DNA of 64,000 nt, taken from positions 62,001-126,000 of the forward strand of contig UBYA01000007.1 in NCBI GenBank assembly GCA_900469615.1, in the 5' to 3' direction. This document shows, in pieces, positions 1 to 64,000 of the stretch. Each line of letters begins with the position of its first letter. Position 1 is the stretch's first letter. The position numbers and the translations under genes were made by a program. Source of the DNA: Hyphomicrobiales bacterium (lineage in GTDB: Bacteria > Pseudomonadota > Alphaproteobacteria > Rhizobiales > Rhizobiaceae). The notes beneath the pieces are model-generated. The model worked only from the letters and a program-made list of their open reading frames with translations, did no database searches and was not told where the DNA came from.

Positions 1-19
1 GATCCTGTTCGTGTTAATT

Positions 20-853
20 TCAGACCCCGAGCAGAACGCCGCCCAATGAAAAGGTCTCGCCGCTCATTGTCAGCGACATTACGATAGCCAACAAAAACGC
101 TGCAAAACAAGCAAAAATTAGTCCATCGACGCGATCCATGACCCCGCCATGGCCGGGAATGAGATGGCTGGAGTCCTTTACGCCGAACTTGCGCTTGATG
201 AATGACTCGAACAGATCGCCGCTCTGGCTGCAGACGGAAAGCACCAGGGCAAGGACGGGAATCCTCAAATCCTCGGCGGAAAAAAAGCTCCAGACGACCG
301 CGGTTCCGGCAAGGACGGCCGCGATGGCGCCGCCGATCGCGCCCGACCATGTCTTGCCCGGCGATATACGCGGGGCAAGCTTCGGCCCTCCGATGGCTCG
401 GCCGACGAAATAGGCGAAAATATCCGTCGCCCACACCGTCGCGAAAACGAACAGCATCAGCACGAAGCCGCGCAGGTCGTCGTCCCGCATCTCTGCAAGG
501 GCAATCACCGTCAATCCGGAATAGAATATGCCACCCGGCAGCCACCAGCTTTTGCCGCGAATGCCGACCATGATCGCCGTGACGGCGACGAAGGCGGCCA
601 GAACCTCGATGGAATAGACGGATTCGCCCAGGACCGTCGCGCCGGCGATCAGCACGAGCGCAAGCCAGCCGAGGGCGTTGCCCTGCGGGTCGCGGCCATG
701 CAAATCCGTTATCGTCGACCATTCATAGTAGACGAGCAGGCCGATTACCGACGCCAGAAGGCGAAAGCCGAGACCTCCGAACCAGGTGGCGGCAAGAACG
801 ACGACGGCAAGGATGATGCCTGAAACAATGCGCAGCCTGAGTTCGCGATTCAT
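20..853 (-). CDS. cdsA: Phosphatidate cytidylyltransferase (CDP-diacylglycerol synthase)
   Basis: Makes CDP-diacylglycerol from phosphatidic acid and CTP at the inner membrane, the entry to phospholipid synthesis. The 277-residue product is hydrophobic throughout, with several predicted membrane segments. It ends in the CdsA family signature: S-x-S-G-D-L-x-E-S-x-I-K-R, then KD-S-x-x-x-P-G-H-G-G-x-x-D-R-x-D. I chose the ATG at 853 (product begins MNREL) because it overlaps the uppS stop codon as ATGA. An in-frame extension to 1006 would run into uppS and lacks family similarity. It is last in the rpsB-tsf-pyrH-frr-uppS-cdsA order, where dxr usually follows; only 19 bases remain before the window edge, so this cannot be checked. 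Confidence 0.95.
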   Translation of the reverse strand: MNRELRLRIVSGIILAVVVLAATWFGGLGFRLLASVIGLLVYYEWSTITDLHGRDPQGNALGWLALVLIAGATVLGESVYSIEVLAAFVAVTAIMVGIRGKSWWLPGGIFYSGLTVIALAEMRDDDLRGFVLMLFVFATVWATDIFAYFVGRAIGGPKLAPRISPGKTWSGAIGGAIAAVLAGTAVVWSFFSAEDLRIPVLALVLSVCSQSGDLFESFIKRKFGVKDSSHLIPGHGGVMDRVDGLIFACFAAFLLAIVMSLTMSGETFSLGGVLLGV

Positions 854-1599
854 CAGGACCCCACGGCCGCCGCCTGCTTGGCGGAAAGACCGCCAAAACG
901 CCGGTCGCGCGCAGCATATTTCTCCAGCGCGGCGAAGAACAGATCGCGATTGAAATCCGGCCAGTAGTCCGGCACGAACATGAATTCCGAATAGGCCGCC
1001 TGCCACAGCAGGAAATTCGAGAGCCGCTCCTCGCCGCTCGTGCGGATAATGAGGTCGGGATCGGGAATTCCGGCGGTGTCCAAACGGGCATCGACCAGTT
1101 CCGGACTGATATCCTGCGGACGCAACCGCCCGGCCTCGACATCCTTTGCGAGGCTTATGAAGGCACGCGTGATCTCGTCGCGCGAGCCGTAGTTGAAGGC
1201 GATGACCAGCGTCAGGGCCGTATTGTTCCTGGTGGTCTCCTCCGCCTCGAGCAGCAGGGGCAGGATGTCACCGCGCAGGCCACCGCGATCGCCGATGACG
1301 CGAATCCGGACATTCTGCCGGTGAAGCTCGGCAAGATCCCGCCGGATGAAGGCCTTAAGGAGGCCGAGGAGATCGCTCACCTCCGCCTCGGGACGGCGCC
1401 AGTTCTCCGAGGAGAAGGCGAAAAGCGTCAGATATTTGATGCCGATATCGCCGGCAGCCCTCACCGTCTCGCGAACGGCCTCCACGCCCTTGCGGTGGCC
1501 CATGGTGCGCGGCAGGCCGCGCGCATTGGCCCAGCGACCGTTGCCATCCATGATGATGGCAACGTGTTCGGGTACGACAGAGAACGTAGGAGCTGACAT
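853..1599 (-). CDS. uppS: Isoprenyl transferase, undecaprenyl diphosphate synthase type
   Basis: cis-Prenyltransferase that extends farnesyl diphosphate with isopentenyl diphosphate to give the undecaprenyl carrier for peptidoglycan and polysaccharide export. At 248 residues it has the usual length. The N-terminal MDGNGRWA motif carries the catalytic Asp18. The SENWRRP segment follows, and the C-terminal part has the [19 protein letters not shown] block with the RxSN diphosphate-binding residues. The stop codon overlaps the cdsA start, so the two are probably translationally coupled. It is separated from frr by about 110 bases. Confidence 0.95.
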
Positions 1600-1707
1600 A
1601 TGGGTCCGGTTTCGTTCGGCGGAAAGAAGCTCTGGCCTCGTAATCTAGGGCACCATCGCCGCTTTCAATATTGGCATATCGAAAGCGCGACACTCCCCGG
1701 CATACGA

Positions 1708-2268
1708 TCAGACCTGCATGATTTCCTTTTCTTTGTCGGCGAGCAAGCGGTCGACTTCCGAAATCGTCTCATCCGTCATCTTCTGCACACGTTCGGAGAG
1801 AGAGCGGCTCTCGTCCTGACCGATTACGCCGTCCTTTTCGGCCTTTTTGAGGCCGTCCATACCGTCACGGCGGACATGGCGAATCGCCACCTTCGCCTTT
1901 TCGGCATATTCATGGGCCACCTTCACCAGCGAGCGGCGACGCTCTTCGTTGAGTTCCGGCAGCGGGATGCGCAGGTTCTGTCCATCCATGATGGGATTGA
2001 GGCCGAGATTGGATTCGCGGATCGCGCGCTCGACTGCGCCGACCATCGACTTGTCCCACACCGAAACGGTCAGCATGCGCGGCTCCGGCACGGTGATGTT
2101 GGCGACCTGGTTCAGCGGCATGCGCGAACCATAGGCTTCGATCACGACCGGATCCAGGATATTGGCGGATGCACGCCCGGTGCGCAGCGAGGCGATATCG
2201 CTCTTGAATGCAGCGATGGCGCCATCCATGCGGCGCTTCAGTTCCTTGAGGTCGGTGCCTTCACTCAT
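1708..2268 (-). CDS. frr: Ribosome recycling factor
   Basis: Splits post-termination ribosomes together with EF-G. The ATG at 2268 gives 186 residues, the standard RRF length, and begins [14 protein letters not shown]. Longer in-frame starts upstream add a non-conserved tail. A GGGAG Shine-Dalgarno element precedes the chosen start. Conserved RRF segments are visible: LRTGRAS near the N-terminus, the [10 protein letters not shown] region, the [10 protein letters not shown] motif, and the C-terminal helix ending in [17 protein letters not shown]-like sequence. It sits between pyrH and uppS in the conserved translation/envelope cluster. Confidence 0.96.
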
Positions 2269-2323
2269 GTCTATACTCCCGTCTGATAAGGCGACGCCGG
2301 ACGCTCCCGGCGCCACAGGAACG

Positions 2324-3043
2324 TCAATTGTCTGATACGATGGTCTTGCGGCCGCCGCCGGTCAAGATTTCCGCAAAGCCGCCCTTCTCATGGATCGAGA
2401 AGACGACGATCGGAATGGCGTTTTCGCGCGCGAGTGCCACGGCCGCCACATCCATGACGGCCAGCCCCTTCTCGAGCACCTGACTATGGGTCAGATGGTC
2501 GAAGCGCTCCGCATCGGGGAATTTCTTCGGATCGGCGGAATAGATGCCGTCGACCTGCGTGCCCTTGAAGATTGCCTCAGCGCCCATCTCGGCGGCGCGC
2601 AGCGCTGCGGCGGAATCGGTGGTGAAGAACGGGTTGCCGGTGCCCCCGGCAAAGATCACCACCCGGCCGAGCGACAGATGATAGAGCGTGGCGCGCTGCG
2701 AGAAGCTTTCGCAGATTTCCGGCATGGAGATGGCCGAGAGGACGACGGTATCGATATTGAGCTTGCGCAGCGAGGTCGCCAGAGCCAGCGCGTTGATGAC
2801 GGTGCCCAGCATGCCCATGTGGTCACCGGTCACGCGGTCTCCCCCCTTGGAGGCCACGGCGACGCCGCGGAAAATATTGCCGCCACCGACCACGACGCCG
2901 ACTTCGACACCCATTTCGCGTGCCTGCGCGATATCGCCGGCAATCCGGTCGGCGACCGTCACGTCGATGCCGAATCCCTGACTGCCCATCAGAGCTTCCC
3001 CGGAAGCCTTGAGCAACACGCGCTTGTAGATCGGCTGGGACAT
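2324..3043 (-). CDS. pyrH: UMP kinase
   Basis: Phosphorylates UMP to UDP; bacterial enzyme of the amino-acid-kinase fold, cytoplasmic hexamer. The 239-residue protein starts [20 protein letters not shown], carrying the Lys-Ala-Ser-Gly-Glu nucleotide-phosphate motif, followed by a glycine-rich [11 protein letters not shown] loop and the [11 protein letters not shown]-binding segment. The C-terminal half has the [13 protein letters not shown] motif and the K-G-T-x-V-D-G-I-Y-S-x-D-P block. AGGAGCT stands seven bases before the ATG. It follows tsf by 136 bases, as in other Alphaproteobacteria. Confidence 0.97.
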
Positions 3044-3179
3044 GGTAGCTCCTTGAAGTGATCACCGGGGAATGATTGTGAAAAGCCGGATACACGAAGG
3101 GCACCGCGTTGTCACGCGATGCCCTTACGTTTTCCCTGATATGGTTTCACCAATCCGGGAGATGGCTTCTTTTTACCGA

Positions 3180-4106
3180 TCAGCCCTTGGCGACGGCCGC
3201 GACTTCGGCAGCGAAGTCGCTTTCTTCCTTCTCGACGCCTTCGCCGAGGAGCAGGCGGGCCATGCCGGTGATTTCGATCGGGGCGCCGGCAGCCTTTTCA
3301 GCTTCCTTGATGGCAGCGCCGACGGTCAGGTCCGGGTTGATGACGAAAGCCTGCGAGAGAAGGGCAACTTCCTCGAAGAACTTGCGCATGCGGCCTTCCA
3401 CCATCTTTTCGATGATGGCTTCCGGCTTGCCGGATTCGCGGGACTGCTCGATGAAGACGTTGCGTTCGCGCTCGGCAACCGCTGCATCGACTTCTTCGGC
3501 ACGGATGGCCAGCGGGTTGGTAGCGGCAACGTGCATGGCAACCTGGCGGCCGATCGACGTCAAGACGGCCTTGTCGCCGACCGACTTCAGGGCGACCAGA
3601 ACGCCGAGCTTGCCGATGCCGTCGCCGGCAGCGTTATGGATGTAGGTCGCCACGACGCCGTGCTCGACTTCCAGCTTGGCGGCGCGACGAAGCGTCATGT
3701 TCTCGCCGATGGTGGCGATCGCGTCCTTGATGGCGTCGGCGACCGGCTTGCCGGATGCCGGGTAGGTCGCAGCCGAAATGGCTTCGACCGTGCCGTCGGT
3801 GGACAGCGCGACTTCGGCGATGCCGCGAGCGAGGTCCTGGAAGGCATCGTTACGGGCAACGAAGTCGGTTTCGGAGTTGAGCTCGACGACAACGGCCTTG
3901 TGACCGGCGCCGGCAATGGCGATCAAGCCTTCAGCGGCAGTGCGGCCGGACTTCTTGTCGGCCTTGGAGATGCCCTTGGCGCGCAGCCAGTCGATCGCGG
4001 CTTCGATATCGCCGTTGGTTTCGGTCAGCGCCTTCTTGCAGTCCATCATACCTGCGCCAGACTTTTCGCGCAGTTCCTTCACCAGTGCAGCCGTAATCTC
4101 GGTCAT
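3180..4106 (-). CDS. tsf: Elongation factor Ts
   Basis: Guanine-nucleotide exchange factor for EF-Tu. The 308-residue product begins with the UBA-like helix bundle ([27 protein letters not shown]), which is nearly invariant in the family. The core signature [10 protein letters not shown], including the TDFV residues that contact the EF-Tu nucleotide site, follows at about residue 80. The length matches alphaproteobacterial EF-Ts. A GAGGAAG ribosome-binding site precedes the ATG. It is downstream of rpsB in the classical rpsB-tsf pair. Confidence 0.97.
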
Positions 4107-4387
4107 AAGCTTCCTCTTGTCGGTTCATACGGTGCGGCATGCGGTTTTGAGCCGATGCGGCACCGATTTGAGGGACGAAATGTACCCGTAAGTATGACAG
4201 CGTTATGAAGCTGCGTCATACTGTGGAATTCTGTTTGGAGCATGCCTGGATTTACCGCCTACAGCGCCGTGCGTCGCAAGTGATGCGCAGAGGTCGCTGT
4301 AGCACTTTAAATCCACTGCATAATTTCACCCTTAAATCGATTTCGATTTCAGGAATTATGCAGCAGGCAAAACGTTATCCAAAACGC

Positions 4388-4471
4388 GATAAGGCCGCTC
4401 GAACTCGTTGAAGTCGCAAACGGCCTTATCCCGGATGTCAATGCGCTTGGGCGGGCAAGTATATGCCCGCC
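4388..4471 (-). terminator. Two hairpins in the rpsB-tsf spacer (possible attenuator)
   Basis: The 376-base spacer between rpsB and tsf holds two perfect inverted repeats. Leaving rpsB, transcription meets GGCGGGCA/TGCCCGCC (4450-4471, 6-base loop). It then meets GATAAGGCCG/CGGCCTTATC (4388-4430, 23-base loop), which is followed by a short GTTTT stretch. Neither has a strong U-tract, so partial termination that sets the S2 to EF-Ts ratio seems likelier than a full stop. The rest of the spacer (4107-4387) shows no gene. Confidence 0.5.
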
Positions 4472-4482
4472 TCGTGGCGCGA

Positions 4483-5250
4483 TCAGGCTTCGGTGCCGTC
4501 CGCCAGGGTCGGCTCGACCGGAGCTTCCTCGGAAGCGCCGAGGTCACGGCCCGATGCGCTCTGCTGGCGAGCGATGCCGTCGATGGCGGCGCGCGAGATC
4601 AGGTCGCAGTAGAGGGCGATGGCGCGCGAGGCGTCGTCGTTGCCCGGGATCGGATAGTCGATCAGGTCCGGATCGCAGTTCGAGTCGATGATGGCGACGA
4701 CCGGGATGCCGAGGCGCTTGGCTTCGTCGATCGCGATCTTTTCCTTGTTGGTGTCGATGATGAACATCAGGTCCGGCGTGCCGCCCATGTCCTTGATACC
4801 GCCGAGGGCCTTGTCGAGCTTTTCGCGTTCGCGCTCAAGGTTCAGACGCTCCTTCTTGGTGAAGCCCTGGGCTTCGCCGGAGAGGATTTCGTCGAGCTTG
4901 CGCAGACGCTGGATCGAGTTGGAGATCGTCTTCCAGTTGGTCATCATGCCACCGAGCCAGCGGGCGTTGACGTAGTACTGAGCCGAACGCTTCGCGCTGT
5001 CGGCGATCAGTTCGGACGCCTGACGCTTGGTGCCGACGAACAGAACGCGGCCGCCGCGGGCAACGGTGTCGCTGACGACCTGCAGGGCGCGGCTCAGCAT
5101 CGGAACCGTCTGGGCGAGGTCGATGATGTGGATGTTGTTACGATCGCCGAAAATGTACGGCTTCATCTTCGGGTTCCAGCGGTGCGTCTGGTGGCCGAAG
5201 TGAACGCCTGCTTCGAGAAGCTGGCGCATAGAAAAATCGGGCAATGCCAT
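4483..5250 (-). CDS. rpsB: 30S ribosomal protein S2
   Basis: Small-subunit protein needed for S1 binding. The ATG at 5250 gives 255 residues beginning [20 protein letters not shown], the standard S2 N-terminus including the GVHFGHQT motif. An AAAGGA element lies upstream of this start, whereas the in-frame upstream extension is low-complexity and unrelated to S2. Further S2 hallmarks are [13 protein letters not shown] and the [15 protein letters not shown] segment. The acidic C-terminal tail ([15 protein letters not shown]) is typical of rhizobia. It heads the minus-strand cluster running down to cdsA. Confidence 0.97.
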
Positions 5251-5579
5251 GCCTTTGTATCCTTTTCCGGTTGAACCTCCGCAAGGCGAACAGCATCCTC
5301 TTCGAGAATGCCACCGGGCGGAAAAATCCGGATTTCTCCCGGACAATCCCATGCCTTACGTGTGGAATGCGGGTGCCCATACCTTCGATTCGCTTGGAAT
5401 GCAAGGCTTTCAGCCGAAAAATAACCGCGCGCGGCCCTCAGCCGGTCGATTTATCGAGCAACGCCGGCATGACATTGGCGTTAAGCCGAAGCGGTCGGCG
5501 GATACGAGCCCCATAAGCGGGAAGTTCCGCCAATCGACCGCAATGGCCGGCTACCCCGGACATATCGCCCGGTGAAGAG
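5251..5579 (-). promoter_or_regulatory. rpsB upstream region
   Basis: A 329-base gap between eipB and rpsB with no convincing gene. It must hold the promoter of the translation cluster. One candidate on the minus strand is TTGCAT, 17 bases, TATGGG in the part around 5370-5405. The match is only moderate, and no terminator for eipB is obvious. Confidence 0.35.
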
Positions 5580-6407
5580 CTACTGGCACGCCTTCGTATC
5601 GAGAACCTCGAGCTTGGTGAGCTTGCCAGTCAGCACGAAATCGCCGTAATCCATGGTGAGGTCGCGCGTTATGCCGTTCTCGTAAAGCTTGAAGGACATG
5701 CGGTAGACGGGGGTGGCGTCGCCGGTGGACTTCTCGTTGAAGTAGGCGACCGTCACCGGCCAGAACGGCGTCTTGGCGAAGGCGCCGGCCTTGTCGGCAT
5801 CCGGATCGTCCGTGGCAGGCGACTGCTCCTTGCCGACGACGGTGGTCGCGATCAACGGCTTGTCGCCATCGTCGGAACCGTCGAAAACCTGCGCTTCGAA
5901 GAAATTCTTGCCGAGCTTGGCGTTATGGATGATGTCGAGCATATGCTCCGTCGGGAAGCGGCTCTGAATGAGCTCGACCTGCTTGTTGTGCGGCTCAGTC
6001 AGATCGACCTTTATGCCCTTCTGGTCGTCGCTTGCAGCCCCGCGTACGTCCTTGTCGAGCTGGTTGTCGGTATAGGACTTGGTCTCGAAGCGGAACAGGC
6101 GCTTGCCAAGATCTTCGAAGGTCGTCGTCTGCTGGTCGCTGACGCGGGTGGAATCGCCCGTGTCGATCTTCGTCACGAAGCGGAAATTGGTGGTGAACCC
6201 GGCGCAATCGGAGCCTTCGAATTCGTAGACCATGCGGCCGACCATGCCGGAAATGCCGGAGCGATCGGAAGCATCCTTCAGCTCAAGATCGTAGACGGCC
6301 CGATGCGCGATCAGCCCGCTCGGACCTGCGGCGTGGGCCACAGGTATTCCCAGCGACAGAATGCCCAGCCCCGAAACGACGGCGGCAGCAAGACTCGAGC
6401 GGAACAT
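5580..6407 (-). CDS. eipB: EipB-type cell envelope integrity protein (DUF1849)
   Basis: Periplasmic beta-spiral protein of a family limited to Alphaproteobacteria; in Brucella EipB supports envelope integrity and virulence. The 275-residue protein has a signal peptide ending near AHA (residues 1-26). The mature part begins with the GLIAHRAVYDLEL strand typical of DUF1849 and contains MVYEFEGSDCAGFTTNFRF. Exactly two cysteines flank the mature domain, Cys68 and Cys274. Their spacing matches the disulfide pair known in Brucella EipB. It is transcribed alone toward rpsB. The family call is firm; the cellular role is carried over from Brucella. Confidence 0.85.
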   Translation of the reverse strand: MFRSSLAAAVVSGLGILSLGIPVAHAAGPSGLIAHRAVYDLELKDASDRSGISGMVGRMVYEFEGSDCAGFTTNFRFVTKIDTGDSTRVSDQQTTTFEDLGKRLFRFETKSYTDNQLDKDVRGAASDDQKGIKVDLTEPHNKQVELIQSRFPTEHMLDIIHNAKLGKNFFEAQVFDGSDDGDKPLIATTVVGKEQSPATDDPDADKAGAFAKTPFWPVTVAYFNEKSTGDATPVYRMSFKLYENGITRDLTMDYGDFVLTGKLTKLEVLDTKACQ

Positions 6408-6542
6408 TCATTATCTCCTGTTGGACTCGCACGCGATGTTATAAGAACGCTTTCGGCTAAAACGAGGCTGCCGATCCTAAGTGACGGAATTTAGTCTTGA
6501 TGCCGGATTTTTGAAGTTTTTACAACAAAACGGGAGATGAAA

Positions 6543-7010
6543 ATGTCCGACGCTATCGAGGATCGCCTGAAGGAACTGGGCATCGTTCTGCCGCAGGCCG
6601 CAGCGCCTGCCGCCAACTATGTTCCCTATGTCATCAGCGGCAATCTTCTCTACCTGTCCGGGCAGCTGCCGATGGAAAACGGCAAGATCGGCGTGACCGG
6701 CCACCTCGGCAAGGATGTCGATGTTGCCGGCGGCCAGCGCGCAGCCGAACTCTGCGCCATCAATATTCTCGCCCAGGCGAAAGCGGCCCTCGGCGGCGAT
6801 CTCGGCCGGATCAAGCGGCTGATCAAGCTGAACGGCTTCGTCGCCTCGATGCCTGATTTCGTCGAACAACATCTTGTGATCAACGGCGCCTCGAATCTTC
6901 TGGCAAACATATTGGGCGATGCCGGCAAGCATGCCCGCGCCGCCGTCGGCATGGCAGCCCTGCCACTGAATGCCGCCGTCGAAATCGATGCCATTCTGGA
7001 AATCGCATGA
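6543..7010 (+). CDS. RidA/YjgF family protein
   Basis: Member of the YjgF/YER057c/UK114 family, whose best known members are enamine/imine deaminases. The product has 155 residues, on the long side because of an extra N-terminal segment (MSDAIEDRLKELGIVLPQAA). The conserved VISGNLLYLSGQLP strand, the GGQRAAELCAINILAQ helix and the C-terminal HARAAVGMAALPLNAAVEIDAI block, with its conserved Arg, are present. I prefer the ATG at 6543 because GGGAG lies six bases upstream; an ATG at 6537 is too close to it. It overlaps the next gene by four bases, so the two are probably coupled. The substrate is unknown. Confidence 0.85.
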   Translation: MSDAIEDRLKELGIVLPQAAAPAANYVPYVISGNLLYLSGQLPMENGKIGVTGHLGKDVDVAGGQRAAELCAINILAQAKAALGGDLGRIKRLIKLNGFVASMPDFVEQHLVINGASNLLANILGDAGKHARAAVGMAALPLNAAVEIDAILEIA

Positions 7011-7729
7011 TGAGCAAGCTTGCCTGGCTGACCGAGCGACCCATCGCCCACCGCGGCTATCACGACATGAACAGAGAGGTCTGGGAGAACACGCTTTCGG
7101 CCTTCAGCCGCGCCATCGAGGCGGGCTTTGCCATCGAGTGCGACCTGCATTATGCCTCGGACGGCGTGCCGGTCGTCTTCCATGACGACGATCTTCAGCG
7201 CGTCTGCAACCTGCCCGGCGAGGTTCGCGAGCGCACCTCCGCCGAGCTCGGGCTGCTCTCGATCGGCGGCACCAGGGACAAGATCCCGACGTTGAAGCAG
7301 CTCCTGCAGCTTTGCGACGGCAAGGTGCCGCTCGTGCTGGAGCTCAAGGGACGCGAGGGCGATGACGAGGGTTTTGCGGAATCGGTTCTCGAAGTGCTGG
7401 AGGGCTACAAGGGCCATGTCGCGCTGATGAGCTTCGACCACTGGCTGCTCAGAGACCTCAAGGCCCTGGGCGCCCCCTACCCGGTCGGCCTTACGGCGGA
7501 AGGAAACAAGCCCGAGACGTTTTTTCAGCATGACGAAGCCATGCATCTTGGGCTAGACTTCATATCGTACTTCTATGGCCACCTGCCGAACCCTTTCATC
7601 ACGGCGCAGCGCCAGCGCGGTATTCCGGTCATCACCTGGACCGTGCGCGACGAAGCGGCCCGCAAACATACATTTGCCAATGCAGACCAGATGACCTTCG
7701 AAGGCTTTGATCCGCGCCTGGCCTCATAA
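7007..7729 (+). CDS. Glycerophosphodiester phosphodiesterase family protein
   Basis: Probably hydrolyses glycerophosphodiesters to glycerol 3-phosphate plus alcohol; TIM-barrel GDPD fold, 240 residues. The catalytic signature is intact: I-A-H-R-G near residue 14, E-N-T-L-S-A-F, then I-E-C-D-L-H with the metal ligands, then V-V-F-H-D-D-D-L. There is no signal peptide, so a cytoplasmic UgpQ-like enzyme is likely. The start overlaps the stop of the RidA-like gene (ATGA). UgpQ proper sits in the ugp transport operon, which is not seen here, so no symbol is given. Confidence 0.88.
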   Translation: MMSKLAWLTERPIAHRGYHDMNREVWENTLSAFSRAIEAGFAIECDLHYASDGVPVVFHDDDLQRVCNLPGEVRERTSAELGLLSIGGTRDKIPTLKQLLQLCDGKVPLVLELKGREGDDEGFAESVLEVLEGYKGHVALMSFDHWLLRDLKALGAPYPVGLTAEGNKPETFFQHDEAMHLGLDFISYFYGHLPNPFITAQRQRGIPVITWTVRDEAARKHTFANADQMTFEGFDPRLAS

Positions 7730-7849
7730 ATCGGGATCGATTGAAGGAGAGGCCTTGCGCAAAAGCAAATTGCCGCTGCACCTGCAACACGCCTGTCGGA
7801 GTGCATGGCGCAGCGGTGAGAGCCCCTCCCTTCTTTCCTAGCGCAAGAA

Positions 7850-9040
7850 TTGATGACAGACGAATTATCCATTCGAGTCGAACGATCCTTCAAGAACATC
7901 GCTCCGGAGAGCTGGTCCAGGCTGGCCGGGGCGTCGAGAACAGGCAGCGTCCTGCCATACAATCCCTTTGTCTCCCACGCCTTCCTGTCGTCGCTCGAGG
8001 AGTCCGGCTCCGCGACCGACAAGACAGGCTGGCTCGGCAATCATCTGCTGCTGGAAACCGACGGCGGCGAGCTGCTCGGTGCCATCGTCGGCTATCTGAA
8101 GAGCCATAGCCAGGGCGAATACGTCTTCGATCATGGCTGGGCCGATGCCTTCGAGCGCGCCGGCGGCCGCTATTATCCGAAGCTGCAATGCTCCATTCCC
8201 TTTACCCCCGCCACCGGGCCGCGGCTGCTCGTCGCCGAGGGACAGGACCGAAGCGTCATGCAGCCGGCGCTTGCCGAGAGCCTGAAGGAAGTGACCCGCC
8301 AGCTCGGCGTCTCCTCCGCGCATATCACCTTCCTGCCCGAGGACGAGGTTTCCGTCTTCGAAGGCGATGGCTACCTGCACCGCACCGACCAGCAGTTCCA
8401 TTTCATCAACGAAGGCTATGCCGATCACGATGCGTTCCTGGAAACGCTGGCGTCCCGCAAACGCAAGGCGCTGAAGAAGGAGCGGCGCACGGCGCTGGAG
8501 CATGGCATCAGCATCGACTGGCTGAACGGCAGCGATCTAACCGAAAACATCTGGGATCAGTTCTTCGCCTTCTATATGGATACGGGCAGCCGCAAATGGG
8601 GCCGCCCCTATCTTACCCGGACATTCTATTCGCTGATCGGCGAACGCATGCCCGACGATATCCTGCTCGTCATGGCCAGGCGCGAGGGCCGCTACATTGC
8701 CGGCGCCATCAATTTCATCGGCGGCGAAACGCTCTACGGCCGCCATTGGGGCTGCATCGAAGATCATCCCTTCCTGCATTTCGAGGTTTGCTATCATCAG
8801 GCGATCGATTTCGCGCTGAGCAAGGGATTGAAGCGGGTAGAGGCCGGAGCGCAGGGCGAGCACAAGCTCGCGCGCGGCTATCTTCCGGTCATCACCCATT
8901 CGGCGCATTATATCGGCCATCAGGGTCTGCGGCGTGCCGTTGCCGATTATCTGAAGCACGAGCGCGAACAGGTCGAGGAGATGAGCGAAATTCTCACCGA
9001 GCATAGCCCCTTCCGTAAAGGCGAACGGCAGGATATCTAG
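7850..9040 (+). CDS. COG3146 (DUF482) GNAT-fold protein
   Basis: A 396-residue member of the COG3146/DUF482 family, related to FemAB-like acyltransferases and often labelled peptidogalycan biosynthesis protein. Recognisable blocks are YNPFVSHAFLSSLEESG near the N-terminus, YYPKLQCSIPFTPATGPRLL in the first half, and the second-half run HWGCIEDHPFLHFEVCYHQAIDFA followed by EAGAQGEHKLARGYLP. No signal peptide or membrane segment is present. The start is either 7850 or 7853 (ATGATG region); no strong ribosome-binding site decides it. The acceptor is unknown and the annotation is by family only. Confidence 0.82.
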   Translation: MMTDELSIRVERSFKNIAPESWSRLAGASRTGSVLPYNPFVSHAFLSSLEESGSATDKTGWLGNHLLLETDGGELLGAIVGYLKSHSQGEYVFDHGWADAFERAGGRYYPKLQCSIPFTPATGPRLLVAEGQDRSVMQPALAESLKEVTRQLGVSSAHITFLPEDEVSVFEGDGYLHRTDQQFHFINEGYADHDAFLETLASRKRKALKKERRTALEHGISIDWLNGSDLTENIWDQFFAFYMDTGSRKWGRPYLTRTFYSLIGERMPDDILLVMARREGRYIAGAINFIGGETLYGRHWGCIEDHPFLHFEVCYHQAIDFALSKGLKRVEAGAQGEHKLARGYLPVITHSAHYIGHQGLRRAVADYLKHEREQVEEMSEILTEHSPFRKGERQDI

Positions 9041-9080
9041 CCGTTCCGTATACTCGCAACCACAGACGAGGAGCCCCTGG

Positions 9081-9509
9081 ATGACCAGCCCCGCCTATGA
9101 CGACAACAATATCTTCGCGAAGATCCTGAAGGGCGATATCCCTTCCTACCGCGTTTACGAGGATGAGCACACAGTCGCCTTCATGGATGTGATGCCGCAA
9201 TCGCCGGGTCATACGCTGGTCGTACCCAAATCCCCTTCTCGCAACATTCTCGACGCCGATCCGGCCGCCTTGCAGCACGCGATCACGGTCGTCCAGAAGA
9301 TTGCCATCGCCGTTCAGGAAGCCTTCGAGGCCGATGGCGTCTACATCGCCCAGTTCAACGAGCCATCCGCGGGACAGACGGTGTTTCATCTGCACTTCCA
9401 TGTGATCCCGCGGCTCGAAGGCGTGGCGCTGAAGCCGCACTCGGGCAAGATGGAGGACGGTGCGGTGCTGGCGGAAAACGCCAGGAAGATCATCGAAGCG
9501 CTGCCCTGA
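9081..9509 (+). CDS. HIT family hydrolase (Hint-like)
   Basis: Histidine-triad nucleotide hydrolase, 142 residues, cytoplasmic. The HxHxHxx triad is visible as FHLHFHVIP in the second half, preceded by the family NEPSAGQTVFH segment. The N-terminus has IFAKILKGDIPSYRVYEDEHTVAFMDVMPQSPGHTLVVPK, typical of Hint-type purine nucleoside phosphoramidases. GAGGAG precedes the ATG. A strong hairpin terminator follows, shared with the converging clpA. Confidence 0.92.
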   Translation: MTSPAYDDNNIFAKILKGDIPSYRVYEDEHTVAFMDVMPQSPGHTLVVPKSPSRNILDADPAALQHAITVVQKIAIAVQEAFEADGVYIAQFNEPSAGQTVFHLHFHVIPRLEGVALKPHSGKMEDGAVLAENARKIIEALP

Positions 9510-9558
9510 TGTGCTGAAGTCCTAAAGTCATTTCTAAGATTTTCTGCATAAGCATATG

Positions 9559-9592
9559 AAAACGGCTGCATTGTTCCCAATGCAGCCGTTTT
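9559..9592. terminator. Bidirectional terminator between HIT gene and clpA
   Basis: A perfect 15-base inverted repeat (arms 9559-9573 and 9578-9592, loop TTCC) ends in a run of T on the plus strand and in TTTT on the minus strand. It sits between two convergent genes, so it can serve both. Confidence 0.9.
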
Positions 9593-9619
9593 ACTTTTTT
9601 TCAGGCAACCGATCGTCGG

Positions 9620-12151
9620 CTATTTGCGCGGAACCTTCGGGACCGCGCCGCCGCCCTTGCGCGGCGACTTGCCTTCCGGCTCTTCGCTTTCGCTGGCCGC
9701 CGAAGTCTTTGCCGAACGACGGCTATCGGCCGCCGTCCCCGCCTTGCCGACACGGCTGCGGGTCTTGACGGTATCGCCGTCGTCCTCCTCTACCTCGGCC
9801 GGTATATCGCCGACTTCGGCTTCCGGCTTCGGCCGGATCGGAGCGGTGTCTGCGATCGCCTCGAGCAGGATGCCGGTCGAGCCGTCTTCCTTCTTGCCGA
9901 CCGTGACGGTGACGACGCCGCCCTTCTTCAGCTTGCCGAACAGGATTTCGTTCGCCAGCGGCTTCTTGATGTTTTCCTGGATGACGCGCGCCAGCGGACG
10001 GGCGCCCATCTTGTCGTCGTAGCCCTTCTCGGATAGCCAGGCGATGGCGTCCTCGTGCAGGTCGAAGGTCACGTTGCGTTCCGAGAGCTGCGCTTCCAGC
10101 TGCATGATGAACTTCTGTACGACCTTGTGGATAACGGTGGTCGGCAGCGGCGCGAAGGGAATGACCGCATCCAGACGGTTGCGGAATTCCGGCGTGAACA
10201 GGCGGTTCAACGCCTCCTCATCCTCACCCGTGCGCTTGGACGAACCGAAGCCGATAGCGGCCTTGGCCATTTCCGAAGCGCCCGCATTGGTCGTCATGAT
10301 CAGGATGACGTTGCGGAAGTCGATCTTCTTGCCGTTGTGGTCGGTCAGTGCACCGTGGTCCATGACCTGCAGCAGGATATTGAAGATATCCGGATGCGCC
10401 TTCTCGATCTCGTCGAGCAGAACCACGCTATGCGGATGCTGGTCGACGCCATCGGTCAGCAGGCCGCCCTGGTCGAAACCGACATAGCCGGGAGGCGCAC
10501 CGAGCAGGCGGGAGACCGTATGGCGCTCCATATATTCCGACATATCGAAGCGCAGCAGTTCGACGCCGAGCGAGGAGGCAAGCTGCTTGGCGACTTCCGT
10601 CTTGCCGACGCCGGTCGGGCCGGAGAAGACGTAGCAGCCGATCGGCTTGTTCGGCTCGCGCAGGCCGGCGCGTGCCAGCTTGATCGAGGTCGAGAGCGCT
10701 TCGATGGCCGTATCCTGGCCGTAGACGACCGAGCGCAGCTCCTGTTCGAGGTTGGCGAGAACCATCTCGTCATCCTTGGAGACCGTCTTCGGCGGAATAC
10801 GGGCCATGGTCGCAATCGTCGCCTCGATCTCCTTTTCGGTGATCAGCTTGCGGCGCTTGGACGGTGGCAGCAGCATCTGCGCGGCACCCGTCTCGTCGAT
10901 CACGTCGATCGCCTTGTCCGGCAGCTTGCGGTCGGAGATATAGCGAGCCGACAGCTCGACGGCCGTCTTGATGGCGTCGTTCGAGTAGCGCAGGTGATGA
11001 TACTCTTCGAAATAGGGCTTCAGGCCCTTCATGATTTCGATGGCATCCTCGATGCTCGGCTCGTTGACGTCGATCTTCTGGAAGCGGCGGACGAGCGCAC
11101 GATCCTTTTCGAAGAACTGGCGATATTCCTTGTAGGTGGTGGAACCGATGCAACGGATCGCGCCCGAGGAAAGTGCCGGCTTCAGCAGGTTCGACGCATC
11201 CATCGCGCCGCCGGAGGTGGCGCCCGCGCCGATGACGGTGTGGATCTCGTCGATGAACAGCACGGCGCCCGGATACTCTTCGAGCTCCTTGACGACCTGC
11301 TTCAGGCGTTCTTCGAAATCGCCGCGATAGCGGGTGCCGGCAAGCAGCGTACCCATGTCGAGCGAAAAGATCGTGGCGTCGGCCAGCGCTTCGGGAACCT
11401 TGCCCTCGACGATCCGCTTGGCAAGGCCTTCGGCGATCGCCGTCTTGCCCACGCCGGGATCACCGACATAAAGCGGGTTGTTCTTCGAGCGGCGGCACAG
11501 CACCTGGATCGTGCGGTTGACCTCGGAGTTGCGGCCGATCAGCGGATCGATCTTGCCGTTCTTGGCCTTCTCGTTGAGGTTGACGCAGTAGGCCTTGAGG
11601 GCGTCCTGCTGTTTCTTGTTGTTACCCTCTTCCTGCTCGCCGCGGGAGGTCGGCTTGCTTTCGGATTCGGTATCTTCGGCGCCGCGCGGCGTGCGGGTCT
11701 GGGAGGAACCCGGCCGCTTGCCGATGCCGTGGGAAATGTAGTTGACCGCGTCGTAGCGGGTCATTTCCTGCTCCTGCAGGAAGAAGGCAGCATGGCTTTC
11801 CCGTTCGGCAAAAATCGCAACGAGAACATTGGCGCCCGTCACTTCTTCGCGGCCGGACGATTGCACATGGATCACGGCGCGCTGGATGACGCGCTGGAAG
11901 CCGGACGTCGGCTTCGAGTCCTCATCATAACCCGTGATCAGGTTGGACAATTCATTATCGACGTATTCAGTCAGAGTCTTACGGAGCGCGTCGAGATCAA
12001 CATTGCACGCGCCCATGACAGCTGCGGCATCGGCGTCGTCTACCAGCGCCAAAAGCAGATGTTCCAGCGTGGCATACTCGTGATGCCGCTCGTTCGCGTA
12101 GGTCAGTGCCTGATGCAGCGCCTTCTCAAGACTAGGCGAAAATGTTGGCAC
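9620..12151 (-). CDS. clpA: ATP-dependent Clp protease ATP-binding subunit ClpA
   Basis: AAA+ unfoldase that feeds ClpP; works with the ClpS adaptor encoded just upstream. The product has 843 residues. The N-terminal Clp-N repeat domain begins VPTFSPSLEKALHQAL. AAA module 1 has Walker A GDPGVGKTA and Walker B LFIDEIHT; AAA module 2 has GPTGVGKTE and LLDEIEKAH. I use the GTG at 12151, preceded by AGGA, since family members start at this residue; the in-frame ATG at 12181 adds ten residues not seen in ClpA. The tail beyond about residue 760 is a low-complexity acidic/basic extension (EVEEDDGD, then SRRSAKTSAASESEEPEGK) absent from E. coli ClpA but common in rhizobia. Confidence 0.95.
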   Translation of the reverse strand: MPTFSPSLEKALHQALTYANERHHEYATLEHLLLALVDDADAAAVMGACNVDLDALRKTLTEYVDNELSNLITGYDEDSKPTSGFQRVIQRAVIHVQSSGREEVTGANVLVAIFAERESHAAFFLQEQEMTRYDAVNYISHGIGKRPGSSQTRTPRGAEDTESESKPTSRGEQEEGNNKKQQDALKAYCVNLNEKAKNGKIDPLIGRNSEVNRTIQVLCRRSKNNPLYVGDPGVGKTAIAEGLAKRIVEGKVPEALADATIFSLDMGTLLAGTRYRGDFEERLKQVVKELEEYPGAVLFIDEIHTVIGAGATSGGAMDASNLLKPALSSGAIRCIGSTTYKEYRQFFEKDRALVRRFQKIDVNEPSIEDAIEIMKGLKPYFEEYHHLRYSNDAIKTAVELSARYISDRKLPDKAIDVIDETGAAQMLLPPSKRRKLITEKEIEATIATMARIPPKTVSKDDEMVLANLEQELRSVVYGQDTAIEALSTSIKLARAGLREPNKPIGCYVFSGPTGVGKTEVAKQLASSLGVELLRFDMSEYMERHTVSRLLGAPPGYVGFDQGGLLTDGVDQHPHSVVLLDEIEKAHPDIFNILLQVMDHGALTDHNGKKIDFRNVILIMTTNAGASEMAKAAIGFGSSKRTGEDEEALNRLFTPEFRNRLDAVIPFAPLPTTVIHKVVQKFIMQLEAQLSERNVTFDLHEDAIAWLSEKGYDDKMGARPLARVIQENIKKPLANEILFGKLKKGGVVTVTVGKKEDGSTGILLEAIADTAPIRPKPEAEVGDIPAEVEEDDGDTVKTRSRVGKAGTAADSRRSAKTSAASESEEPEGKSPRKGGGAVPKVPRK

Positions 12152-12161
12152 GTTCAGATCC

Positions 12162-12515
12162 TCACTTCTTTTCCATAACACATTGCAGCGGATGCTGGTG
12201 CTGCCGGGCGAAATCCATCACCTGGCTCACCTTCGTTTCGGCTACTTCATATGTATATATCCCGCACTCGCCCACGCCGTGGTTGTGGACATGAAGCATG
12301 ATGCGGGTGGCACTCTCGAGATCCTTTTGAAAGAAACGCTCCAGGATATGGATCACAAAGTCCATGGGCGTATAGTCGTCATTCAGAAGCAGCACGCGGT
12401 ACAGGTTGGGCTTTTTGGTTTTGGGCTTGGTGCGTGTAATCACCGAGGTCCCGCGATTTCCGTTGTCCCCATTCCTTTCGCTGTTGTTTTGCATCCGGAT
12501 CGGCTCAGCGATCAT
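12162..12515 (-). CDS. clpS: ATP-dependent Clp protease adaptor ClpS
   Basis: N-recognin adaptor that delivers N-degron substrates to ClpAP. The product has 117 residues with a variable polar N-terminal tail, then the ClpS core: [17 protein letters not shown] with the Asn-Asp pair that binds the substrate alpha-amino group, and the [22 protein letters not shown] segment. GAGGAAAG precedes the ATG. It lies 10 bases upstream of the clpA GTG, the standard clpS-clpA operon. Confidence 0.96.
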
Positions 12516-12744
12516 TTCGTTCTTTCCTCAAATCATCCGGCAGAAGCTATCGCATTCCGACTTGGCACTGGGGGTTGGCATCTTCACTTCGGTCGGGCCG
12601 GATATCCGAACCTCTAACTTAGTTCATATTGGCGTGATTTTAAGCCCCTTGCCCAACACTGCAATCACAATTCGCTGACAAAGCGGGCTGCGATCAAAAA
12701 AGTCGCTGCATATTCCCGACTCCTGTCCGATGCGCAAAAACGCA

Positions 12745-12777
12745 AAGGACCGGCCACGCGTCGCGTAGCCGGTCCTT
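12745..12777 (-). terminator. Terminator after the phasin gene
   Basis: Inverted repeat AAGGACCGGC/GCCGGTCCTT (12745-12754 and 12768-12777). It lies just past the phasin stop and, on the minus strand, is followed by TTTGCGTTTTTGCGC. This is a good rho-independent terminator. Confidence 0.8.
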
Positions 12778-12803
12778 CCGGAAAATTGCCTTTCGGCGAA
12801 TGC

Positions 12804-13169
12804 TTAAGCGGCGGCTGCCGTCGCTGCCGCCTTGCTCGTGGCCTTCGTCGCAGCCGCTACGGGCGCTTCGTAAGGCTTATAGGCGACCTTGGCGAGATCG
12901 GCATACATTTCACCGAGCCTGGTGGCTTCGGCAATGAAGTTTTCGTAGGAAGACTTTACGAAGCCGCTCTGCAGTTCGAAGGCCGCCTCGAAGCTCTTGA
13001 CGCCGGCGAGCGTCTCGAAGTGCGAAACGCTGTCCTGGAAAGACTTCTTGGAGTATTCGGCAGCTTCGGCGGCAATCGCCTGAAAGCCCTTGGTGACATC
13101 GGAATAGCTCTTCAGCGCCGTGTCCATAGCTTCCTTGCCCTTCTTGTTCGCTTCATCGAAATTGAACAT
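12804..13169 (-). CDS. Phasin family protein
   Basis: Small amphipathic helical protein of the phasin type that coats polyhydroxybutyrate granules. The product has 121 residues. The heptad-like run FDEANKKGKEAMDTALKSYSDVTKGFQAIAAEAAEYSKKSF and the FETLAGVKSFEAAFELQSGFVKSSYENFIAEA segment fit the phasin_2 profile. The C-terminus is an Ala/Lys/Thr-rich tail. It is monocistronic, with a terminator downstream. Motifs upstream match the PhaR repressor pattern, and a class I PHA synthase is encoded at 35730, both supporting a PHB role. Confidence 0.88.
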   Translation of the reverse strand: MFNFDEANKKGKEAMDTALKSYSDVTKGFQAIAAEAAEYSKKSFQDSVSHFETLAGVKSFEAAFELQSGFVKSSYENFIAEATRLGEMYADLAKVAYKPYEAPVAAATKATSKAAATAAAA

Positions 13170-13225
13170 GCTTCTCCGTCCCTTGTTGGTCGGCCGATGG
13201 CCGGTTTGCAGACTTAAAGCTTAAA

Positions 13226-13370
13226 TGCGGCGCACAATTAGTCAAGTAGTCTTGTGCGCCGCAATATCCTCCTTGGGTTGCATTTCGAATGACAGCGCGG
13301 TGTTGGCGCTCATGAACGCACCGCATCATTCTGTTTTCCCTAATATATATCATAGCCCCTGCAACCGCAG
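13226..13370 (-). promoter_or_regulatory. Putative PhaR-type operator region of the phasin gene
   Basis: Within the 361-base gap upstream of the phasin gene lies a perfect 12-base inverted repeat, TGCGGCGCACAA (13226-13237) and TTGTGCGCCGCA (13252-13263). Each arm contains TGC-N3-GCA. A third element, CTGC-AACC-GCAG (13359-13370), fits CTGC-N3/4-GCAG, the pattern described for the PHB repressor PhaR of Paracoccus. An AT-rich TATATATTA stretch next to the third element could be the promoter -10 region. Assignment to PhaR is inference. Confidence 0.55.
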
Positions 13371-13471
13371 GCTTTGACTAAAATATCGGCAATAAACTCG
13401 GAAAAAACGCAGTGCCGATATGCCGGGCTTGACCGAGGCGCAAGGCAAAGCCGGCGACAACCAAAGAAAAA

Positions 13472-13498
13472 GGGCTGTATTTCAATGAAATACAGCCC
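13472..13498 (-). terminator. Terminator after the DUF3126 gene
   Basis: Perfect 12-base stem GGGCTGTATTTC/GAAATACAGCCC with a three-base loop. On the minus strand it is followed by TTTTTCTTT, 33 bases past the DUF3126 stop codon. Confidence 0.92.
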
Positions 13499-13530
13499 GG
13501 CAATTCGATCGGAAATCGAGATCGGTAGAA

Positions 13531-13734
13531 TTAGAGATCGACGTCCAGGATAGCCATCGAAAAATTATAGGAGCGGTCGCCGTCTTCGTCGTCGATATAG
13601 ACGACACCGAGGAACTCTTCGCCAAGATAGACTTCCGCCGAATCGTTCTTGCGCGGGCGGGCCTTCACCACGATCTGCGGATTGAACGTGCGTTTGAAAT
13701 AGGCGTCGAGTTTCTTGATTTCTTCAGGCTTCAC
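13531..13734 (-). CDS. DUF3126 family protein
   Basis: A 67-residue protein of the DUF3126 family, small cytoplasmic proteins confined to Alphaproteobacteria with no known role. It starts MKPEEIKKLDAYFKRTFN, continues KARPRKNDSAEVYLGEEFLGVVYIDDEDGDRSYNFSMAIL, and ends in an acidic DVDL. A GGAGAAGC element precedes the ATG. It lies 125 bases downstream of cysE on the same strand and has its own terminator. Function unknown. Confidence 0.85.
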   Translation of the reverse strand: MKPEEIKKLDAYFKRTFNPQIVVKARPRKNDSAEVYLGEEFLGVVYIDDEDGDRSYNFSMAILDVDL

Positions 13735-13859
13735 AATGCTTCTCCGTGAGGATCTCGGTTGGCCGCTTCTTGCATGGGAAAAGCGGCGGTGTAAAGACCG
13801 GAACCGCGTCGTGCACGGTTCGCGACGGCACTATCTCCCAAAAGTCAGATCGAAATTTC

Positions 13860-14723
13860 CTAGATTCCCGCACCCATGATCTGGTCCACGGCCAATTGCT
13901 CGGCAAGGAGCTGATCCATCGAGCGGGACGGCTCGGAACAGCCTGCTTCGCCGACCACCTTGGCCGGAACGCCGGCGACCGTGGTCTTGGCGGGCACTTC
14001 CTTCAGGACAACGGAGCCCGCAGCTATGCGCGAGCAATGGCCGATCTGGATGTTGCCGAGGATCTTGGCTCCCGCACCAATCAAGACGCCATGGGCGATT
14101 TTCGGATGGCGGTCGCTGCCTTCCTTGCCTGTACCGCCGAGGGTCACGCCATGCAGGATCGATACATTGTCACCAATCACGGCGGTTTCGCCCACGACAA
14201 GACCGGTCGCATGGTCGAGGAAGATGCCCTTGCCGATGCGTGCTGCCGGATTGATATCGGTCTGGAAGACGCTGGAGGAACGGCTCTGCAGATAAAGCGC
14301 GAAATCGCGGCGGCCACGATTGTAGAGCCAGTGCGCGAGGCGATGCGTCTGCAGCGCATGGAAGCCCTTGAAATAGAGGACAGGCTCCAGGAACCGCAGG
14401 CAGGCGGGATCGCGATCGTAGACGGCCTGGATATCGACACGGAGAATCGATCCCCATTCCGGCCAATCCGCCAGCATTTCCTCGAAGGTCTGCCGCAGGA
14501 GGATGGCCTGCAGGTCGGGATGATCAAGACGCTCGCAAATGCGATAGATGACACATTCTTCCAGCGAACGGTGGTTGATGATCGTCGAATAGAGGAAGGC
14601 GGCGAGCAGCGGATCCCTTTCGGCAGCGGCACGCGCTTCCTCGCGCATGCTGTCCCAGATAGGATCCATGATCTTAACTGCACCCAAGCCCTCCACGGGG
14701 CGAATGTCCGTTGCTGCGACCAT
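13860..14723 (-). CDS. cysE: Serine O-acetyltransferase
   Basis: Acetylates L-serine with acetyl-CoA in the first committed step of cysteine synthesis. The product has 287 residues. The N-terminal helical SATase domain (IWDSMREEARAAAERDPLLAAFLYSTIINH) is followed by a left-handed beta-helix of hexapeptide repeats. This contains the active-site stretch GIFLDHATGLVVGETAVIGD and HGVTLGGTGKEGSDRHPKI, and a C-terminal tail ends in Ile as needed for docking into cysteine synthase. GGGAG stands eight bases before the ATG. A good minus-strand promoter lies immediately upstream. Confidence 0.95.
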   Translation of the reverse strand: MVAATDIRPVEGLGAVKIMDPIWDSMREEARAAAERDPLLAAFLYSTIINHRSLEECVIYRICERLDHPDLQAILLRQTFEEMLADWPEWGSILRVDIQAVYDRDPACLRFLEPVLYFKGFHALQTHRLAHWLYNRGRRDFALYLQSRSSSVFQTDINPAARIGKGIFLDHATGLVVGETAVIGDNVSILHGVTLGGTGKEGSDRHPKIAHGVLIGAGAKILGNIQIGHCSRIAAGSVVLKEVPAKTTVAGVPAKVVGEAGCSEPSRSMDQLLAEQLAVDQIMGAGI

Positions 14724-14754
14724 TGGCGGTCTCCCGATTTTCTGTCAGGGGTGC

Positions 14755-14784
14755 ATTATATAGAATAAATGCCACACAAGACAA
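14755..14784 (-). promoter_or_regulatory. Candidate cysE promoter
   Basis: On the minus strand, TTGTCT (14784-14779), 18 bases, TATAAT (14760-14755). The -10 is a perfect consensus and lies about 30 bases upstream of the cysE ATG. It abuts the divergent enoyl-CoA hydratase gene. Confidence 0.5.
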
Positions 14785-15600
14785 ATGGGTTGGGCGCGCA
14801 TGAATTTCGAGCATGAATTTGCCGGCGGTCTCATTCGCGCGACATGCGTTGAAGCGATCGGTACGATCACTGTGAGCAACCCCGACCGAAAGAACGCCGT
14901 GACGGCCACCATGTGGCGCGCCATCCCGCAGGCAGTGCGCAGGCTGACCGATGAAGCGCGTGCACATGTGATCGTTCTGCGCGGCGCCGGCGCGGATTTT
15001 TCAGCCGGCGCCGACATCCGCGAATTCGACACCATGCGCAAGGATTCCGAGACCGCCGTTGTCTACGAGGCATTGAACAGCCGGGCTTTCGAGGCCATTC
15101 GCCACTGCCGCGTGCCGACGATCGCGGCGATCCGCGGCATCTGCTATGGCGGCGGCTTCGGGCTGGCGGCCGCCTGCGATCTGCGGATTGCCGAGCAAGG
15201 CGCGCGCTTTTCGGTTCCTGCCGTTCGCCTCGGCATAGCCTATCCGGCCGATGCCGTGCAGGACATCGTCAACGCGCTTGGAGCGCAGATGGCCAAGGTC
15301 ACGCTGTTTACCGGCGCGCCCATGTCGAGCGACAAGATGGTTGCCGCCGGCTTTCTGCTGGAGGAAATCGAGGCGGGCGCTTTCGACGGCGAAGTCTCCG
15401 CCCTCGCCCATGCGATCGCGGCAAACGCCCCGATCGCGCTGCATGCATCGAAACTCGCGATCCGCGCCGTGATCGAACAGGATGGCGACCTGCTGCGCGA
15501 GGCGGAGGTGATCGGCGCGGAGACTTTCGACAGCGCCGATTACGCCGAGGGGCGTACCGCCTTTGCCGAACGGCGAAAGCCGCGCTTCACCGGCAAGTGA
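14785..15600 (+). CDS. Enoyl-CoA hydratase/isomerase family protein
   Basis: Crotonase-fold protein, 271 residues, likely acting on an acyl-CoA thioester. The oxyanion-hole segments are present: GADFSAGADIREFDT in the first third and AAIRGICYGGGFGLAAACDLRIA in the middle. FSVPAVRLGIAYP follows. The catalytic pair is not fully conserved: the second Glu position of typical hydratases is occupied within LGIAYPAD, so a hydratase reaction is not certain. Starts at 14785 or 14800 (MNFEHEF) are both possible because no clear ribosome-binding site exists. It is divergent from cysE. Confidence 0.82.
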   Translation: MGWARMNFEHEFAGGLIRATCVEAIGTITVSNPDRKNAVTATMWRAIPQAVRRLTDEARAHVIVLRGAGADFSAGADIREFDTMRKDSETAVVYEALNSRAFEAIRHCRVPTIAAIRGICYGGGFGLAAACDLRIAEQGARFSVPAVRLGIAYPADAVQDIVNALGAQMAKVTLFTGAPMSSDKMVAAGFLLEEIEAGAFDGEVSALAHAIAANAPIALHASKLAIRAVIEQDGDLLREAEVIGAETFDSADYAEGRTAFAERRKPRFTGK

Positions 15601-15601
15601 C

Positions 15602-16387
15602 TTAACGCTTGTCCAGGCGGTGGTAGAATTCGAGAACGGCCGCCTTGAAGAGCTTGTCGCCGACGGCAAGCATATGATCGCGGTTCGGTATATCCACGGC
15701 TTCGGCGTTCGGCATCAGAGCTGCCAGCTCCTGTCCCGAGCCGGCGATATCGTCCTTTGTGCCGACGGCAATCAAGGTCGGCGCCTCGATCTTGGCGACG
15801 TCCTGCCTTGCCGCCAGGTCGCGCGAGCCCTGGATGCAGGCGGCCAGCGCCTGCCGGTCGCTCTTCGTCTGCTCGGCGAAGGCACGGAACATGCGCCCGC
15901 GGGCATGGGTAACGTCATCGAGCGACGGCGCAACCAGCGCTTCCGCGATCGGATCCCAATCGCCGACACCTTCGACCATGCCGATGCCGAGACCGCCGAG
16001 TACCAGCGAGCGGACGCGATCCGGATGCGCGATCGCCATGAAGGTGGCAACGCGCGCGCCCATGGAATAGCCCATGACGTGGGCCTCGGATATGCCCAGA
16101 TGGTCGAGGAGGGCAACGGCATCGTCGGCCATGATCCAGGGATGGTAGACATCGGCATCGTAAAGCTTGTCGCTCGAGCCGTGGCCGCGATTGTCGATGG
16201 CGATGACCCGATAGCCCGCATCGCCAAGCGTCTTGAGCCAGCCCGGATTGACCCAGTTCGCAACCGCGGTCGAAGCAAAGCCGTGAATCAGCAGCACCGG
16301 CGGCCCGCTGGGGTCGCCTTCATCGAAAAAGGCGAGCTTCAATCCGTCTCTGAGAAAATTGGACATCCGGGGAGCATTCAAATTCAT
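15602..16387 (-). CDS. Alpha/beta-fold hydrolase
   Basis: Serine hydrolase of about 261 residues, cytoplasmic. The oxyanion motif PVLLIHGFAS and the nucleophile elbow GYSMGARV are intact. A later Asp (TKDDIAG) and the C-terminal HM in IPNRDHMLAV complete the expected triad. The start is uncertain: 16387 (MNLNAPRMSNF), 16366 (MSNF) or 16429 are in frame and none has a strong ribosome-binding site. It converges with the enoyl-CoA hydratase-like gene, one base apart. The substrate cannot be named. Confidence 0.85.
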   Translation of the reverse strand: MNLNAPRMSNFLRDGLKLAFFDEGDPSGPPVLLIHGFASTAVANWVNPGWLKTLGDAGYRVIAIDNRGHGSSDKLYDADVYHPWIMADDAVALLDHLGISEAHVMGYSMGARVATFMAIAHPDRVRSLVLGGLGIGMVEGVGDWDPIAEALVAPSLDDVTHARGRMFRAFAEQTKSDRQALAACIQGSRDLAARQDVAKIEAPTLIAVGTKDDIAGSGQELAALMPNAEAVDIPNRDHMLAVGDKLFKAAVLEFYHRLDKR

Positions 16388-16587
16388 GGCTTCGTCTTTG
16401 CAAGCTGGATCCTGTTGGCGCCGGACCATATTTTATCGGCGATATCAAATGAACCCTGCGCGTGCGAAAATCTCTGCATCAAGCGGGACTTTCGCACTAC
16501 ACAATCAGCACGAAGGATTATAAAGAGAGGCTACCAAGTCTGGCGCAACATTCATGCCGCTACGGCAAGACGCATTCGGAGATCATC

Positions 16588-16833
16588 ATGGCCGGCCACA
16601 ATATTCCCCATTTCCAGAACGACGGCGGACATCGCGTCATCGAAATCGGCGTCAAGGAATTCATGTGCACCGGCGCCTCGGTTCCCTACGACCATCCGCA
16701 TATCTTCATCGATATCGGCGACGAGAGCGAGAAGGTCTGCTCCTACTGCTCGACGCTCTACCGCTACAATCCGTCGCTGAAGGCGGACCAGACCAACCCG
16801 GCCGGCTGCGTCTTTCACTTCAAGGCCGCGTGA
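16588..16833 (+). CDS. CHCC-type zinc-finger protein, NDUFS6-like
   Basis: An 81-residue protein with the zf-CHCC pattern: EFMCTGASVPYDHPHIFIDIG, then K-V-C-S-Y-C-S-T-L-Y-R-Y. The ligands are one Cys, a His within DHPH, and the CxxC pair. The same fold forms mitochondrial complex I subunit NDUFS6, and alphaproteobacterial homologues are the closest bacterial relatives. The start at 16588 is chosen because the conserved domain begins there (MAGHNIPHF) and CGGAGA lies upstream; the open frame runs 42 codons further without similarity. Confidence 0.85.
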   Translation: MAGHNIPHFQNDGGHRVIEIGVKEFMCTGASVPYDHPHIFIDIGDESEKVCSYCSTLYRYNPSLKADQTNPAGCVFHFKAA

Positions 16834-16862
16834 CGCCGTAGAGCCTGATCGGACATAGAAGA

Positions 16863-18026
16863 ATGCCGATCAAAGCAGTTGCCATCATCGGCGCCGGAAT
16901 AGCCGGATTGACGGCGGCACTGGCGCTGGCGAGACATGGCATCGCCTCGGACATTTTCGAGCAGGCCGAGGTGCTGACCGAAGTCGGCGCAGGCCTGCAG
17001 ATTTCACCGAATGCCTCCCGCATCCTCGATGCGCTCGGCGTTCTCGACGCGCTTCGGCCCGTCTGGCTGGAGCCAGGGGAAATCCGGCTCGTATCCGGCT
17101 CGTCGCTAGAACAGATCACATCCGTTCCCTGCGGAAATTTCGCCATGCAGCGATGGGGTGCGCCCTATGGGGCCGCGCATCGCGCGACCCTGCAGAAGGC
17201 CCTTCTCGATGCCGTGACCGCCAATGCGCTGTGCAAGCTGCATCTGGGCCAGCACATCGACATCAAAGCCAAGCAGGCGCTGGAGGATCTCGCCGGAAGA
17301 AAGTTCGATCTCGTCATCGGCGCGGACGGGGTCTGGTCCAAGGCGCATGCGCTGGTGCCCGGTGCCCCCGCCCCGCTCTTTTCCGGCAATATTGCGTGGC
17401 GCTTCTCCATCGCGGAAACGGCGGCTCCGGCCATGCTGGACAAGGCGAACGTTACCGCCTTCCTCGGCCCATCCAGCCATCTCGTCTGCTATCCCATCCG
17501 GGAGAATGCAGCCTTCAATATTGTCGCCATCGTCTCCGGCAACAGCGCCAGCCGCGATTGGGGCGCGGCCGGCAGCCAGGCTCAACGCAGGCAGATGCTG
17601 CGCGCCTTCTCCGGTTGGAACGGCGCAATCGTGCAGATGCTGGAAGCACAGGAGAAGGCGAGTTTCTGGCCGCTTTATGAAATGAAAGCCGGGCGATGGC
17701 ACAACGGCGAAGACACGGTGCTGATCGGCGACGCCGCGCATGCGATGATGCCGTTCGCGGCACAAGGGGCAGCCATGGCGATCGAGGACGCGTTCGAACT
17801 TGCCGGCATGCTTGCGACGCGGCCGCTGACCGAAGCTTTAGACCTCTACGAAAAGCACCGGGCGCCGCGCATTGCGCGCCTGCGGCAGCGCGCCGCCTTC
17901 AATCAGTTCGCCTACCATGCCCGCGGGCCGATCCGCATGGCGCGCGATCTCGTTCTCTCGCTTCGTCCGCCGCAAAGCCTGGCGGCGGACATGGACTGGA
18001 TCTACGGCTATCGCGCCGCCGGCTGA
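16863..18026 (+). CDS. FAD-dependent monooxygenase (UbiH/salicylate hydroxylase-like)
   Basis: Class A flavoprotein hydroxylase, 387 residues. The N-terminal Rossmann motif IIGAGIAGLTAALALARHG binds the ADP part of FAD. The middle DLVIGADGVWSK is the DG motif shared by FAD and NAD(P)H binding. The GD motif is VLIGDAAHAMMPFAAQGAAMAIEDA. The closest types are salicylate or 3-hydroxybenzoate hydroxylases, but the substrate cannot be read from sequence. It follows the zinc-finger gene by 30 bases and converges tail to tail with metC with no gap. Confidence 0.88.
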   Translation: MPIKAVAIIGAGIAGLTAALALARHGIASDIFEQAEVLTEVGAGLQISPNASRILDALGVLDALRPVWLEPGEIRLVSGSSLEQITSVPCGNFAMQRWGAPYGAAHRATLQKALLDAVTANALCKLHLGQHIDIKAKQALEDLAGRKFDLVIGADGVWSKAHALVPGAPAPLFSGNIAWRFSIAETAAPAMLDKANVTAFLGPSSHLVCYPIRENAAFNIVAIVSGNSASRDWGAAGSQAQRRQMLRAFSGWNGAIVQMLEAQEKASFWPLYEMKAGRWHNGEDTVLIGDAAHAMMPFAAQGAAMAIEDAFELAGMLATRPLTEALDLYEKHRAPRIARLRQRAAFNQFAYHARGPIRMARDLVLSLRPPQSLAADMDWIYGYRAAG

Positions 18027-19217
18027 CTACGCTTGCCTGACGGCAGCGAAGCCCTTTTCGATATCCGCCTTGATATCGGCGACGTCTTCCAGACCGATCT
18101 GCAGACGGATGACAGGTCCCTCTGCCGGTGCCTTCGTGATGCGCCGGTCGTTGAGATTGACGTGCACCGCAAGACTTTCGAAACCGCCCCAGGAATAGCC
18201 GAGACCGAAAATACGCAAGGCATCGAGGAAGGCGTGCGCCTTCGCCTTGAATTTCTGCGGATCGTCGACGGCCAGAACGAAGGAGAAAATCCCGCTCGAT
18301 CCGTTGAAGTCACGCTTCCAGAGATCGTGACCGGGGAAGCTCGGCAATGCCGGATGCAGCACGCGCGCGACATCCTCCCTGCCCTCGAGCCATCGGGCAA
18401 TCCCAAGCGCGCTTTCCTGGTGACGCTCCAGACGCACGCCCATGGTGCGCAAGCCGCGCAGCACCTGATAGGCATCGTCCGGCGCACCGCAGATGCCCAG
18501 CTGGCCATGGGCGTCCAGTAACTGTTTCCAATGCGCCTCATTGGCGGAAACAGTCCCCATCAGAATATCGGAGTGGCCGGCCGGATATTTCGTCACCGCA
18601 TGGATGGAGACGTCGACGCCGTGATCGAGCGGCTTGAAATAGAGCGGCGTCGCCCAGGTATTGTCCATGGTCACGACGCAGCCGTGCCGATGCGCCGCTG
18701 CCGAGATGGCAGGAATATCCTGCATCTCGAAGGTGTTGGAACCCGGCGCCTCGGTGTGCACCAGCCTGGTGTTCGGCTTGATCAACTGCTCGATGCCGGC
18801 ACCGACCAGCGGATCGTAATAGTCGACCTCGATGCCGAGACGCTTCAGCATGGTATCGCAGAAAAAACGTGTGGGGCCGTAGACCGAATCGACGATCAAG
18901 GCGTGATCGCCGGCGGACAGATAGGCGAGAAAAGGCACGGTAACGGCCGCAAGCCCGGACGGCACGATGATCGTTCCGGCCGATCCCTCCAGCGCATTCA
19001 TTGCCTCGCACAGCGCATCCGTCGTCGGCGTGCCGCGCGTCCCGTAAGTGTATTTCTGGTCGTGCGTCTCCATTACACGCGCATTGGGAAACAGCACCGT
19101 CGAGGCATGCACTACGGGGGGGTTGACGAAGCCGTGGAAATCAAAGGGCGAGTTGCCGATGTGGGACAAACGCGTGTTGATGCCGGCGTTCTGCAGGGAA
19201 GTGTCTTTGTCTTTCAT
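18027..19217 (-). CDS. metC: Cystathionine beta-lyase (Cys/Met metabolism PLP enzyme)
   Basis: PLP-dependent lyase converting cystathionine to homocysteine, 396 residues. Family blocks: KYTYGTRGTPTTDALCEAMNALEG, YGPTRFFCDTMLKRLGIE, APGSNTFEMQDIPAIS, TMDNTWATPLYFKPLDHGVD and the Schiff-base lysine in HAVTKYPAGHSDI. The last is followed by the C-terminal AWGGFES-like region seen here as SWGGFESLAVHV. These choices fit MetC better than gamma-synthases. The ribosome-binding site is weak. It is divergent from the aap operon across a 374-base gap. Confidence 0.9.
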   Translation of the reverse strand: MKDKDTSLQNAGINTRLSHIGNSPFDFHGFVNPPVVHASTVLFPNARVMETHDQKYTYGTRGTPTTDALCEAMNALEGSAGTIIVPSGLAAVTVPFLAYLSAGDHALIVDSVYGPTRFFCDTMLKRLGIEVDYYDPLVGAGIEQLIKPNTRLVHTEAPGSNTFEMQDIPAISAAAHRHGCVVTMDNTWATPLYFKPLDHGVDVSIHAVTKYPAGHSDILMGTVSANEAHWKQLLDAHGQLGICGAPDDAYQVLRGLRTMGVRLERHQESALGIARWLEGREDVARVLHPALPSFPGHDLWKRDFNGSSGIFSFVLAVDDPQKFKAKAHAFLDALRIFGLGYSWGGFESLAVHVNLNDRRITKAPAEGPVIRLQIGLEDVADIKADIEKGFAAVRQA

Positions 19218-19591
19218 GTCCGGATATGCCTTTGGCGCTGCGGGGAAGCTGGATTTGTGGCGGCCAAGTCCAGTGGGGTCAACCCCGATCAGCCCGACAT
19301 CACATATTATTGGAAGGCTAAACTAACAAAATTGGCGGCACAAACCTCATTTCCGCGCAGATTTTTGGCAAAATACCGCCCATTTCGACGCCAAATGCCC
19401 ATTTTTCGACCATGGCGGGCAAAAATGCCGAATAAATCCGCAATAATCCGGGCGATCTCTTGACCGTTACACCATTTGCGACTGTGATAGGCCCACTCGC
19501 ACCGGGAAAGGGAAGGAGCGTGGTTCTCCAGGAACCGGCTTCGGGGGCGATACATTTTAACTATAAAACAAATAGACAAAGGTTGGGAAAG
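19218..19591. promoter_or_regulatory. metC-aapJ divergent intergenic region
   Basis: A 374-base AT-richer gap without a gene. On the plus strand TTGACC (19460-19465), 17 bases, TGTGAT (19483-19488) forms a good sigma-70 promoter for aapJ, about 100 bases before its ATG. Upstream, around 19378-19415, CCCATTT-(TT)-CGAC occurs twice in tandem about 20 bases apart, a possible regulator-binding repeat. The metC promoter is not evident. Confidence 0.55.
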
Positions 19592-20617
19592 ATGAAAAAG
19601 TTTGCTCTCTCCGCATTTCTCGGAGTCGCAGCATTGGCTTACACCGCGTCCGGAGCTTCCGCTTCGACGTTGAGCGACGTAAAGGCCAAGGGCTTCGTTC
19701 AGTGCGGCGTGAATACGGGTCTTCTCGGCTTCGCGCAACCGGACGCCTCCGGTAACTGGGCCGGTTTCGACATCGACTTTTGCAAGGCCGTAGCGTCCGC
19801 CGTCTTCGGCGACCCGACCAAGGTGAAGTACACGCCCCTCAGCGCGAAGGACCGTTTCACCGCGCTACAGTCCGGCGAAATCGACGTGCTGTCTCGCAAC
19901 ACGACCTGGACCATCAATCGCGACACCGCGCTCGGCCTCAAGTTTCGTCCCGTCACCTATTACGACGGCCAGGGCTTCATGGTTCGCAAGGAACTGAACG
20001 TGAAGTCGGCGCTTGAGCTTTCCGGCGCGGCCATCTGCGTGCAATCCGGCACGACGACCGAGCTCAACCTTGCCGACTACTTCAAGACCAACAACCTGCA
20101 ATACAATCCGGTGGTCTTCGACAAGCTCGAAGAGGTCAACACGGCCTATGACTCCGGCCGTTGCGACGTCTACACCACCGACCAGTCCGGCCTCTACGCA
20201 CTGCGCCTGACGCTGAAGAACCCGGACGATAACGTCGTTCTGCCTGAAATCATCTCCAAGGAGCCGCTCGGCCCGGCCGTTCGCCAGGGCGACGACCAGT
20301 GGTTCAACATCGTGAGCTGGACGGCCTATGCGCTCGTCAACGCCGAAGAATTCGGCATCACGCAGAAGAATGTCGACGAGATGAAGAATTCGGCAAACCC
20401 GGATATCAAGCGCTTCCTCGGCACCGAACAGGGCTCCACGATCGGCACCGACCTCGGCCTGACCAATGACTGGGCCTACAACATCATCAAGGGCGTCGGC
20501 AATTACGGCGAAGTCTTCGACCGCAACATCGGCGCCGGCAGCCCGCTGAAGATCGCCCGCGGCCTCAATGCGCTGTGGAACAAGGGCGGCATCCAGTACG
20601 CGCCTCCGGTGCGCTAA
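19592..20617 (+). CDS. aapJ: General L-amino acid ABC transporter, periplasmic binding protein
   Basis: Solute-binding component of the Aap broad-range amino-acid importer, 341 residues. The signal peptide is MKKFALSAFLGVAALAYTASGASA, and the mature protein begins STLSDVKAKGFVQCGVNTGLLGFAQP. The SBP_bac_3 motif GFDIDFCKAVASAVFGD is followed by DVLSRNTTW, and two further cysteines (AAICVQSGTT, SGRCDVYTTD) are family-typical. The ATG at 19592 is preceded by GGGAAAG and starts the signal peptide; the frame opens earlier at 19460 without protein similarity. First gene of aapJQMP. Confidence 0.95.
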   Translation: MKKFALSAFLGVAALAYTASGASASTLSDVKAKGFVQCGVNTGLLGFAQPDASGNWAGFDIDFCKAVASAVFGDPTKVKYTPLSAKDRFTALQSGEIDVLSRNTTWTINRDTALGLKFRPVTYYDGQGFMVRKELNVKSALELSGAAICVQSGTTTELNLADYFKTNNLQYNPVVFDKLEEVNTAYDSGRCDVYTTDQSGLYALRLTLKNPDDNVVLPEIISKEPLGPAVRQGDDQWFNIVSWTAYALVNAEEFGITQKNVDEMKNSANPDIKRFLGTEQGSTIGTDLGLTNDWAYNIIKGVGNYGEVFDRNIGAGSPLKIARGLNALWNKGGIQYAPPVR

Positions 20618-20639
20618 GCGACATCGTCCAAAATTAGGA

Positions 20640-20661
20640 GAAAGGCGGCAATCCGCCTTTC
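20640..20661 (+). promoter_or_regulatory. Intercistronic hairpin between aapJ and aapQ
   Basis: Perfect 9-base stem GAAAGGCGG/CCGCCTTTC with a CAAT loop and no U-tract, 22 bases after the aapJ stop. Hairpins in this position usually stabilise the binding-protein message and lower permease expression. Confidence 0.7.
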
Positions 20662-20711
20662 CCACCTCAAGAAAACAAGCCTGAAACAGGCACATTGGGG
20701 AAAAACTCTGC

Positions 20712-21902
20712 ATGGCAATTATTACAAATTCGCCTGAAGGCGAGCGCTCATCCATATCAGCGCTATACGATCCCAAAATCCGGGGCCTGTTCTATCAGGC
20801 CGTGACGATCGTCATTCTTGTGGCCCTCGCCGCATTCGTCATTCACAATACGGCCCGCAATCTGAGCGATTTGAACCGTTCCTTCGGCTTTGGCTTCCTC
20901 GAAGGCCGGGCCGGCTTCAATCTGGGACAGGCTCTCATCCCCTATTCCAGCGATTCCACCAATATCGATGCGCTGATCGTCGGCCTGCTCAACACCCTCC
21001 TCATTTCGGTCGTGGGCATCATCGCCGCGACGATCGTCGGCTTCATCGTCGGCATCGGCAGGCTTTCGAACAACTGGTTGATCGCCAAGCTTTCGCAGGC
21101 TTATGTCGAACTCTTCCGCAACATCCCGCCGCTGCTCGTCATCTTCTTCTGGTACAGCGGGGTTCTGGTGCTGCTGCCGCAGGCGCGGGAAGCCGTGCAT
21201 CTGCCTTTTTCCAGCTATCTCAGCAATCGCGGCCTCGCCTTCCCCAGCCCGATTTTCGGCACCGGCATGTGGGCCGTGGGGATTGCTCTCCTTGTCGCCA
21301 TGGCAATCGTGTTTTTCGTGGCGCGATGGGCACATAGACGCCAGGCGGCAACCGGCCAGCAATTCCATACGATCTGGGTTTCTGTCGCCATCCTGGTCGG
21401 CCTGCCCCTGCTGGTCTTCCTGGCAACGGGGATGCCGCTTTCCTTCGACTACCCGGTCGCCGGCAAGTTCAACCTGACCGGCGGGACTGTCGTGGGGCCG
21501 GAATTCATCGCGCTTCTTTTGGCTCTCTCCCTCTATACAGCAACCTATATTGCCGAGATCGTGCGCGCCGGTATCCGCGGCGTGCCGAAAGGCCAATCCG
21601 AAGCGGCGGGCGCACTTGGCCTTCGGGTATCGGCCATCAACCGCCTCATCGTCATCCCGCAGGCAATGCGCATCATCATTCCGCCGCTGACGAGCCAATA
21701 TCTCAATCTGATCAAGAACTCCTCGCTCGCCATCGCCATCGGCTACGCCGATCTCGTCGCCGTCGGCGGCGTTATCCTCAATCAGTCCGGACGCGCGGTC
21801 GAAGTCGTCATCATATGGATGATCGTCTATCTCGCCTTGAGCATCGTAACCTCGCTGTTCATGAACTGGTTCAACGCCAAGATGGCGCTGGTGGAGAGAT
21901 AA
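20712..21902 (+). CDS. aapQ: General L-amino acid ABC transporter permease
   Basis: Inner-membrane permease, 396 residues, longer than most HisQ-type permeases because of a large loop between membrane segments, as known for AapQ. The segment [27 protein letters not shown] starts the BPD_transp_1 domain. The cytoplasmic EAA loop is [26 protein letters not shown], which contacts the ATPase. The C-terminal [17 protein letters not shown] motif is characteristic of polar amino-acid permeases. It starts 95 bases after aapJ and is followed by aapM one base later. Confidence 0.94.
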
Positions 21903-21903
21903 G

Positions 21904-23058
21904 ATGCCGAATGCAAATCAGAGCTTCGTCAGCAAAACGCTTTTGTCGCAGCAACCCGCGCCCGCCAGCGAAAGAGGTGTGTGGCACTGGATGAGGAAAA
22001 ACCTCTTCGCCACACCGAAGGACGTCGTCCTGACCGTCCTTGCCATCGTCTTTCTCGTCTGGGCCATCCCGCAACTGGTCGATTGGCTATTCATAAAGGC
22101 GGTGTGGAGCGGAACCGATCGCACATTCTGCGCCACACCCGCTCAAGGTGGAACCCAGCCGGAGGGCTGGAGTGGTGCCTGCTGGGCCTTCGTTCGCGCG
22201 AAATTCGTCGTCTTCATGTTCGGCCTTTTTCCGCCGGACGAACGCTGGCGGCCCGTGCTGGTCGCCATTCTCACGATCCTTACCTTCGTGCCGCTAATGA
22301 TCCCGTCGGTCCCGAGGAAAGGGATGACCTTGCTTCTGGCGTTCATCGTGCTGCCGGTCGTATCGTTCTTCCTGCTGCATGGTGGATTTGGCCTCGAAGT
22401 CGTGGGGACCGAGAGATGGGGCGGTCTGATGGTGACGCTGGTGATTGCCTTCGTCGCAATCGCGGTCTCCTTTCCGTGCGGCATCGTGCTTGCGCTCGGA
22501 CGCCGCTCGAAAATGCCCGTCGTCCGCATGCTGTGCGTGATCTTCATCGAAGTCATCCGCGGCGTGCCGCTGATCACGGTGCTGTTCATGGCCAGCTACA
22601 TGCTGCCGCTATTCATGCCGCAGGGCTGGACGGTGGACAAGCTGCTGCGCGCCGTGGTCGGCGTTGCGATCTTCACCTCGGCCTATATGGCCGAAGTCTT
22701 CCGCGGCGGCCTGCAGGCCGTACCCAAAGGTCAGTTCGAAGGGGCCGATTCGCTCGGTCTCAGCTACTGGCAGAAGATGCGGCTCATCGTGCTGCCTCAG
22801 GCCATCAAGCTGGTCATTCCGAGCATCGTGAACTCCTATATCAGCATGTTCAAGGACACGTCGCTCGTGGCAATCGTCGGCATGTTCGACCTGCTCGGCA
22901 TCGTTCGCCAGAATTTTTCGGATGCGAATTGGGCCACCGCCGTGACACCGGTGACGGGACTGATTTTCGCCGGCTTCATTTTTTGGCTGTTCTGCTTCGG
23001 CATGTCGCGCTATTCAGGTTTCGTGGAGCGCCATCTCGACACCGGCCACAAGCGATAA
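21904..23058 (+). CDS. aapM: General L-amino acid ABC transporter permease
   Basis: Second permease of the Aap heterodimer, 384 residues. A long N-terminal region with extra membrane segments precedes the transport domain. [23 protein letters not shown] and the EAA loop [25 protein letters not shown] mark BPD_transp_1. [18 protein letters not shown] is the partner of the matching motif in AapQ. The C-terminus ([18 protein letters not shown]) is usual for AapM. It is separated by one base from aapQ and 19 bases from aapP, so one transcript. Confidence 0.94.
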
Positions 23059-23077
23059 GAATTGAGGGAAATATAAA

Positions 23078-23851
23078 ATGGCTGAAGCCCAACCGAAAAA
23101 AATGACCGTTTCCGAGACCGAGGTCGCGGTTGAAATGAGGAACATGAACAAGTGGTACGGCGATTTCCACGTACTGCGCGACATCAATCTCAAGGTCATG
23201 CGCGGCGAGCGCATCGTCATTGCCGGCCCATCCGGCTCAGGCAAGTCGACGATGATCCGCTGCATCAACCGGCTGGAGGAACATCAGAAGGGCAGCATCG
23301 TCGTCGACGGCGTGGAACTGACCAACGACCTGAAGAAGATCGATGAAGTCCGACGCGAAGTCGGCATGGTGTTCCAGCACTTCAACCTCTTCCCGCACCT
23401 GACCATTCTGGAAAACTGCACGCTGGCGCCGATCTGGGTGCGCAAGATGCCGAAGAAGCAGGCGGAAGAGATCGCCATGCACTTCCTCACCCGCGTCAAG
23501 ATCCCCGAGCAGGCAAAGAAATATCCCGGCCAGCTTTCCGGCGGCCAGCAGCAGCGCGTGGCGATCGCCCGCTCGCTCTGCATGAATCCGAAGATCATGC
23601 TGTTCGACGAGCCGACCTCGGCGCTCGATCCGGAAATGATCAAGGAAGTGCTGGACACCATGGTCGGCCTTGCCGAAGAAGGCATGACGATGCTGTGCGT
23701 GACTCACGAAATGGGCTTTGCCCGCCAGGTCGCCAACCGCGTCATCTTCATGGACCAGGGCCAGATCGTCGAACAGAATTCGCCGAAGGAATTCTTCGAC
23801 AATCCGCAGCACGAGCGCACCAAGCTGTTCCTGAGCCAGATCCTGCACTGA
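23078..23851 (+). CDS. aapP: General L-amino acid ABC transporter ATP-binding protein
   Basis: Cytoplasmic ATPase of the Aap importer, 257 residues. Walker A is GPSGSGKST, the Q-loop is [11 protein letters not shown], the ABC signature is [15 protein letters not shown], Walker B is [14 protein letters not shown], and the H-loop is CVTHEMGFA. The substrate-specific family is clear from [21 protein letters not shown]. It is the last gene of aapJQMP, with a terminator just downstream. The ribosome-binding site is GAGGGAAA. Confidence 0.96.
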
Positions 23852-23878
23852 TCACTGTACAGCTCGCATGAAACGAGA

Positions 23879-23909
23879 CCCGCCGCTGCCTCGCAGCCGG
23901 CGGGTTTTT
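23879..23909 (+). terminator. Terminator of the aap operon
   Basis: GC-rich stem CCCGCCGCTG/CAGCCGGCGGG with one bulged base, followed directly by TTTTT, 28 bases after the aapP stop. Confidence 0.88.
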
Positions 23910-23949
23910 CATGAGCAGCCTTCGTTGGCAAGATGGCGTCGCAAGCCGG

Positions 23950-24411
23950 TCAGCGCAGCGGCAGGGCGTATGTCTGTTTGACAATCTGGCTCGGCACATC
24001 GGTTTTGACGTTCTGGATGCCGTTGACCTTCGTCAGGTGCGTGGACTGAAACTGCCTGTAATCGTCCAGATCTGAAACGGCGACATGCAGCAATGCGTCG
24101 CTTTCCCCCAGCATAATGTAGCATTCCATCACCTGCGGCAGCGTCTTCATGGCGGCGATAAAGCGGTCGATCGTTTCCGCATCCTGCGCCGTCAGCCAGA
24201 CGCGGGCAAACATCGAAAGCGGCAGGCCCGCCTTGACCGGGTTCACGACAGCGACATAGCGATCGATAATGCCGGCATCTTCGAGCAGCTTGACACGACG
24301 CAGGCACGGCGATGGCGAAAGCCCCACCTCCTTCGCCAGCTCCACATTCTGAATTCGCCCATTGCGCTGCAAGGCACGCAGAATGCGCTTGTCGATCTCA
24401 TCTAGTCTCAT
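23950..24411 (-). CDS. Lrp/AsnC family transcriptional regulator
   Basis: DNA-binding regulator that usually senses an amino acid, 153 residues. The N-terminal HTH is LDEIDKRILRALQRNGRIQNVELAKEVGLSPSPCLRRVKLLEDAGII. The C-terminal RAM ligand-binding domain contains MECYIMLGESDALLHVAVSDLDDYRQF. It is divergently transcribed from a LysE-type exporter 110 bases away, an arrangement in which the regulator commonly controls the exporter and itself. It follows the aap terminator, so control of aap is possible but not shown. Confidence 0.93.
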   Translation of the reverse strand: MRLDEIDKRILRALQRNGRIQNVELAKEVGLSPSPCLRRVKLLEDAGIIDRYVAVVNPVKAGLPLSMFARVWLTAQDAETIDRFIAAMKTLPQVMECYIMLGESDALLHVAVSDLDDYRQFQSTHLTKVNGIQNVKTDVPSQIVKQTYALPLR

Positions 24412-24451
24412 TGGGATTTCCTATCGAAAAACTGCGATTCATAGAATTCAA

Positions 24452-24477
24452 TGCCAATAATCTTGCAGAATTTGGCA
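24452..24477. promoter_or_regulatory. Candidate operator between the lrp-like gene and lysE-like gene
   Basis: Interrupted inverted repeat TGCCAA (24452-24457) and TTGGCA (24472-24477) in the AT-rich divergent spacer. Symmetric sites of this size suit a dimeric Lrp-type regulator. Assignment is inference. Confidence 0.4.
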
Positions 24478-24521
24478 TCTTCGCAAGCCGATTGCGCCGA
24501 TGAATCGGTAGGCTTTCCTGC

Positions 24522-25133
24522 ATGGAAAACGCCAATCTCGTTCTCTTTGCAGCCACCGTGCTGCCGCTCATCTGTACACCCGGCCCGGACATGCTCTTCG
24601 TGGCATCCCAGGCAATCTCGGGAGGCGCCTCCGCGGGTCTGCGATCGACCGCAGGCATCTGCATCGGCTATATCGTCCATTCGACGCTGGCGGCATTCGG
24701 GGTGGCCGCCATCATCGCAACCTCTCCGATCTTGTTCGCCGTGCTGCGCTGGCTGGGCATAGGCTACCTGAGCTACCTCGCCTTCCGGCTCATCGCATCC
24801 TCCATGAGCGCCGGCGGCACTACATCGCTACCCTCAAGGATCGCAGCCAACAGATTTTGGCGCGGCTTTCTGACCGCCGTTCTCAATCCCAAAGGCATGA
24901 TGATCTATTTTGCCATCCTGCCGCAGTTTCTGACGCACGATGAGAGCATCGTCCTGCAAGCCTCGCTGCTCTCGGCAATCTTCATCGGCCTATGCGGGAT
25001 TGGCTATGCATTGCTTAGCCTCGCCATCGCGGCCGTCGGTTCTCGTGGAAATTTCAGCGATCGCCACAGGAGATGGATCGAAGGTATTGCCGGCGGACTG
25101 TTGCTTGTCGCAGCCGGGCGGCTGGCAACGTGA
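24522..25133 (+). CDS. LysE/RhtB family amino-acid exporter
   Basis: Inner-membrane exporter of amino acids or derivatives, 203 residues with about six hydrophobic segments. The family start motif CTPGPDMLFVASQAISGGASAGL and the middle GFLTAVLNPKGMMIYFAILPQF are both intact. Divergent from an Lrp-type regulator, which supports amino-acid-responsive export. The substrate is not identifiable; RhtB-like threonine/homoserine or branched-chain exporters are the nearest types. Confidence 0.92.
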   Translation: MENANLVLFAATVLPLICTPGPDMLFVASQAISGGASAGLRSTAGICIGYIVHSTLAAFGVAAIIATSPILFAVLRWLGIGYLSYLAFRLIASSMSAGGTTSLPSRIAANRFWRGFLTAVLNPKGMMIYFAILPQFLTHDESIVLQASLLSAIFIGLCGIGYALLSLAIAAVGSRGNFSDRHRRWIEGIAGGLLLVAAGRLAT

Positions 25134-25223
25134 ACAAGCCATATGGCGCTTCGCGTGAGACGCGATATAGTATCCGCCACCGCGAACAATGCGGGATTCA
25201 CGAAACGTCGGGGGAAGCGGGCC

Positions 25224-25385
25224 GTGAAAAGAAGCGATCGGATCATCGGTGGGCTCGCGCTCTTGAGCGCCGCCATCATCATTATCAAGCTGGCCGGGGC
25301 GATATCCGGTCAAGACCTCATTCAGATGGCCGTCGACGCCACGAGACCGAAAGATGCCGGCGGCTGGCCGGGAGTGCTGAACTGA
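25224..25385 (+). CDS. Possible small single-pass membrane protein
   Basis: A GTG at 25224 preceded by GGGGAAG would give 53 residues: KRSDRI, then the hydrophobic run IIGGLALLSAAIIIIKLAGAI, then a polar tail ending PGVLN. An ATG at 25143 is also in frame but adds an Arg-rich stretch without a ribosome-binding site. I recognise no family. It could be a chance frame. Confidence 0.4.
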   Translation: MKRSDRIIGGLALLSAAIIIIKLAGAISGQDLIQMAVDATRPKDAGGWPGVLN

Positions 25386-25532
25386 GTGCCCATATTAGAT
25401 GGCGGCCACGCCAAGGATCGACAATTGCGTCCGAACGTCTCGAGTGCATGCGGGTCCGGCTTTGCCGAAGCCGATGATTGTCACCGGACCAGGCGTCTGC
25501 CATTGTACTGACGCAAGACAGGAGATCCCAAA

Positions 25533-25748
25533 ATGGATTTGGCGAAACTTCGCGAGAGCCACAAGAAAAAGCTCGCCGAATATGAGCAGCGCCTCAAGCA
25601 CATCGACGACAGTGATACGCGCCACTTCCGACAGGAAGGGGACGGACCACTCTCCGACATCACCGAAGAGATCAAGGCCGAGTATCACCGGCACATCCAG
25701 ACCTACGCAGCAATCATCGCTGAAATAGATGCCATTCTCGGTGTCTAA
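25533..25748 (+). CDS. Small hypothetical protein
   Basis: A 71-residue, charged, largely helical protein (LRESHKKKLAEYEQRLKHIDD, then EEIKAEYHRHIQTYAAIIAEIDAIL). CAGGAG stands seven bases before the ATG, which is good support for translation. No domain is recognised. The regular spacing of hydrophobic residues in both halves suggests a helical hairpin or short coiled coil. The gap from 25749 to the tRNA shows nothing else. Confidence 0.6.
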   Translation: MDLAKLRESHKKKLAEYEQRLKHIDDSDTRHFRQEGDGPLSDITEEIKAEYHRHIQTYAAIIAEIDAILGV

Positions 25749-25933
25749 ATTATGCGAAGTTGCTTCCTGCTCTTCGGTTGAAGGAGGAGCAATCAGATCC
25801 AGAATCTGTCACTTTGCCGCTCAACCAGGCCTGATGAGGCAGGCAGTGGAAATCGTGCCCAACTCCTGCGCCTGGAAGGCTCCGGCTCTATCACACAGAT
25901 CAGGCTTGAACTGGCGCTAAGTCATTGAAAAGA

Positions 25934-26010
25934 TGGCGACCCCTGCAGGATTCGAACCTGCGACCACATGCTTAGAAGGCAAGTGCTCTATCCAGCTGAG
26001 CTAAGGGGCC
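25934..26010 (-). tRNA. tRNA-Arg (anticodon TCT)
   Basis: A 77-base cloverleaf including encoded CCA: acceptor GGCCCCT/AGGGGTC, D arm GCTC/GAGC, anticodon loop CTTCTAA giving TCT, and T arm GCAGG-TTCGAAT-CCTGC. The anticodon stem CTTGC/GCATG has a U-U mismatch at 28-42. Confidence 0.95.
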
Positions 26011-26099
26011 GTAAGGCCAGGCCGCAACGAGATGCGACCGCCAACACATGCCTGAATCCGCCTTCAAACTCAATGGGCGGCGTTCAATAAGTGCCTGCC

Positions 26100-26405
26100 T
26101 CAGTGAGTCCAGGGCTGGATGCGGTTGAAGCGGAAGTTGTCGGAATAAGACACGACCTGGCGGATAGGATCCTTAGGCAGGATGACCCGATAGTCGATAC
26201 CGTTGCGCTTGGCGTAATCTTCCGCCTGCTCCTGCGTCTCGAACGTCAGCTTGAGCTGCTGGCGCGTATCGGCCGACGAGGTATAACCCATGATCGGATC
26301 GATCTTGCGCGGGATTTCCTGATCGAACTCCAGAACCCACAGATGGGTCTTGGCCTTGCCGGATTGCATGGCGGTCTTTGCGGGACGATAAATCTTGGCA
26401 GGCAT
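26100..26405 (-). CDS. ETC complex I accessory subunit, NDUFS4-like
   Basis: A 101-residue homologue of the 18-kDa (NDUFS4/AQDQ) subunit of mitochondrial complex I, found in Alphaproteobacteria. The family run KTHLWVLEFDQEIPRKIDPIMGYTSSADTRQQLKLTF and the closing YSDNFRFNRIQPWTH are visible. The start at 26405 (MPAKIYRPAKTAMQSG) is where the family begins; the frame extends 28 codons further upstream without similarity. Peripheral to the matrix/cytoplasmic arm of NADH dehydrogenase. Confidence 0.9.
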   Translation of the reverse strand: MPAKIYRPAKTAMQSGKAKTHLWVLEFDQEIPRKIDPIMGYTSSADTRQQLKLTFETQEQAEDYAKRNGIDYRVILPKDPIRQVVSYSDNFRFNRIQPWTH

Positions 26406-26800
26406 TGCTGCAGCGCCTCCGAATAAAGCGGGAGCGACCCGCCATTGTGCTTCACTTGTCTCGCCGCGGCCCTTTCGGGTCGAGCGCATATCGATTTTTG
26501 ATTAGCTGCGAATCCCTTGGTTTTCAAGCAAAAACGCGCCGAAAAATCGCGGGCGGCGGATGCGGCTTTCAAACTGTTTGCAAAGCCTTGCCCGGAAGAC
26601 GATCGGATTGAGATCGCGCCGCATGTGGTAACAACATATCCGGTTTGGCGCCAGAGCGTTGGGGGCGCGGGACGACCGCGCGGCGCAATATCTATCCTTG
26701 CCCGAAATTATTCCGGCGAGAGGAACATCGGCTCATGATGCACAAACGATGTCGCCGCCACAACCGGCAGGAATTCTATTAAGAACTGAGGATATTTAAA
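26406..26800. other. Gap without a recognised gene
   Basis: About 395 bases between the NDUFS4-like gene and tRNA-Pro. Open frames here are short and lack ribosome-binding sites. It must hold the NDUFS4-like gene's promoter at its left end. No repeats or terminators were noticed. Confidence 0.5.
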
Positions 26801-26877
<77 letters not shown>

Positions 26878-27041
26878 TACCGTGAGCATGATCACCGCAA
26901 TATCGCCCTTGCGCGAGTGGGATCATGTTTTATTCCGCACTGCCCAAGCGCGGGCTCTGCGGAACGAGTGGGGAGATACACGGTTCATCTGCCTGCTGCA
27001 ACAGCTAAAATCACATCCGGCAGGTCTTCCCCGGTGAAAAT

Positions 27042-27554
27042 CTACTTGCCGAGCTTGGCTGAAATGGTCGCGCTCGTCACCTTGTCGCCAACCGCAAGGC
27101 CGAGCTTCTTGACGATTCCGCCATTCAGCTCGATGACATAGGCAGCCGGTCCGTCGGAACTGATGATCGCTTCGGAATACGGCATTGCGTTTTCCTGGAT
27201 GTGGGTGACGACACCTTTCCGATCAAGAAAGAGCATGTCGAGCGGAAGCCTGGTGTTCTTCATCCACATCATGACCGGCCGCGATGTGCCGAAATCGAAC
27301 AACATGCCGTGATCGGCCGGCATCCTGTCACGATACATCAGGCCGAATTCCAGCTGAGGCGGCGTCAGCGCCAGCTCCACCGTGAACTTGTGAGTCTGGC
27401 CTTTGGCCGATGCGATGGAGAGCGGCTCCGAATCGAAAGCCATCGACTGCTGCCCTGCCGTTTGCGCCGCAAAGGACGACGGGGCGACGGCCCCAACGAG
27501 AAAAAGCGCCAAGATGGCGCTTTTCAAGAACTTAAGAAACAAATCTCTTTTCAT
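27042..27554 (-). CDS. DUF192 family exported protein
   Basis: A 170-residue exported protein. The signal peptide MKRDLFLKFLKSAILALFLVGAVAPSSFAA is followed by the DUF192 domain: VELALTPPQLEFGLMYRDRMPADHGMLFDFG, VMMWMKNTRLPLDMLFLDRKG and VIELNGGIVKKLGLAVGD. The function of the family is not established. It lies one base after the stop of the double cold-shock gene, so the two are probably co-transcribed and coupled. The ATG at 27554 is chosen because it begins the signal peptide. Confidence 0.9.
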   Translation of the reverse strand: MKRDLFLKFLKSAILALFLVGAVAPSSFAAQTAGQQSMAFDSEPLSIASAKGQTHKFTVELALTPPQLEFGLMYRDRMPADHGMLFDFGTSRPVMMWMKNTRLPLDMLFLDRKGVVTHIQENAMPYSEAIISSDGPAAYVIELNGGIVKKLGLAVGDKVTSATISAKLGK

Positions 27555-27555
27555 G

Positions 27556-28134
27556 TCAGTGTGGCCGCGTAACCGGGCTCGGTGCATCCGGATGAATCTC
27601 CGCCGCCATAAGGCCCTTTTCGCCGGGTCCGAAACGGACCAGCACCACCTGTCCGGGGCGCAGCTCCGCCAGACCGAAGCGCCGGAGCGTTTCCATGTGC
27701 ACGAAAATATCCTCGGTGCCCTCGCCTCGCGTCAGGAAGCCGAAGCCCTTGGTGCGGTTGAACCATTTTACGAGCGCGCGCTCCAGGCCGCTGGTCGCCG
27801 TCACCTGAACATGGGTGCGCACCGGTGGCATCTGCGACGGATGCACTGCCGTCGACTGATCCATGGAGAGGATCTTGAAGGCCTGATAGCCACGCTCCCG
27901 GCGCTGGATCAGCGCAACGATGCGGGTTCCCTCGAGAATCGTCTGATAACCGTCCCGGCGCAGGCACGTCACATGCAGCAGAACGTCCTGCATGCCATTG
28001 TCCGGCACGATAAAACCGAAGCCTTTGGCGACATCGAACCACTTGACGACGCCTGAGATTTCGATGAGCTCGACGGTATCGCCCGACATCTCCTCGAAGT
28101 CGACAATTCCCTTCGATGAAATTCTGTCACCCAT
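27556..28134 (-). CDS. Protein with two cold-shock domains
   Basis: About 192 residues with two CSD nucleic-acid-binding domains. The first contains [27 protein letters not shown]; the second contains [26 protein letters not shown]. Both keep the RNP1-like KGFGF and the RNP2-like D-x-x-x-H-V segments, although the first has VLLHV instead of VFVHV. A linker of about 45 residues joins them. The ATG at 28134 has AGG nearby; a GTG at 28161 is also in frame. A double-CSD architecture is common in Alphaproteobacteria. It probably binds single-stranded RNA or DNA. Confidence 0.9.
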
Positions 28135-28330
28135 CCTAGCCAGCCCTCGATTACGCGTCACACTGTTACGGTTAACTGATTCCCTGATATCAAGATTAAC
28201 ATCTTGGTAACGGAAAAGCGCAAGTCCTAGTTTTCGTTTATTCCCACCCTAGATTACCGCTCCAAGGCTTGCGCGAAGCTGGTGCTTCGTTCGAAGATCC
28301 GGCGCGCTCAACTTTAAGAGAGGAAATAGA

Positions 28331-28771
28331 ATGCGTTATCTCCATACGATGGTTCGTGTCACTGATCTCGACGCCTCGTTGCATTTTTATAGCACTTTGT
28401 TCGGCCTTACTGAAACCCGCCGCTACGAAAACGAGAAAGGTCGCTTCACGCTCGTTTTCCTTGCAGCCGACGAGGATGCAGAATCATCCCGCAGCAATGG
28501 CGCGCCCAGCCTGGAACTGACCTACAACTGGGACCCGGAGGAATACACCGGAGGACGCAATTTCGGCCACCTCGCCTATGAAGTCGACGACATCTATGCA
28601 ACCTGCCGGCATCTGATGGACAACGGCATCACCATCAATCGCCCGCCGCGCGACGGTCATATGGCTTTCGTGCGCTCTCCGGACGGAATTTCCATCGAAA
28701 TCCTGCAGAAGGGCGCCAATCTTCCGTCCGCCGAGCCTTGGGCCTCGATGCCTAATACCGGCTCCTGGTAA
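28331..28771 (+). CDS. gloA: Lactoylglutathione lyase (glyoxalase I)
   Basis: Converts the methylglyoxal-glutathione hemithioacetal to S-lactoylglutathione; metal dependent, cytoplasmic. The 146-residue protein starts MRYLHTMVRVTDLDASLHFY, with His5 as first metal ligand. SLELTYNWDPEEYTGG carries the Glu ligand, FGHLAYEVDDIYATC the second His, and ISIEILQKG the last Glu. The pattern matches the GloA type well. AGAGGAAA precedes the ATG. Confidence 0.94.
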   Translation: MRYLHTMVRVTDLDASLHFYSTLFGLTETRRYENEKGRFTLVFLAADEDAESSRSNGAPSLELTYNWDPEEYTGGRNFGHLAYEVDDIYATCRHLMDNGITINRPPRDGHMAFVRSPDGISIEILQKGANLPSAEPWASMPNTGSW

Positions 28772-28975
28772 GGCGCAAGCTTTCGCGAGGCTTACGGCAC
28801 GCGCGGAGCGATCCGTTTCGCGCTTGCCGCCCATGCCTGTCCTCCGGCATGCTTGGACGATTCGAAGCATCATGCATCGGATATCGCGCAGTTTCCGTTT
28901 CCAGTCGGCGCGTGCGGTATCGTCGTCCCTCGCAGGAGGCCGTTCCGATGCAGACCTTTTTGCAGGGAACGTCCC

Positions 28976-29770
28976 ATGTGCGACCAACAGATTTTATACG
29001 GCGGGAAGAAGCTCGCAAGCATTATTGCCGCCATCGGCGCATTTGTGATGATCGCGGGCTGCGCGACCACGGCCAAACAGCCGGAAGAAACATCGCAAGC
29101 CGCTCCCGCCGCACAGCCGACAGCCGCCGAACAACTGGCCGCCGACATGAACAGCAAGGCCGACGCCCGACGGCGCAAAGCCGATGGCGCCTATCGCGAC
29201 CCGTTGGTGCACAGCGTCAACGGCAGCCGCCAGCAAATCGTCGCCCAGCAGAATCAGGCGCTCTATCCAGGCCCCGCGGCAGCTCCCGCAGATGGACAGA
29301 CCGGCATAGCCGGCCTGGTGACGCAGCCGACCGCCGTCAACGCGAACAGAAGCAGTATCTTTGCCGCTCCGCCGCCTATCGCCGTCAATCCGGACGGGAC
29401 GCTGGCCAGGAACCAGCCCGACGGCAGCCAGGCGATCACGCCGATGATGCGCAGCGTCTACAGCGTGCCGCCGGCCGCCATGCAGGCCATGGCGCCGCAG
29501 GCGACGGATGCCGCCGCTGTGCCGAACGGCCGAACCTCGGCCGACGTTCTGCCGCCACCCGTCATCCGCAACGCAACCACGCCGGCAACCAATTCGAGCC
29601 AGCCAATCGCCCAGGCAGCGCCTTCGGGTGTCACGGCCTCACCGAACCCGAACGTCCGTGAACTGAACAGCAGACAGGCGGCGATCCTGGCGCAGTTCGT
29701 CGCATCGAAGAACCAGCCTCAGAACGGCAAGCTGCTGGTGCAGCCCGTGCAGGGCACAGGCAGCCGCTAA
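28976..29770 (+). CDS. Hypothetical lipoprotein, Ala/Pro/Gln-rich
   Basis: About 264 residues. The N-terminus MCDQQILYGGKKLASIIAAIGAFVMIAGCATT ends in a lipobox I-A-G-C, so membrane anchoring is expected. The rest is low-complexity, rich in Ala, Pro, Gln and Asn, with a DARRRKADGAYRDPLVHSVNGSRQ stretch that looks the most conserved. AGGGAACG lies before the ATG at 28976; the frame is open from 28853. I do not recognise a domain. Probably an envelope protein of unknown role. Confidence 0.7.
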   Translation: MCDQQILYGGKKLASIIAAIGAFVMIAGCATTAKQPEETSQAAPAAQPTAAEQLAADMNSKADARRRKADGAYRDPLVHSVNGSRQQIVAQQNQALYPGPAAAPADGQTGIAGLVTQPTAVNANRSSIFAAPPPIAVNPDGTLARNQPDGSQAITPMMRSVYSVPPAAMQAMAPQATDAAAVPNGRTSADVLPPPVIRNATTPATNSSQPIAQAAPSGVTASPNPNVRELNSRQAAILAQFVASKNQPQNGKLLVQPVQGTGSR

Positions 29771-29893
29771 ACAGCCCGCGTTTGCGGGAAATCTTCGGTG
29801 TCGCCGGCAAGAGCCTGTTAAGGCTCACTTATTCACGACCGGCGGCAGTTTGGTCCGTCTGTCATTTTTTCTACAAAAAAGTAAAATTGCCGC

Positions 29894-29922
29894 TTGCGGG
29901 AATGAAATCACCCCGCTATAAG
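29894..29922 (+). promoter_or_regulatory. Promoter of the first tRNA-Glu
   Basis: TTGCGG, 17 bases, TATAAG, ending 21 bases before the tRNA. The same -35/-10 arrangement, with GAATGAAA directly after the -35, recurs before the third tRNA-Glu. Confidence 0.8.
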
Positions 29923-29943
29923 CGCGCCACACAACAGCTGAAC

Positions 29944-30018
29944 GCGCCCTTCGTCTATCGGTTAGGACGACAGATTTTCATTCTGTAAAGAGGGGTTCGA
30001 CTCCCCTAGGGCGTGCCA
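29944..30018 (+). tRNA. tRNA-Glu (anticodon TTC)
   Basis: A 75-base gene with CCA encoded. Acceptor GCGCCCT/AGGGCGT (G-U at the first pair), anticodon stem ACAGA/TCTGT, loop TTTTCAT giving TTC. Identical to the copy at 30308. Confidence 0.96.
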
Positions 30019-30060
30019 CTGTTGTCTCTCTCCCGCTTCGTGAATTCATTGTGCTACCGC

Positions 30061-30089
30061 TTGCGGATATAATAGGTTATTCCTATCTA
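30061..30089 (+). promoter_or_regulatory. Promoter of the second tRNA-Glu
   Basis: TTGCGG, 17 bases, TATCTA. The -35 matches the other two tRNA-Glu promoters, and the -10 is weaker. Confidence 0.6.
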
Positions 30090-30102
30090 GGTCGTGCGGC
30101 AT

Positions 30103-30177
30103 GCGCCCTTCGTCTATCGGTTAGGACGACAGATTCTCATTCTGTAAAGAGGGGTTCGACTCCCCTAGGGCGTACCA
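30103..30177 (+). tRNA. tRNA-Glu (anticodon CTC)
   Basis: Same body as its neighbours except the anticodon loop TTCTCAT, giving CTC, and discriminator A instead of G. It reads GAG directly. CCA is encoded. Confidence 0.95.
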
Positions 30178-30265
30178 GATCGCGATGACTTGAGGTTTTC
30201 CACAATCGCCTCGAAAAATCTTCGTCTAGTCATGGATTTTTCTGGGATTTTCCTCGATTTTCCGC

Positions 30266-30294
30266 TTGCGGGAATGAAAGGTGCTGACTATAAG
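30266..30294 (+). promoter_or_regulatory. Promoter of the third tRNA-Glu
   Basis: TTGCGG, 17 bases beginning GAATGAAA, TATAAG: a near copy of the promoter at 29894. Confidence 0.8.
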
Positions 30295-30307
30295 GGCGCC
30301 ACAGCAC

Positions 30308-30382
30308 GCGCCCTTCGTCTATCGGTTAGGACGACAGATTTTCATTCTGTAAAGAGGGGTTCGACTCCCCTAGGGCGTGCCA
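30308..30382 (+). tRNA. tRNA-Glu (anticodon TTC)
   Basis: Identical over 75 bases to the tRNA at 29944, with its own promoter. A small hairpin (GCTTTGC-AAAA-GCAAAGC, 30412-30429) without a T-run lies between it and the converging recJ. Confidence 0.96.
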
Positions 30383-30442
30383 CTGCCTCTCCCCTCGATA
30401 TCATTGATTTCGCTTTGCAAAAGCAAAGCATCCTACAGGTTT

Positions 30443-32248
30443 TCAGAGAGCCTTCGCCGCGTCCGTGACGCGAAGCTGCACGCGCCTGTTTCCCTGCCAA
30501 TGATCAGCACCGAGCGTGCCGGCGACATGGAGCTGCGCGCCGCGGGAGGACATCAGCAGCTCGCCCAGCGGCGTCTCCGCCGCGCGGAAGGCGATGCCAT
30601 CCACCCGGCCGCCATCCTGCGCCTCCAGAGTGATCTTGATATGCGACTGGCCGACAAGGCGCGAATCGCGCAACCTGTGGCTCGGTAGAGCAAAGACGGG
30701 CTGCGGATGGCCCGAACCATAGGGACCAGCCGTCTCGAGCCTGTCGATGAGCTCGACAGTCGCGCCGCTCGCGCCGAGTGCCCCGTCGATCTTCAGCGTC
30801 TCGTTGGCGACCAGACCGGGCACCTGCTTTTCCGCTTTTTCCGTGAAGAATGCGCGCAGCTTCCCGAGATTACCTCGTTCCACCGTCAAGCCGGCCGCCA
30901 TGGCATGACCGCCGCCCTTGACCAGCAGACCGGCATCGACGGCCGCACGAACCATGCGCCCCATGTCGAAACCATTGATGGAACGACCGGAGCCGGTGCC
31001 TTTTCCCGTTGGATCGAAGGCAATGGCGAAGGCCGGCCGGCGGAACTTGTCCTTGAGGCGCGAGGCTATCAGGCCGACGATTCCCGGATGCCAGCTCTCC
31101 CGCGCGGTGACGATGACGGAAGCGCCATCGCCATTGCCGTACTCCGCCAGCGCTTCGGCTTCCGCCTCCTGCAGCATGGCGGCCTCCATGACCTGCCTTT
31201 CACGGTTGAGTTCGTCCAGCTTCGCGGCGATCGTTTCGGCCTCGCCTGCATCCTCCAGCGTCAGCAGGCGCGCGCCGAGCGCGGCATCGCCGATGCGGCC
31301 GCCGGCATTGATGCGCGGGCCGATCAGGAAACCGAAATGATAGGGCGTGACCGGACCGCCGAGGCCCGCCTTGCGAAACAGCGCCGCAAGCCCGGGATTG
31401 CCCTGATGGCGCGCCGCAATCAGCCCCTTGACGACATAGGCGCGGTTCAAGCCCTTCAGCGGCACGACATCGCAGACGGTTGCCAGCGCGACGATGTCGA
31501 GCCAGGCAAGCAGGTCGATGGACCGCACGCGGGAATCTCCGGCCTCGCGCAGCATCCGTAGGGCCGCAACCAGAACCATGAAGACGACGCCCGCGGCGCA
31601 AAGGTGCCCCTGCCCCGAGAGATCGTCCTCACGATTCGGATTGACCAACGCATGGCATGGCGGCAGCTCTTGCGCCACCTGATGGTGGTCGATGACGACG
31701 ACGTCGATATTGCGCGCCTTCGCCACTTCCAGCGACTCGAAGCTGGTCGAGCCGCAATCGACCGTCACGATCAAGGTCGCGCCGTTGTCGATGAGCTGGC
31801 CGATGGCGGTGGGATTGGGGCCATAGCCTTCGAAGATGCGATCGGGAATGTAGATGCTGGCGGGAACGCCGAAATGCGTCAGGAAGCGATAAAGCAGCGC
31901 CGAGGAGGCCGCGCCGTCGACGTCGTAATCGCCGAAGATCGCAACCGTCTCGCCTTTCCTGATCGCATGCAGGAGGCGCCGGGCAGCCTTTTCGCAATCG
32001 GTCAGCAGATGGGGGTCCGGCATCAGGCCGCGGATGGTCGGATCGAGGAAGGCCATGGCCTCGTCCTGCCCGACGCCTCGCCCGGCAAGCACGCGGGCAA
32101 TCAGCTCCGGCAGGCCGTGCGTCTGCGCAATGGCGAGCGCCCTGTTCTGGCCGGCCTGATCCAGCCGGGACACCCAGCGATTGCCGGAAACCGAGCGCTC
32201 GACGCCCAGAAACGCCCGCTGAACTGGATCGACCGGTTGCTCCACCAT
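30443..32248 (-). CDS. recJ: Single-stranded-DNA-specific exonuclease RecJ
   Basis: 5'-3' ssDNA exonuclease in recombinational and mismatch repair, 601 residues. DHH-family motifs are intact: I-F-G-D-Y-D-V-D-G-A-A-S-S-A (motif I), TVDCGS (motif II), VIDHHQ (motif III, DHH) and LCAAGVVFMV. The DHHA1 domain contains VKGGGHAMAAGLTV, followed by the C-terminal OB-fold. It is immediately downstream of hom on the same strand (53-base gap), so possibly co-transcribed. Confidence 0.96.
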   Translation of the reverse strand: MVEQPVDPVQRAFLGVERSVSGNRWVSRLDQAGQNRALAIAQTHGLPELIARVLAGRGVGQDEAMAFLDPTIRGLMPDPHLLTDCEKAARRLLHAIRKGETVAIFGDYDVDGAASSALLYRFLTHFGVPASIYIPDRIFEGYGPNPTAIGQLIDNGATLIVTVDCGSTSFESLEVAKARNIDVVVIDHHQVAQELPPCHALVNPNREDDLSGQGHLCAAGVVFMVLVAALRMLREAGDSRVRSIDLLAWLDIVALATVCDVVPLKGLNRAYVVKGLIAARHQGNPGLAALFRKAGLGGPVTPYHFGFLIGPRINAGGRIGDAALGARLLTLEDAGEAETIAAKLDELNRERQVMEAAMLQEAEAEALAEYGNGDGASVIVTARESWHPGIVGLIASRLKDKFRRPAFAIAFDPTGKGTGSGRSINGFDMGRMVRAAVDAGLLVKGGGHAMAAGLTVERGNLGKLRAFFTEKAEKQVPGLVANETLKIDGALGASGATVELIDRLETAGPYGSGHPQPVFALPSHRLRDSRLVGQSHIKITLEAQDGGRVDGIAFRAAETPLGELLMSSRGAQLHVAGTLGADHWQGNRRVQLRVTDAAKAL

Positions 32249-32301
32249 CTCTCCCGGAATTTGCGGGCGGCGTCTCTGCGAGATACGCCGCCGCTGTCAG
32301 A

Positions 32302-33621
32302 TTACTCTTTCGGCCGCTCGATGCGGATGACCTGCGGTTCGCCGACGAGATAGCCCTCGTTCTTGATGGAGGCAACCGCCCTGCGCACCGAATCCTCTGT
32401 GGTCGCGTGGGTGACGAGGATGATCGTCTGGTGATCGGAAGGTGCCAGATGCTGCTTCGAGCGCTGGACGATCGATTCGAGCGAAATATGGTTTTCCGCC
32501 ATGCGGGTCGCGACGCTTGCGAAGACGCCTGTGCGATCGAGCACCGTCAGGCGGATGAAATAGCCGCCTTCGTGGCTCTGCATCTGCGCCTTGCGATAGG
32601 GCTCGAGCGCCTTGGCCGGATGACCGAGCACCGGCACGCGCTGCTCGCCCGGGCGGCTCTTGGCGATATCGGCAATATCGCCGAGTACGGACGAGGCCGT
32701 TGCATTGCCGCCGGCACCGGGGCCGACCATCAGCAGTTCACCGAGAATGTCGGATTCGATAGCAACGGCATTGGTGACGCCATCGACCTGGGCAATGACC
32801 GAATCGAGCGGCACCATCGTCGGGTGCACGCGCTGCTCGATGCCGGTCTCGGTGCGCTGGGCAACGCCGAGCAACTTGATGCGGTAGCCGAGATCGGCCG
32901 CAGCGCGGATATCCTCGATGGAGACGTTGGTGATGCCCTCGAGATAGATGTCGTCGGCCGCGATGCGGTTGCCGAAGGCAAGCGTCGTCAGAATGGCGAG
33001 CTTGTGGGCGGTATCGTTGCCCTCGATGTCGAAAGCCGGATCGGCTTCGGCGTAACCGAGCCGTTGCGCTTCCTTCAGGCAATCGGCGAAGGACAGGCCC
33101 TCCTTCTCCATCCGGGTCAGGATGTAGTTGCAGGTGCCGTTCATGATGCCGTAGACGCGCGAGATCGTATTGCCGGTCAGGGATTCGCGCAGCGCCTTGA
33201 TGACCGGAATACCTCCCGCGACGGCTGCTTCGAAATTCAGCAGCACGCCCTTCTCTTCGGCGATCTGCGCCAGTTCGACACCGTGATAGGCAAGCAGCGC
33301 CTTGTTGGCGGTGACGACATGCAGGCCGCGAGCTAGAGCCGCGCGCACGGCAGCGTTGGCAGCACCCTCGGAGCCGCCGATCAACTCGACAAAAACGTCG
33401 ATATCGGCCTTCTGCGCCAGATCGACCGGGCCGCCGAACCATTCGATGCCTGTCAGATCGATGCCGCGATCCCGCGTGCGATCGCGCGCGGTGACGGCGA
33501 CGATCTTGACGGGACGACCGCAGGTAACGGCAAGCTCGTTAGCGCGGCTCTGGATAATGCGGACGAGCGAGGCACCAACGGTGCCCAAGCCCGCAATGCC
33601 GATTTTGAGGGCATCTGCCAT
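32302..33621 (-). CDS. hom: Homoserine dehydrogenase
   Basis: Reduces aspartate semialdehyde to homoserine for threonine and methionine synthesis. The 439-residue protein has the N-terminal NAD(P) motif IGIAGLGTVGASLVRI, the catalytic block FNM-like region TNVSIEDI, the substrate motif GIMNGTCNYILTRME with D-P-A-F-D-I-E-G-N-D-T-A-H-K downstream, and a C-terminal ACT domain (GYFIRLTVLDRTGVFASVATRMAE) for threonine feedback. It follows the AlaC-type aminotransferase on the same strand; a hairpin lies in the 57-base spacer. Confidence 0.96.
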   Translation of the reverse strand: MADALKIGIAGLGTVGASLVRIIQSRANELAVTCGRPVKIVAVTARDRTRDRGIDLTGIEWFGGPVDLAQKADIDVFVELIGGSEGAANAAVRAALARGLHVVTANKALLAYHGVELAQIAEEKGVLLNFEAAVAGGIPVIKALRESLTGNTISRVYGIMNGTCNYILTRMEKEGLSFADCLKEAQRLGYAEADPAFDIEGNDTAHKLAILTTLAFGNRIAADDIYLEGITNVSIEDIRAAADLGYRIKLLGVAQRTETGIEQRVHPTMVPLDSVIAQVDGVTNAVAIESDILGELLMVGPGAGGNATASSVLGDIADIAKSRPGEQRVPVLGHPAKALEPYRKAQMQSHEGGYFIRLTVLDRTGVFASVATRMAENHISLESIVQRSKQHLAPSDHQTIILVTHATTEDSVRRAVASIKNEGYLVGEPQVIRIERPKE

Positions 33622-33648
33622 GGAAAATTCCTGATCAGTATTGGGGAC

Positions 33649-33670
33649 GGCAGCCGCGACGGCGGCTGCC
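33649..33670 (-). promoter_or_regulatory. Hairpin between aminotransferase and hom genes
   Basis: Perfect 9-base GC-rich stem GGCAGCCGC/GCGGCTGCC with a four-base loop, no T-run on either side. It may separate expression of the two genes. Confidence 0.5.
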
Positions 33671-33678
33671 GCGCGACG

Positions 33679-34911
33679 TTATGAACGGTGAGCGTTCAGC
33701 GAAATGACATTGTGCATCGTCTCGTCCGCGGTCGAGAGGAAGCGCTTCAGATTGCGCGCGGCCTGGCGGATGCGATGCTCGTTTTCGACAAGCGCAATGC
33801 GGACGTAGTCGTCACCCTGCTCTCCGAAGCCGATGCCGGGAGCGACGGCGATGTCGGCTTTCTCGACCAGAAGCTTGGAAAACTCCAGCGAACCCAGATG
33901 ACGGAACTTTTCCGGGATCTTCGCCCAGGCGAACATCGTCGCGGCCGGCGGCGGCACCTCGAAGCCGGCCTTGCCGAAGCTGTCGACCAGAACGTCGCGG
34001 CGGCGCTTGTAGATATTGCGCACTTCGGCGATGTCGGAACCGTCGCCGTTCAGCGCATGCGTCGCGGCCACCTGGATCGGCGTGAAGGCGCCGTAATCGA
34101 GATAGGACTTCACGCGCGTCAAGGCTGCGATCAGCCGCTCGTTGCCGACGGCAAAGCCCATGCGCCAGCCGGGCATGGAGAAGGTCTTCGACATCGAGGT
34201 GAATTCGACCGTCACGTCCATCGCGCCCGGAACTTCCAGCACCGACGGCGGCGGCGCATCGTCGAAGTAGATTTCCGAATAGGCCAGATCCGAAAGCACG
34301 ATGATGTCGTGCTTTTTGGCAAAGGCGATGACTTCCTTGTAGAAATCCAGCGTCGCAACGTAGGCCGTCGGGTTCGACGGATAGTTCAGGATCAGCGCCA
34401 GCGGCTTCGGAATCGAATGGCGCACCGCCCGCTCCAGCGGCGGGAAGAAGCTGTCGTCCGGCTCGACCGACATCGAGCGGATGACGCCGCCGGCCATCAG
34501 GAAGCCGAAGGCATGGATCGGATAGGTCGGGTTCGGGCAGAGGATGACGTCGCCGGGCGCGGTGATCGCTTGCGCCATGTTGGCGAAGCCTTCCTTGGAG
34601 CCGAGGGTGGCGACCACTTGCGTATCCGGGTTGAGCTTCACGCCGAAACGGCGTGCGTAATAGGCGGCCTGGGCGCGGCGCAGGCCCGGAATGCCCTTGG
34701 AGGATGAATAGCGATGCGTGCGCGGGTCCTGAACCACTTCGCACAGCTTGTCGACGATCGCCTTGGGGGTCGGAAGATCGGGGTTGCCCATGCCGAGGTC
34801 GATAATGTCCGCCCCGCCCGCTCGCGCGCTCGCTTTCAAACGATTGACCTGTTCGAAAACGTAGGGCGGCAAACGCCGGACTTTATGAAACTCTTCCATT
34901 TCTTTCCCCAT
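33679..34911 (-). CDS. AlaC-type PLP aminotransferase (LL-diaminopimelate aminotransferase-like)
   Basis: Class I/II aminotransferase, 410 residues. ADIIDLGMGNPDLPTP, NPTYPIHAFGF and LILNYPSNPTAYVA are typical of the AlaC/DapL branch. The Schiff-base Lys is in TSMSKTFSMPGWRMGFAVGN. The C-terminal ALVENEHRIRQAARNLKRFL is standard. AlaC makes alanine from pyruvate and glutamate; distinguishing this from DapL needs phylogeny. Starts at 34911 or 34899 (MEEFHKVRRLP) are both possible. Upstream of hom, so amino-acid synthesis is the shared theme. Confidence 0.9.
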   Translation of the reverse strand: MGKEMEEFHKVRRLPPYVFEQVNRLKASARAGGADIIDLGMGNPDLPTPKAIVDKLCEVVQDPRTHRYSSSKGIPGLRRAQAAYYARRFGVKLNPDTQVVATLGSKEGFANMAQAITAPGDVILCPNPTYPIHAFGFLMAGGVIRSMSVEPDDSFFPPLERAVRHSIPKPLALILNYPSNPTAYVATLDFYKEVIAFAKKHDIIVLSDLAYSEIYFDDAPPPSVLEVPGAMDVTVEFTSMSKTFSMPGWRMGFAVGNERLIAALTRVKSYLDYGAFTPIQVAATHALNGDGSDIAEVRNIYKRRRDVLVDSFGKAGFEVPPPAATMFAWAKIPEKFRHLGSLEFSKLLVEKADIAVAPGIGFGEQGDDYVRIALVENEHRIRQAARNLKRFLSTADETMHNVISLNAHRS

Positions 34912-35120
34912 GGGACAGCGGCCCTCAAAACCGCACTGAAGTTCGTTGATCTCCCGGCCAGCCGCGATACGAACTTGGGACTCGCGGCGCCGCAGCCATG
35001 TTGACTCGAAAGATTAGGTGAATCTTGGGCGGCCATGCATGCAAAGTGCAATTCGCCGGCCAGACACATCCAAATTCGGCTATCCGAACGCTTTGCGTCC
35101 AAATCGCCTGAAACGCAAGG

Positions 35121-35570
35121 CTAATTCTGCGCCGGGGCCGGCTGGGCACCCTGCTGCTGGATTTCCTGCAGCGTATCCTGGCCATGATCGGCTGCCAGCT
35201 TGCGCATCTCGGCGACGCGCTTCTGATATTCGGCTTCCGAGATCGCGCCGGACTTGCGCTGCGATCCAAGCGCCGTCAGCTGCTTGACCATGTCGCCGGC
35301 CTGCTGATCGTTGATCTGCACGTTTGCAGCCGTCGGCGGCGCGTTGAAGGAAGGATAACCGTCCTTGTAATGCTGCTGCGTGCTGGTTTCCTCGATCTGG
35401 CTGCCCTTTGCAGGCTTTACGATCACCGCCTGAGGCGACTGTTTGCGCTTGGCGTAGGCCGCCTTTTCCTCAGGCGTGGAGCAGCCCGCGAGCGTCAACG
35501 CGAGAATCCCGCACATTGCACCGCAGAGTACGGAATACCGGTTCAGTCTTGCTACCATGCCGCTGCCCAT
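35121..35570 (-). CDS. Lipoprotein with C-terminal SHOCT-like region
   Basis: About 149 residues. A signal sequence with lipobox (MCGILALTLAGCS) indicates a lipid-anchored protein. The C-terminal part MVKQLTALGSQRKSGAISEAEYQKRVAEMRKLA resembles the short SHOCT motif that occurs at protein ends. AGGAAG stands upstream of the ATG at 35570, with a second in-frame ATG four codons later. No function can be assigned. It is divergent from phaC. Confidence 0.72.
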   Translation of the reverse strand: MGSGMVARLNRYSVLCGAMCGILALTLAGCSTPEEKAAYAKRKQSPQAVIVKPAKGSQIEETSTQQHYKDGYPSFNAPPTAANVQINDQQAGDMVKQLTALGSQRKSGAISEAEYQKRVAEMRKLAADHGQDTLQEIQQQGAQPAPAQN

Positions 35571-35729
35571 AATTGTCTTCCTGCGCTGTTCCTTGCTGTG
35601 GGTTGCGACTGTTAAATTTGTCGCAGCAGCAAAGCAAGAGCAGGGTTGCGTTTCATTCGACTTGTATTCCTTTTCCCGCAGGATGTACAAATAGAAAACA
35701 AGACATAGCTGCCGCCGGGAGGATGATGC

Positions 35730-37577
35730 GTGACCGACAGCAAGCGGGATAATAGTGAAGGTAATGGCGGCTTTGCCGGCTTCGACCCAAAGTCGGTCGA
35801 GCCTTACATCGTCCGAGACCCCGAGGCGATGGCCGTCAACTTTGCCCGCGCGCTTGAAAATCTCGGCAAGGCGGCCTCAGCCTGGCTTGCTCCGCGCGAG
35901 CGCGGCGAGAAGATCGACACGGTCGCCGACCCCTTCACCGACATGGTCAAGACGCTCTCCAAGGTCGGCGAATACTGGCTTTCCGATCCTCGACGTACCC
36001 TGGAAGCGCAGACACAGCTTTTAGCGGGCTATTTCAGCCTGTGGACGAAGACGATGCAGCGCCTCGGCGGCGATTCGCCGGGCGAGGCCGAGACGGAGCC
36101 GGTCAAGGACAAACGCTTCGCCGACGAGGACTGGCAGAAGAACCCCTTCTTCGACTTTCTCAAACAGACCTATCTTCTGACGGCCGGCTGGGCGGAAAAG
36201 CTGGTCGGCGAAGCGGACGGTCTGGACGAGCATACGCGTCACAAGGCGGTGTTCTATACCAAGCAGATCACCGCCGCCTTTTCGCCGACCAACTTCATCG
36301 CGACGAACCCGCAGGTCTATCGCGAAACCATCGCCTCGAATGGCGAAAACCTGGTGCGTGGCATGAAGATGCTGGCGGAGGATATCAGCTTCGGTCAGGG
36401 CGAACTGCGCCTGCGGCAGACCGATATGACGAAATTCGCCGTCGGTCGCGACATGGCGCTGACACCCGGCAAGGTGATCGCGCAAAGCGATGTCTGCCAG
36501 GTGATCCAGTATGAGCCGGCGACGGACAAGGTGCTGAAGCGCCCCTTGCTGATCTGCCCGCCGTGGATCAACAAGTTCTACATTCTCGATCTCAACCCGC
36601 AGAAATCCTTCATTAAATGGTGTGTGGAGCAAGGTCACACCGTCTTCGTCATTTCCTGGGTAAACCCCGACCATCGCCATGCGACGAAAGACTGGACCTC
36701 TTACGCGCGCGAAGGCATCGACTTCGCCCTGGAGACGGTCGAAAAGGCCACGGGTGAGCAGGAAGTCAACGCTGTGGGATATTGCGTCGGCGGCACGCTG
36801 CTGGCGGCCACGCTTGCGCTCCACGCCAAGGAAAAGAACAAGCGCATCCGCACCGTGACCTTCCTGACGACGCAGGTCGATTTCACCTTCGCCGGCGACC
36901 TCAAGGTTTTCGTCGACGAGGAGCAGATCGCATCGCTCGAAGAGCAGATGAATACCATCGGCTACCTCGAGGGCTCGAAGATGGCGACGGCCTTCAACAT
37001 GCTGCGCGCTTCGGAACTGATCTGGCCCTATTTCGTCAACAACTATCTGAAGGGACAGGAACCCCTGCCCTTCGACCTTCTGTTCTGGAACGCCGATTCC
37101 ACGCGCATGGCGGCCGCCAACCACTCCTTCTACCTGCGCAACTGCTATCTCAACAATGCGTTGAGCCAAGGCAAGATGGTGCTCGACGGCAAGACTTTGT
37201 CACTGAAGGATGTGCGTATTCCGGTCTACAATCTGGCGACGCGCGAGGATCATATCGCGCCGGCCAAATCCGTCTTCATCGGCAGCCGGTATTTCGGCGG
37301 GCCTGTGGAATTCGTGGTGACGGGCTCCGGCCACATAGCAGGCGTGGTCAACCCGCCGGACAAGCGCAAATACCAGTTCTGGACCGGCGGCCCGACGGAC
37401 GGCGATTATGAAAGCTGGCTGGCGCAGGCGCACGAGACGCCCGGCTCGTGGTGGCCGCATTGGCACGCCTGGATTTTGGCGCAAGATCACCGCATGACCG
37501 CAGCCCGCCAACCCGGCGGCAAGGCCCTCAACGCGCTTGAAGAGGCGCCGGGCAGCTTCGTCATGGAACGGGCATAG
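35730..37577 (+). CDS. phaC: Class I poly(R)-hydroxyalkanoic acid synthase
   Basis: Polymerises 3-hydroxybutyryl-CoA into PHB on granules. The product has 615 residues, slightly longer than the Cupriavidus enzyme. The lipase-like box G-Y-C-V-G-G holds the nucleophile Cys352; Asp507 (AREDHIAPA) and His535 ([11 protein letters not shown]) complete the triad. The N-terminal PhaC_N domain ends with [19 protein letters not shown], a family hallmark. It starts with GTG at 35730, preceded by GGGAGG. The phasin at 12804 is its probable granule partner. Confidence 0.96.
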
Positions 37578-37591
37578 ACGACCGCAACGCC

Positions 37592-38341
37592 ATGCTCTTC
37601 CCGACGCCCCTCGTCCCCGCCCGCCTGATCGCGCGCTACAAGCGCTTCCTTTTCGATGCCGAACTGGAGGACGGAACGTTCATTACCGGCTCCTGTCCGA
37701 ATACCGGATCGATGCTCGGGCTGACGACACCGGGCTCGCGCATCTGGCTTTCCGAGCATGAGGGTGCGAAGCGAAAATACCGCCATGTCTTCGAGATGAT
37801 CGAAGCCGATGATACGACCGTTGGTGTCAACACCGCCATGCCGAACCGTATCGCGTCGGAAGCGATCGCTCTTGGGCAAATCTCCGATCTCGGTGACTAC
37901 ACGACGGTCAAGCGGGAGCAGAATTACGGCCGCAACTCGCGCATCGACCTGCTCTTGACCGACCCATTGCGGACAACCACCTATGTCGAGGTGAAAAACG
38001 TCCATTTCATGCGGCGACCGGGCCTCGCGGAGTTTCCCGATACGGCAACCGCTCGGGGCGCCAAGCATCTCGAAGAACTCGGCGATATGGCTGAAGCCGG
38101 CCATCGCGCCGTAATGCTGTTCGTGATCCAGCGTGACGATTGCAATCGCTTTCGGATTTGCGGCGATCTCGATCCGATCTACGCCAGAGCCTTTGACCGG
38201 GCCTTGGGTCGCGGCGTCGAAGTCTATGCGCTGAAATGCAGGGTTTCGCCGACGGAAATAGCGCCTGCCGGGTTGATCCCGATAGACGAACCCGGCATAG
38301 CTGCATTACATACGAGCATAAAGATTTCTGCTGAAGGCTAG
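37592..38341 (+). CDS. sfsA: Sugar fermentation stimulation protein homologue
   Basis: SfsA family, 249 residues. The OB-like N-terminal part ([33 protein letters not shown]) is followed by the nuclease-like core with [12 protein letters not shown] and [21 protein letters not shown], carrying the D and E-V-K residues of the PD-(D/E)xK-type site. Known as a DNA-binding protein affecting maltose metabolism in E. coli; its true activity is unsettled. The stop overlaps the region just before map, suggesting one transcript phaC-sfsA-map. Confidence 0.93.
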
Positions 38342-38343
38342 TC

Positions 38344-39180
38344 ATGGTGAATTACATCGAAGCGGCAACCGCGCCGGCGAAAAACACGGGCGCTATCCGC
38401 ATCTACGGCGAGGACGCCTTTGTCGGAATGCGCAAGGCGTGCCGGCTGACCGCCCGCTGCCTCGACGAACTGGCCGCACTCGTCAAGCCGGGCGTGCCGA
38501 CAGATGACATCGACCGCTTCGTCTTCGAATTCGGCATGGATCACGGCGCCTATCCGGCGACGCTGAACTATCGCGGCTACATGAAATCCTCCTGTACCTC
38601 GATCAATCACGTCGTCTGCCACGGCATCCCCAATGACAAGCCGTTGCGCGAAGGCGATATCGTCAATATCGACGTGACCTACGTGCTCGACGGCTGGCAT
38701 GGCGATTCCAGCCGCATGTACCCGGTCGGTGAAATCAAGCGGTCGGCCGAGCGGCTTCTGGAAGTCACCTATGAATCGCTGATGCGCGGCATCGCCGCCG
38801 TACGCCCCGGCGCCCGCACCGGCGCCATCGGCGAGGCGATCCAGACCTATGCCGAAGGCGAACGCTGCTCGGTCGTGCGCGACTTCTGCGGCCACGGCGT
38901 CGGCAGCCTGTTCCACGACTCGCCGAATATCCTGCACTACGGCCGCGTCAACGAAGGCCCGGAGCTGCGCGAAGGCATGATCTTCACCATCGAGCCGATG
39001 ATCAATCTCGGCAAGCCGCATGTGAAGGTGCTCGGCGACGGCTGGACCGCCGTTACCCGCGACCGTTCGCTCTCGGCGCAGTACGAGCATACGGTCGGCG
39101 TCACCGCGACAGGCTGCGAAATCTTCACCCTGTCGCCCGGCGGCCTCGACCGCCCCGGCCTGCCGCCACTGCAGGCATAA
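38344..39180 (+). CDS. map: Type I methionine aminopeptidase
   Basis: Removes the initiator Met. The product has 278 residues. Metal ligands can be placed: IVNIDVTYVLDGWHGDSSRM supplies two Asp, FCGHGVGSLFHDSPNILHY supplies His, MIFTIEPMINLG the first Glu, and AQYEHTVGVT the last Glu. The substrate His is in SINHVVCHGIP. It begins three bases after sfsA; radC follows three bases after its stop, so all may be co-transcribed. Confidence 0.96.
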   Translation: MVNYIEAATAPAKNTGAIRIYGEDAFVGMRKACRLTARCLDELAALVKPGVPTDDIDRFVFEFGMDHGAYPATLNYRGYMKSSCTSINHVVCHGIPNDKPLREGDIVNIDVTYVLDGWHGDSSRMYPVGEIKRSAERLLEVTYESLMRGIAAVRPGARTGAIGEAIQTYAEGERCSVVRDFCGHGVGSLFHDSPNILHYGRVNEGPELREGMIFTIEPMINLGKPHVKVLGDGWTAVTRDRSLSAQYEHTVGVTATGCEIFTLSPGGLDRPGLPPLQA

Positions 39181-39183
39181 TTC

Positions 39184-39966
39184 ATGGCGAAACGTTCCGC
39201 TTCTTCCAACGGACATGGCGACATGCCCCTCGATGGAGGCGGGAAGACGGAGGCTTTGGAAGAAGCTCCACTCCTTGACGAACGCCTCTTCTTCGCACCG
39301 CAGGCTGCCAGGCCTGCCGCTCAGGTCAATAAATCCGCGCCAGCGGCCGGAACCGCGCCCACGAATGCCGAAGCGCATTATCATGGTCATCGCGAACGTT
39401 TGCGCAATCGCTACCGCGACAGCGGCGATGCCGCGCTGGCCGACTATGAAATTCTCGAACTCCTGCTTTTCCGGCTCATTCCGCGCCGTGACACGAAGCC
39501 GATCGCCAAGGCATTGCTTGCCCGCTTCGGCTCGCTCGGCGGCGTGTTCGGCGCACCCGTAAGCCTGTTGACCGAAGTCGCCGGCGTCGGCGATGCGGTC
39601 GCGCTCGACCTCAAGCTGATCGCCAGCGTCGCGCAGCGCATGCTGAAGAGCGAGTTGACGGGCAAGCCGGTGCTCTCCTCCTGGAAGGCGCTTATCGACT
39701 ACTGTCATGCCGCCATGGCGCACGAAGCGCGCGAGCAGTTCCGCCTGCTGTTTCTCGACAAGCGCAATGCCTTGATCGCGGATGAAGTGCAGGGCTTCGG
39801 TACGGTGGATCATACGCCGGTCTATCCGCGCGAAGTCGTCAAGCGCGCACTGGAACTGTCAGCCTCGGCGGTGATTCTCGTGCACAACCATCCCACTTGG
39901 CCTTTTAAATCACGCTCAATCACGCACCATCATACTGAAACACAACACATTTTTTGCTTGTCGTAG
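39184..39966 (+). pseudogene. radC: radC interrupted by island insertion
   Basis: The first 237 codons are a normal RadC (DUF2466): [42 protein letters not shown], the helix-hairpin-helix region and [34 protein letters not shown]. At residues 234-237 the JAMM metal site starts (VHNHP) but then changes to [17 protein letters not shown] and stops. The expected S-G-D-x-x-x-S-x-x-D completing the site is missing. The change falls right beside an integrase gene, so I read it as an insertion junction. The product would lack the metal-binding Asp and is probably inactive; the 3' remnant should lie beyond the window. Confidence 0.9.
39880..39894 (+). other. Inferred attachment-site core in radC
   Basis: The last bases that encode native RadC (GTGCACAACCATCCC, coding VHNHP) lie at 39880-39894. 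Everything after is foreign. This makes the segment the likeliest crossover core; the second copy needed to prove it is not in the window. Confidence 0.55.
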
Positions 39967-39986
39967 AGTCGGTCACTGTGGCATAT

Positions 39987-40061
39987 TGGGGTCGGTTTTA
40001 AGGGGATCGGAGCCCTTTTTACCCCCAGTCGCCGACCCCACGAACCCGTCGAGCGACCCCA
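39987..40061. repeat. Three CGACCCCA repeats between att and integrase
   Basis: CGACCCCA occurs at 40033-40040 and 40054-40061, and inverted (TGGGGTCG) at 39987-39994. A related CCCCAGT sits just before the integrase start. Short repeats at this spot may be arm-type integrase or excisionase sites. Confidence 0.45.
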
Positions 40062-40085
40062 GTTGGAAGCCGACGGAGAACCCCA

Positions 40086-41327
40086 GTGCCAAGCCTTACA
40101 GATGGAGAAATTCGCCGCGCCTTGAAGCAGGTGGAGACGACAGGCAAGCAGCTTACCTTGGTCGACGGCGAGGGTCACGGGACCGGCCGACTGATCCTCG
40201 TAATGAAGCCCATGCCGACCCGCGTCACCGCGGACTGGATGGCGCAGCAATGGCGCGACGGTAAGCGCCTCAAGAAGAAACTCGGCTCCTATCCATCGAT
40301 GCCCCTCAGCAAGGCGCGCGAATTATTCAATCGCGACTTCGCTGATATGATCCAGAAAGGCCGAAGCATAAAAATGGCTGGCGACACTCGACCGGGGACG
40401 GTTGCTGACCTGTTCGAGGCGTATGTAGCGTACCTCAAAGAAGGCGGGAAATCGTCCTGGAAGGAAGCTGAGAAGGGCCTCAACAAAATCGCGGATACGC
40501 TCGGCCGTAACCGCCCGGCCCGCGACATCGAGCCGGATGAAATCACGGCGATCATTCGACCAATATATGAGCGCGGCAAACGTTCAATGGCCGATCATGT
40601 ACGCAGCTATATTAGATCCGCTTTCAGCTGGGGCCTGAAATCTGAGCACGATTATCGGTCCACGGCAGCGCGACGCTTCCGTCTTACCTACAATCCCGCT
40701 GCGGGCATACCGACGGAACCCAAGACAATTGGGACGCGCTGGTTAAGCGAGGACGAGTTCGTTCGCCTCTATCGCTGGCTCGAATGCCCCGACACCCCGG
40801 TTCATCCCTCCTATGCACGCGCCGTTCAGATCATTATGTTGACCGGCCAACGAGTTGAGGAAATCGCTCGTCTGCATATTGATCAATGGGACGCCAAGGA
40901 ACGGATTATCGACTGGACCAAGACCAAGAATCTTCAGCCGCACGCTGTTCCAGTGCCATCATTGGCCGCTGAGCTAATCGAATCGATCATCCCTAATGAG
41001 TACGGCTGGTTTTTCCCGTCTGCCAAAGACCCATCAAAGCCCGTCAGCCATGGCACGCTCTACAGCTTCATCTGGCGCCAGCGAGATCGCGGCGTAATCC
41101 CCCATGCGACCAACCGCGACCTTCGTCGGACCTTCAAAACCTTGGCCGGCAAGGCTGGCATCCCCAAGGAAATACGCGACCGCCTTCAAAACCACGCCTT
41201 ACAGGATGTCAGCTCCAAGCATTACGACCGCTGGAACTACATGGTTGAGAAGCGCGCGGCCATGGCCAAATGGGACAAGTTCGTCCGCGCCATGCTCTCC
41301 AAAAAGCGGTTGAAGGCAGCAGCATGA
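40086..41327 (+). CDS. Tyrosine recombinase/integrase (P4-like, N-terminal DUF4102 type)
   Basis: Site-specific recombinase, 413 residues, presumably responsible for insertion into radC. The N-terminal segment RVTADWMAQQWRDGKRLKKKLGSYPSMPLSKARELF is the DUF4102-like arm-binding domain, followed by a core-binding domain and the catalytic domain. Arg256 (GQRVEEIARL), Arg347 (RDLRRTF), His370 (QNHALQD), His379 and the nucleophile Tyr380 (SSKHYDRW) are present. The usual His of the HxLR box is Arg344 instead (NRDLRRT). It starts about 190 bases from the break and overlaps the next gene by four bases. Confidence 0.93.
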   Translation: MPSLTDGEIRRALKQVETTGKQLTLVDGEGHGTGRLILVMKPMPTRVTADWMAQQWRDGKRLKKKLGSYPSMPLSKARELFNRDFADMIQKGRSIKMAGDTRPGTVADLFEAYVAYLKEGGKSSWKEAEKGLNKIADTLGRNRPARDIEPDEITAIIRPIYERGKRSMADHVRSYIRSAFSWGLKSEHDYRSTAARRFRLTYNPAAGIPTEPKTIGTRWLSEDEFVRLYRWLECPDTPVHPSYARAVQIIMLTGQRVEEIARLHIDQWDAKERIIDWTKTKNLQPHAVPVPSLAAELIESIIPNEYGWFFPSAKDPSKPVSHGTLYSFIWRQRDRGVIPHATNRDLRRTFKTLAGKAGIPKEIRDRLQNHALQDVSSKHYDRWNYMVEKRAAMAKWDKFVRAMLSKKRLKAAA

Positions 41328-41758
41328 ACCCTAAACGTCTCAAAATAGGGTTGGCAATTCTAACCGTGCTGGCTACAGCGACCGTCGCCAAAGCCGATCC
41401 CTGCAAGGCTATTCCGGATCGTGGTCCGATGCCGTCCTATCTACACCGCGGCGCGCACTTCTCCGGTCCCGTGGTATATGTCGGTGACGGTGACTCTCTG
41501 TGCGTGGCTGTGGGCCAAGGGCCGGCCAACTGGGTAGAGATTCGGTTGGAGGATTTTTATGCGCCGGAACTCCACTCCCCCTCCGGCCCAGCAGCCAAAG
41601 CCGCGTTGGAACGCATCGCGATAAGTCGGAATGCAGAGTGCACCGCCAATCACCAGTCATACGACCGGGTGGTCGCCACCTGCCGGATCGGATGGCGGTC
41701 CATCGGAGATATGCTGAAAGCCGCCGGAATCGTTGAGGGCGGCAACGTGCACAAGTAG
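41324..41758 (+). CDS. Exported thermonuclease (SNase)-like protein
   Basis: A 144-residue protein with a signal peptide (MNPKRLKIGLAILTVLATATVAKA). The mature part has staphylococcal-nuclease traits: VVYVGDGDSLCVAVG (the Asp-rich calcium loop), VEIRLEDFYAPEL (the Arg and Glu region of VRLxGIDAPE), and SYDRVVATCRIG in place of DxYGRxLA. LEDFYAPEL and SYDR are divergent, so catalysis is uncertain. The ATG overlaps the integrase stop (ATGA), so it is translated from the integrase message. Four cysteines suggest disulfides in the periplasm. Confidence 0.75.
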   Translation: MNPKRLKIGLAILTVLATATVAKADPCKAIPDRGPMPSYLHRGAHFSGPVVYVGDGDSLCVAVGQGPANWVEIRLEDFYAPELHSPSGPAAKAALERIAISRNAECTANHQSYDRVVATCRIGWRSIGDMLKAAGIVEGGNVHK

Positions 41759-41871
41759 GCCAAGCGTTAGTATAGCCTTTGGCGCCGTTTATACGCCCCC
41801 CGCCTTGCGACATCGAGCTGGACGAGTTCGACAAAGGCAGGCAGTGACGCTTCCGGAGCTACCAATTCGCA

Positions 41872-44526
41872 TTACCCTGCTGCGCCCGGAAGAAAGAGCA
41901 TTTCCGGCCAGGAAATCGGCCGCCGGAGCGTAGACGCATGAGAAAAGATGCTAGCGTCAAATGCCTGTTTAAGTTGGTCCATCATCACCTCAGCGCCATC
42001 AGTCGCTGACCCCGCACCAAGCGAACTTTTGACCGTGAGTGTGTTCATCACCTTTAAGAGTTCCCAATCTCTCAAGACTTCGATCTTCCCGTCCTTCTCC
42101 GTCACACCGAATATCAGCCTATGGACGAGCGAGCCGGTCCCGGTAACTTCGTCTTCAACAGCCAGGATCAGCACCGGACGGTCGAGCCCCTCGACCGAGG
42201 CGACTCGTGTTGGGATGTCTTGCGCATCGTCGAGGGCGATGTCGAACAGAGGATGGCCGATCCCTAGAACCCTAGAGGCAGCATTGGGGCCTCGGAGGCT
42301 GCGGTCGAAAACCAGTCCCTCGTACTTGTCCCGGAGCGCGTAGCTGCGCGCCTTCCAATCATCGGGGGTTCGGATCTCCAGACCATCATCCCGCCGGAAA
42401 ATCCGGCGCCCATGCCTGCCGACAGTTTGGATGAAGAACCGCTCTAGGTCGGGAAGGTCGACCTTCGGCAAGTCTCTTCCGACTTGCTGAAAATCAAACC
42501 TCGACACGGAGCCCAAAAGCTCGCGCACGGTTTCAACCACGTCACGCCCACCGAGAGTGGAGGTGGCACGATCGAACCAGCCTCCCAATCGCTCGCCAGA
42601 AAGCCCTTCGCTTCCTGAGAAAAGCTCGTTGAAGAGTGAGTTGCCAGCCATGCCTATGACCAACTGCGAAATATCCTCCTGTTCCTCCATCACCGAGGAG
42701 AGAGCGGCCTGAATGCGCTCCAGCTTCGCATTGAGCAAATCCCAGATGCGGGCCTCGACTGTCTGTGGGTTTCGCAAAATGTAGACCGAGACCGGCCGCG
42801 TCTGGCCATAGCGGGATAGACGCCCGACTCTCTGGTGGAGCCGCATCGGATTCCAGGGCATATCCGCGTGCACCAGCACGGCGCAGCGCTCTTGAAGGTC
42901 TATGCCCTCGCCGCCAGCCTCGGTGGACACAAGAAACCGCACTTTCCCCGCATTGAAGGCATCCGCAGCGTGCTCGCGAGACTGGCTGACAGTCTTTGCC
43001 GAGCCCGAGGCCTGCTCAATGCCATCCAGCCGTTCATCCCCGTTGATGAACGTAGCCGAACCAAACCCGAACCGGCGACACAACGCGTTGATGATAATGG
43101 CTTGGGTTGCCTTGTATTCCGTAAAGAGCAGGATCGGCTCGTCCGGGCCAAATTCCTCTCCTATCATCTGAAGCAGGCGCTCGATCTTGGTCTCTCGGAT
43201 AATAGCGTCGGCGAGAGCGATCAGTTCGTCGAGACGCTGTATCTCGTCCTCCATAAGCAAGACGGCAGCAGAACCGGGAAGCGCTTCTTCGGCTTCCGAC
43301 AAATCGTCAAAGGTCGCCTGCTCGTCATTAGGAAGTAGGACGGACTCATTTGAACGGCCAACGAGGTTCGCAAGCATCGTTCGACGTTTTCGGAGCGCAT
43401 TGCGGATCGCCGCGATCGAACTGGCAGCCAACTTCTGTAGCGTGATCAGCACGAGCATCCGTGCTGTCTGCGAACGCCCGTCAAGGGTCGCGGCATAGGC
43501 CCGGCCGTCGATGACGAACTCGCTTAACGTCCGATAGAACTGTGTTTCATCGTCGCTATATTGGTATTCCCGGTTGAAGACATTAACAGGCTTGAAGAGT
43601 TTCTGCCCGTGGAGATCGGTGACAGTCGCCTTGTTGTTTCGGACCATGACTTTGGAAAGCTGAGAGAGCTGTTCCAGCGGGTCACGCTCCGGGTCGAAGA
43701 GGTCCGGCCGCACGAGGCGCATCAAGCCGAAGAAGCCATAGTCCTTCCCGCGATGCGGAGTTCCGGTGAAAAACAGAAGGGAGTTGATCTTACCCCGCTC
43801 CTGAAGGTCGGAGACAAGACTGTATGCCAACGTCTCTCCGGCGCGTTCATCCACGCTAAGGTGGTGAGCCTCATCGACAATGATCAAATCCCAGGGATCG
43901 GCGTTGAGTAGCCTTTCCCGCGCGCCCCGACGGTCATCTCTCAGCGTATGGAAGGATGCTGCCACCATCGAAGCTGTCGCCCAGAAATCGCCGCGCACCG
44001 TATCTGCTTCCGTGACATAGCGTTGGAGTCGTATGTCGAACATATCCTTGAGGCGAAATTGCCACTGCGGGACGAGCTTTGCGGGCGCGAGGATCAGCAC
44101 CCGGCGCACGCGCCCGGATGCGATCAACGGCATGAGGACAAGGCCGCATTCGATCGTCTTGCCCAGCCCTACATCGTCAGCGACAAGCCAGCGGAATGGC
44201 CATTCCTGGGTTACTTTGCGGCAAACCCATAGCTGGTGCGGAAGCAACTGCACGCGCGAGCGGGAAAACACGCCCCACTGGTCATTGACCGATCTAATGG
44301 CAAGTGCCTGGGCACGGATCACCGCGTCAATGGGATCTGCGTTCGCACCTTTTCGGAGAGCCGAATAGGGAGAAGGTATCTCGGCAATTTCGCTTGTGAG
44401 AACCTGCTCAACAGTCCCGCCGAAACGGACGACGGCCGTGGCTCCCAAATCAACCACGACGCGTCCATTACCATGGCGAGGATGGTGTACGGGAACGCCT
44501 GCGGCCAACAGTCGTGCTTCAGTCAT
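41872..44526 (-). CDS. SNF2-family DEAH helicase/translocase (RapA/HepA-like)
   Basis: An 884-residue SF2 motor, last gene of the minus-strand operon. Walker A is D-D-V-G-L-G-K-T (Lys123), Walker B is V-D-E-A-H (Asp218-Glu219), motif III is FFTGTPHRGKDY, motif V is FLVSTEAGGEGIDLQ, and motif VI is QRVGRLSRYGQ (from Gln565). The N-terminal 45 residues (VPVHHPRHGNGRVVVDLGATAVVRFGG) form a small SH3/Tudor-like beta domain as in RapA-type proteins. The C-terminal 250 residues are unassigned. It resembles helicases of DISARM and other defence loci. Its start overlaps the giant GHKL gene's stop by four bases. Probably a dsDNA translocase. Confidence 0.9.
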   Translation of the reverse strand: MTEARLLAAGVPVHHPRHGNGRVVVDLGATAVVRFGGTVEQVLTSEIAEIPSPYSALRKGANADPIDAVIRAQALAIRSVNDQWGVFSRSRVQLLPHQLWVCRKVTQEWPFRWLVADDVGLGKTIECGLVLMPLIASGRVRRVLILAPAKLVPQWQFRLKDMFDIRLQRYVTEADTVRGDFWATASMVAASFHTLRDDRRGARERLLNADPWDLIIVDEAHHLSVDERAGETLAYSLVSDLQERGKINSLLFFTGTPHRGKDYGFFGLMRLVRPDLFDPERDPLEQLSQLSKVMVRNNKATVTDLHGQKLFKPVNVFNREYQYSDDETQFYRTLSEFVIDGRAYAATLDGRSQTARMLVLITLQKLAASSIAAIRNALRKRRTMLANLVGRSNESVLLPNDEQATFDDLSEAEEALPGSAAVLLMEDEIQRLDELIALADAIIRETKIERLLQMIGEEFGPDEPILLFTEYKATQAIIINALCRRFGFGSATFINGDERLDGIEQASGSAKTVSQSREHAADAFNAGKVRFLVSTEAGGEGIDLQERCAVLVHADMPWNPMRLHQRVGRLSRYGQTRPVSVYILRNPQTVEARIWDLLNAKLERIQAALSSVMEEQEDISQLVIGMAGNSLFNELFSGSEGLSGERLGGWFDRATSTLGGRDVVETVRELLGSVSRFDFQQVGRDLPKVDLPDLERFFIQTVGRHGRRIFRRDDGLEIRTPDDWKARSYALRDKYEGLVFDRSLRGPNAASRVLGIGHPLFDIALDDAQDIPTRVASVEGLDRPVLILAVEDEVTGTGSLVHRLIFGVTEKDGKIEVLRDWELLKVMNTLTVKSSLGAGSATDGAEVMMDQLKQAFDASIFSHASTLRRPISWPEMLFLPGAAG

Positions 44527-47500
44527 TCGCCATACCCCCCTAACTCGCCGTCGCTCTCCCGCTCATCGTCATCCGTGACGAGGTCTGGCGGAGCAGCGCC
44601 AACATCAGCAAAGCACGTTTCCAAATCATCCCGGTGTTTGTGCCGGGTAATCAATTGAAGCGGAAGATCGAAGTCACCATCAAACCGATGGTCGTCTCCC
44701 AGATGTCTCGTTACGAAATCACAGATCGTCCGACTAGCTTCCGTGTCCGGCCGCTCGCGAACCTCAGCGCCCAATTCATTCAACAGGACGCGGACACGCT
44801 TGGATGGAGCCCAAACATAAGGAATCATCAGATGCTCATCGCAAGACGCATAGGCACCGTGCCGCACCATTTCACGAATCATCCAGTTCATACCGATACC
44901 GAGAGAACGGTTAATAGGGGCAGCCTCGATGGAAAGACGCATGGCCGGTGGCCAGTAGCTCGGCTGCAAGGCGCCATTGAGAGAAATGACGCCATGCTCT
45001 TCGATAATTCTCGGTAGCTTGACCGTAACCTCGCGATACTCGTCCAACCAGCGGGCAATGGAATACAGATCGACGAATGTCCGTCGCCACATCAGATATT
45101 GCTGATCGAAATGATAGGGTGCGCTCCAGCGTTCTAGCCGTTCAAGCCATGAGTGCACCTCATCGGGCGGCCGCGACTCGGACAGTTCTTGCCACCAGCC
45201 TTCTCTGAAGCCGGCTTCGACAAAGCTCTTGTGTTGCTCGTCCTGCGCTCTGCCAAATGACTGAAAGCAGGCCAAGGCGAACATCGTAAACCATGCCGTG
45301 CGATCCTGTGACCCCCGAAGCTGCGACGGCGAGAAATCCCTTGGGTAGGCCCTCTCCACGTATGCGGCGCGGAGGCTAGAGCCCTCGGCGCGCCACCATG
45401 AGTGGATTGCCGTTAGAACCGTTGCAGGCTCAGGTGGGGGAGCCTGAATAGACATTGGCGACAAGAAGGCATCTCTGCCCTGGATGGCGTACAGGAGATC
45501 GTCCTTTTCCTTCTCCGTCCATCCGGAGAGCAGCGGGCTGATCCGCAACTGTGACGAAGGCCAAGGTAGCCAGCCGGGTCGCTGGCGGCCGATCTCATCA
45601 CCCAATTCCCGGCCTTGGCGCCCCTCAATGACGTATCGGAGCGCTGCCGCTTGCCGGTCTTGGTCGTCGTCCGGGATTTCCGCTGTCCAGCCCCGGAGAT
45701 CACGCGCTTGAGGGCCGAAGCCCGTTCGTTCGCGGGCGACTCGGAAAAACTCCAGTGCCGCGCCTGTGTATTGCCTGTCCAGCAGATGCTTCGCGGGCGC
45801 AAATGCGCACAACCTGAGCTCTTCGGGGTCCTCGGCGGCCTCGGGACTAGGAAGCTGGGCTATCCGCCAAGCCCCATCCTGTGCGAGGAACAATGCCTGC
45901 CTGGAAACGTCCAGAATTTCGTGAAGCTCGTTATCAAGCGGCGCTTCCCGAATAGATTGTGATGTAAGGGCAAGGCCGAGGGCTTTCGCCAAATCTGCAC
46001 TGACATGCTTGTCCTCGCCGATCTGCTGGCGGAGAAGGCTCGAAAAGCGAAGGGGGCGAATATTCCCGAAACCGAGCTTGCGCAATTGCCCAGCTATATC
46101 GGATGATACCGTTCGGTCTCGTAGCTCCGTGGTGGCCGGCCAATCCTGTACTTTGGCGAGCATGGAAAGATCCGATAACGCGCCATCAACGAAAAAGGCC
46201 GCTTGCGACGCCTTTATCAACTCAGCGAATGGAGGCGGCAGGAGGGTCGGCACGACCTGGCGCTGTTCTATGAGGTGGCCATATCCCCGACCATCGGCGT
46301 GCAGGTGCCGGGCGAGACCGTCGTCGAAATCCGGCGCGAGAACATCGAATAGGCGGGACCAGAAGGTGCTCCACGCCGCCGTTCTAGAAGTGTCCGAGCC
46401 ATCCAGGTCAAGGCTTTCCGCGAACCCGCGCCAGTCGGCGTCCGCGAGATCGTGCAATTTCAGAAGGCGGTCCCCTAATGTCCGTCCTAGTGTTCGGAAT
46501 CTCTCCGTCTGATCAACAATCGAGCCGGCCAGTCCTGTCCGTCCTGGATCGACAGCAAAAGGACCGTTGAGCAGCCAGCCAGAGCGAGACGGCACCTCAA
46601 GCGGGGCCAGGTTCCAGAGTCGATTTAGATCGTCGGGAAATCTAACTGGTCCGGCAGCGCCAATATGCAGTAGAAGGGCAAACCCGAACGACAGATCGAA
46701 CCGCAGGGCACGCTCGCGCCGTCCGCCTGACACGGAAATGACCCTGATCTGGCTCTCGCCGAGAAGCGGCAAAGACGTGCAATCTACGCTCGTGGGAACG
46801 TCGCCATCGATCTCGATGCGGCGAATGGTGCGGGCGAAGGCAGGTAACCACGTCACGGCGGATTTAAACGCCGCCATCGCATCAGCGCCTTTGTCAGTCG
46901 TATCTGCTAAAAGGGGAACTTCGATAACGGTCGCCTTTCGACCGCCTGCGGCCTTTCGTGCCTCCGCTATGTCGATGCCTTCCGGCCATGGCGTCGGCAA
47001 AAAGCCGCCGACCGTGCGTAAGGCGATGAAGCCGCTGGCGATGCCGATGCCGTCCGACAGCACATGGACGCTCTTGAAGCCCAAGCCAAACTTGCCGGTG
47101 AGATCGTCTCCGGGGCGTTTCTCGGAGAAATTCATCAGCAGCATATTGAGCAGGTCCCGGTCGTGGCCGGCGCGACGCCCCTCCTCCGCGTCATGCCCCA
47201 TGTGATTGATCGGGCGGCCCCAATGAACAACACGAAATCCACCTGGGCCGCCCGGTAGCTGCTCCACCCGGAAACAGGCGTCCGATGTAGTTTCACAATG
47301 CTGCCGATAGGCATCGTCGGCGTTCTGGAAAAGCTCGAAGAGAACCCGGCTGGCGGAATATCCGAAATCTCCAATCTTGGCACGAACTGCAGACAGAAGC
47401 TCGGCTGCCAGCGTGCTGTCGGATACTTTTTTCCATAGCTCCGCTTTCAGTTCTTCCATCTTCTGAGCCGATGCGGAAAGGTGATTGAGGTGGCTTTCCT

Positions 47501-50500
47501 CAGCTTGATATTCGCGTAGCGCCTTCTGTGTGAGGTAGTCAGTGGGGAGCTTCAACTCAGCGAGAATCGTTGGGAGCCGGTCCCGAAGCAACCGTTCAGT
47601 TTCCTCAATCGTCGATTGATCTACCTTAACCGCCCTGTCCAACACTTTCCGCAACGCCGCACGCTGGCTTTCCATGCCGAGCCACAGACAGTCCGCCGCG
47701 ACTGTCTCGACAAAGCGCCGGAAGATGCCGCTGGCTTCTTTCTGACCATATACGCTCGGATCGACGTCCCTGACTGGCAGCGTGATCAATGACCGCACTT
47801 TATTATCGGTGCCCCAGATGCGCTCATGGCTCTTGTGCAAATTCCCAACGAGAATTCCGTTCCCAGGAACACCCAACGGTGCGTCGAACACGTCCCCCGA
47901 CAGGGCCACCGCGTGCACATGCTCGCCCGCAACTAGCTCGATCAAGAAACGGCGTTGATCGACCTCGTCCGCCAACGCGTTCGGGTAGAGGATTTCTCTG
48001 GGAAAGTGATTGTCCAGGTCGGCCCAAAGGGTATCGACATCGGCGGTCGCGTCGATCACCCATTCGTTAGCCAGGTGCCGGAAAGCCTCGCTCCGGCCGA
48101 TCAGTCCGAGATAGACGATCACTAGGTCAGACGGTACGCGCCCCCGCCATGGGCCGAGGAACGACCGATGCTGGTCTGCCCACTGGGCGTCCAATGCGGC
48201 CAGGTCGACATTCCCGATCTCCCCCCGGCGATGATCGGTCGGAGACGAGTCATGAACTTCATATCCGGCGCCACGCCTCTCGACAGGTGATGCCTCACGC
48301 TTTCCAAGCGTGGATGCGTAGTCCCGCGCCAACACATAATTCGGATCGAGCCCGTCACCGCCTTGGACGACCTCCCGGCCGCTGCGCCAGTTTCCGGCCT
48401 CGGTAGGAACCAGCGTTCCGCCGAACACTCGACGGCGGCTTTCTTCCGGCCAACGCGTGACGATATTGAATCCGTGGCGATAGACCCTGCGGGCCGCCTC
48501 GCCTCTCCGCCCGTTTTCCTCCGCCAACGCCGCGAGGTAGTCGAGGTGGATTCCCGCCAAATCAGCGTCGGAGGACTGCATCTCCGCGAAAGCGGCGACA
48601 ACTTGCATCGTGTCGCCGCGATCAGTTTCCGAGGTCAGAACCGCCGCCAGCAGCGGCCAACCCGGCAACCCGACATCGCCTCCGTCTTTCGCCAAGATCG
48701 CGAAATCGTCTATTGGAAGGTCATCAGCCGTTCCAAGGCAACCGATGATCCCCCCATCATCGACCATCAGCGCCAGGGCCTCATATGACGAGCGCCTGTC
48801 CGGCAGAACCCATCTTATAAGCTGATCGAAGCCGCGATGCGCGCGCACGTCGATGGCCAGCCTTGCAGCGGGTAAAAACGGGGGCGTCTCTCCATTATTT
48901 AAGAGAAGTACTCGTGCCGCTTCATCGACCGCTGGTGGAAGTGCGAGGATATCCAGCGGCTTGACCGGGTGACCATCGGCAAAAAGCCAAGACCTGACGC
49001 GCAGTCTTTCAATTATGGGTCCATCGGGCGGAGATTGCAACCCGGCGAACGCGTCCAGTATCACGCCACGAAGGCTGTGTGGATCACTGCAACTAAGCGC
49101 AACATCAATCTGGCTTTCCGGCGACCATGCCCCAATAAGCTGTCCTTGCCGTTCCCGAGCCTTCTGGCTTTGGCATGGCCGGACGATAGAAACGACTGCC
49201 CGCAACGGTTCAGGCACAGGCCATTCTTTCGTTTCGCGAAAGATGCCCTTTCCAGCCCCAACTGTCCCGTCCTGCCTTTCATGGATAGGCAATAGGATCA
49301 GCAGATCATCGGGCAGTCCGGCCTCAAGGATGGCTTCCCGCTCTGATACATCAGGGCTGAGTTGCTCGATGGCGGCGATATGCTTCTCGAACAACGCTTC
49401 CAGATTGGTCGCGTCGAGCACCTCAATACGAAGATGGTTTCGTTGCGTCCTAGACAGCCCGTCAGCAATGCCGGTCGGGACAAGAAATTCGTTTTGGCTC
49501 CGGCTAATCAGAACCGTGGCAATCCGCTCTATCCGTTTTTGATTCGGATCGAGCGTCCAAAGTTTCGATACTGAGTATCCCGCTTCACGAATACCGACGC
49601 AGAGGCGCCTAGCGGCTGCTGGATCGTCTTTATTGTCGGCTCCAATCTCATCGAGTAGCCGTTGGCGGGCGTTCTCTGGGCCAAAGCTCATGGCTTTATT
49701 GATGAGCGAGAGAGCAGCCTCCTTGCCCGCCGACTGAAGTGCGAGCTTTGCTTCATCTCGAAGGAGTGGCGTCGCGCCGCTGTCCACGATCAGTGGGGAT
49801 ACGTCCGGTAATGCCTCCACGATCAAAGGCAGCCATGTGTTCGCCTGAGGCGAACTTACGAACAAGAGTCCGGCTCCGGCGCGTTCAACGAGCGTCTGGA
49901 GCGATAGCACAACTGGGCCCTGGACACGGACATCCCGCACCCGCAGAACCTTGATGGATGCGAAATCACGGTCACGCGCCAGTTCGGAGATATTCCGCTC
50001 GGCCTGAGCGAGCAGCGCCAACGCGGCGGTCGCTGCTTGATCCGCCTGATCGCCTTCAATCAGTGGCTCAAGTGCGGTGAGCAACGCCTTGAGATCGTTG
50101 TCGGATAGCCGTGGAGGGCGTCGCCCATCATCGAGCCATTCGCCGCGAACGGGCAGGATATTCGCAGGGGCAGACACCAGCGCGCGCAGGACCTGCCGGT
50201 TTTCGACAGATGGGGGAAGCGGGAACAACGCGCCATCTGGAACATGGGCAAGAACCAATTTAATAAGTTCGGACGGAGCGAGCGCCTGAGTTCCCGCCAT
50301 GGCCGCGCGCAAGGCCGCGACCATATGCGCCCCGATCGCGGAATACAGGGCATCGCCGAGCATCGCCATATCGAGGAAATCGACGAGAAGTCGCGCGAGA
50401 TCGCGCGCTTGGAATGCACGCGGCGAAAGTCCGGAAAATACCGTGCCGAGGTCTGCCCCGGTCCAGCGTATCGGCTGCGCACTCAGCGCCGCGCGGGGAT

Positions 50501-52034
50501 CAACGACGAGGTGAGCATCGTTTGAATCGGCCCATGCGCCGATGGGGCCAAACAAATCCACAATCCGTTGAGGGGTATCCGCCACCGAGGCCGGCAGCGG
50601 CCGGAGGGTGCCCCCCGACGGAACGACACGCCAAACTATGGCCGACCCGTCGAGCACACGCACCAACGCATGTTGTCGGCAAATGGCGTCGCGGTTGCGC
50701 CGAAACCAGTCATGACGTGCGAGCGCCAAAACAACCTGAGTGAGTTCCGACGATGTCACCATCGCCTTGCCAAGCGCGTCTCTCAGCAGAGCCGGCAGGA
50801 GCGGAAGAACCACGGAGTCACGAAGTTCGCCATTCCACGCGCGACGCAACGCCGTAGCATCGACAGGCACGCCAGTTTCGACACCAGCGTTAAGCCCTTC
50901 GATCTGTCGTCGGCCACTGTCGAGGAAGAAATAGCCGTGCAGAAGGAGGCGAAATTGGCCGAGCTCACCACCGTCGTCGAGCGGGATGACGATACTGGAC
51001 TCATCGGAGATCGGCAGGAACACAGCCCAAGAAATGCGTAGCTGCGCCGGCTTGGTGTGCGCAGTTCCCTTGTGGGGGATACGCATCAGAGTCGCGGCCC
51101 CGTGCGGCTCTCCCTTTTCCGGAACGGGTTGTGGGCTCGAAACGGTTATCGTTTGCGGCCAATGCGGGGTGCGTCTCAGTTCCGCAAGACGGCCGTCAAT
51201 GCCCACCGTTTCAAGCCCGACAAATGACGCTGTTGATCTCTCTGGCGTAGCTTCGATCTTGCCGCCAAAGGCGTGAACGCCCTCGCCCAAACGGTTCGGC
51301 CCAACGAAACGACCCTGCGCTACGTTGAGTTTCAACCTGCTGCGAGGTTCACCGTTTTCTAGAATTTCAATCAAACTCATGTGGCGCAGCGTCGTCAGGA
51401 CAGCCTGCAAATCGTCAGGTCGGATGAGTTCCCTGATCGTCTCTGATGCCGATGGCATATTGCTGGAAAAACCAACCCCTGGGGCTGGTTGAATACCATC
51501 CCGGCGCAGCGGCAGCCAAAGAACGAGGCAGCGATCTGGGAAGTCTGAGACGACCTTACCTCCCAAAAATCCGACATCGGCAGGCTCGAGATCCTCCCAC
51601 TGCCGACTGATATTGCCTGCTACATCCACTTTCAGGAACGGGTTGACGACCGTGCTGAAGGCATCGCCGTCTTCCCTTCGGGCGTATACGATAAACGCAT
51701 CGCAGAGGTGAAACACGGCCTTCTGGCCGAAACCAAACTTACCGATCGCCGCATTGTCGGCGGCTTTGCTACTCTCGCCAAAAGACGTAATTCCGCTCTC
51801 GTCCTGCCTGCGGAAGAAGCCATCATTCACCACCAAGAGACCCGGCCCACGCAGCAGCGGATTCACCGCGTTTGGCCAGCCAGGCAGTGCGTCGAGCCTG
51901 AATCGTTGGGCTTGCGCATCGTCGGCGTTTTGCAGCAACTCCTTGAGGATTGGATAGCCGGAATCGTACCGATCCTGCAGATTGCTCTTGATCTGGTTAA
52001 CAATCGAGATTGGAGAAATGTGAAAATCAGGCAT
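44523..52034 (-). CDS. Giant protein with two sacsin/Hsp90-like GHKL ATPase modules
   Basis: About 2503 residues. Module 1 is at the extreme N-terminus: E32-x-x-x-N36-A-D-D (KELLQNADDAQ), LLVVNDG (Asp71) and the lid I-G-K-F-G-F-G-Q-K-A-V-F-H (residues 97-109). Module 2 repeats the fold near residues 1550-1680: FELFQNADDAY (Glu1567, Asn1571), then HWGRPINH, which differs from the usual Asp-x-Gly, and GKFGLGFKSVH (1647-1657). The roughly 1100 residues between and 850 after are not recognised. The ATG at 52034 (MPDFHISPIS) overlaps mcrC by eight bases; a GTG at 52061 is also in frame but less likely. No nuclease motif noticed. The role is unknown; ATP-driven clamp or sensor behaviour is inference. 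Confidence 0.85.
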   Translation of the reverse strand: MPDFHISPISIVNQIKSNLQDRYDSGYPILKELLQNADDAQAQRFRLDALPGWPNAVNPLLRGPGLLVVNDGFFRRQDESGITSFGESSKAADNAAIGKFGFGQKAVFHLCDAFIVYARREDGDAFSTVVNPFLKVDVAGNISRQWEDLEPADVGFLGGKVVSDFPDRCLVLWLPLRRDGIQPAPGVGFSSNMPSASETIRELIRPDDLQAVLTTLRHMSLIEILENGEPRSRLKLNVAQGRFVGPNRLGEGVHAFGGKIEATPERSTASFVGLETVGIDGRLAELRRTPHWPQTITVSSPQPVPEKGEPHGAATLMRIPHKGTAHTKPAQLRISWAVFLPISDESSIVIPLDDGGELGQFRLLLHGYFFLDSGRRQIEGLNAGVETGVPVDATALRRAWNGELRDSVVLPLLPALLRDALGKAMVTSSELTQVVLALARHDWFRRNRDAICRQHALVRVLDGSAIVWRVVPSGGTLRPLPASVADTPQRIVDLFGPIGAWADSNDAHLVVDPRAALSAQPIRWTGADLGTVFSGLSPRAFQARDLARLLVDFLDMAMLGDALYSAIGAHMVAALRAAMAGTQALAPSELIKLVLAHVPDGALFPLPPSVENRQVLRALVSAPANILPVRGEWLDDGRRPPRLSDNDLKALLTALEPLIEGDQADQAATAALALLAQAERNISELARDRDFASIKVLRVRDVRVQGPVVLSLQTLVERAGAGLLFVSSPQANTWLPLIVEALPDVSPLIVDSGATPLLRDEAKLALQSAGKEAALSLINKAMSFGPENARQRLLDEIGADNKDDPAAARRLCVGIREAGYSVSKLWTLDPNQKRIERIATVLISRSQNEFLVPTGIADGLSRTQRNHLRIEVLDATNLEALFEKHIAAIEQLSPDVSEREAILEAGLPDDLLILLPIHERQDGTVGAGKGIFRETKEWPVPEPLRAVVSIVRPCQSQKARERQGQLIGAWSPESQIDVALSCSDPHSLRGVILDAFAGLQSPPDGPIIERLRVRSWLFADGHPVKPLDILALPPAVDEAARVLLLNNGETPPFLPAARLAIDVRAHRGFDQLIRWVLPDRRSSYEALALMVDDGGIIGCLGTADDLPIDDFAILAKDGGDVGLPGWPLLAAVLTSETDRGDTMQVVAAFAEMQSSDADLAGIHLDYLAALAEENGRRGEAARRVYRHGFNIVTRWPEESRRRVFGGTLVPTEAGNWRSGREVVQGGDGLDPNYVLARDYASTLGKREASPVERRGAGYEVHDSSPTDHRRGEIGNVDLAALDAQWADQHRSFLGPWRGRVPSDLVIVYLGLIGRSEAFRHLANEWVIDATADVDTLWADLDNHFPREILYPNALADEVDQRRFLIELVAGEHVHAVALSGDVFDAPLGVPGNGILVGNLHKSHERIWGTDNKVRSLITLPVRDVDPSVYGQKEASGIFRRFVETVAADCLWLGMESQRAALRKVLDRAVKVDQSTIEETERLLRDRLPTILAELKLPTDYLTQKALREYQAEESHLNHLSASAQKMEELKAELWKKVSDSTLAAELLSAVRAKIGDFGYSASRVLFELFQNADDAYRQHCETTSDACFRVEQLPGGPGGFRVVHWGRPINHMGHDAEEGRRAGHDRDLLNMLLMNFSEKRPGDDLTGKFGLGFKSVHVLSDGIGIASGFIALRTVGGFLPTPWPEGIDIAEARKAAGGRKATVIEVPLLADTTDKGADAMAAFKSAVTWLPAFARTIRRIEIDGDVPTSVDCTSLPLLGESQIRVISVSGGRRERALRFDLSFGFALLLHIGAAGPVRFPDDLNRLWNLAPLEVPSRSGWLLNGPFAVDPGRTGLAGSIVDQTERFRTLGRTLGDRLLKLHDLADADWRGFAESLDLDGSDTSRTAAWSTFWSRLFDVLAPDFDDGLARHLHADGRGYGHLIEQRQVVPTLLPPPFAELIKASQAAFFVDGALSDLSMLAKVQDWPATTELRDRTVSSDIAGQLRKLGFGNIRPLRFSSLLRQQIGEDKHVSADLAKALGLALTSQSIREAPLDNELHEILDVSRQALFLAQDGAWRIAQLPSPEAAEDPEELRLCAFAPAKHLLDRQYTGAALEFFRVARERTGFGPQARDLRGWTAEIPDDDQDRQAAALRYVIEGRQGRELGDEIGRQRPGWLPWPSSQLRISPLLSGWTEKEKDDLLYAIQGRDAFLSPMSIQAPPPEPATVLTAIHSWWRAEGSSLRAAYVERAYPRDFSPSQLRGSQDRTAWFTMFALACFQSFGRAQDEQHKSFVEAGFREGWWQELSESRPPDEVHSWLERLERWSAPYHFDQQYLMWRRTFVDLYSIARWLDEYREVTVKLPRIIEEHGVISLNGALQPSYWPPAMRLSIEAAPINRSLGIGMNWMIREMVRHGAYASCDEHLMIPYVWAPSKRVRVLLNELGAEVRERPDTEASRTICDFVTRHLGDDHRFDGDFDLPLQLITRHKHRDDLETCFADVGAAPPDLVTDDDERESDGELGGYGE

Positions 52035-53343
52035 AGGCGTAGTCCACTTTCGGCTCTTCACTCAAGAGCAGCCGCCTGAGCCGCGTCAGTATATCGGTGC
52101 CGTTCGCCACGTCGATGCTCGCAGTCTCCAGGCTGGTTTGATGTCCCGTGATTCGATGACGCGCATGAACCAAATCTTCTGGGCCAAGGCCCATGTGATG
52201 GGGATAGAGCAACGTCAAGCGCGGAGCACGATAGAGCTGCGCGTACGCCATCATCTGATAGACGTCCGCTTGCGAAACCCCTTGCTTGGGGTCATCGATC
52301 CGAGAGGAAATTCGCTTCCACTTGGTGTCGATGACGTGGGTGATCGCGGTGCCTCGGCGAATCAGGATGTCGGGCTTGGTCTGGAAGAGCCCTCTCTCGC
52401 TATCCTGGGCGCTCAGGCAGAACAGGCGCCCGCCTTGCAACGAGACGGTGAGCCCGGTTCCCGCCAGTGCTCGAGCAATCAACCGCCCGACATACTCTTC
52501 GAACAGCGCGTTCATCTCGAAAAGCATCGCTGTGCCTTGACCTGCGCCACCCGTGGTCGTCTGATAGCGGTCCTGCAAAAATAGTCGGGCCATAGCGAAG
52601 AGGTCCTGCCATGACCGATTGGTGCGATCGATGACAACCTCATCCCAGCGCAACCCTGAAAGCGGCACATCGACGATGTCGGCATAGACGAAGGCCAACT
52701 CGCGCAGGCGTTGCTGGTTGGCACTGCGCCGCGAGACGCGAAGAAGGCGAAGCACCGCCGCCTTCATGATCCGGTTCAGCGCGATGTCTTCGGACAACAG
52801 ATCGAACCGACAGGCAAGGCGCGAGGGGTTGATCGCATGGTGAGTGAACTGGCGGGTAATATCGAGCTGGCCACGCAAGTTAGGCAAGTCCTCCTCGTGA
52901 TCGATATATCGGCGCGGCATCCCCTTGCGCAGGGCCGCGGTCAGCTTTTCGCAAAATATGCGGATCAGGATTTCGAGAAGTGTCTCGCGCTGCCAGGCAA
53001 GATCAGTGATGACGCCCAAGTCAATCTTGAGATCAAACGCGACAGCCAGCATATGGACCAAGCGTTTACGGATCGCTGCGTTCTGATGATCGGGCGTTTC
53101 ACCGGGCACCACGTCGATCTTTGGCAGTATCTCCAGGCTTGCATCGCCTGCGGCAAGAATCCCGACCACACCACGAGCGCGTAGGGCCTGCCGACCATGT
53201 TCGAGCACCCCGCTCCCGCCGCGGCCAGCAAAGACCGAACGCGCCGCTAGACCCGCCAGCCGGTCGGCATGGTGGACCGGGATCTGCCCCTCGCCGTCCC
53301 CGTAGGCGAGCTTGTCCCATTCTCGAACCGTATAGGCGGGCAT
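52027..53343 (-). CDS. mcrC: McrC-type endonuclease subunit
   Basis: Nuclease partner of McrB, 438 residues. The McrC N-terminal region includes GRQALRARGVVGILAAGDASLEILPKID. The central helical part has RRYIDHEEDLPNLRGQLDITRQF, the R-G-x-L/I segment typical of McrC, and FEMNALFEEYVG. The PD-(D/E)xK core reads K-P-D325-I-L-I and I-D339-T-K341, so the catalytic residues are intact. Its ATG overlaps the mcrB stop (one shared base, ATGA arrangement), and its 3' end overlaps the giant GHKL gene. Confidence 0.92.
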   Translation of the reverse strand: MPAYTVREWDKLAYGDGEGQIPVHHADRLAGLAARSVFAGRGGSGVLEHGRQALRARGVVGILAAGDASLEILPKIDVVPGETPDHQNAAIRKRLVHMLAVAFDLKIDLGVITDLAWQRETLLEILIRIFCEKLTAALRKGMPRRYIDHEEDLPNLRGQLDITRQFTHHAINPSRLACRFDLLSEDIALNRIMKAAVLRLLRVSRRSANQQRLRELAFVYADIVDVPLSGLRWDEVVIDRTNRSWQDLFAMARLFLQDRYQTTTGGAGQGTAMLFEMNALFEEYVGRLIARALAGTGLTVSLQGGRLFCLSAQDSERGLFQTKPDILIRRGTAITHVIDTKWKRISSRIDDPKQGVSQADVYQMMAYAQLYRAPRLTLLYPHHMGLGPEDLVHARHRITGHQTSLETASIDVANGTDILTRLRRLLLSEEPKVDYAYA

Positions 53344-56300
53344 CAGGCTGCGAAATCCGAGAAGTCGAAACTGGCCTTAACACTCCAGCGCCACTTGTCC
53401 CCGCCCAGTTCCTCGTCGACGAAGCCGGCCGGTGCCTTTAGCCTTTTTGCTTCGAGGAAATGGGCGCCGTTGGCACCGTTGGTACTATCGTTATCGCCGA
53501 GTACAGCAGCGACTTTCGACCAATCCTCATAGAAATACTCCGCCAGAAGCGGGATTATCTTGTGGCGCATGACGTCCTCAACATCAGCCCGGTTGCGGCA
53601 GCCGGTGAAATAAGCGTGGCCGATCTGGTGTTCGCGATCGAAGAGAAATTCGATCCGCTCGTTGAGCGTGTGCAGCAGCTTGCACAGATTGATCCCATCG
53701 AAATTTTCGGCGTTAAGCTGCCTTGCCGTTAGCGCCCGGCGCAGTTTCTCCACGTCCGGCATCAGCTCGCAGAAGGTGAAGCGGCGGCGCAAGGCGGTAT
53801 CGAGCAGCGCAATCGAGCGATCCGCCGTATTCATTGTGCCGATAATGTGAAGGTTGGCCGGCACACCGAAGCTGGTACCGGAATAGGGCAGCCGAACCCT
53901 AACCTCGTTTTCGCAGCCGAGCCGCTTGTCGACTTCGAGCAACGTGATCAGCTCGCCGAAGACCTTGGATATATTGGCTCTGTTGATCTCGTCGATGATC
54001 AGGACATGCGGTCGCGCTCCCGCTACTGGGCGCTCGGCATTGGGGTCGATTACCACGGCTTCAAGCGCATCCCAGTCGATCCGGTCTGGATCGAGCCTAT
54101 AGGCCGCCTGGCGGCGAAAATTCCGTGCGTAGAAAGGCCCGCGCTCGGCACCATTGTCATCGCGCCATATCCATTCGACTCGACGCCGATGCGGGTGGAC
54201 CGCTGCATCAGCATCGAAATAATACTCGCCGCTCACACGGCCAAATGCGCGATAGCTGTCGCGGCCATCAGAGATGACAACATAGTCACCTACCTGTAGG
54301 CCGGACCGGAAAGCGTAAAGCATCTCGATGTTGGGGTCCTTGCCGGATGCGTCAGGGTCCTTCTGGTCGTTCCACGCCTTCCGAATTTCCTCGAAATCGT
54401 CGAAGCGCTCGTCGGACCAGTCAATGTCACCACCCCAGCCTAGATGGATCAGCCCGCCATCGAGGCCTTCGCGGATCCGATCTTCCTGACTGCCGCGCTG
54501 GCCGAGAGCGATCTTATAAATTGCGCGCGAGCGGTCGAGCCGCTTGGCCGGCGCATCGCCGGTGTCGAGACGCGCTCTCTCGCTGATGATCTTGAAAACG
54601 CCTGCATGGGGCTTGAGACTGAAGCCACCCGAAGTGCTGGCGACCTCGTCATCACCTTCCTGTTCCAAACTGGTCGTTGGCCGCAGCCCCTCGACGAAAT
54701 CCTCGTAAGAAAAGGACTGATGGAAGGTAACGAACTCGATCCGGCCTTCGCTGGCGAGACGGCGATATTCCATCATCACGGCATCGCGGTTTTCGCGAAG
54801 TGGATCGGCCACCACATCGCCCAAACAGAGCCGCACCGCTTCCCAAGCGGTGGCATAGGTCTTGCCGGTTCCCGGCGGTCCGTAAAGGATGAGATTGGTG
54901 GCAGCGGGCATAGCTGTGGCGGGTGCAATCGTCATGGTCGGGTGCCCTTTTGCCGAGGCGAGCTGATACGTGAAAACGGTGGAACTGCTGGGATTGGGCA
55001 AGGTGTTCGTCGGCGGTGGGACCTGAGCGAGTTGCTGGAATTTCTCGCTCCCGAGCGCGCTACAGATGGCTGGATGCCGGTCGAGCAGTCCCATGTCGCG
55101 GCCGAGATCCCCGGCGCGGATCGCAACCTCGCTGGCGCCCTTCTCACGGGCAGGTTCGACATAATAGTTGCGTGCGCATAGCCGGATGCGGTCGGCATCG
55201 CCGATCAGATGCGCGTACCGCTCTGGCGGCGTGACCGGCGCATCATCGCTATCGACGATGATATAGCCGGCATTGTGGAGTTGGGCGGCGGCATCGGCCT
55301 TCTGTCCCCACCCCCCATTAAGCTGTGTCTTGTCGCGCAGGAACCCAACAATCGGCTTGGACGGGTAAATCCGGCTGGGCCGGTCACGTGTCGAACGGAC
55401 CCAATAGTCACGCGGCTCGCCAAATACATCGAAAATAGAGCTATGCGCCTTCGACTGGCGGTAGCTGTCGTAGGCATCCATCGCCGTCTCGACGGCTTCG
55501 CGCGAAAAGGCCGCCAGGTCCTCGTCCTTATAGTTATGGACGATCCAAAGTGCCCCTTGCACATCTATCATGTCACGCGGTGCCAGGCCTCGATCAGCGA
55601 AAGCGCTTCGAACCGCCTTCATGAAACGCCGTTCGTCGCGATAGGTGTCAGCCATAGACGGATGATCAGGAAACCGGCGACCGACCGCTTCTCGCCAGAG
55701 GTCCTGACGCACGGAGTGGCGGATATAAATGCCATCTTCGGGGGAGAGATGCAGGAACAGGAATTCGGCTATCTGGCGTGCCGGGTCTGGCTTACCGTCT
55801 GGAACCGCTGCGATCCATGCCTGGACGAAAACCTCCAGGGCAGCCGCGTGGCCGTCTGGCGTACCGAGCGCGGCGTCGACCAGCGTTCGCAACGCTGGCC
55901 AGAGCTTTTCGCGATCAGCGTCACCTTTCGACGACATCGGCCAATAGGCGCGCCAATCCAGCAGATTGCTTTTGACGAGTGCGGCGTTGACCGCGTCAGC
56001 CAGCGCCTGATCGGAATCGGCCTGTGTGATCGCGGCCTTCAGCTCGGCTGCGATTTGCAGCTTGTAGGTCCGTTCCGCCTCGTCAAATAGCGGGTCGGGT
56101 CGATCGAAGCGGTCGAGCGCGGGAAAGAAATGACGCAACTGTTCGATCCAGCGCGTGACCGCTGCCGGATTGAGCACCAGTTCATCGTCGGACCGCAACA
56201 GCACGCCGATAAGCCGACTCAAAGACTCAGCGTTGTCTATCCGCACGACAAAGCAGTCAGCATCGCCAAAGGACCAGTCGCGGCTAAGGGCAGAATGCCG

Positions 56301-56582
56301 CCCGCCATCCTTAATACCGCTTTGATAGGGGCGCACTTCGGTGGCAAAGCCGTTGGCTTCAACCAGATCGCGCCACTTCACATCAAGAAAGACATTAGCC
56401 GGACTCTGAATTTCCCACAGCAGACGCTCGCCTGCTCCAAATTCAAAGGATGCCATTTTCTTGGTGACGCCTTCGCCGGGGCGCAGCCCCGAACCTCGAA
56501 GCACATCGAAAAGCGCCCGTCGCAGGGCTATGGGGCGTTCCTGCTCATTTTCATCGAGGCGCGCCTCAAAATTCGTCCACAT
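53343..56582 (-). CDS. mcrB: McrB-type AAA+ GTPase with inserted EVE/PUA-like domain
   Basis: A 1079-residue motor of a McrBC-type restriction system. Walker A G-P-P-G-T-G-K-T spans 568-575. Walker B is L-I-I-D864-E865-I-N-R, and the McrB-specific guanine-recognition motif N-T-A-D is at 918-921 (GTMNTADRS). Between Walker A and B, roughly residues 640-800, lies an extra segment: GGLIHLGWGGDIDW, then LQVGDYVVISDGRDSYRAFGRVSGEYYF and HRRRVEWIW. This resembles the EVE/PUA-like readers of modified bases. The first 500 residues are a large unrecognised region, replacing the usual DUF3578 reader. ATG at 56582 follows the helicase stop with zero gap. Confidence 0.9.
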   Translation of the reverse strand: MWTNFEARLDENEQERPIALRRALFDVLRGSGLRPGEGVTKKMASFEFGAGERLLWEIQSPANVFLDVKWRDLVEANGFATEVRPYQSGIKDGGRHSALSRDWSFGDADCFVVRIDNAESLSRLIGVLLRSDDELVLNPAAVTRWIEQLRHFFPALDRFDRPDPLFDEAERTYKLQIAAELKAAITQADSDQALADAVNAALVKSNLLDWRAYWPMSSKGDADREKLWPALRTLVDAALGTPDGHAAALEVFVQAWIAAVPDGKPDPARQIAEFLFLHLSPEDGIYIRHSVRQDLWREAVGRRFPDHPSMADTYRDERRFMKAVRSAFADRGLAPRDMIDVQGALWIVHNYKDEDLAAFSREAVETAMDAYDSYRQSKAHSSIFDVFGEPRDYWVRSTRDRPSRIYPSKPIVGFLRDKTQLNGGWGQKADAAAQLHNAGYIIVDSDDAPVTPPERYAHLIGDADRIRLCARNYYVEPAREKGASEVAIRAGDLGRDMGLLDRHPAICSALGSEKFQQLAQVPPPTNTLPNPSSSTVFTYQLASAKGHPTMTIAPATAMPAATNLILYGPPGTGKTYATAWEAVRLCLGDVVADPLRENRDAVMMEYRRLASEGRIEFVTFHQSFSYEDFVEGLRPTTSLEQEGDDEVASTSGGFSLKPHAGVFKIISERARLDTGDAPAKRLDRSRAIYKIALGQRGSQEDRIREGLDGGLIHLGWGGDIDWSDERFDDFEEIRKAWNDQKDPDASGKDPNIEMLYAFRSGLQVGDYVVISDGRDSYRAFGRVSGEYYFDADAAVHPHRRRVEWIWRDDNGAERGPFYARNFRRQAAYRLDPDRIDWDALEAVVIDPNAERPVAGARPHVLIIDEINRANISKVFGELITLLEVDKRLGCENEVRVRLPYSGTSFGVPANLHIIGTMNTADRSIALLDTALRRRFTFCELMPDVEKLRRALTARQLNAENFDGINLCKLLHTLNERIEFLFDREHQIGHAYFTGCRNRADVEDVMRHKIIPLLAEYFYEDWSKVAAVLGDNDSTNGANGAHFLEAKRLKAPAGFVDEELGGDKWRWSVKASFDFSDFAA

Positions 56583-59500
56583 TCAAAGAACTCCAAACTC
56601 GGGCAATGCGCACAGGGTATTGACGAGGCGCATTTGTTCGACAGTGTCGCATTTGGCTTCGCGCAGCCGAGGTGAGCCGAACACGAGCGCCAGGCCTTTG
56701 GCCCGCGAGACGGCGACGTTGATTCGGTTGAGCGAAAACAGGAAATCCATGCCGCGGGGCGTTTCCTCGACCGTCGACGCGGTCATGGAAACTAGGCAGA
56801 CTGGCGCCTCCTGCCCCTGAAACTTGTCCACCGTCCCGACACGGATAGCGGCGGGCAAGGCATCCTGTAGGGCGTTGACCTGAGCATTGTAAGGCGCGAC
56901 GACGATGATGTCGGCCGGACATACGGGGCGCGTTGTCCCATCTTTGTCGGTCCAAGTTCCCCTCAGCAGATCTGTGATCGTCGCCTTAATGGCAGCGACT
57001 TCCTCAGCCGCGACCTGGGCGTTGCCCTCATGCGTGACCGGTACCCAGAAAGCGCCGGCCTCGGGACCGCCTGTCCCGCCTATAGCTTGGACGGCAGTAT
57101 CAGGAGCGCTGGTGAGCCGGCCTTCATAGACCTGCCGCGATATGAACGCGCAGACATCGGGATGCATCCGGCGCGAAGCCGGCAGGAAAATGCCGCGATC
57201 GGGCGGGATCGTGGCATGATCGCCCAGCATCCATTCCAGGCAAGACAGGTTTGCCGGATAAGGATGCGCACCCTGGATAACCTGCGGCAATTGACGCGGA
57301 TCGCCGACCAGCACGATGTTGCGCGCACACCGACCCATAGCGACCATATTGGCCAGCCCAACCTGCCCGGCCTCATCGACGAACAGCCAATCGAGCGCCT
57401 GCTCCTGTTCGGGGCGGGCAAAGAAGAAGGCCGTGCCGCCCACCACATGGGCGCGGTGCCATATAGGATCGTCATTGGCGGTGGAGCGGATGACATCGAT
57501 AAAATCGTCGGAATAGCCGTCCTCGCCGCTCCCGACCTTATGAGCGATGCACAGGCCACGGACAGGGTCGCCATCGTCCTGCGCCGCGACGCATCCCATC
57601 AGCACATTGCGGATGGCCTCATGACTGTTCGAAGTAACACCAACGCGGTAGCCCTGGCGCACCAGCGACAAGATTGCCCGTGCGGTGACATAGGTCTTGC
57701 CGGTTCCCGGTGGCCCCTGGATCGGCAGCACAGTGCCGTCCATGGCTGCAATTGCCGCGATCGTTCCCGGTAGCGGATCAGCGCCATTCAGTAGATCCGA
57801 GCGAGCGCCTGTCACAAGACGCGGGGCGGCGCGCGCCAGAAGATCATCGATCGCTGTCAGGCGGCGGGCACCGCATTGATCCTCGATCACGTCATGTAAC
57901 GCCGCGGCAATGACGTCCGTATTCAACGGCCAGTCGGGATGCAACGTCAGACGGTCAGCCAAAAAATGGGCTTTACGGGGACCGACCTTGAGCGTGACGA
58001 TCCGCGTGGTTCGATCCAGTTCCTCAATGCTAACACTGGCCGGTGGCCCATCGAGGACCGGGACAGTTGCACTTCGACCTGCACGCAGCTTGGTTTCCTG
58101 CTGCGGAAAGCGATAGCGACGCATCGTCGAGCGTTTGACCGGTTCTGCGGGGTCGATGGCTTCGAGACCCGCCAACGCATCGAGATCGTCGATCAGGTCA
58201 TCCTCGTCCTTGCCTGCGCTGTCAAAAACCGCCCATTGCGCCGGCTTGGCTTCGCGTTTGTGAAACTGGCCGAGATTGAACAACATGTCCTGTCGGTCTG
58301 GTGGCAGGTCGGTCGCAGCGAGCTTCGCGCGCAGAGCCTGCGTTTCGGCGTCTTCCTCGACCTCCTTATCGCCGGCATCCATGGTCAGAACCGGCCACGG
58401 CGCAGCAGGCCGGATGCTGACCAGCCAGTCGCGCAACTCCTCTGTCGAGAGACAATCGATGCGGTTGTAGTCCTCGATCTCATCGAGAATCTGCTGTTCG
58501 CCCGTTTCACGCCAGTGCTCATAAGCCACGACCGATCCGCCCGCCGTTTTCACCTCCCCATCGCGTTCGCGCCCATAGAAAGCTTCCATCGACTTGATAG
58601 AGTAGTTGGCTTCCGAGCCGATGAGCGCGCCGCGCACCACGGCAAAAAGATCGACAAAGCGCCGCTCACGGAGCAGGCGGTCTAAGAAGGCCTCTCCGAT
58701 CCCGTACTTGGCGGTCAGTCGCCGCAAGGCGGTGATCTCGTAGGACGCATAGTGATAGATGCGCGCTTGGGGAAAAGCGCTGAGCCTGTCCCGAAAGAAA
58801 TCCAGCAACTTGGACAAGGCCATGGCCTCTGCGGCATGGTCATGCGCCCAGAAGGTATTGAACTGACCTTCGACCCAGACGCCGTGCAGATATTCAAGTC
58901 CGCCTTGGTAATGTGGATCGCCCTCAATATCGTAGAATATGTCGCCCGGCTGCGGCTCAGGCAGCAGATCGAAACCCTTGCCAGGCTCGCGCAATCGCAG
59001 CTCGAAAGCGGGCGCCCCGGTCTTGCGGGCATGTTGCAGACGGGCCTGAGTCACCAGGCGCGCCCGTGTGTTTTCAGCCATGCCGCGGATCGGATGATCC
59101 AGTTCTGCCAGCGCTTCCATCGTTGCAATGCCGGATGTCTCGAGTTTTTTGACCTGACTGCGGCTGATATTGGCAACGTTGAACAGGCTGTCCTCTGCCT
59201 TCCAAATGTTGTCGCAATGATCGCCCCAGCGGCAGAGTCCGCAATCGGCACAGGGAATCGGCCTGGTCGGGATCGGGTTGCTCAGAAAGGCCTCAAGCCG
59301 CTGGCGCGCCATTCGCGCATAGGCTTGATAGTCGGCGAGCCGCAACTGCGCCCTAGTCCCATCTCCGAGTTCGACATGGGCATATTCGGGGGCGACACCC
59401 TGAATCTCGGCCAAGAGGTCCGAGTAAAGCACCAGTTGCAGTACATGTTTGGGATGGGGACGCCGCTTGAGTTTGGTGTCGGTGACTTCATAGCTGAAGG

Positions 59501-59876
59501 GGCCAAGCTCCGAGGGGCGCTCGACGCGCTCGAGAAAATCCGACCAGCCACCCCAATTCTCGCCGAGCAGCGCTCCCTGGAAAACGATCTGTGGTCCTCC
59601 CGCCAGTGCGACACGCGTCGCCTCCGCGTTTTCGGCAATGTCAGACCGAGCGATCTCGACAACAGAAACGCCCGAAGCCTTCAGCCTAGCCAGATGGGCA
59701 GCCTCATGGGCATCGCCCTGTTTCTGGAGCAGAACTGCGTCATCGCTGTCATCGCGGGGCACAGGGCCTTTGCCCTGCATAAATGCGAGATCGAGCGCAG
59801 TCGCATGGGTACACCCCATGAACCGCATCAGATCTGATGCGGACAACAGTATCCGGCCTCCGTCTCTAATTCGCAT
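56583..59876 (-). CDS. TM0106-type nuclease fused to SF1 (UPF1-like) helicase
   Basis: First gene of the operon, 1097 residues. A RecB/Cas4-like nuclease occupies about 1-225, with T-D133-T-K135 and a four-cysteine cluster C209-C212-C215-C221 (likely Fe-S). An RNase H-like domain follows at about 310-480: FYDIEGDP (Asp316, Glu318), IYHYASYE and YNRIDCLSTEE. The C-terminal half is a superfamily 1 helicase: GPPGTGKT at 721-728, VDEAG at 833-837, GDPRQLPQV, GTVDKFQGQE and NVAVSRAK. I chose ATG 59876 because AAGGGGA precedes it; the frame continues to 60008 but would overlap the divergent gene. Zero gap to mcrB. Confidence 0.9.
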   Translation of the reverse strand: MRIRDGGRILLSASDLMRFMGCTHATALDLAFMQGKGPVPRDDSDDAVLLQKQGDAHEAAHLARLKASGVSVVEIARSDIAENAEATRVALAGGPQIVFQGALLGENWGGWSDFLERVERPSELGPFSYEVTDTKLKRRPHPKHVLQLVLYSDLLAEIQGVAPEYAHVELGDGTRAQLRLADYQAYARMARQRLEAFLSNPIPTRPIPCADCGLCRWGDHCDNIWKAEDSLFNVANISRSQVKKLETSGIATMEALAELDHPIRGMAENTRARLVTQARLQHARKTGAPAFELRLREPGKGFDLLPEPQPGDIFYDIEGDPHYQGGLEYLHGVWVEGQFNTFWAHDHAAEAMALSKLLDFFRDRLSAFPQARIYHYASYEITALRRLTAKYGIGEAFLDRLLRERRFVDLFAVVRGALIGSEANYSIKSMEAFYGRERDGEVKTAGGSVVAYEHWRETGEQQILDEIEDYNRIDCLSTEELRDWLVSIRPAAPWPVLTMDAGDKEVEEDAETQALRAKLAATDLPPDRQDMLFNLGQFHKREAKPAQWAVFDSAGKDEDDLIDDLDALAGLEAIDPAEPVKRSTMRRYRFPQQETKLRAGRSATVPVLDGPPASVSIEELDRTTRIVTLKVGPRKAHFLADRLTLHPDWPLNTDVIAAALHDVIEDQCGARRLTAIDDLLARAAPRLVTGARSDLLNGADPLPGTIAAIAAMDGTVLPIQGPPGTGKTYVTARAILSLVRQGYRVGVTSNSHEAIRNVLMGCVAAQDDGDPVRGLCIAHKVGSGEDGYSDDFIDVIRSTANDDPIWHRAHVVGGTAFFFARPEQEQALDWLFVDEAGQVGLANMVAMGRCARNIVLVGDPRQLPQVIQGAHPYPANLSCLEWMLGDHATIPPDRGIFLPASRRMHPDVCAFISRQVYEGRLTSAPDTAVQAIGGTGGPEAGAFWVPVTHEGNAQVAAEEVAAIKATITDLLRGTWTDKDGTTRPVCPADIIVVAPYNAQVNALQDALPAAIRVGTVDKFQGQEAPVCLVSMTASTVEETPRGMDFLFSLNRINVAVSRAKGLALVFGSPRLREAKCDTVEQMRLVNTLCALPEFGVL

Positions 59877-59994
59877 AAAGGTCCCCTTCGCGAGCGCAGT
59901 CCCAACAAGAGATGCATCTCGACAGACTGCAACCTCTGACATACTGTGTGTGGGTGTCAATATCTGACATGGCTCACAATCGGGACTCGGATTT
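59877..59994. promoter_or_regulatory. Divergent promoter with repeated TCTGACAT operator elements
   Basis: The 118-base spacer between the five-gene operon and the WYL gene holds TCTGACAT twice (59935-59942 and 59963-59970, 28 bases apart). It also holds a palindrome TGTCA-ATATC-TGACA (59955-59969). On the minus strand TGTCAA reads as a perfect TTGACA -35 element inside the palindrome, though no good -10 follows at the usual distance. A WYL repressor acting here is likely by analogy with autoregulated defence loci. Confidence 0.55.
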
Positions 59995-60978
59995 ATGTCG
60001 TTTGCCAAGGCTCAGGACCTGGTCAGGCTGGCGCGGTTGGCTGCCACACGGCGGACCGGAATTTCCCTCGATGAGATCTGTGAAGAATTCGGTGTCTCCC
60101 ACCGCACGGCGCAACGCATGACCGACGCGCTGGAAACTATCTTTACCAACGTCGACGCGCTGGACGGCCCGGACCGTCGGCGGCGGTGGCGCGTCGCCGA
60201 CCCTAAGCTCGAACGACTCCAGCCCCGTCTGGAGACGGCGGTCGAGGCGTTGGAGATCGCCGGTAGAACGGCGCGAAGCGATGGTCGCCTGCGCCACGCC
60301 GCTGCGCTCGATGACCTACGCGACGGACTTCTGGCCCGTCTGACGCCGCGAGACGCCCGTCGCACAGAAGCCGATGTCGAAGCTGTCCTTTTGGCGATGG
60401 GATCCGTCACCCGCCCAGGCCCGAGGGTTAATCTGGCACCGGCGGTACTGGACGCGGTGATCGAGGGACTACGCGGCCCGTTCCGCTTGCGGCTACGCTA
60501 CAGAAGCGAGGACTCACCCGAACGGATCATCGAGCCGCATGGTCTTCTGCTGGGGCATCGCAGCTATTTGGTGGCGCGTCAGCCGGCGCGCGGTGAAGAC
60601 ATACTGAACTTCCGCATGGACCAGATCCTGAGCGCCCAGACCCTGGATGAGAGCTTCACCCTGAAGCCCGGCTTTTCGCTGGAGGAATATGCAGCCCAGT
60701 CCTTCGGCGTTTACCAAGATCCCGCGCAATATGACGAGGTCATTTGGCGTTTCTCACCCCATGCGGCAGCGCGGGCGGCCGAGTTTTGCTTTCACCCGCG
60801 ACAGGTTGCGGAAATGCAGGAAGATGGTGGTCTGATCGTGCGCTTTCATGCAGCCGGCTGGCTTGAGATGGCTTGGCACCTCTATCAATGGGGCGATGCG
60901 GTGGAAGTCATTGCGCCCGAGGGATTGCGTACCTTGGTTGAAAACCACCGCAGGAGCGATTTCGACTCTCTGCCATGA
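59995..60978 (+). CDS. WYL-domain transcriptional regulator
   Basis: A 327-residue regulator of the DeoR/PafBC type often paired with defence systems. The N-terminal winged helix is VRLARLAATRRTGISLDEICEEFGVSHRTAQRMTDALE. The WYL domain runs from about 160 to 235 (PFRLRLRYRSEDSPERIIEPHGLLLGHRSYLVARQPARGED), where the W-Y-L core reads S-Y-L, and a C-terminal WCX-like extension follows. It is divergent from the five-gene operon across a short spacer with repeated elements. It overlaps the HEPN gene by four bases (ATGA). Likely a ligand-sensing repressor of the locus. Confidence 0.9.
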   Translation: MSFAKAQDLVRLARLAATRRTGISLDEICEEFGVSHRTAQRMTDALETIFTNVDALDGPDRRRRWRVADPKLERLQPRLETAVEALEIAGRTARSDGRLRHAAALDDLRDGLLARLTPRDARRTEADVEAVLLAMGSVTRPGPRVNLAPAVLDAVIEGLRGPFRLRLRYRSEDSPERIIEPHGLLLGHRSYLVARQPARGEDILNFRMDQILSAQTLDESFTLKPGFSLEEYAAQSFGVYQDPAQYDEVIWRFSPHAAARAAEFCFHPRQVAEMQEDGGLIVRFHAAGWLEMAWHLYQWGDAVEVIAPEGLRTLVENHRRSDFDSLP

Positions 60979-61670
60979 GACAACGGGAACAAAACGGAAT
61001 GACGACCAAGACAGCCATCACCCATGCTGAGCTGAAGACCAAGCAGCGTGCAGTCCGCGAGGCTTTTCCGCAGACAATGAGCTTGCGTGTCCATCGCGCC
61101 ATTAGCTGGATCGGACGCGCTGAGGCCTGCGGAGCAGATGCCGATGCTCGCTTTATCTTCCTGTGGATAGCATTTAACGCCGCATACGCCGACGAGGGCG
61201 AATTCCAAACAATCCAGCCGGGCGAGCGCGCCGCCTTCACCGACTTTTTCGGCCGGCTGATCGCACTCGACAATCAGAGGCGGATCCACGGCGCGATCTG
61301 GCAGCGTTTTTCTGGCCCCGTGCGGCTGCTGATGGACAACCGCTACGTCTTCCATCCATTCTGGCAGCACCATAACGGAATTCCGGGTTTTGAGGATTGG
61401 GAGGAGCGCTTCAAAGCGTCCTCACGTGCTTTTGCGCAGGCGTTTCAGAGCGGCGACACCCAGCGTCTACTCAGCTTCGTCTTCGACCGGCTATACGTAC
61501 TGCGAAATCAACTCGTCCATGGCGGCTCAACCTGGAACAGCAGCGTAAACCGCACTCAGGTCCAAGATGGCGCCGCCATCCTAGGCTTCCTTATGCCCAT
61601 TTTCGCTGATCTGATGATGGACAATCCCGACCAAAACTGGGGCAAGCCCTTTTATCCAGTCGTGCCCTGA
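60975..61670 (+). CDS. HEPN-domain protein, candidate RNase
   Basis: A 231-residue, mostly helical protein. Near the C-terminus LRNQLVHGG gives the HEPN catalytic motif R-x4-H (Arg177, His182), the signature of many ribonuclease toxins. The N-terminal part (HRAISWIGRAEACGADADARFIFLWIAFNAAYAD) fits the first helices of a large HEPN fold. A second start at 60999 is possible. It is translated in coupling with the WYL regulator, so the two genes are one unit. An RNase effector triggered by infection is a reasonable inference; the gene could instead be a HEPN antitoxin-like or Apea-type protein. Confidence 0.7.
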   Translation: MRQREQNGMTTKTAITHAELKTKQRAVREAFPQTMSLRVHRAISWIGRAEACGADADARFIFLWIAFNAAYADEGEFQTIQPGERAAFTDFFGRLIALDNQRRIHGAIWQRFSGPVRLLMDNRYVFHPFWQHHNGIPGFEDWEERFKASSRAFAQAFQSGDTQRLLSFVFDRLYVLRNQLVHGGSTWNSSVNRTQVQDGAAILGFLMPIFADLMMDNPDQNWGKPFYPVVP

Positions 61671-61767
61671 ATGCCAGGGGGTGTGCGCCAAAGTTCCCAG
61701 AGGGTCTGCTTACCCAACGGGCGCGAATCCAGTGCCGCTTGGTGAAGGCAAAATTCAGCTAACCTGT

Positions 61768-62784
61768 TCATATGTCCGAACCATTGGCCCGCGCTTCTAT
61801 GTCAGCGCATCGTGCCATCAGTGCGTCGAACGGCTCCGCGTCATCGAAGAGTAGCCCATCCTCGACCATGCGGGCATAGTCTTCCTTAAGCGCCTTTGCA
61901 CAGTCGCCGACCGGAACGAGTTGCAAGCCGCCGTTCACCGCCGTGGTGTAGTCGATCGGCGTGCGGTCGGGGGACTTCTCCTCGAAAAACATAGACTTGT
62001 GGCGCGCGACAGCGTTGGCCAAGGCGCGATCGGCGAAAGCGGCAACGGCGAAGCCGGCTTCATCCAGGCGGACAACATCGTGCCAGTGTCGCGCAAAACG
62101 ATCTCCGCGCAGCCTTTCCTGGAGGCAGAAGACATGGATCGCCGTCGCCTTCTCCCAGAAGGTCCGCTCGGCGTGCATGACGCGCGGTCGTGCTGTAGGG
62201 AACACCAGTCCGTCGATCAGGCCGGCAGCATCGCAGACGACGTCGCGCAGGCTCGCCGGTTCACCCGTCGAGCGGGCGCCGAACTCCAACATGACGCTGG
62301 GCGCGACATAGCCGGACCCGGTCGCGGTCGCCTCGTAGTCTATAAAGAGTTTGTCGTCCTCGACGCGTACCGCTGCCGCCAATCCTTCGGCGGCAAGCGC
62401 ATTTGCGATCACCGGCTGTGCGGCCTCCCGAACCCATGCCGGCAACCGCTTGCGGACCTCGCTGGACCAGCGCTTTTCTTCGCTTCGCGTTTTCGGCAGT
62501 CCTTCGCCATTGTCCCCGACCAGATCGGGTGCGATCGCACGAATGTCATAAGTCAGATCCACGTCCTCCGAAAACCGGTGGATGACCTGATAGGCTTTCG
62601 ACAGCGAGGTGCCGCCCTTGAATACCAGATGCTCGCCAAGCGGTGCTGCGTAAAGGGTCGCGAGTGCCCACACCACCCACACATCCTTTTCGAGAAGATG
62701 GGTAGGACGGCCCGAACGGTCGGCGACGACGCCCAGCGCATCGCGCCGATCCTCGTCTGAAAGCTGGAGAAAGACGTCAGCCAT
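61768..62784 (-). CDS. AbiEii-type nucleotidyltransferase toxin
   Basis: A 338-residue member of the AbiEii/AbiGii family of type IV toxin-antitoxin systems. The nucleotidyltransferase site reads LVFKGGTSLSK (Gly57-Gly58-Thr-Ser60) and SEDVDLTYD (Asp74, Asp76). The later FWEKATAIHVFCLQERLRGDRFARHWHDV block is standard. I take ATG 62784 because it overlaps the AbiEi stop by eight bases; the frame runs further upstream. AbiEii-type enzymes transfer nucleotides to tRNA acceptor ends in characterised cases. Confidence 0.9.
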   Translation of the reverse strand: MADVFLQLSDEDRRDALGVVADRSGRPTHLLEKDVWVVWALATLYAAPLGEHLVFKGGTSLSKAYQVIHRFSEDVDLTYDIRAIAPDLVGDNGEGLPKTRSEEKRWSSEVRKRLPAWVREAAQPVIANALAAEGLAAAVRVEDDKLFIDYEATATGSGYVAPSVMLEFGARSTGEPASLRDVVCDAAGLIDGLVFPTARPRVMHAERTFWEKATAIHVFCLQERLRGDRFARHWHDVVRLDEAGFAVAAFADRALANAVARHKSMFFEEKSPDRTPIDYTTAVNGGLQLVPVGDCAKALKEDYARMVEDGLLFDDAEPFDALMARCADIEARANGSDI

Positions 62785-63370
62785 AGGCCGCCTTTCCGAC
62801 ACTCTGCGCAAGCCATGTCGGAAACTGCGGCGCGGCGGCAACCAATTCACCAAACACGCCGGGCGGCATCTTCCGCTTCAATGCCGCCAGCGCGGCTTCC
62901 GCCCTTTCGGGGCCGAGCCAGGCCAGTGCACGTACGGCCTCCCCTGCCGGGCGATTCGCCAAGGCCAATTGCCAGCGCGGTGCGTGCCGCAATTCCACGA
63001 CCTGCTTGCCCAGGTGCATTTTCCGGCTGCGCCCGGAGGTCAAATAAACCGAGCGGACGGGCACCTGCGTCGTTAGACCAAGGGCGTTCGCCGCCGCAGC
63101 GCCGTTCGAGACGATGATCTCTCCTTTTTGGGTGGCAAGCGCCTCAACCGCCTGCTCGACCGAAGGCGCGCGCGTACCGAAGCGGCTGGCTATGGGACGC
63201 AGATAAACGCCACGACCGGCACGGATGAGCTGCCCGCGCTCGGACAGACGCAACAGTGCCTGATCCACAGCGGCCCGATTTCCGAGGTGGAGCAAGCCCT
63301 TGGCGGACACGGGAGCGCCTTCGGGCAATCCCGTTGCATGGGCCAGAATTTGTTCGGTCAGCCGTGCCAT
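62777..63370 (-). CDS. AbiEi-type antitoxin (DUF6088 family)
   Basis: A 197-residue winged-helix antitoxin preceding and overlapping the AbiEii gene. The N-terminal part ARLTEQILAHATGLPEGAPVSAKGLLHLGNRAAVDQALLRLSERGQLIRAGRGVYLRP is the DNA-binding domain. The C-terminal part includes RSVYLTSGRSRKMHLGKQVVELRHAPRW, the usual body of the family. AGGAGAAAG precedes the ATG at 63370. AbiEi proteins commonly repress their own promoter, which should lie in the 232-base gap before the ArdC-like gene. Confidence 0.88.
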   Translation of the reverse strand: MARLTEQILAHATGLPEGAPVSAKGLLHLGNRAAVDQALLRLSERGQLIRAGRGVYLRPIASRFGTRAPSVEQAVEALATQKGEIIVSNGAAAANALGLTTQVPVRSVYLTSGRSRKMHLGKQVVELRHAPRWQLALANRPAGEAVRALAWLGPERAEAALAALKRKMPPGVFGELVAAAPQFPTWLAQSVGKAAYG

Positions 63371-63602
63371 TGTCTTTCTCCTGTCGGAAATATACGCGAG
63401 TTTCTGACAGTTTTCAAGGAAGCCCGTAGGAATGCGTCCGGATATGGGGGGAAGGCATTCCCCTGCGGCCGAGCCAATGTCTCGACCGACCCCTTCTGCG
63501 GGGAGACCCCGCAACGCCCCCGAGAGTGAAAGTGCGGACGGGTTTTCCGTGACGGGTTGAGGGCTGGGAGAGAGGCTCCCGGCGCCCGTTGCGGAGATCC
63601 GC

Positions 63603-64000
63603 GATGTCCAGAAGAACCGCCCCCACTCGCACCGACCATGACCGGGCGAGCCTCTACGACGAAATCACCAACAAGATCATCGGCGAACTGGAAGCCGGGC
63701 GCGTGCCCTGGGTCCAGCCTTGGGGATCAGCATCGGCCAAGGCCCCCCTCGCCATGCCGAGGAACGCTACCACCGGCCGGCAATATTCGGGGATAAATGT
63801 GCTGATCCTCTGGGGCGCCGTGATCCAGTACGGCTTCCCCGGCCAGAGCTGGCTGACCTTTCGCCAGGCCCTGTCGCTTGGCGGCAACGTCCGCAGAGGC
63901 GAGCGCGGCACGACCGTCGTCTATGCCGATCGCTTCACCCCGGAGGACGAAAAGCGCCGCGCCCGCGAGACCGGCGAGGAAGCTTCCGCAATCCCGTTCC
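63603..64000 (+). CDS. ArdC-type antirestriction protein, N-terminal part (runs off window)
   Basis: The frame is open from ATG 63603 to the window end (132 codons). It starts MSRRTAPTRTDHDRASLYDEITNKIIGELEAG and continues VPWVQPWG, then R-N-A-T-T-G-R-Q-Y-S-G-I-N-V-L-I-L-W, G-x-x-W-L-T-F-R-Q-A, and R-R-G-E-R-G-T-T-V-V-Y-A-D. These are the successive signatures of the ArdC single-stranded-DNA-binding N-terminal domain. A metallopeptidase-like domain is expected downstream but not seen. GGAG stands before the start. ArdC proteins protect incoming plasmid DNA. Confidence 0.9.

Follow-up and report, generated by a model that had tools for sequence, protein, structure and literature searches.

How do five minus-strand genes that follow one another almost without spacers, and that recall parts of several unrelated defence systems, work together? 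They lie in a window of 64,000 nucleotides (the whole stretch of DNA that we analysed) from a Hyphomicrobiales bacterium. A preliminary description of this DNA, made from its sequence alone, took their tight coupling to mean one multi-protein machine.

Genes of the operon and their surroundings

The features on which our analysis rests are the following.

56583..59876, minus strand: head gene, predicted nuclease-RNase H-helicase, 1097 aa from ATG (TIGR03491, PF13482, PF13087/13086)
53343..56582, minus strand: McrB GTPase, its Walker A and Walker B motifs separated by a long insert, 1079 aa (AAA_5)
53997..54677, minus strand: predicted EVE/YTH-like insert of McrB, residues 636-862 (AlphaFold2 model, Foldseek and VIA matches, exchange between alleles)
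52027..53343, minus strand: McrC, PD-(D/E)xK nuclease subunit, 438 aa (PF10117, 239 bits; KPDILI...IDTKWK)
44523..52034, minus strand: sacsin-type giant, double GHKL ATPase, 2503 aa from ATG (PF25794/NF047352)
41872..44526, minus strand: RapA/DrmD/BrxH-like SNF2 ATPase, 884 aa (SNF2-rel/Helicase_C; GLGKT, DEAH, QRVGR)
59995..60978, plus strand: WYL/WCX regulator, divergent from the head (PF25583, PF13280)
60975..61670, plus strand: HEPN-motif protein in line with the WYL gene (RNQLVH at residue 177)
40086..41327, plus strand: tyrosine integrase (PF00589)

From the head to the SNF2 gene, the junctions consist of 0 bases between genes and then overlaps of 1, 8 and 4 bases. The frames and junctions confirm the five genes as first described, Pfam, NCBIfam and motifs uphold the domain calls, and catalytic motifs are seen in all five proteins. 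A profile scan of the five also agrees with the description in finding no methyltransferase. The head has a longer TTG frame from 60008, of which our ATG start is Met45, and nine aligned homologues, taken with their annotated starts, begin at this methionine; the GHKL gene has an alternative GTG start at 52061 that gives 2512 aa. With McrB taken without its exchanged insert, dN/dS is 0.09–0.20 against a Novosphingobium copy and 0.08–0.22 against an Aureimonas copy, and such low values indicate purifying selection rather than chance frames. The locus is thus, as proposed, a composite of real defence-type genes.

Judged by its sequence, the head is a TM0106-type RecB-like nuclease joined to an RNase H-like domain and a Dna2/UPF1-like SF1 helicase: it scores 269 bits with TIGR03491 (cut-off 97), carries RNase_H_2 and AAA_11/12, and its helicase part matches PDB profiles of SMUBP-2, UPF1 and DNA2. 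Alignment of its homologues reveals conserved motifs, including invariant cysteines that are presumably of the Fe-S type, by analogy with Cas4/AddB/Dna2. Of 89 related heads, 79 have a WYL relative no more than 3 kb upstream, divergent in 77 of these cases, and two papers describe the regulation of defence systems by WYL proteins (PMC9122588, PMC9122601). The neighbouring protein contains an HEPN motif, given as Rx4-6H in the portion consulted of PMC3710099. It had no match in a Pfam scan, but its homologues include genes next to WYL that carry a HEPN annotation; its relatives occur within 4 kb in 46 of the 79 loci with room for them.

McrB and McrC have the features of canonical McrBC, namely an AAA+ domain with Walker A (GPPGTGKT at 568), Walker B (about 861–865, IIDEINR at about 862) and an NxxD motif (NTAD at 918), and a PD-(D/E)xK nuclease in McrC. 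A search for solved structures related in sequence to the McrB insert returned none up to E = 1. An AlphaFold2 model of residues 632–866 (mean pLDDT 79; 134 of 235 residues at or above 90) matched YTH domains and MJECL36/PH1033 in Foldseek, and the same together with VcaM4I in VIA (Z about 9–10), so that the insert inside the AAA+ domain is assigned, by modelled fold, to the YTH/EVE-like modified-base readers. The insert is exchanged between McrB alleles. A model of residues 1–548 (mean pLDDT 83, pTM 0.60) had no Foldseek match at E <= 0.001, and its middling VIA matches, of residues 14–130 to the T4 MotA C-terminal domain (Z 7.5) and of about 140–351 to 8-oxoguanine glycosylases (Z 7.3), were discarded.

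For the giant protein, Pfam, NCBIfam and PDB return sacsin (SACS/P_loop_sacsin domains; sacsin structures 5v44–5v47) and not HATPase_c_3. Its first module has N-, G1- and G2-box motifs at about residues 41–114, and a second set lies at about residues 1576–1663 of the 2512-aa frame. The nearest solved relative of the SNF2 protein is RapA.

Further along the contig are genes for ArdC, ParB, ParA, a relaxase, TraG, TrbB, TrbE and TrbL. The operon is therefore cargo in a stretch with the genes of an integrative conjugative element, to which the integrase probably belongs. The preliminary description overlooked this element, as well as the divergent WYL regulator and the HEPN-motif gene.

Three units within the operon

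That description proposed looking for the five-gene order elsewhere, and we found it in two further genomes, Novosphingobium and Aureimonas. Their proteins are 85–95% identical to those of the window, except for the Aureimonas McrB, which is 72% identical overall and 76–86% by segment outside the exchanged insert. Between the window and Aureimonas, dS is 0.86–0.92 for the head, McrB (outside the insert) and McrC and only 0.36 for GHKL and 0.44 for SNF2, with bootstrap intervals apart from those of head-McrBC. The two halves split likewise between Novosphingobium and Aureimonas, and this difference points to a separate history of GHKL-SNF2. Between the window and Novosphingobium, dS is slightly uneven as well (McrC 0.47, SNF2 0.28, intervals apart).

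The GHKL gene is also found without McrBC. Among 15 giant-GHKL loci, an uneven sample in which most head-linked loci were found via the head, McrBC lies between head and GHKL in 3 and not in 12, and of the 13 that can be read downstream of GHKL, 11 have SNF2 next to it; this is largely the outcome, GHKL and helicase genes mainly apart from mcrBC, that the preliminary description had named as refuting its proposal. A plasmid search with the GHKL query matched seven records, the seventh being a near-duplicate of one of the six contexts examined, and McrBC was adjacent in none of the six. Two Deinococcus plasmids and one Trichormus plasmid carry GHKL-SNF2 with no head on the same record. Among 397 genomes drawn from the order, two, our own counted, carry full-length relatives of GHKL, alongside 13 weaker domain-level matches; a draw of 385 genomes of the class gave, our own aside, a 543-residue N-terminal GHKL stretch where a contig ends, together with two weak matches, numbers too small for statistics. 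McrBC can likewise stand apart, as a McrB 77% identical to that of the window, with its own McrC, lies about 23 kb from a head on a Sphingobium plasmid.

The cassette differs among the 89 related heads. McrBC stands alone behind 38 of them (36 in the tree, as the McrBC loci L049 and L106 were left out of tree and gap counts), and other heads precede GHKL-NO VEIN, Mre11/Rad50-like pairs, GHKL-SNF2, Z1/HATPase, YprA (a YprA/MZB-type helicase in L079 and L083), ubiquitin-like and further kinds. Head plus GHKL-SNF2 accounts for five loci, including L044, so labelled though its contig ends inside GHKL, and L051, in which GHKL is broken; L046, L062 and L098 end behind the head and carry no cassette label. 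Of 254 genome loci we used the best 80, a choice biased to close relatives. In several loci, e.g. L018, L069, L083 and L096, further genes follow the labelled cassette.

An obligate complex of all five proteins, as first suggested, would fit their translational coupling, their joint purifying selection and the fact that Novosphingobium and Aureimonas repeat the gene order. It is nonetheless improbable, given how common the subsets are (head with McrBC, head with GHKL-SNF2, GHKL-SNF2 alone on plasmids) and that head-McrBC and GHKL-SNF2 differ in dS. The operon resolves instead into three units: the head with its divergent WYL gene, often accompanied by the HEPN gene; McrBC; and GHKL with SNF2.

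Cassette exchange behind a constant head

On the head tree, cassettes change at least 37 times among 85 labelled rows, compared with 42–49 times in 200 shuffles, and a single clade is rejected for both GHKL-bearing and McrBC-bearing heads (p-AU about 1e-53 each). In ten pairs of near relatives with unlike cassettes, which are not independent since several head-locus rows are near-identical, head DNA is 86–95% identical and the identity ends 13–40 bases before the stop; in three of these pairs homology returns past the cassette at 90–95%. The operon is thus built of modules that can be exchanged while the head stays constant, and here two of them, McrBC and GHKL-SNF2, are stacked.

Alternatively, head and cassettes would share no mechanism: the WYL-head unit could be a self-sufficient defence gene, and the cassettes independent systems at a landing site that borrow its promoter. 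Plain recombination beside a conserved gene could produce the exchange, and homology past the cassette in three pairs is expected of recombination between conserved flanks; moreover, the cassettes are of unrelated kinds, both GHKL-SNF2 and McrBC also occur apart from heads, and distant heads are often alone. We nevertheless regard this explanation as rather unlikely, because the next frame usually runs in the same direction as the head and lies close to it. In 82 of the 84 loci with sequence, a co-directional frame begins no more than 450 bases behind the head. The gap is at most 30 bases in 69 of 82 loci, compared with 89 of 176 other adjacent co-directional pairs from the same loci, and head and frame abut with a gap of 0 in 23 of 82 compared with 2 of 176, under one nearest-start rule that pulls both sets towards 0; the –4 overlap, by contrast, is only weakly enriched (14/82 vs 20/176). 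Most of the partners scanned are DNA-handling ATPases or nucleases, which also speaks against unconnected arrivals, as does the rarity of heads without a recognisable cassette in the close subfamily (5 of 85 labelled rows, or 6 counting L059).

Even genome draws, with L153 left out of the count, gave a different picture for distant heads. Of 18 heads below 1100 bits, most had no recognised cassette and 14 had nothing matching the query families, the other four having McrBC upstream, a distant relative of a 1512-aa family, an abutting 536-aa frame, and an upstream McrB-like frame of opposite orientation; above 1100 bits, two of eight (L159, L160) had none. The cassette pattern therefore belongs to the close subfamily.

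Named systems and a possible shared mechanism

No single system's PADLOC or NCBIfam profiles cover all five proteins, in line with the initial impression that the arrangement matches no named system. A literature search of limited coverage, judged partly by titles, found no paper on it, and within this coverage TM0106 was named only in two papers, both on corrosion by their titles. Domain-level matches link PADLOC profiles MkoA/MkoC to the helicase part of the head and TmtA to the GHKL domain. We take these codes to denote Mokosh and Tiamat, whose resemblance to our proteins goes no further than those domains.

DISARM is defined by the DrmA/DrmB helicase pair, DrmC and a methylase. The DrmD profile PDLC02634 covers nearly the whole SNF2 protein (849 bits, residues 10–829), and two plasmid relatives have DISARM-type genes near GHKL-SNF2 on the opposite strand: DrmA, DrmC, a DUF1998 protein and a cytosine methylase are annotated in Trichormus, and a DUF1998 protein and a helicase in Synechocystis. 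A DISARM relative acting on DNA entry is nevertheless disfavoured as very improbable, since the NCBIfam DrmD score of 266.8 is below the cut-off of 610 and neither DrmA, DrmB, DrmC nor a methylase was found among the five proteins and 20 Pfam-scanned neighbours, on which we reject membership. DISARM and ARMADA, like the window operon, have a BrxHII/RapA/DrmD-like SNF2 helicase; a DISARM-like cassette is reported to adjoin canonical McrBC often, and ARMADA combines a YprA-like helicase with a PglX-like methylase (PMC12458937). ARMADA is rejected too, as the same five and 20 proteins had no MZB/DUF1998 or PglX match.

Excerpts on type IV McrBC with EVE/YTH-McrB, in which EVE-McrB is reported from nearly 300 genera, describe the NxxD GTPase, PD-DxK McrC and modified-base-reader fold also seen here (PMC7641849, PMC11090510). 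In contrast to the operons of these excerpts, the window places the reader between Walker A and B, where it is exchanged between alleles, and adds to McrBC a TM0106 nuclease-helicase at the start of the operon and GHKL-SNF2 at its end. CoCoNuT types II and III, as presented in part of PMC11090510, likewise join McrBC relatives to a UPF1-like SF1 helicase, CnuH, but their McrB has NxD where that of the window has NTAD, which rules out membership, and the window helicase, unlike CnuH, carries RecB-like nuclease and RNase H domains. MORC/paraMORC restriction operons, in the text seen of PMC2292703, combine a GHKL ATPase with an SF2 helicase (SWI2/SNF2 included) and a nuclease, as here, where GHKL and SNF2 overlap by four bases, and DNA looping by GHKL is proposed for them; our GHKL protein differs in being a sacsin-type giant with two modules, and neither sacsin nor McrB is mentioned in the searched portion of that text. 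Shield, from the available part of PMC10270631, also adds different components to one core protein, but this core is a membrane RmuC-domain protein and three of four subtypes have additional components, whereas our core is a nuclease-helicase with at least ten cassette kinds. The RmuC-domain core ShdA is absent among the five proteins, so Shield is ruled out.

We lean slightly towards a view of this modular stack in which the cassettes would be recognition or lesion-making machines and the head their shared DNA-degrading enzyme. McrB would bind modified bases through its EVE/YTH-like insert and translocate on GTP, after which McrC would cut. The GHKL protein may work on DNA as an ATP-gated clamp or remodeller, with the SNF2 translocase loading or moving it, and could mark phage DNA that McrBC has missed or open it up. 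Unwinding and digestion from exposed ends or flaps would then fall to the Dna2-like head, in the way that long-range resection comes after a first cut, and Mre11/Rad50-kind partners, present behind the head in seven loci, fit such a role. WYL would silence the unit until infection or DNA damage, with the HEPN protein as a possible fallback RNase.

More tentatively, and with somewhat less confidence than even odds, the locus could be one form of a general immune chassis, in which a WYL-switched Dna2-like head destroys DNA for at least ten unrelated, freely swapped sensor cassettes and the EVE/YTH reader is swapped inside McrB as a second level; the window operon might then be its double-cassette form. 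Exchange of the McrB insert would provide type IV restriction with an evolvable specificity module, comparable to HsdS target-recognition domains. The locus also places a bacterial sacsin relative in a concrete genetic context. If the head is a shared effector, McrBC, GHKL, Mre11/Rad50-like and ubiquitin-like modules would have one execution step in common, and near-isogenic natural loci that differ in cassette (L041/L042/L045; L030/L031/L037) are a ready experiment on sensor-effector coupling. Swappable partners of this kind suggest a general-purpose means of re-arming against viruses.

Operon genes, regulator and probable carrier element

The preliminary description placed five minus-strand genes in the operon at 41872-59876, and we found the same coordinates and junctions again; profile searches also concur with its domain assignments for all five proteins, each of which carries catalytic motifs on inspection of its sequence. 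It overlooked the WYL and HEPN genes included below and the mobile element around the operon.

Features of the operon and its flanks
59876-56583, minus: head, a TM0106-type nuclease, RNase H-like and SF1 helicase protein (TIGR03491, RNase_H_2, AAA_11 and AAA_12 profiles)
56582-53343, minus: McrB (AAA_5 profile)
53343-52027, minus: McrC (McrBC profile)
52034-44523, minus: GHKL, a giant sacsin-type protein (SACS profile)
44526-41872, minus: SNF2, a RapA/DrmD-like ATPase (SNF2-rel and Helicase_C profiles)
59995-60978, plus: WYL/WCX regulator, divergent from the head
60975-61670, plus: HEPN-type protein with an RNQLVH motif, in line behind the WYL gene
40086-41327, plus: tyrosine integrase, next to radC

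By sequence, the solved relatives are SMUBP-2, UPF1 and DNA2 for the head helicase, sacsin for GHKL and RapA for SNF2. The protein at 60975-61670 is homologous to WYL-adjacent genes annotated HEPN in other records. Among 89 related loci, a WYL relative lies within 3 kb upstream of the head in 79 (divergent in 77), and a HEPN gene is near the head in 46 of the 79 loci with room.

The operon sits between the integrase and AbiE/transfer genes. Farther along the contig, in the window and beyond it (L107, L108), stand an AbiE toxin-antitoxin (AbiEi/AbiEii), ArdC, ParB, ParA, a relaxase, TraG, TrbB, TrbE and TrbL, so that the region appears to be an integrative conjugative element by its genes. An 8-kb stretch of Niveispirillum cyanobacteriorum (NZ_CP025613.1, 515960-524116) resembles this element at both its integrase and its AbiE/ArdC ends (16% query cover, three pieces); because both ends match within 8 kb, the element type seems to occur there with other or no cargo. 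No close McrC was found in the 36 same-genus genomes searched, three of which have only 28-30% identical ones. Three tRNA-Glu genes lie in a row at window positions 29944-30382.

Cassettes behind related heads

The head is constant and the genes directly behind it, its cassette, are variable. On plasmid records with heads 53-86% identical, the head is followed by McrBC, an Mre11/Rad50-like pair, multiubiquitin/ThiF/DUF6527, DUF4357 plus DUF3883-GHKL, or a near-empty stretch. A genome-contig scan with a head alignment found 254 relatives, of which the best 80 were taken as loci; nine plasmid loci were added to these. Cassettes, named from Pfam scans of representatives and from sequence clusters, were labelled in 87 of these 89 loci and the window.

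Cassettes behind the head
McrBC: 36 labelled loci, plus the two unlabelled loci (later search)
McrBC+GHKL/SNF2: 3 (window, L027, L102)
McrBC+c9/SNF2b: 2
GHKL/SNF2: 5
GHKL-NO VEIN + giant GHKL: 1
GHKL-NO VEIN: 14
Mre11/Rad50-like: 7
1512-aa family: 3
Z1/HATPase/DUF4420: 2
Ubiquitin-like; c9/SNF2b; AAA_5+DUF2357; sigma70+SF2; YprA/MZB; UvrD: 1 each
Without a defence-type gene: 1 (L059)
Nothing clear: 5
Cut off: 3

A protein of ~109 aa recurs between head and cassette (L020, L031, L034, L037, L045, L054, L056, L060); it is DUF4357 in both members scanned with Pfam (L020, L045), the start of some McrBs (L040, L043, L071) resembles it, and it is a candidate docking adaptor. The ~1500-aa family lies behind the head in L045, L052, L065 and the distant L156, and had no Pfam match in the one member scanned (L045). 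Multiubiquitin/ThiF E1/DUF6527 genes adjoin the head on either side: they follow it in L023 (Rhizobium) and precede it, with an E2, in L134 (Phenylobacterium). Some copies appear broken, the head of L063 being called in two frames and the giant GHKL of L051 in three; copies elsewhere are intact. Heads 73-76% identical to that of the window, as in alphaproteobacterial records, occur in records titled for other phyla (L047, Oceanobacillus; L071, Nocardioides; L090, a Kaiparowitsia MAG), through either contamination, mislabelling or wide transfer.

In even genome draws, heads at E <= 1e-100 were present in 24 of 397 genomes of the order and 9 of 385 of the class (own genome counted in each). Twenty-seven of these head places were retrieved and 26 classified (all but L153); four of the 26 (L143, L144, L145, L158) apparently repeat loci of the 80-locus scan, as their contigs have the same lengths. 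Eight heads scored >1100 bits against the window head, with McrBC behind four (L144, L146, L147, L158), GHKL-NO VEIN behind two (L143, L145) and no recognised cassette at two (L159, L160). Among the 18 heads below 1100 bits, L151 has McrBC upstream, and L156 has a protein distantly related to the 1512-aa family. In L149 the head abuts a 536-aa frame (unscanned), and in L165 a McrB-like frame lies upstream on the opposite strand; the neighbourhoods of the other 14 had no match to the query cassette families. The plug-in pattern is thus a property of a close, mostly alphaproteobacterial subfamily. Distant parallels are McrC-McrB before the head in Acaryochloris, TrlF after it in Vibrio tubiashii and ubiquitin-like genes before it in Phenylobacterium; no such neighbour was seen behind distant plasmid heads of Roseomonas, Novosphingobium resinovorum, Caballeronia, Pseudomonas luteola and Rhodococcus.

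Exchange of cassettes, modules and McrB inserts

The head tree requires at least 37 cassette-label changes among 85 labelled rows, compared with 42-49 (mean 46.6) in 200 shuffles, so labels are only slightly more clustered than random. A single clade was rejected for GHKL-bearing heads and likewise for McrBC-bearing heads, both groups having been named after the tree was seen. In ten near-relative pairs with unlike cassettes (L030/L031, L030/L037, L035/L037, L042/L041, L042/L045, L041/L045, L092/L088, L087/L055, L056/L055, L079/L085), DNA is 86-95% identical through the head, in most including the WYL stretch, and similarity stops 13-40 bases before the head stop; in the first three pairs, homology returns past the cassette at 90-95%. 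In 82 of the 84 loci with sequence, a co-directional frame begins no more than 450 bases behind the head. The gap to this frame is at most 30 bases in 69/82 (control 89/176), exactly 0 in 23/82 (control 2/176) and -4 in 14/82 (control 20/176).

The five genes recur in identical order in Novosphingobium naphthalenivorans (L027/L126/L127) and Aureimonas flava (L102/L128), where the SNF2 behind GHKL is 95% and 89% identical to that of the window, respectively. Between window and Novosphingobium, dS is 0.28-0.47 across the five genes, with McrC highest (0.47, its interval above that of SNF2). Between window and Aureimonas, dS is 0.86 for the head, 0.92 for McrB outside its insert and 0.87 for McrC, against 0.36 for GHKL and 0.44 for SNF2 (bootstrap intervals apart); between Novosphingobium and Aureimonas it is 0.56-0.71 for the head-McrBC part against 0.26-0.33 for GHKL-SNF2 (intervals apart). 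By these lower values, the GHKL-SNF2 module has moved or recombined separately from the head-McrBC part. In L028 a related head-McrBC stands without GHKL-SNF2, its DNA similarity to the window stopping ~120 bases before the McrC stop, and GHKL-SNF2 stands directly behind the head in L041, L047, L051 and L064. The module also occurs without a head on the same record (two Deinococcus plasmids, one Trichormus plasmid) and behind RecD2-like genes with a head ~12 kb away (Sphingomonas changnyeongensis plasmid). In L024, GHKL follows a WYL gene at the end of a contig, and a head is on a different contig of the genome.

In McrB, ~290 residues separate Walker A (568-575) from Walker B (~861-865). A model of residues 632-866, confident from about its residue 50 to 210, matches the archaeal EVE-like PH1033 and MJECL36, YTH domains (several m6A-bound) and the restriction enzyme VcaM4I, with Foldseek E values from 1.5e-4 and VIA Z scores up to 10.3 (114 residues, 2.6 A). 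Fusions of EVE with McrB are in themselves already known (PMC7641849). The insert is <45% identical in 107 of the 209 McrB pairs that are >=75% identical in residues 351-630 and 866-1079, and its type changes at least 10 times on a 41-row tree of the remaining McrB (shuffles 12-20, mean 17.2). The window insert is 94-98% identical to those of L027, L029, L030, L035 and L042, while McrB elsewhere is 79-93%; the Aureimonas and L028 inserts are of a different type, 30% identical.

Novelty and proposed function

Every module belongs to a known kind, and the five-gene arrangement had no match in the profile libraries or literature searches used. The sections consulted of PMC12458937 and PMC11090510 refer to a DISARM-like cassette next to McrBC, and PMC11090510 defers some McrBC associations to a later paper, so a prior description of the arrangement is possible.

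Our data demonstrate the operon's structure, selection on it, its mobile gene content and modularity, and the exchange of readers. We favour a degradation step shared by the cassettes, because the Dna2-like enzyme has beside it partners of kinds that produce or bind DNA ends; the alternative that the stretch behind the head is an independent hot spot is the less probable reading, at a level that we still take seriously. With a shared degradation step, the cassettes would locate foreign DNA or cut it, and its degradation would fall to the head; the WYL regulator may keep the unit silent and the HEPN protein may serve as a fallback.
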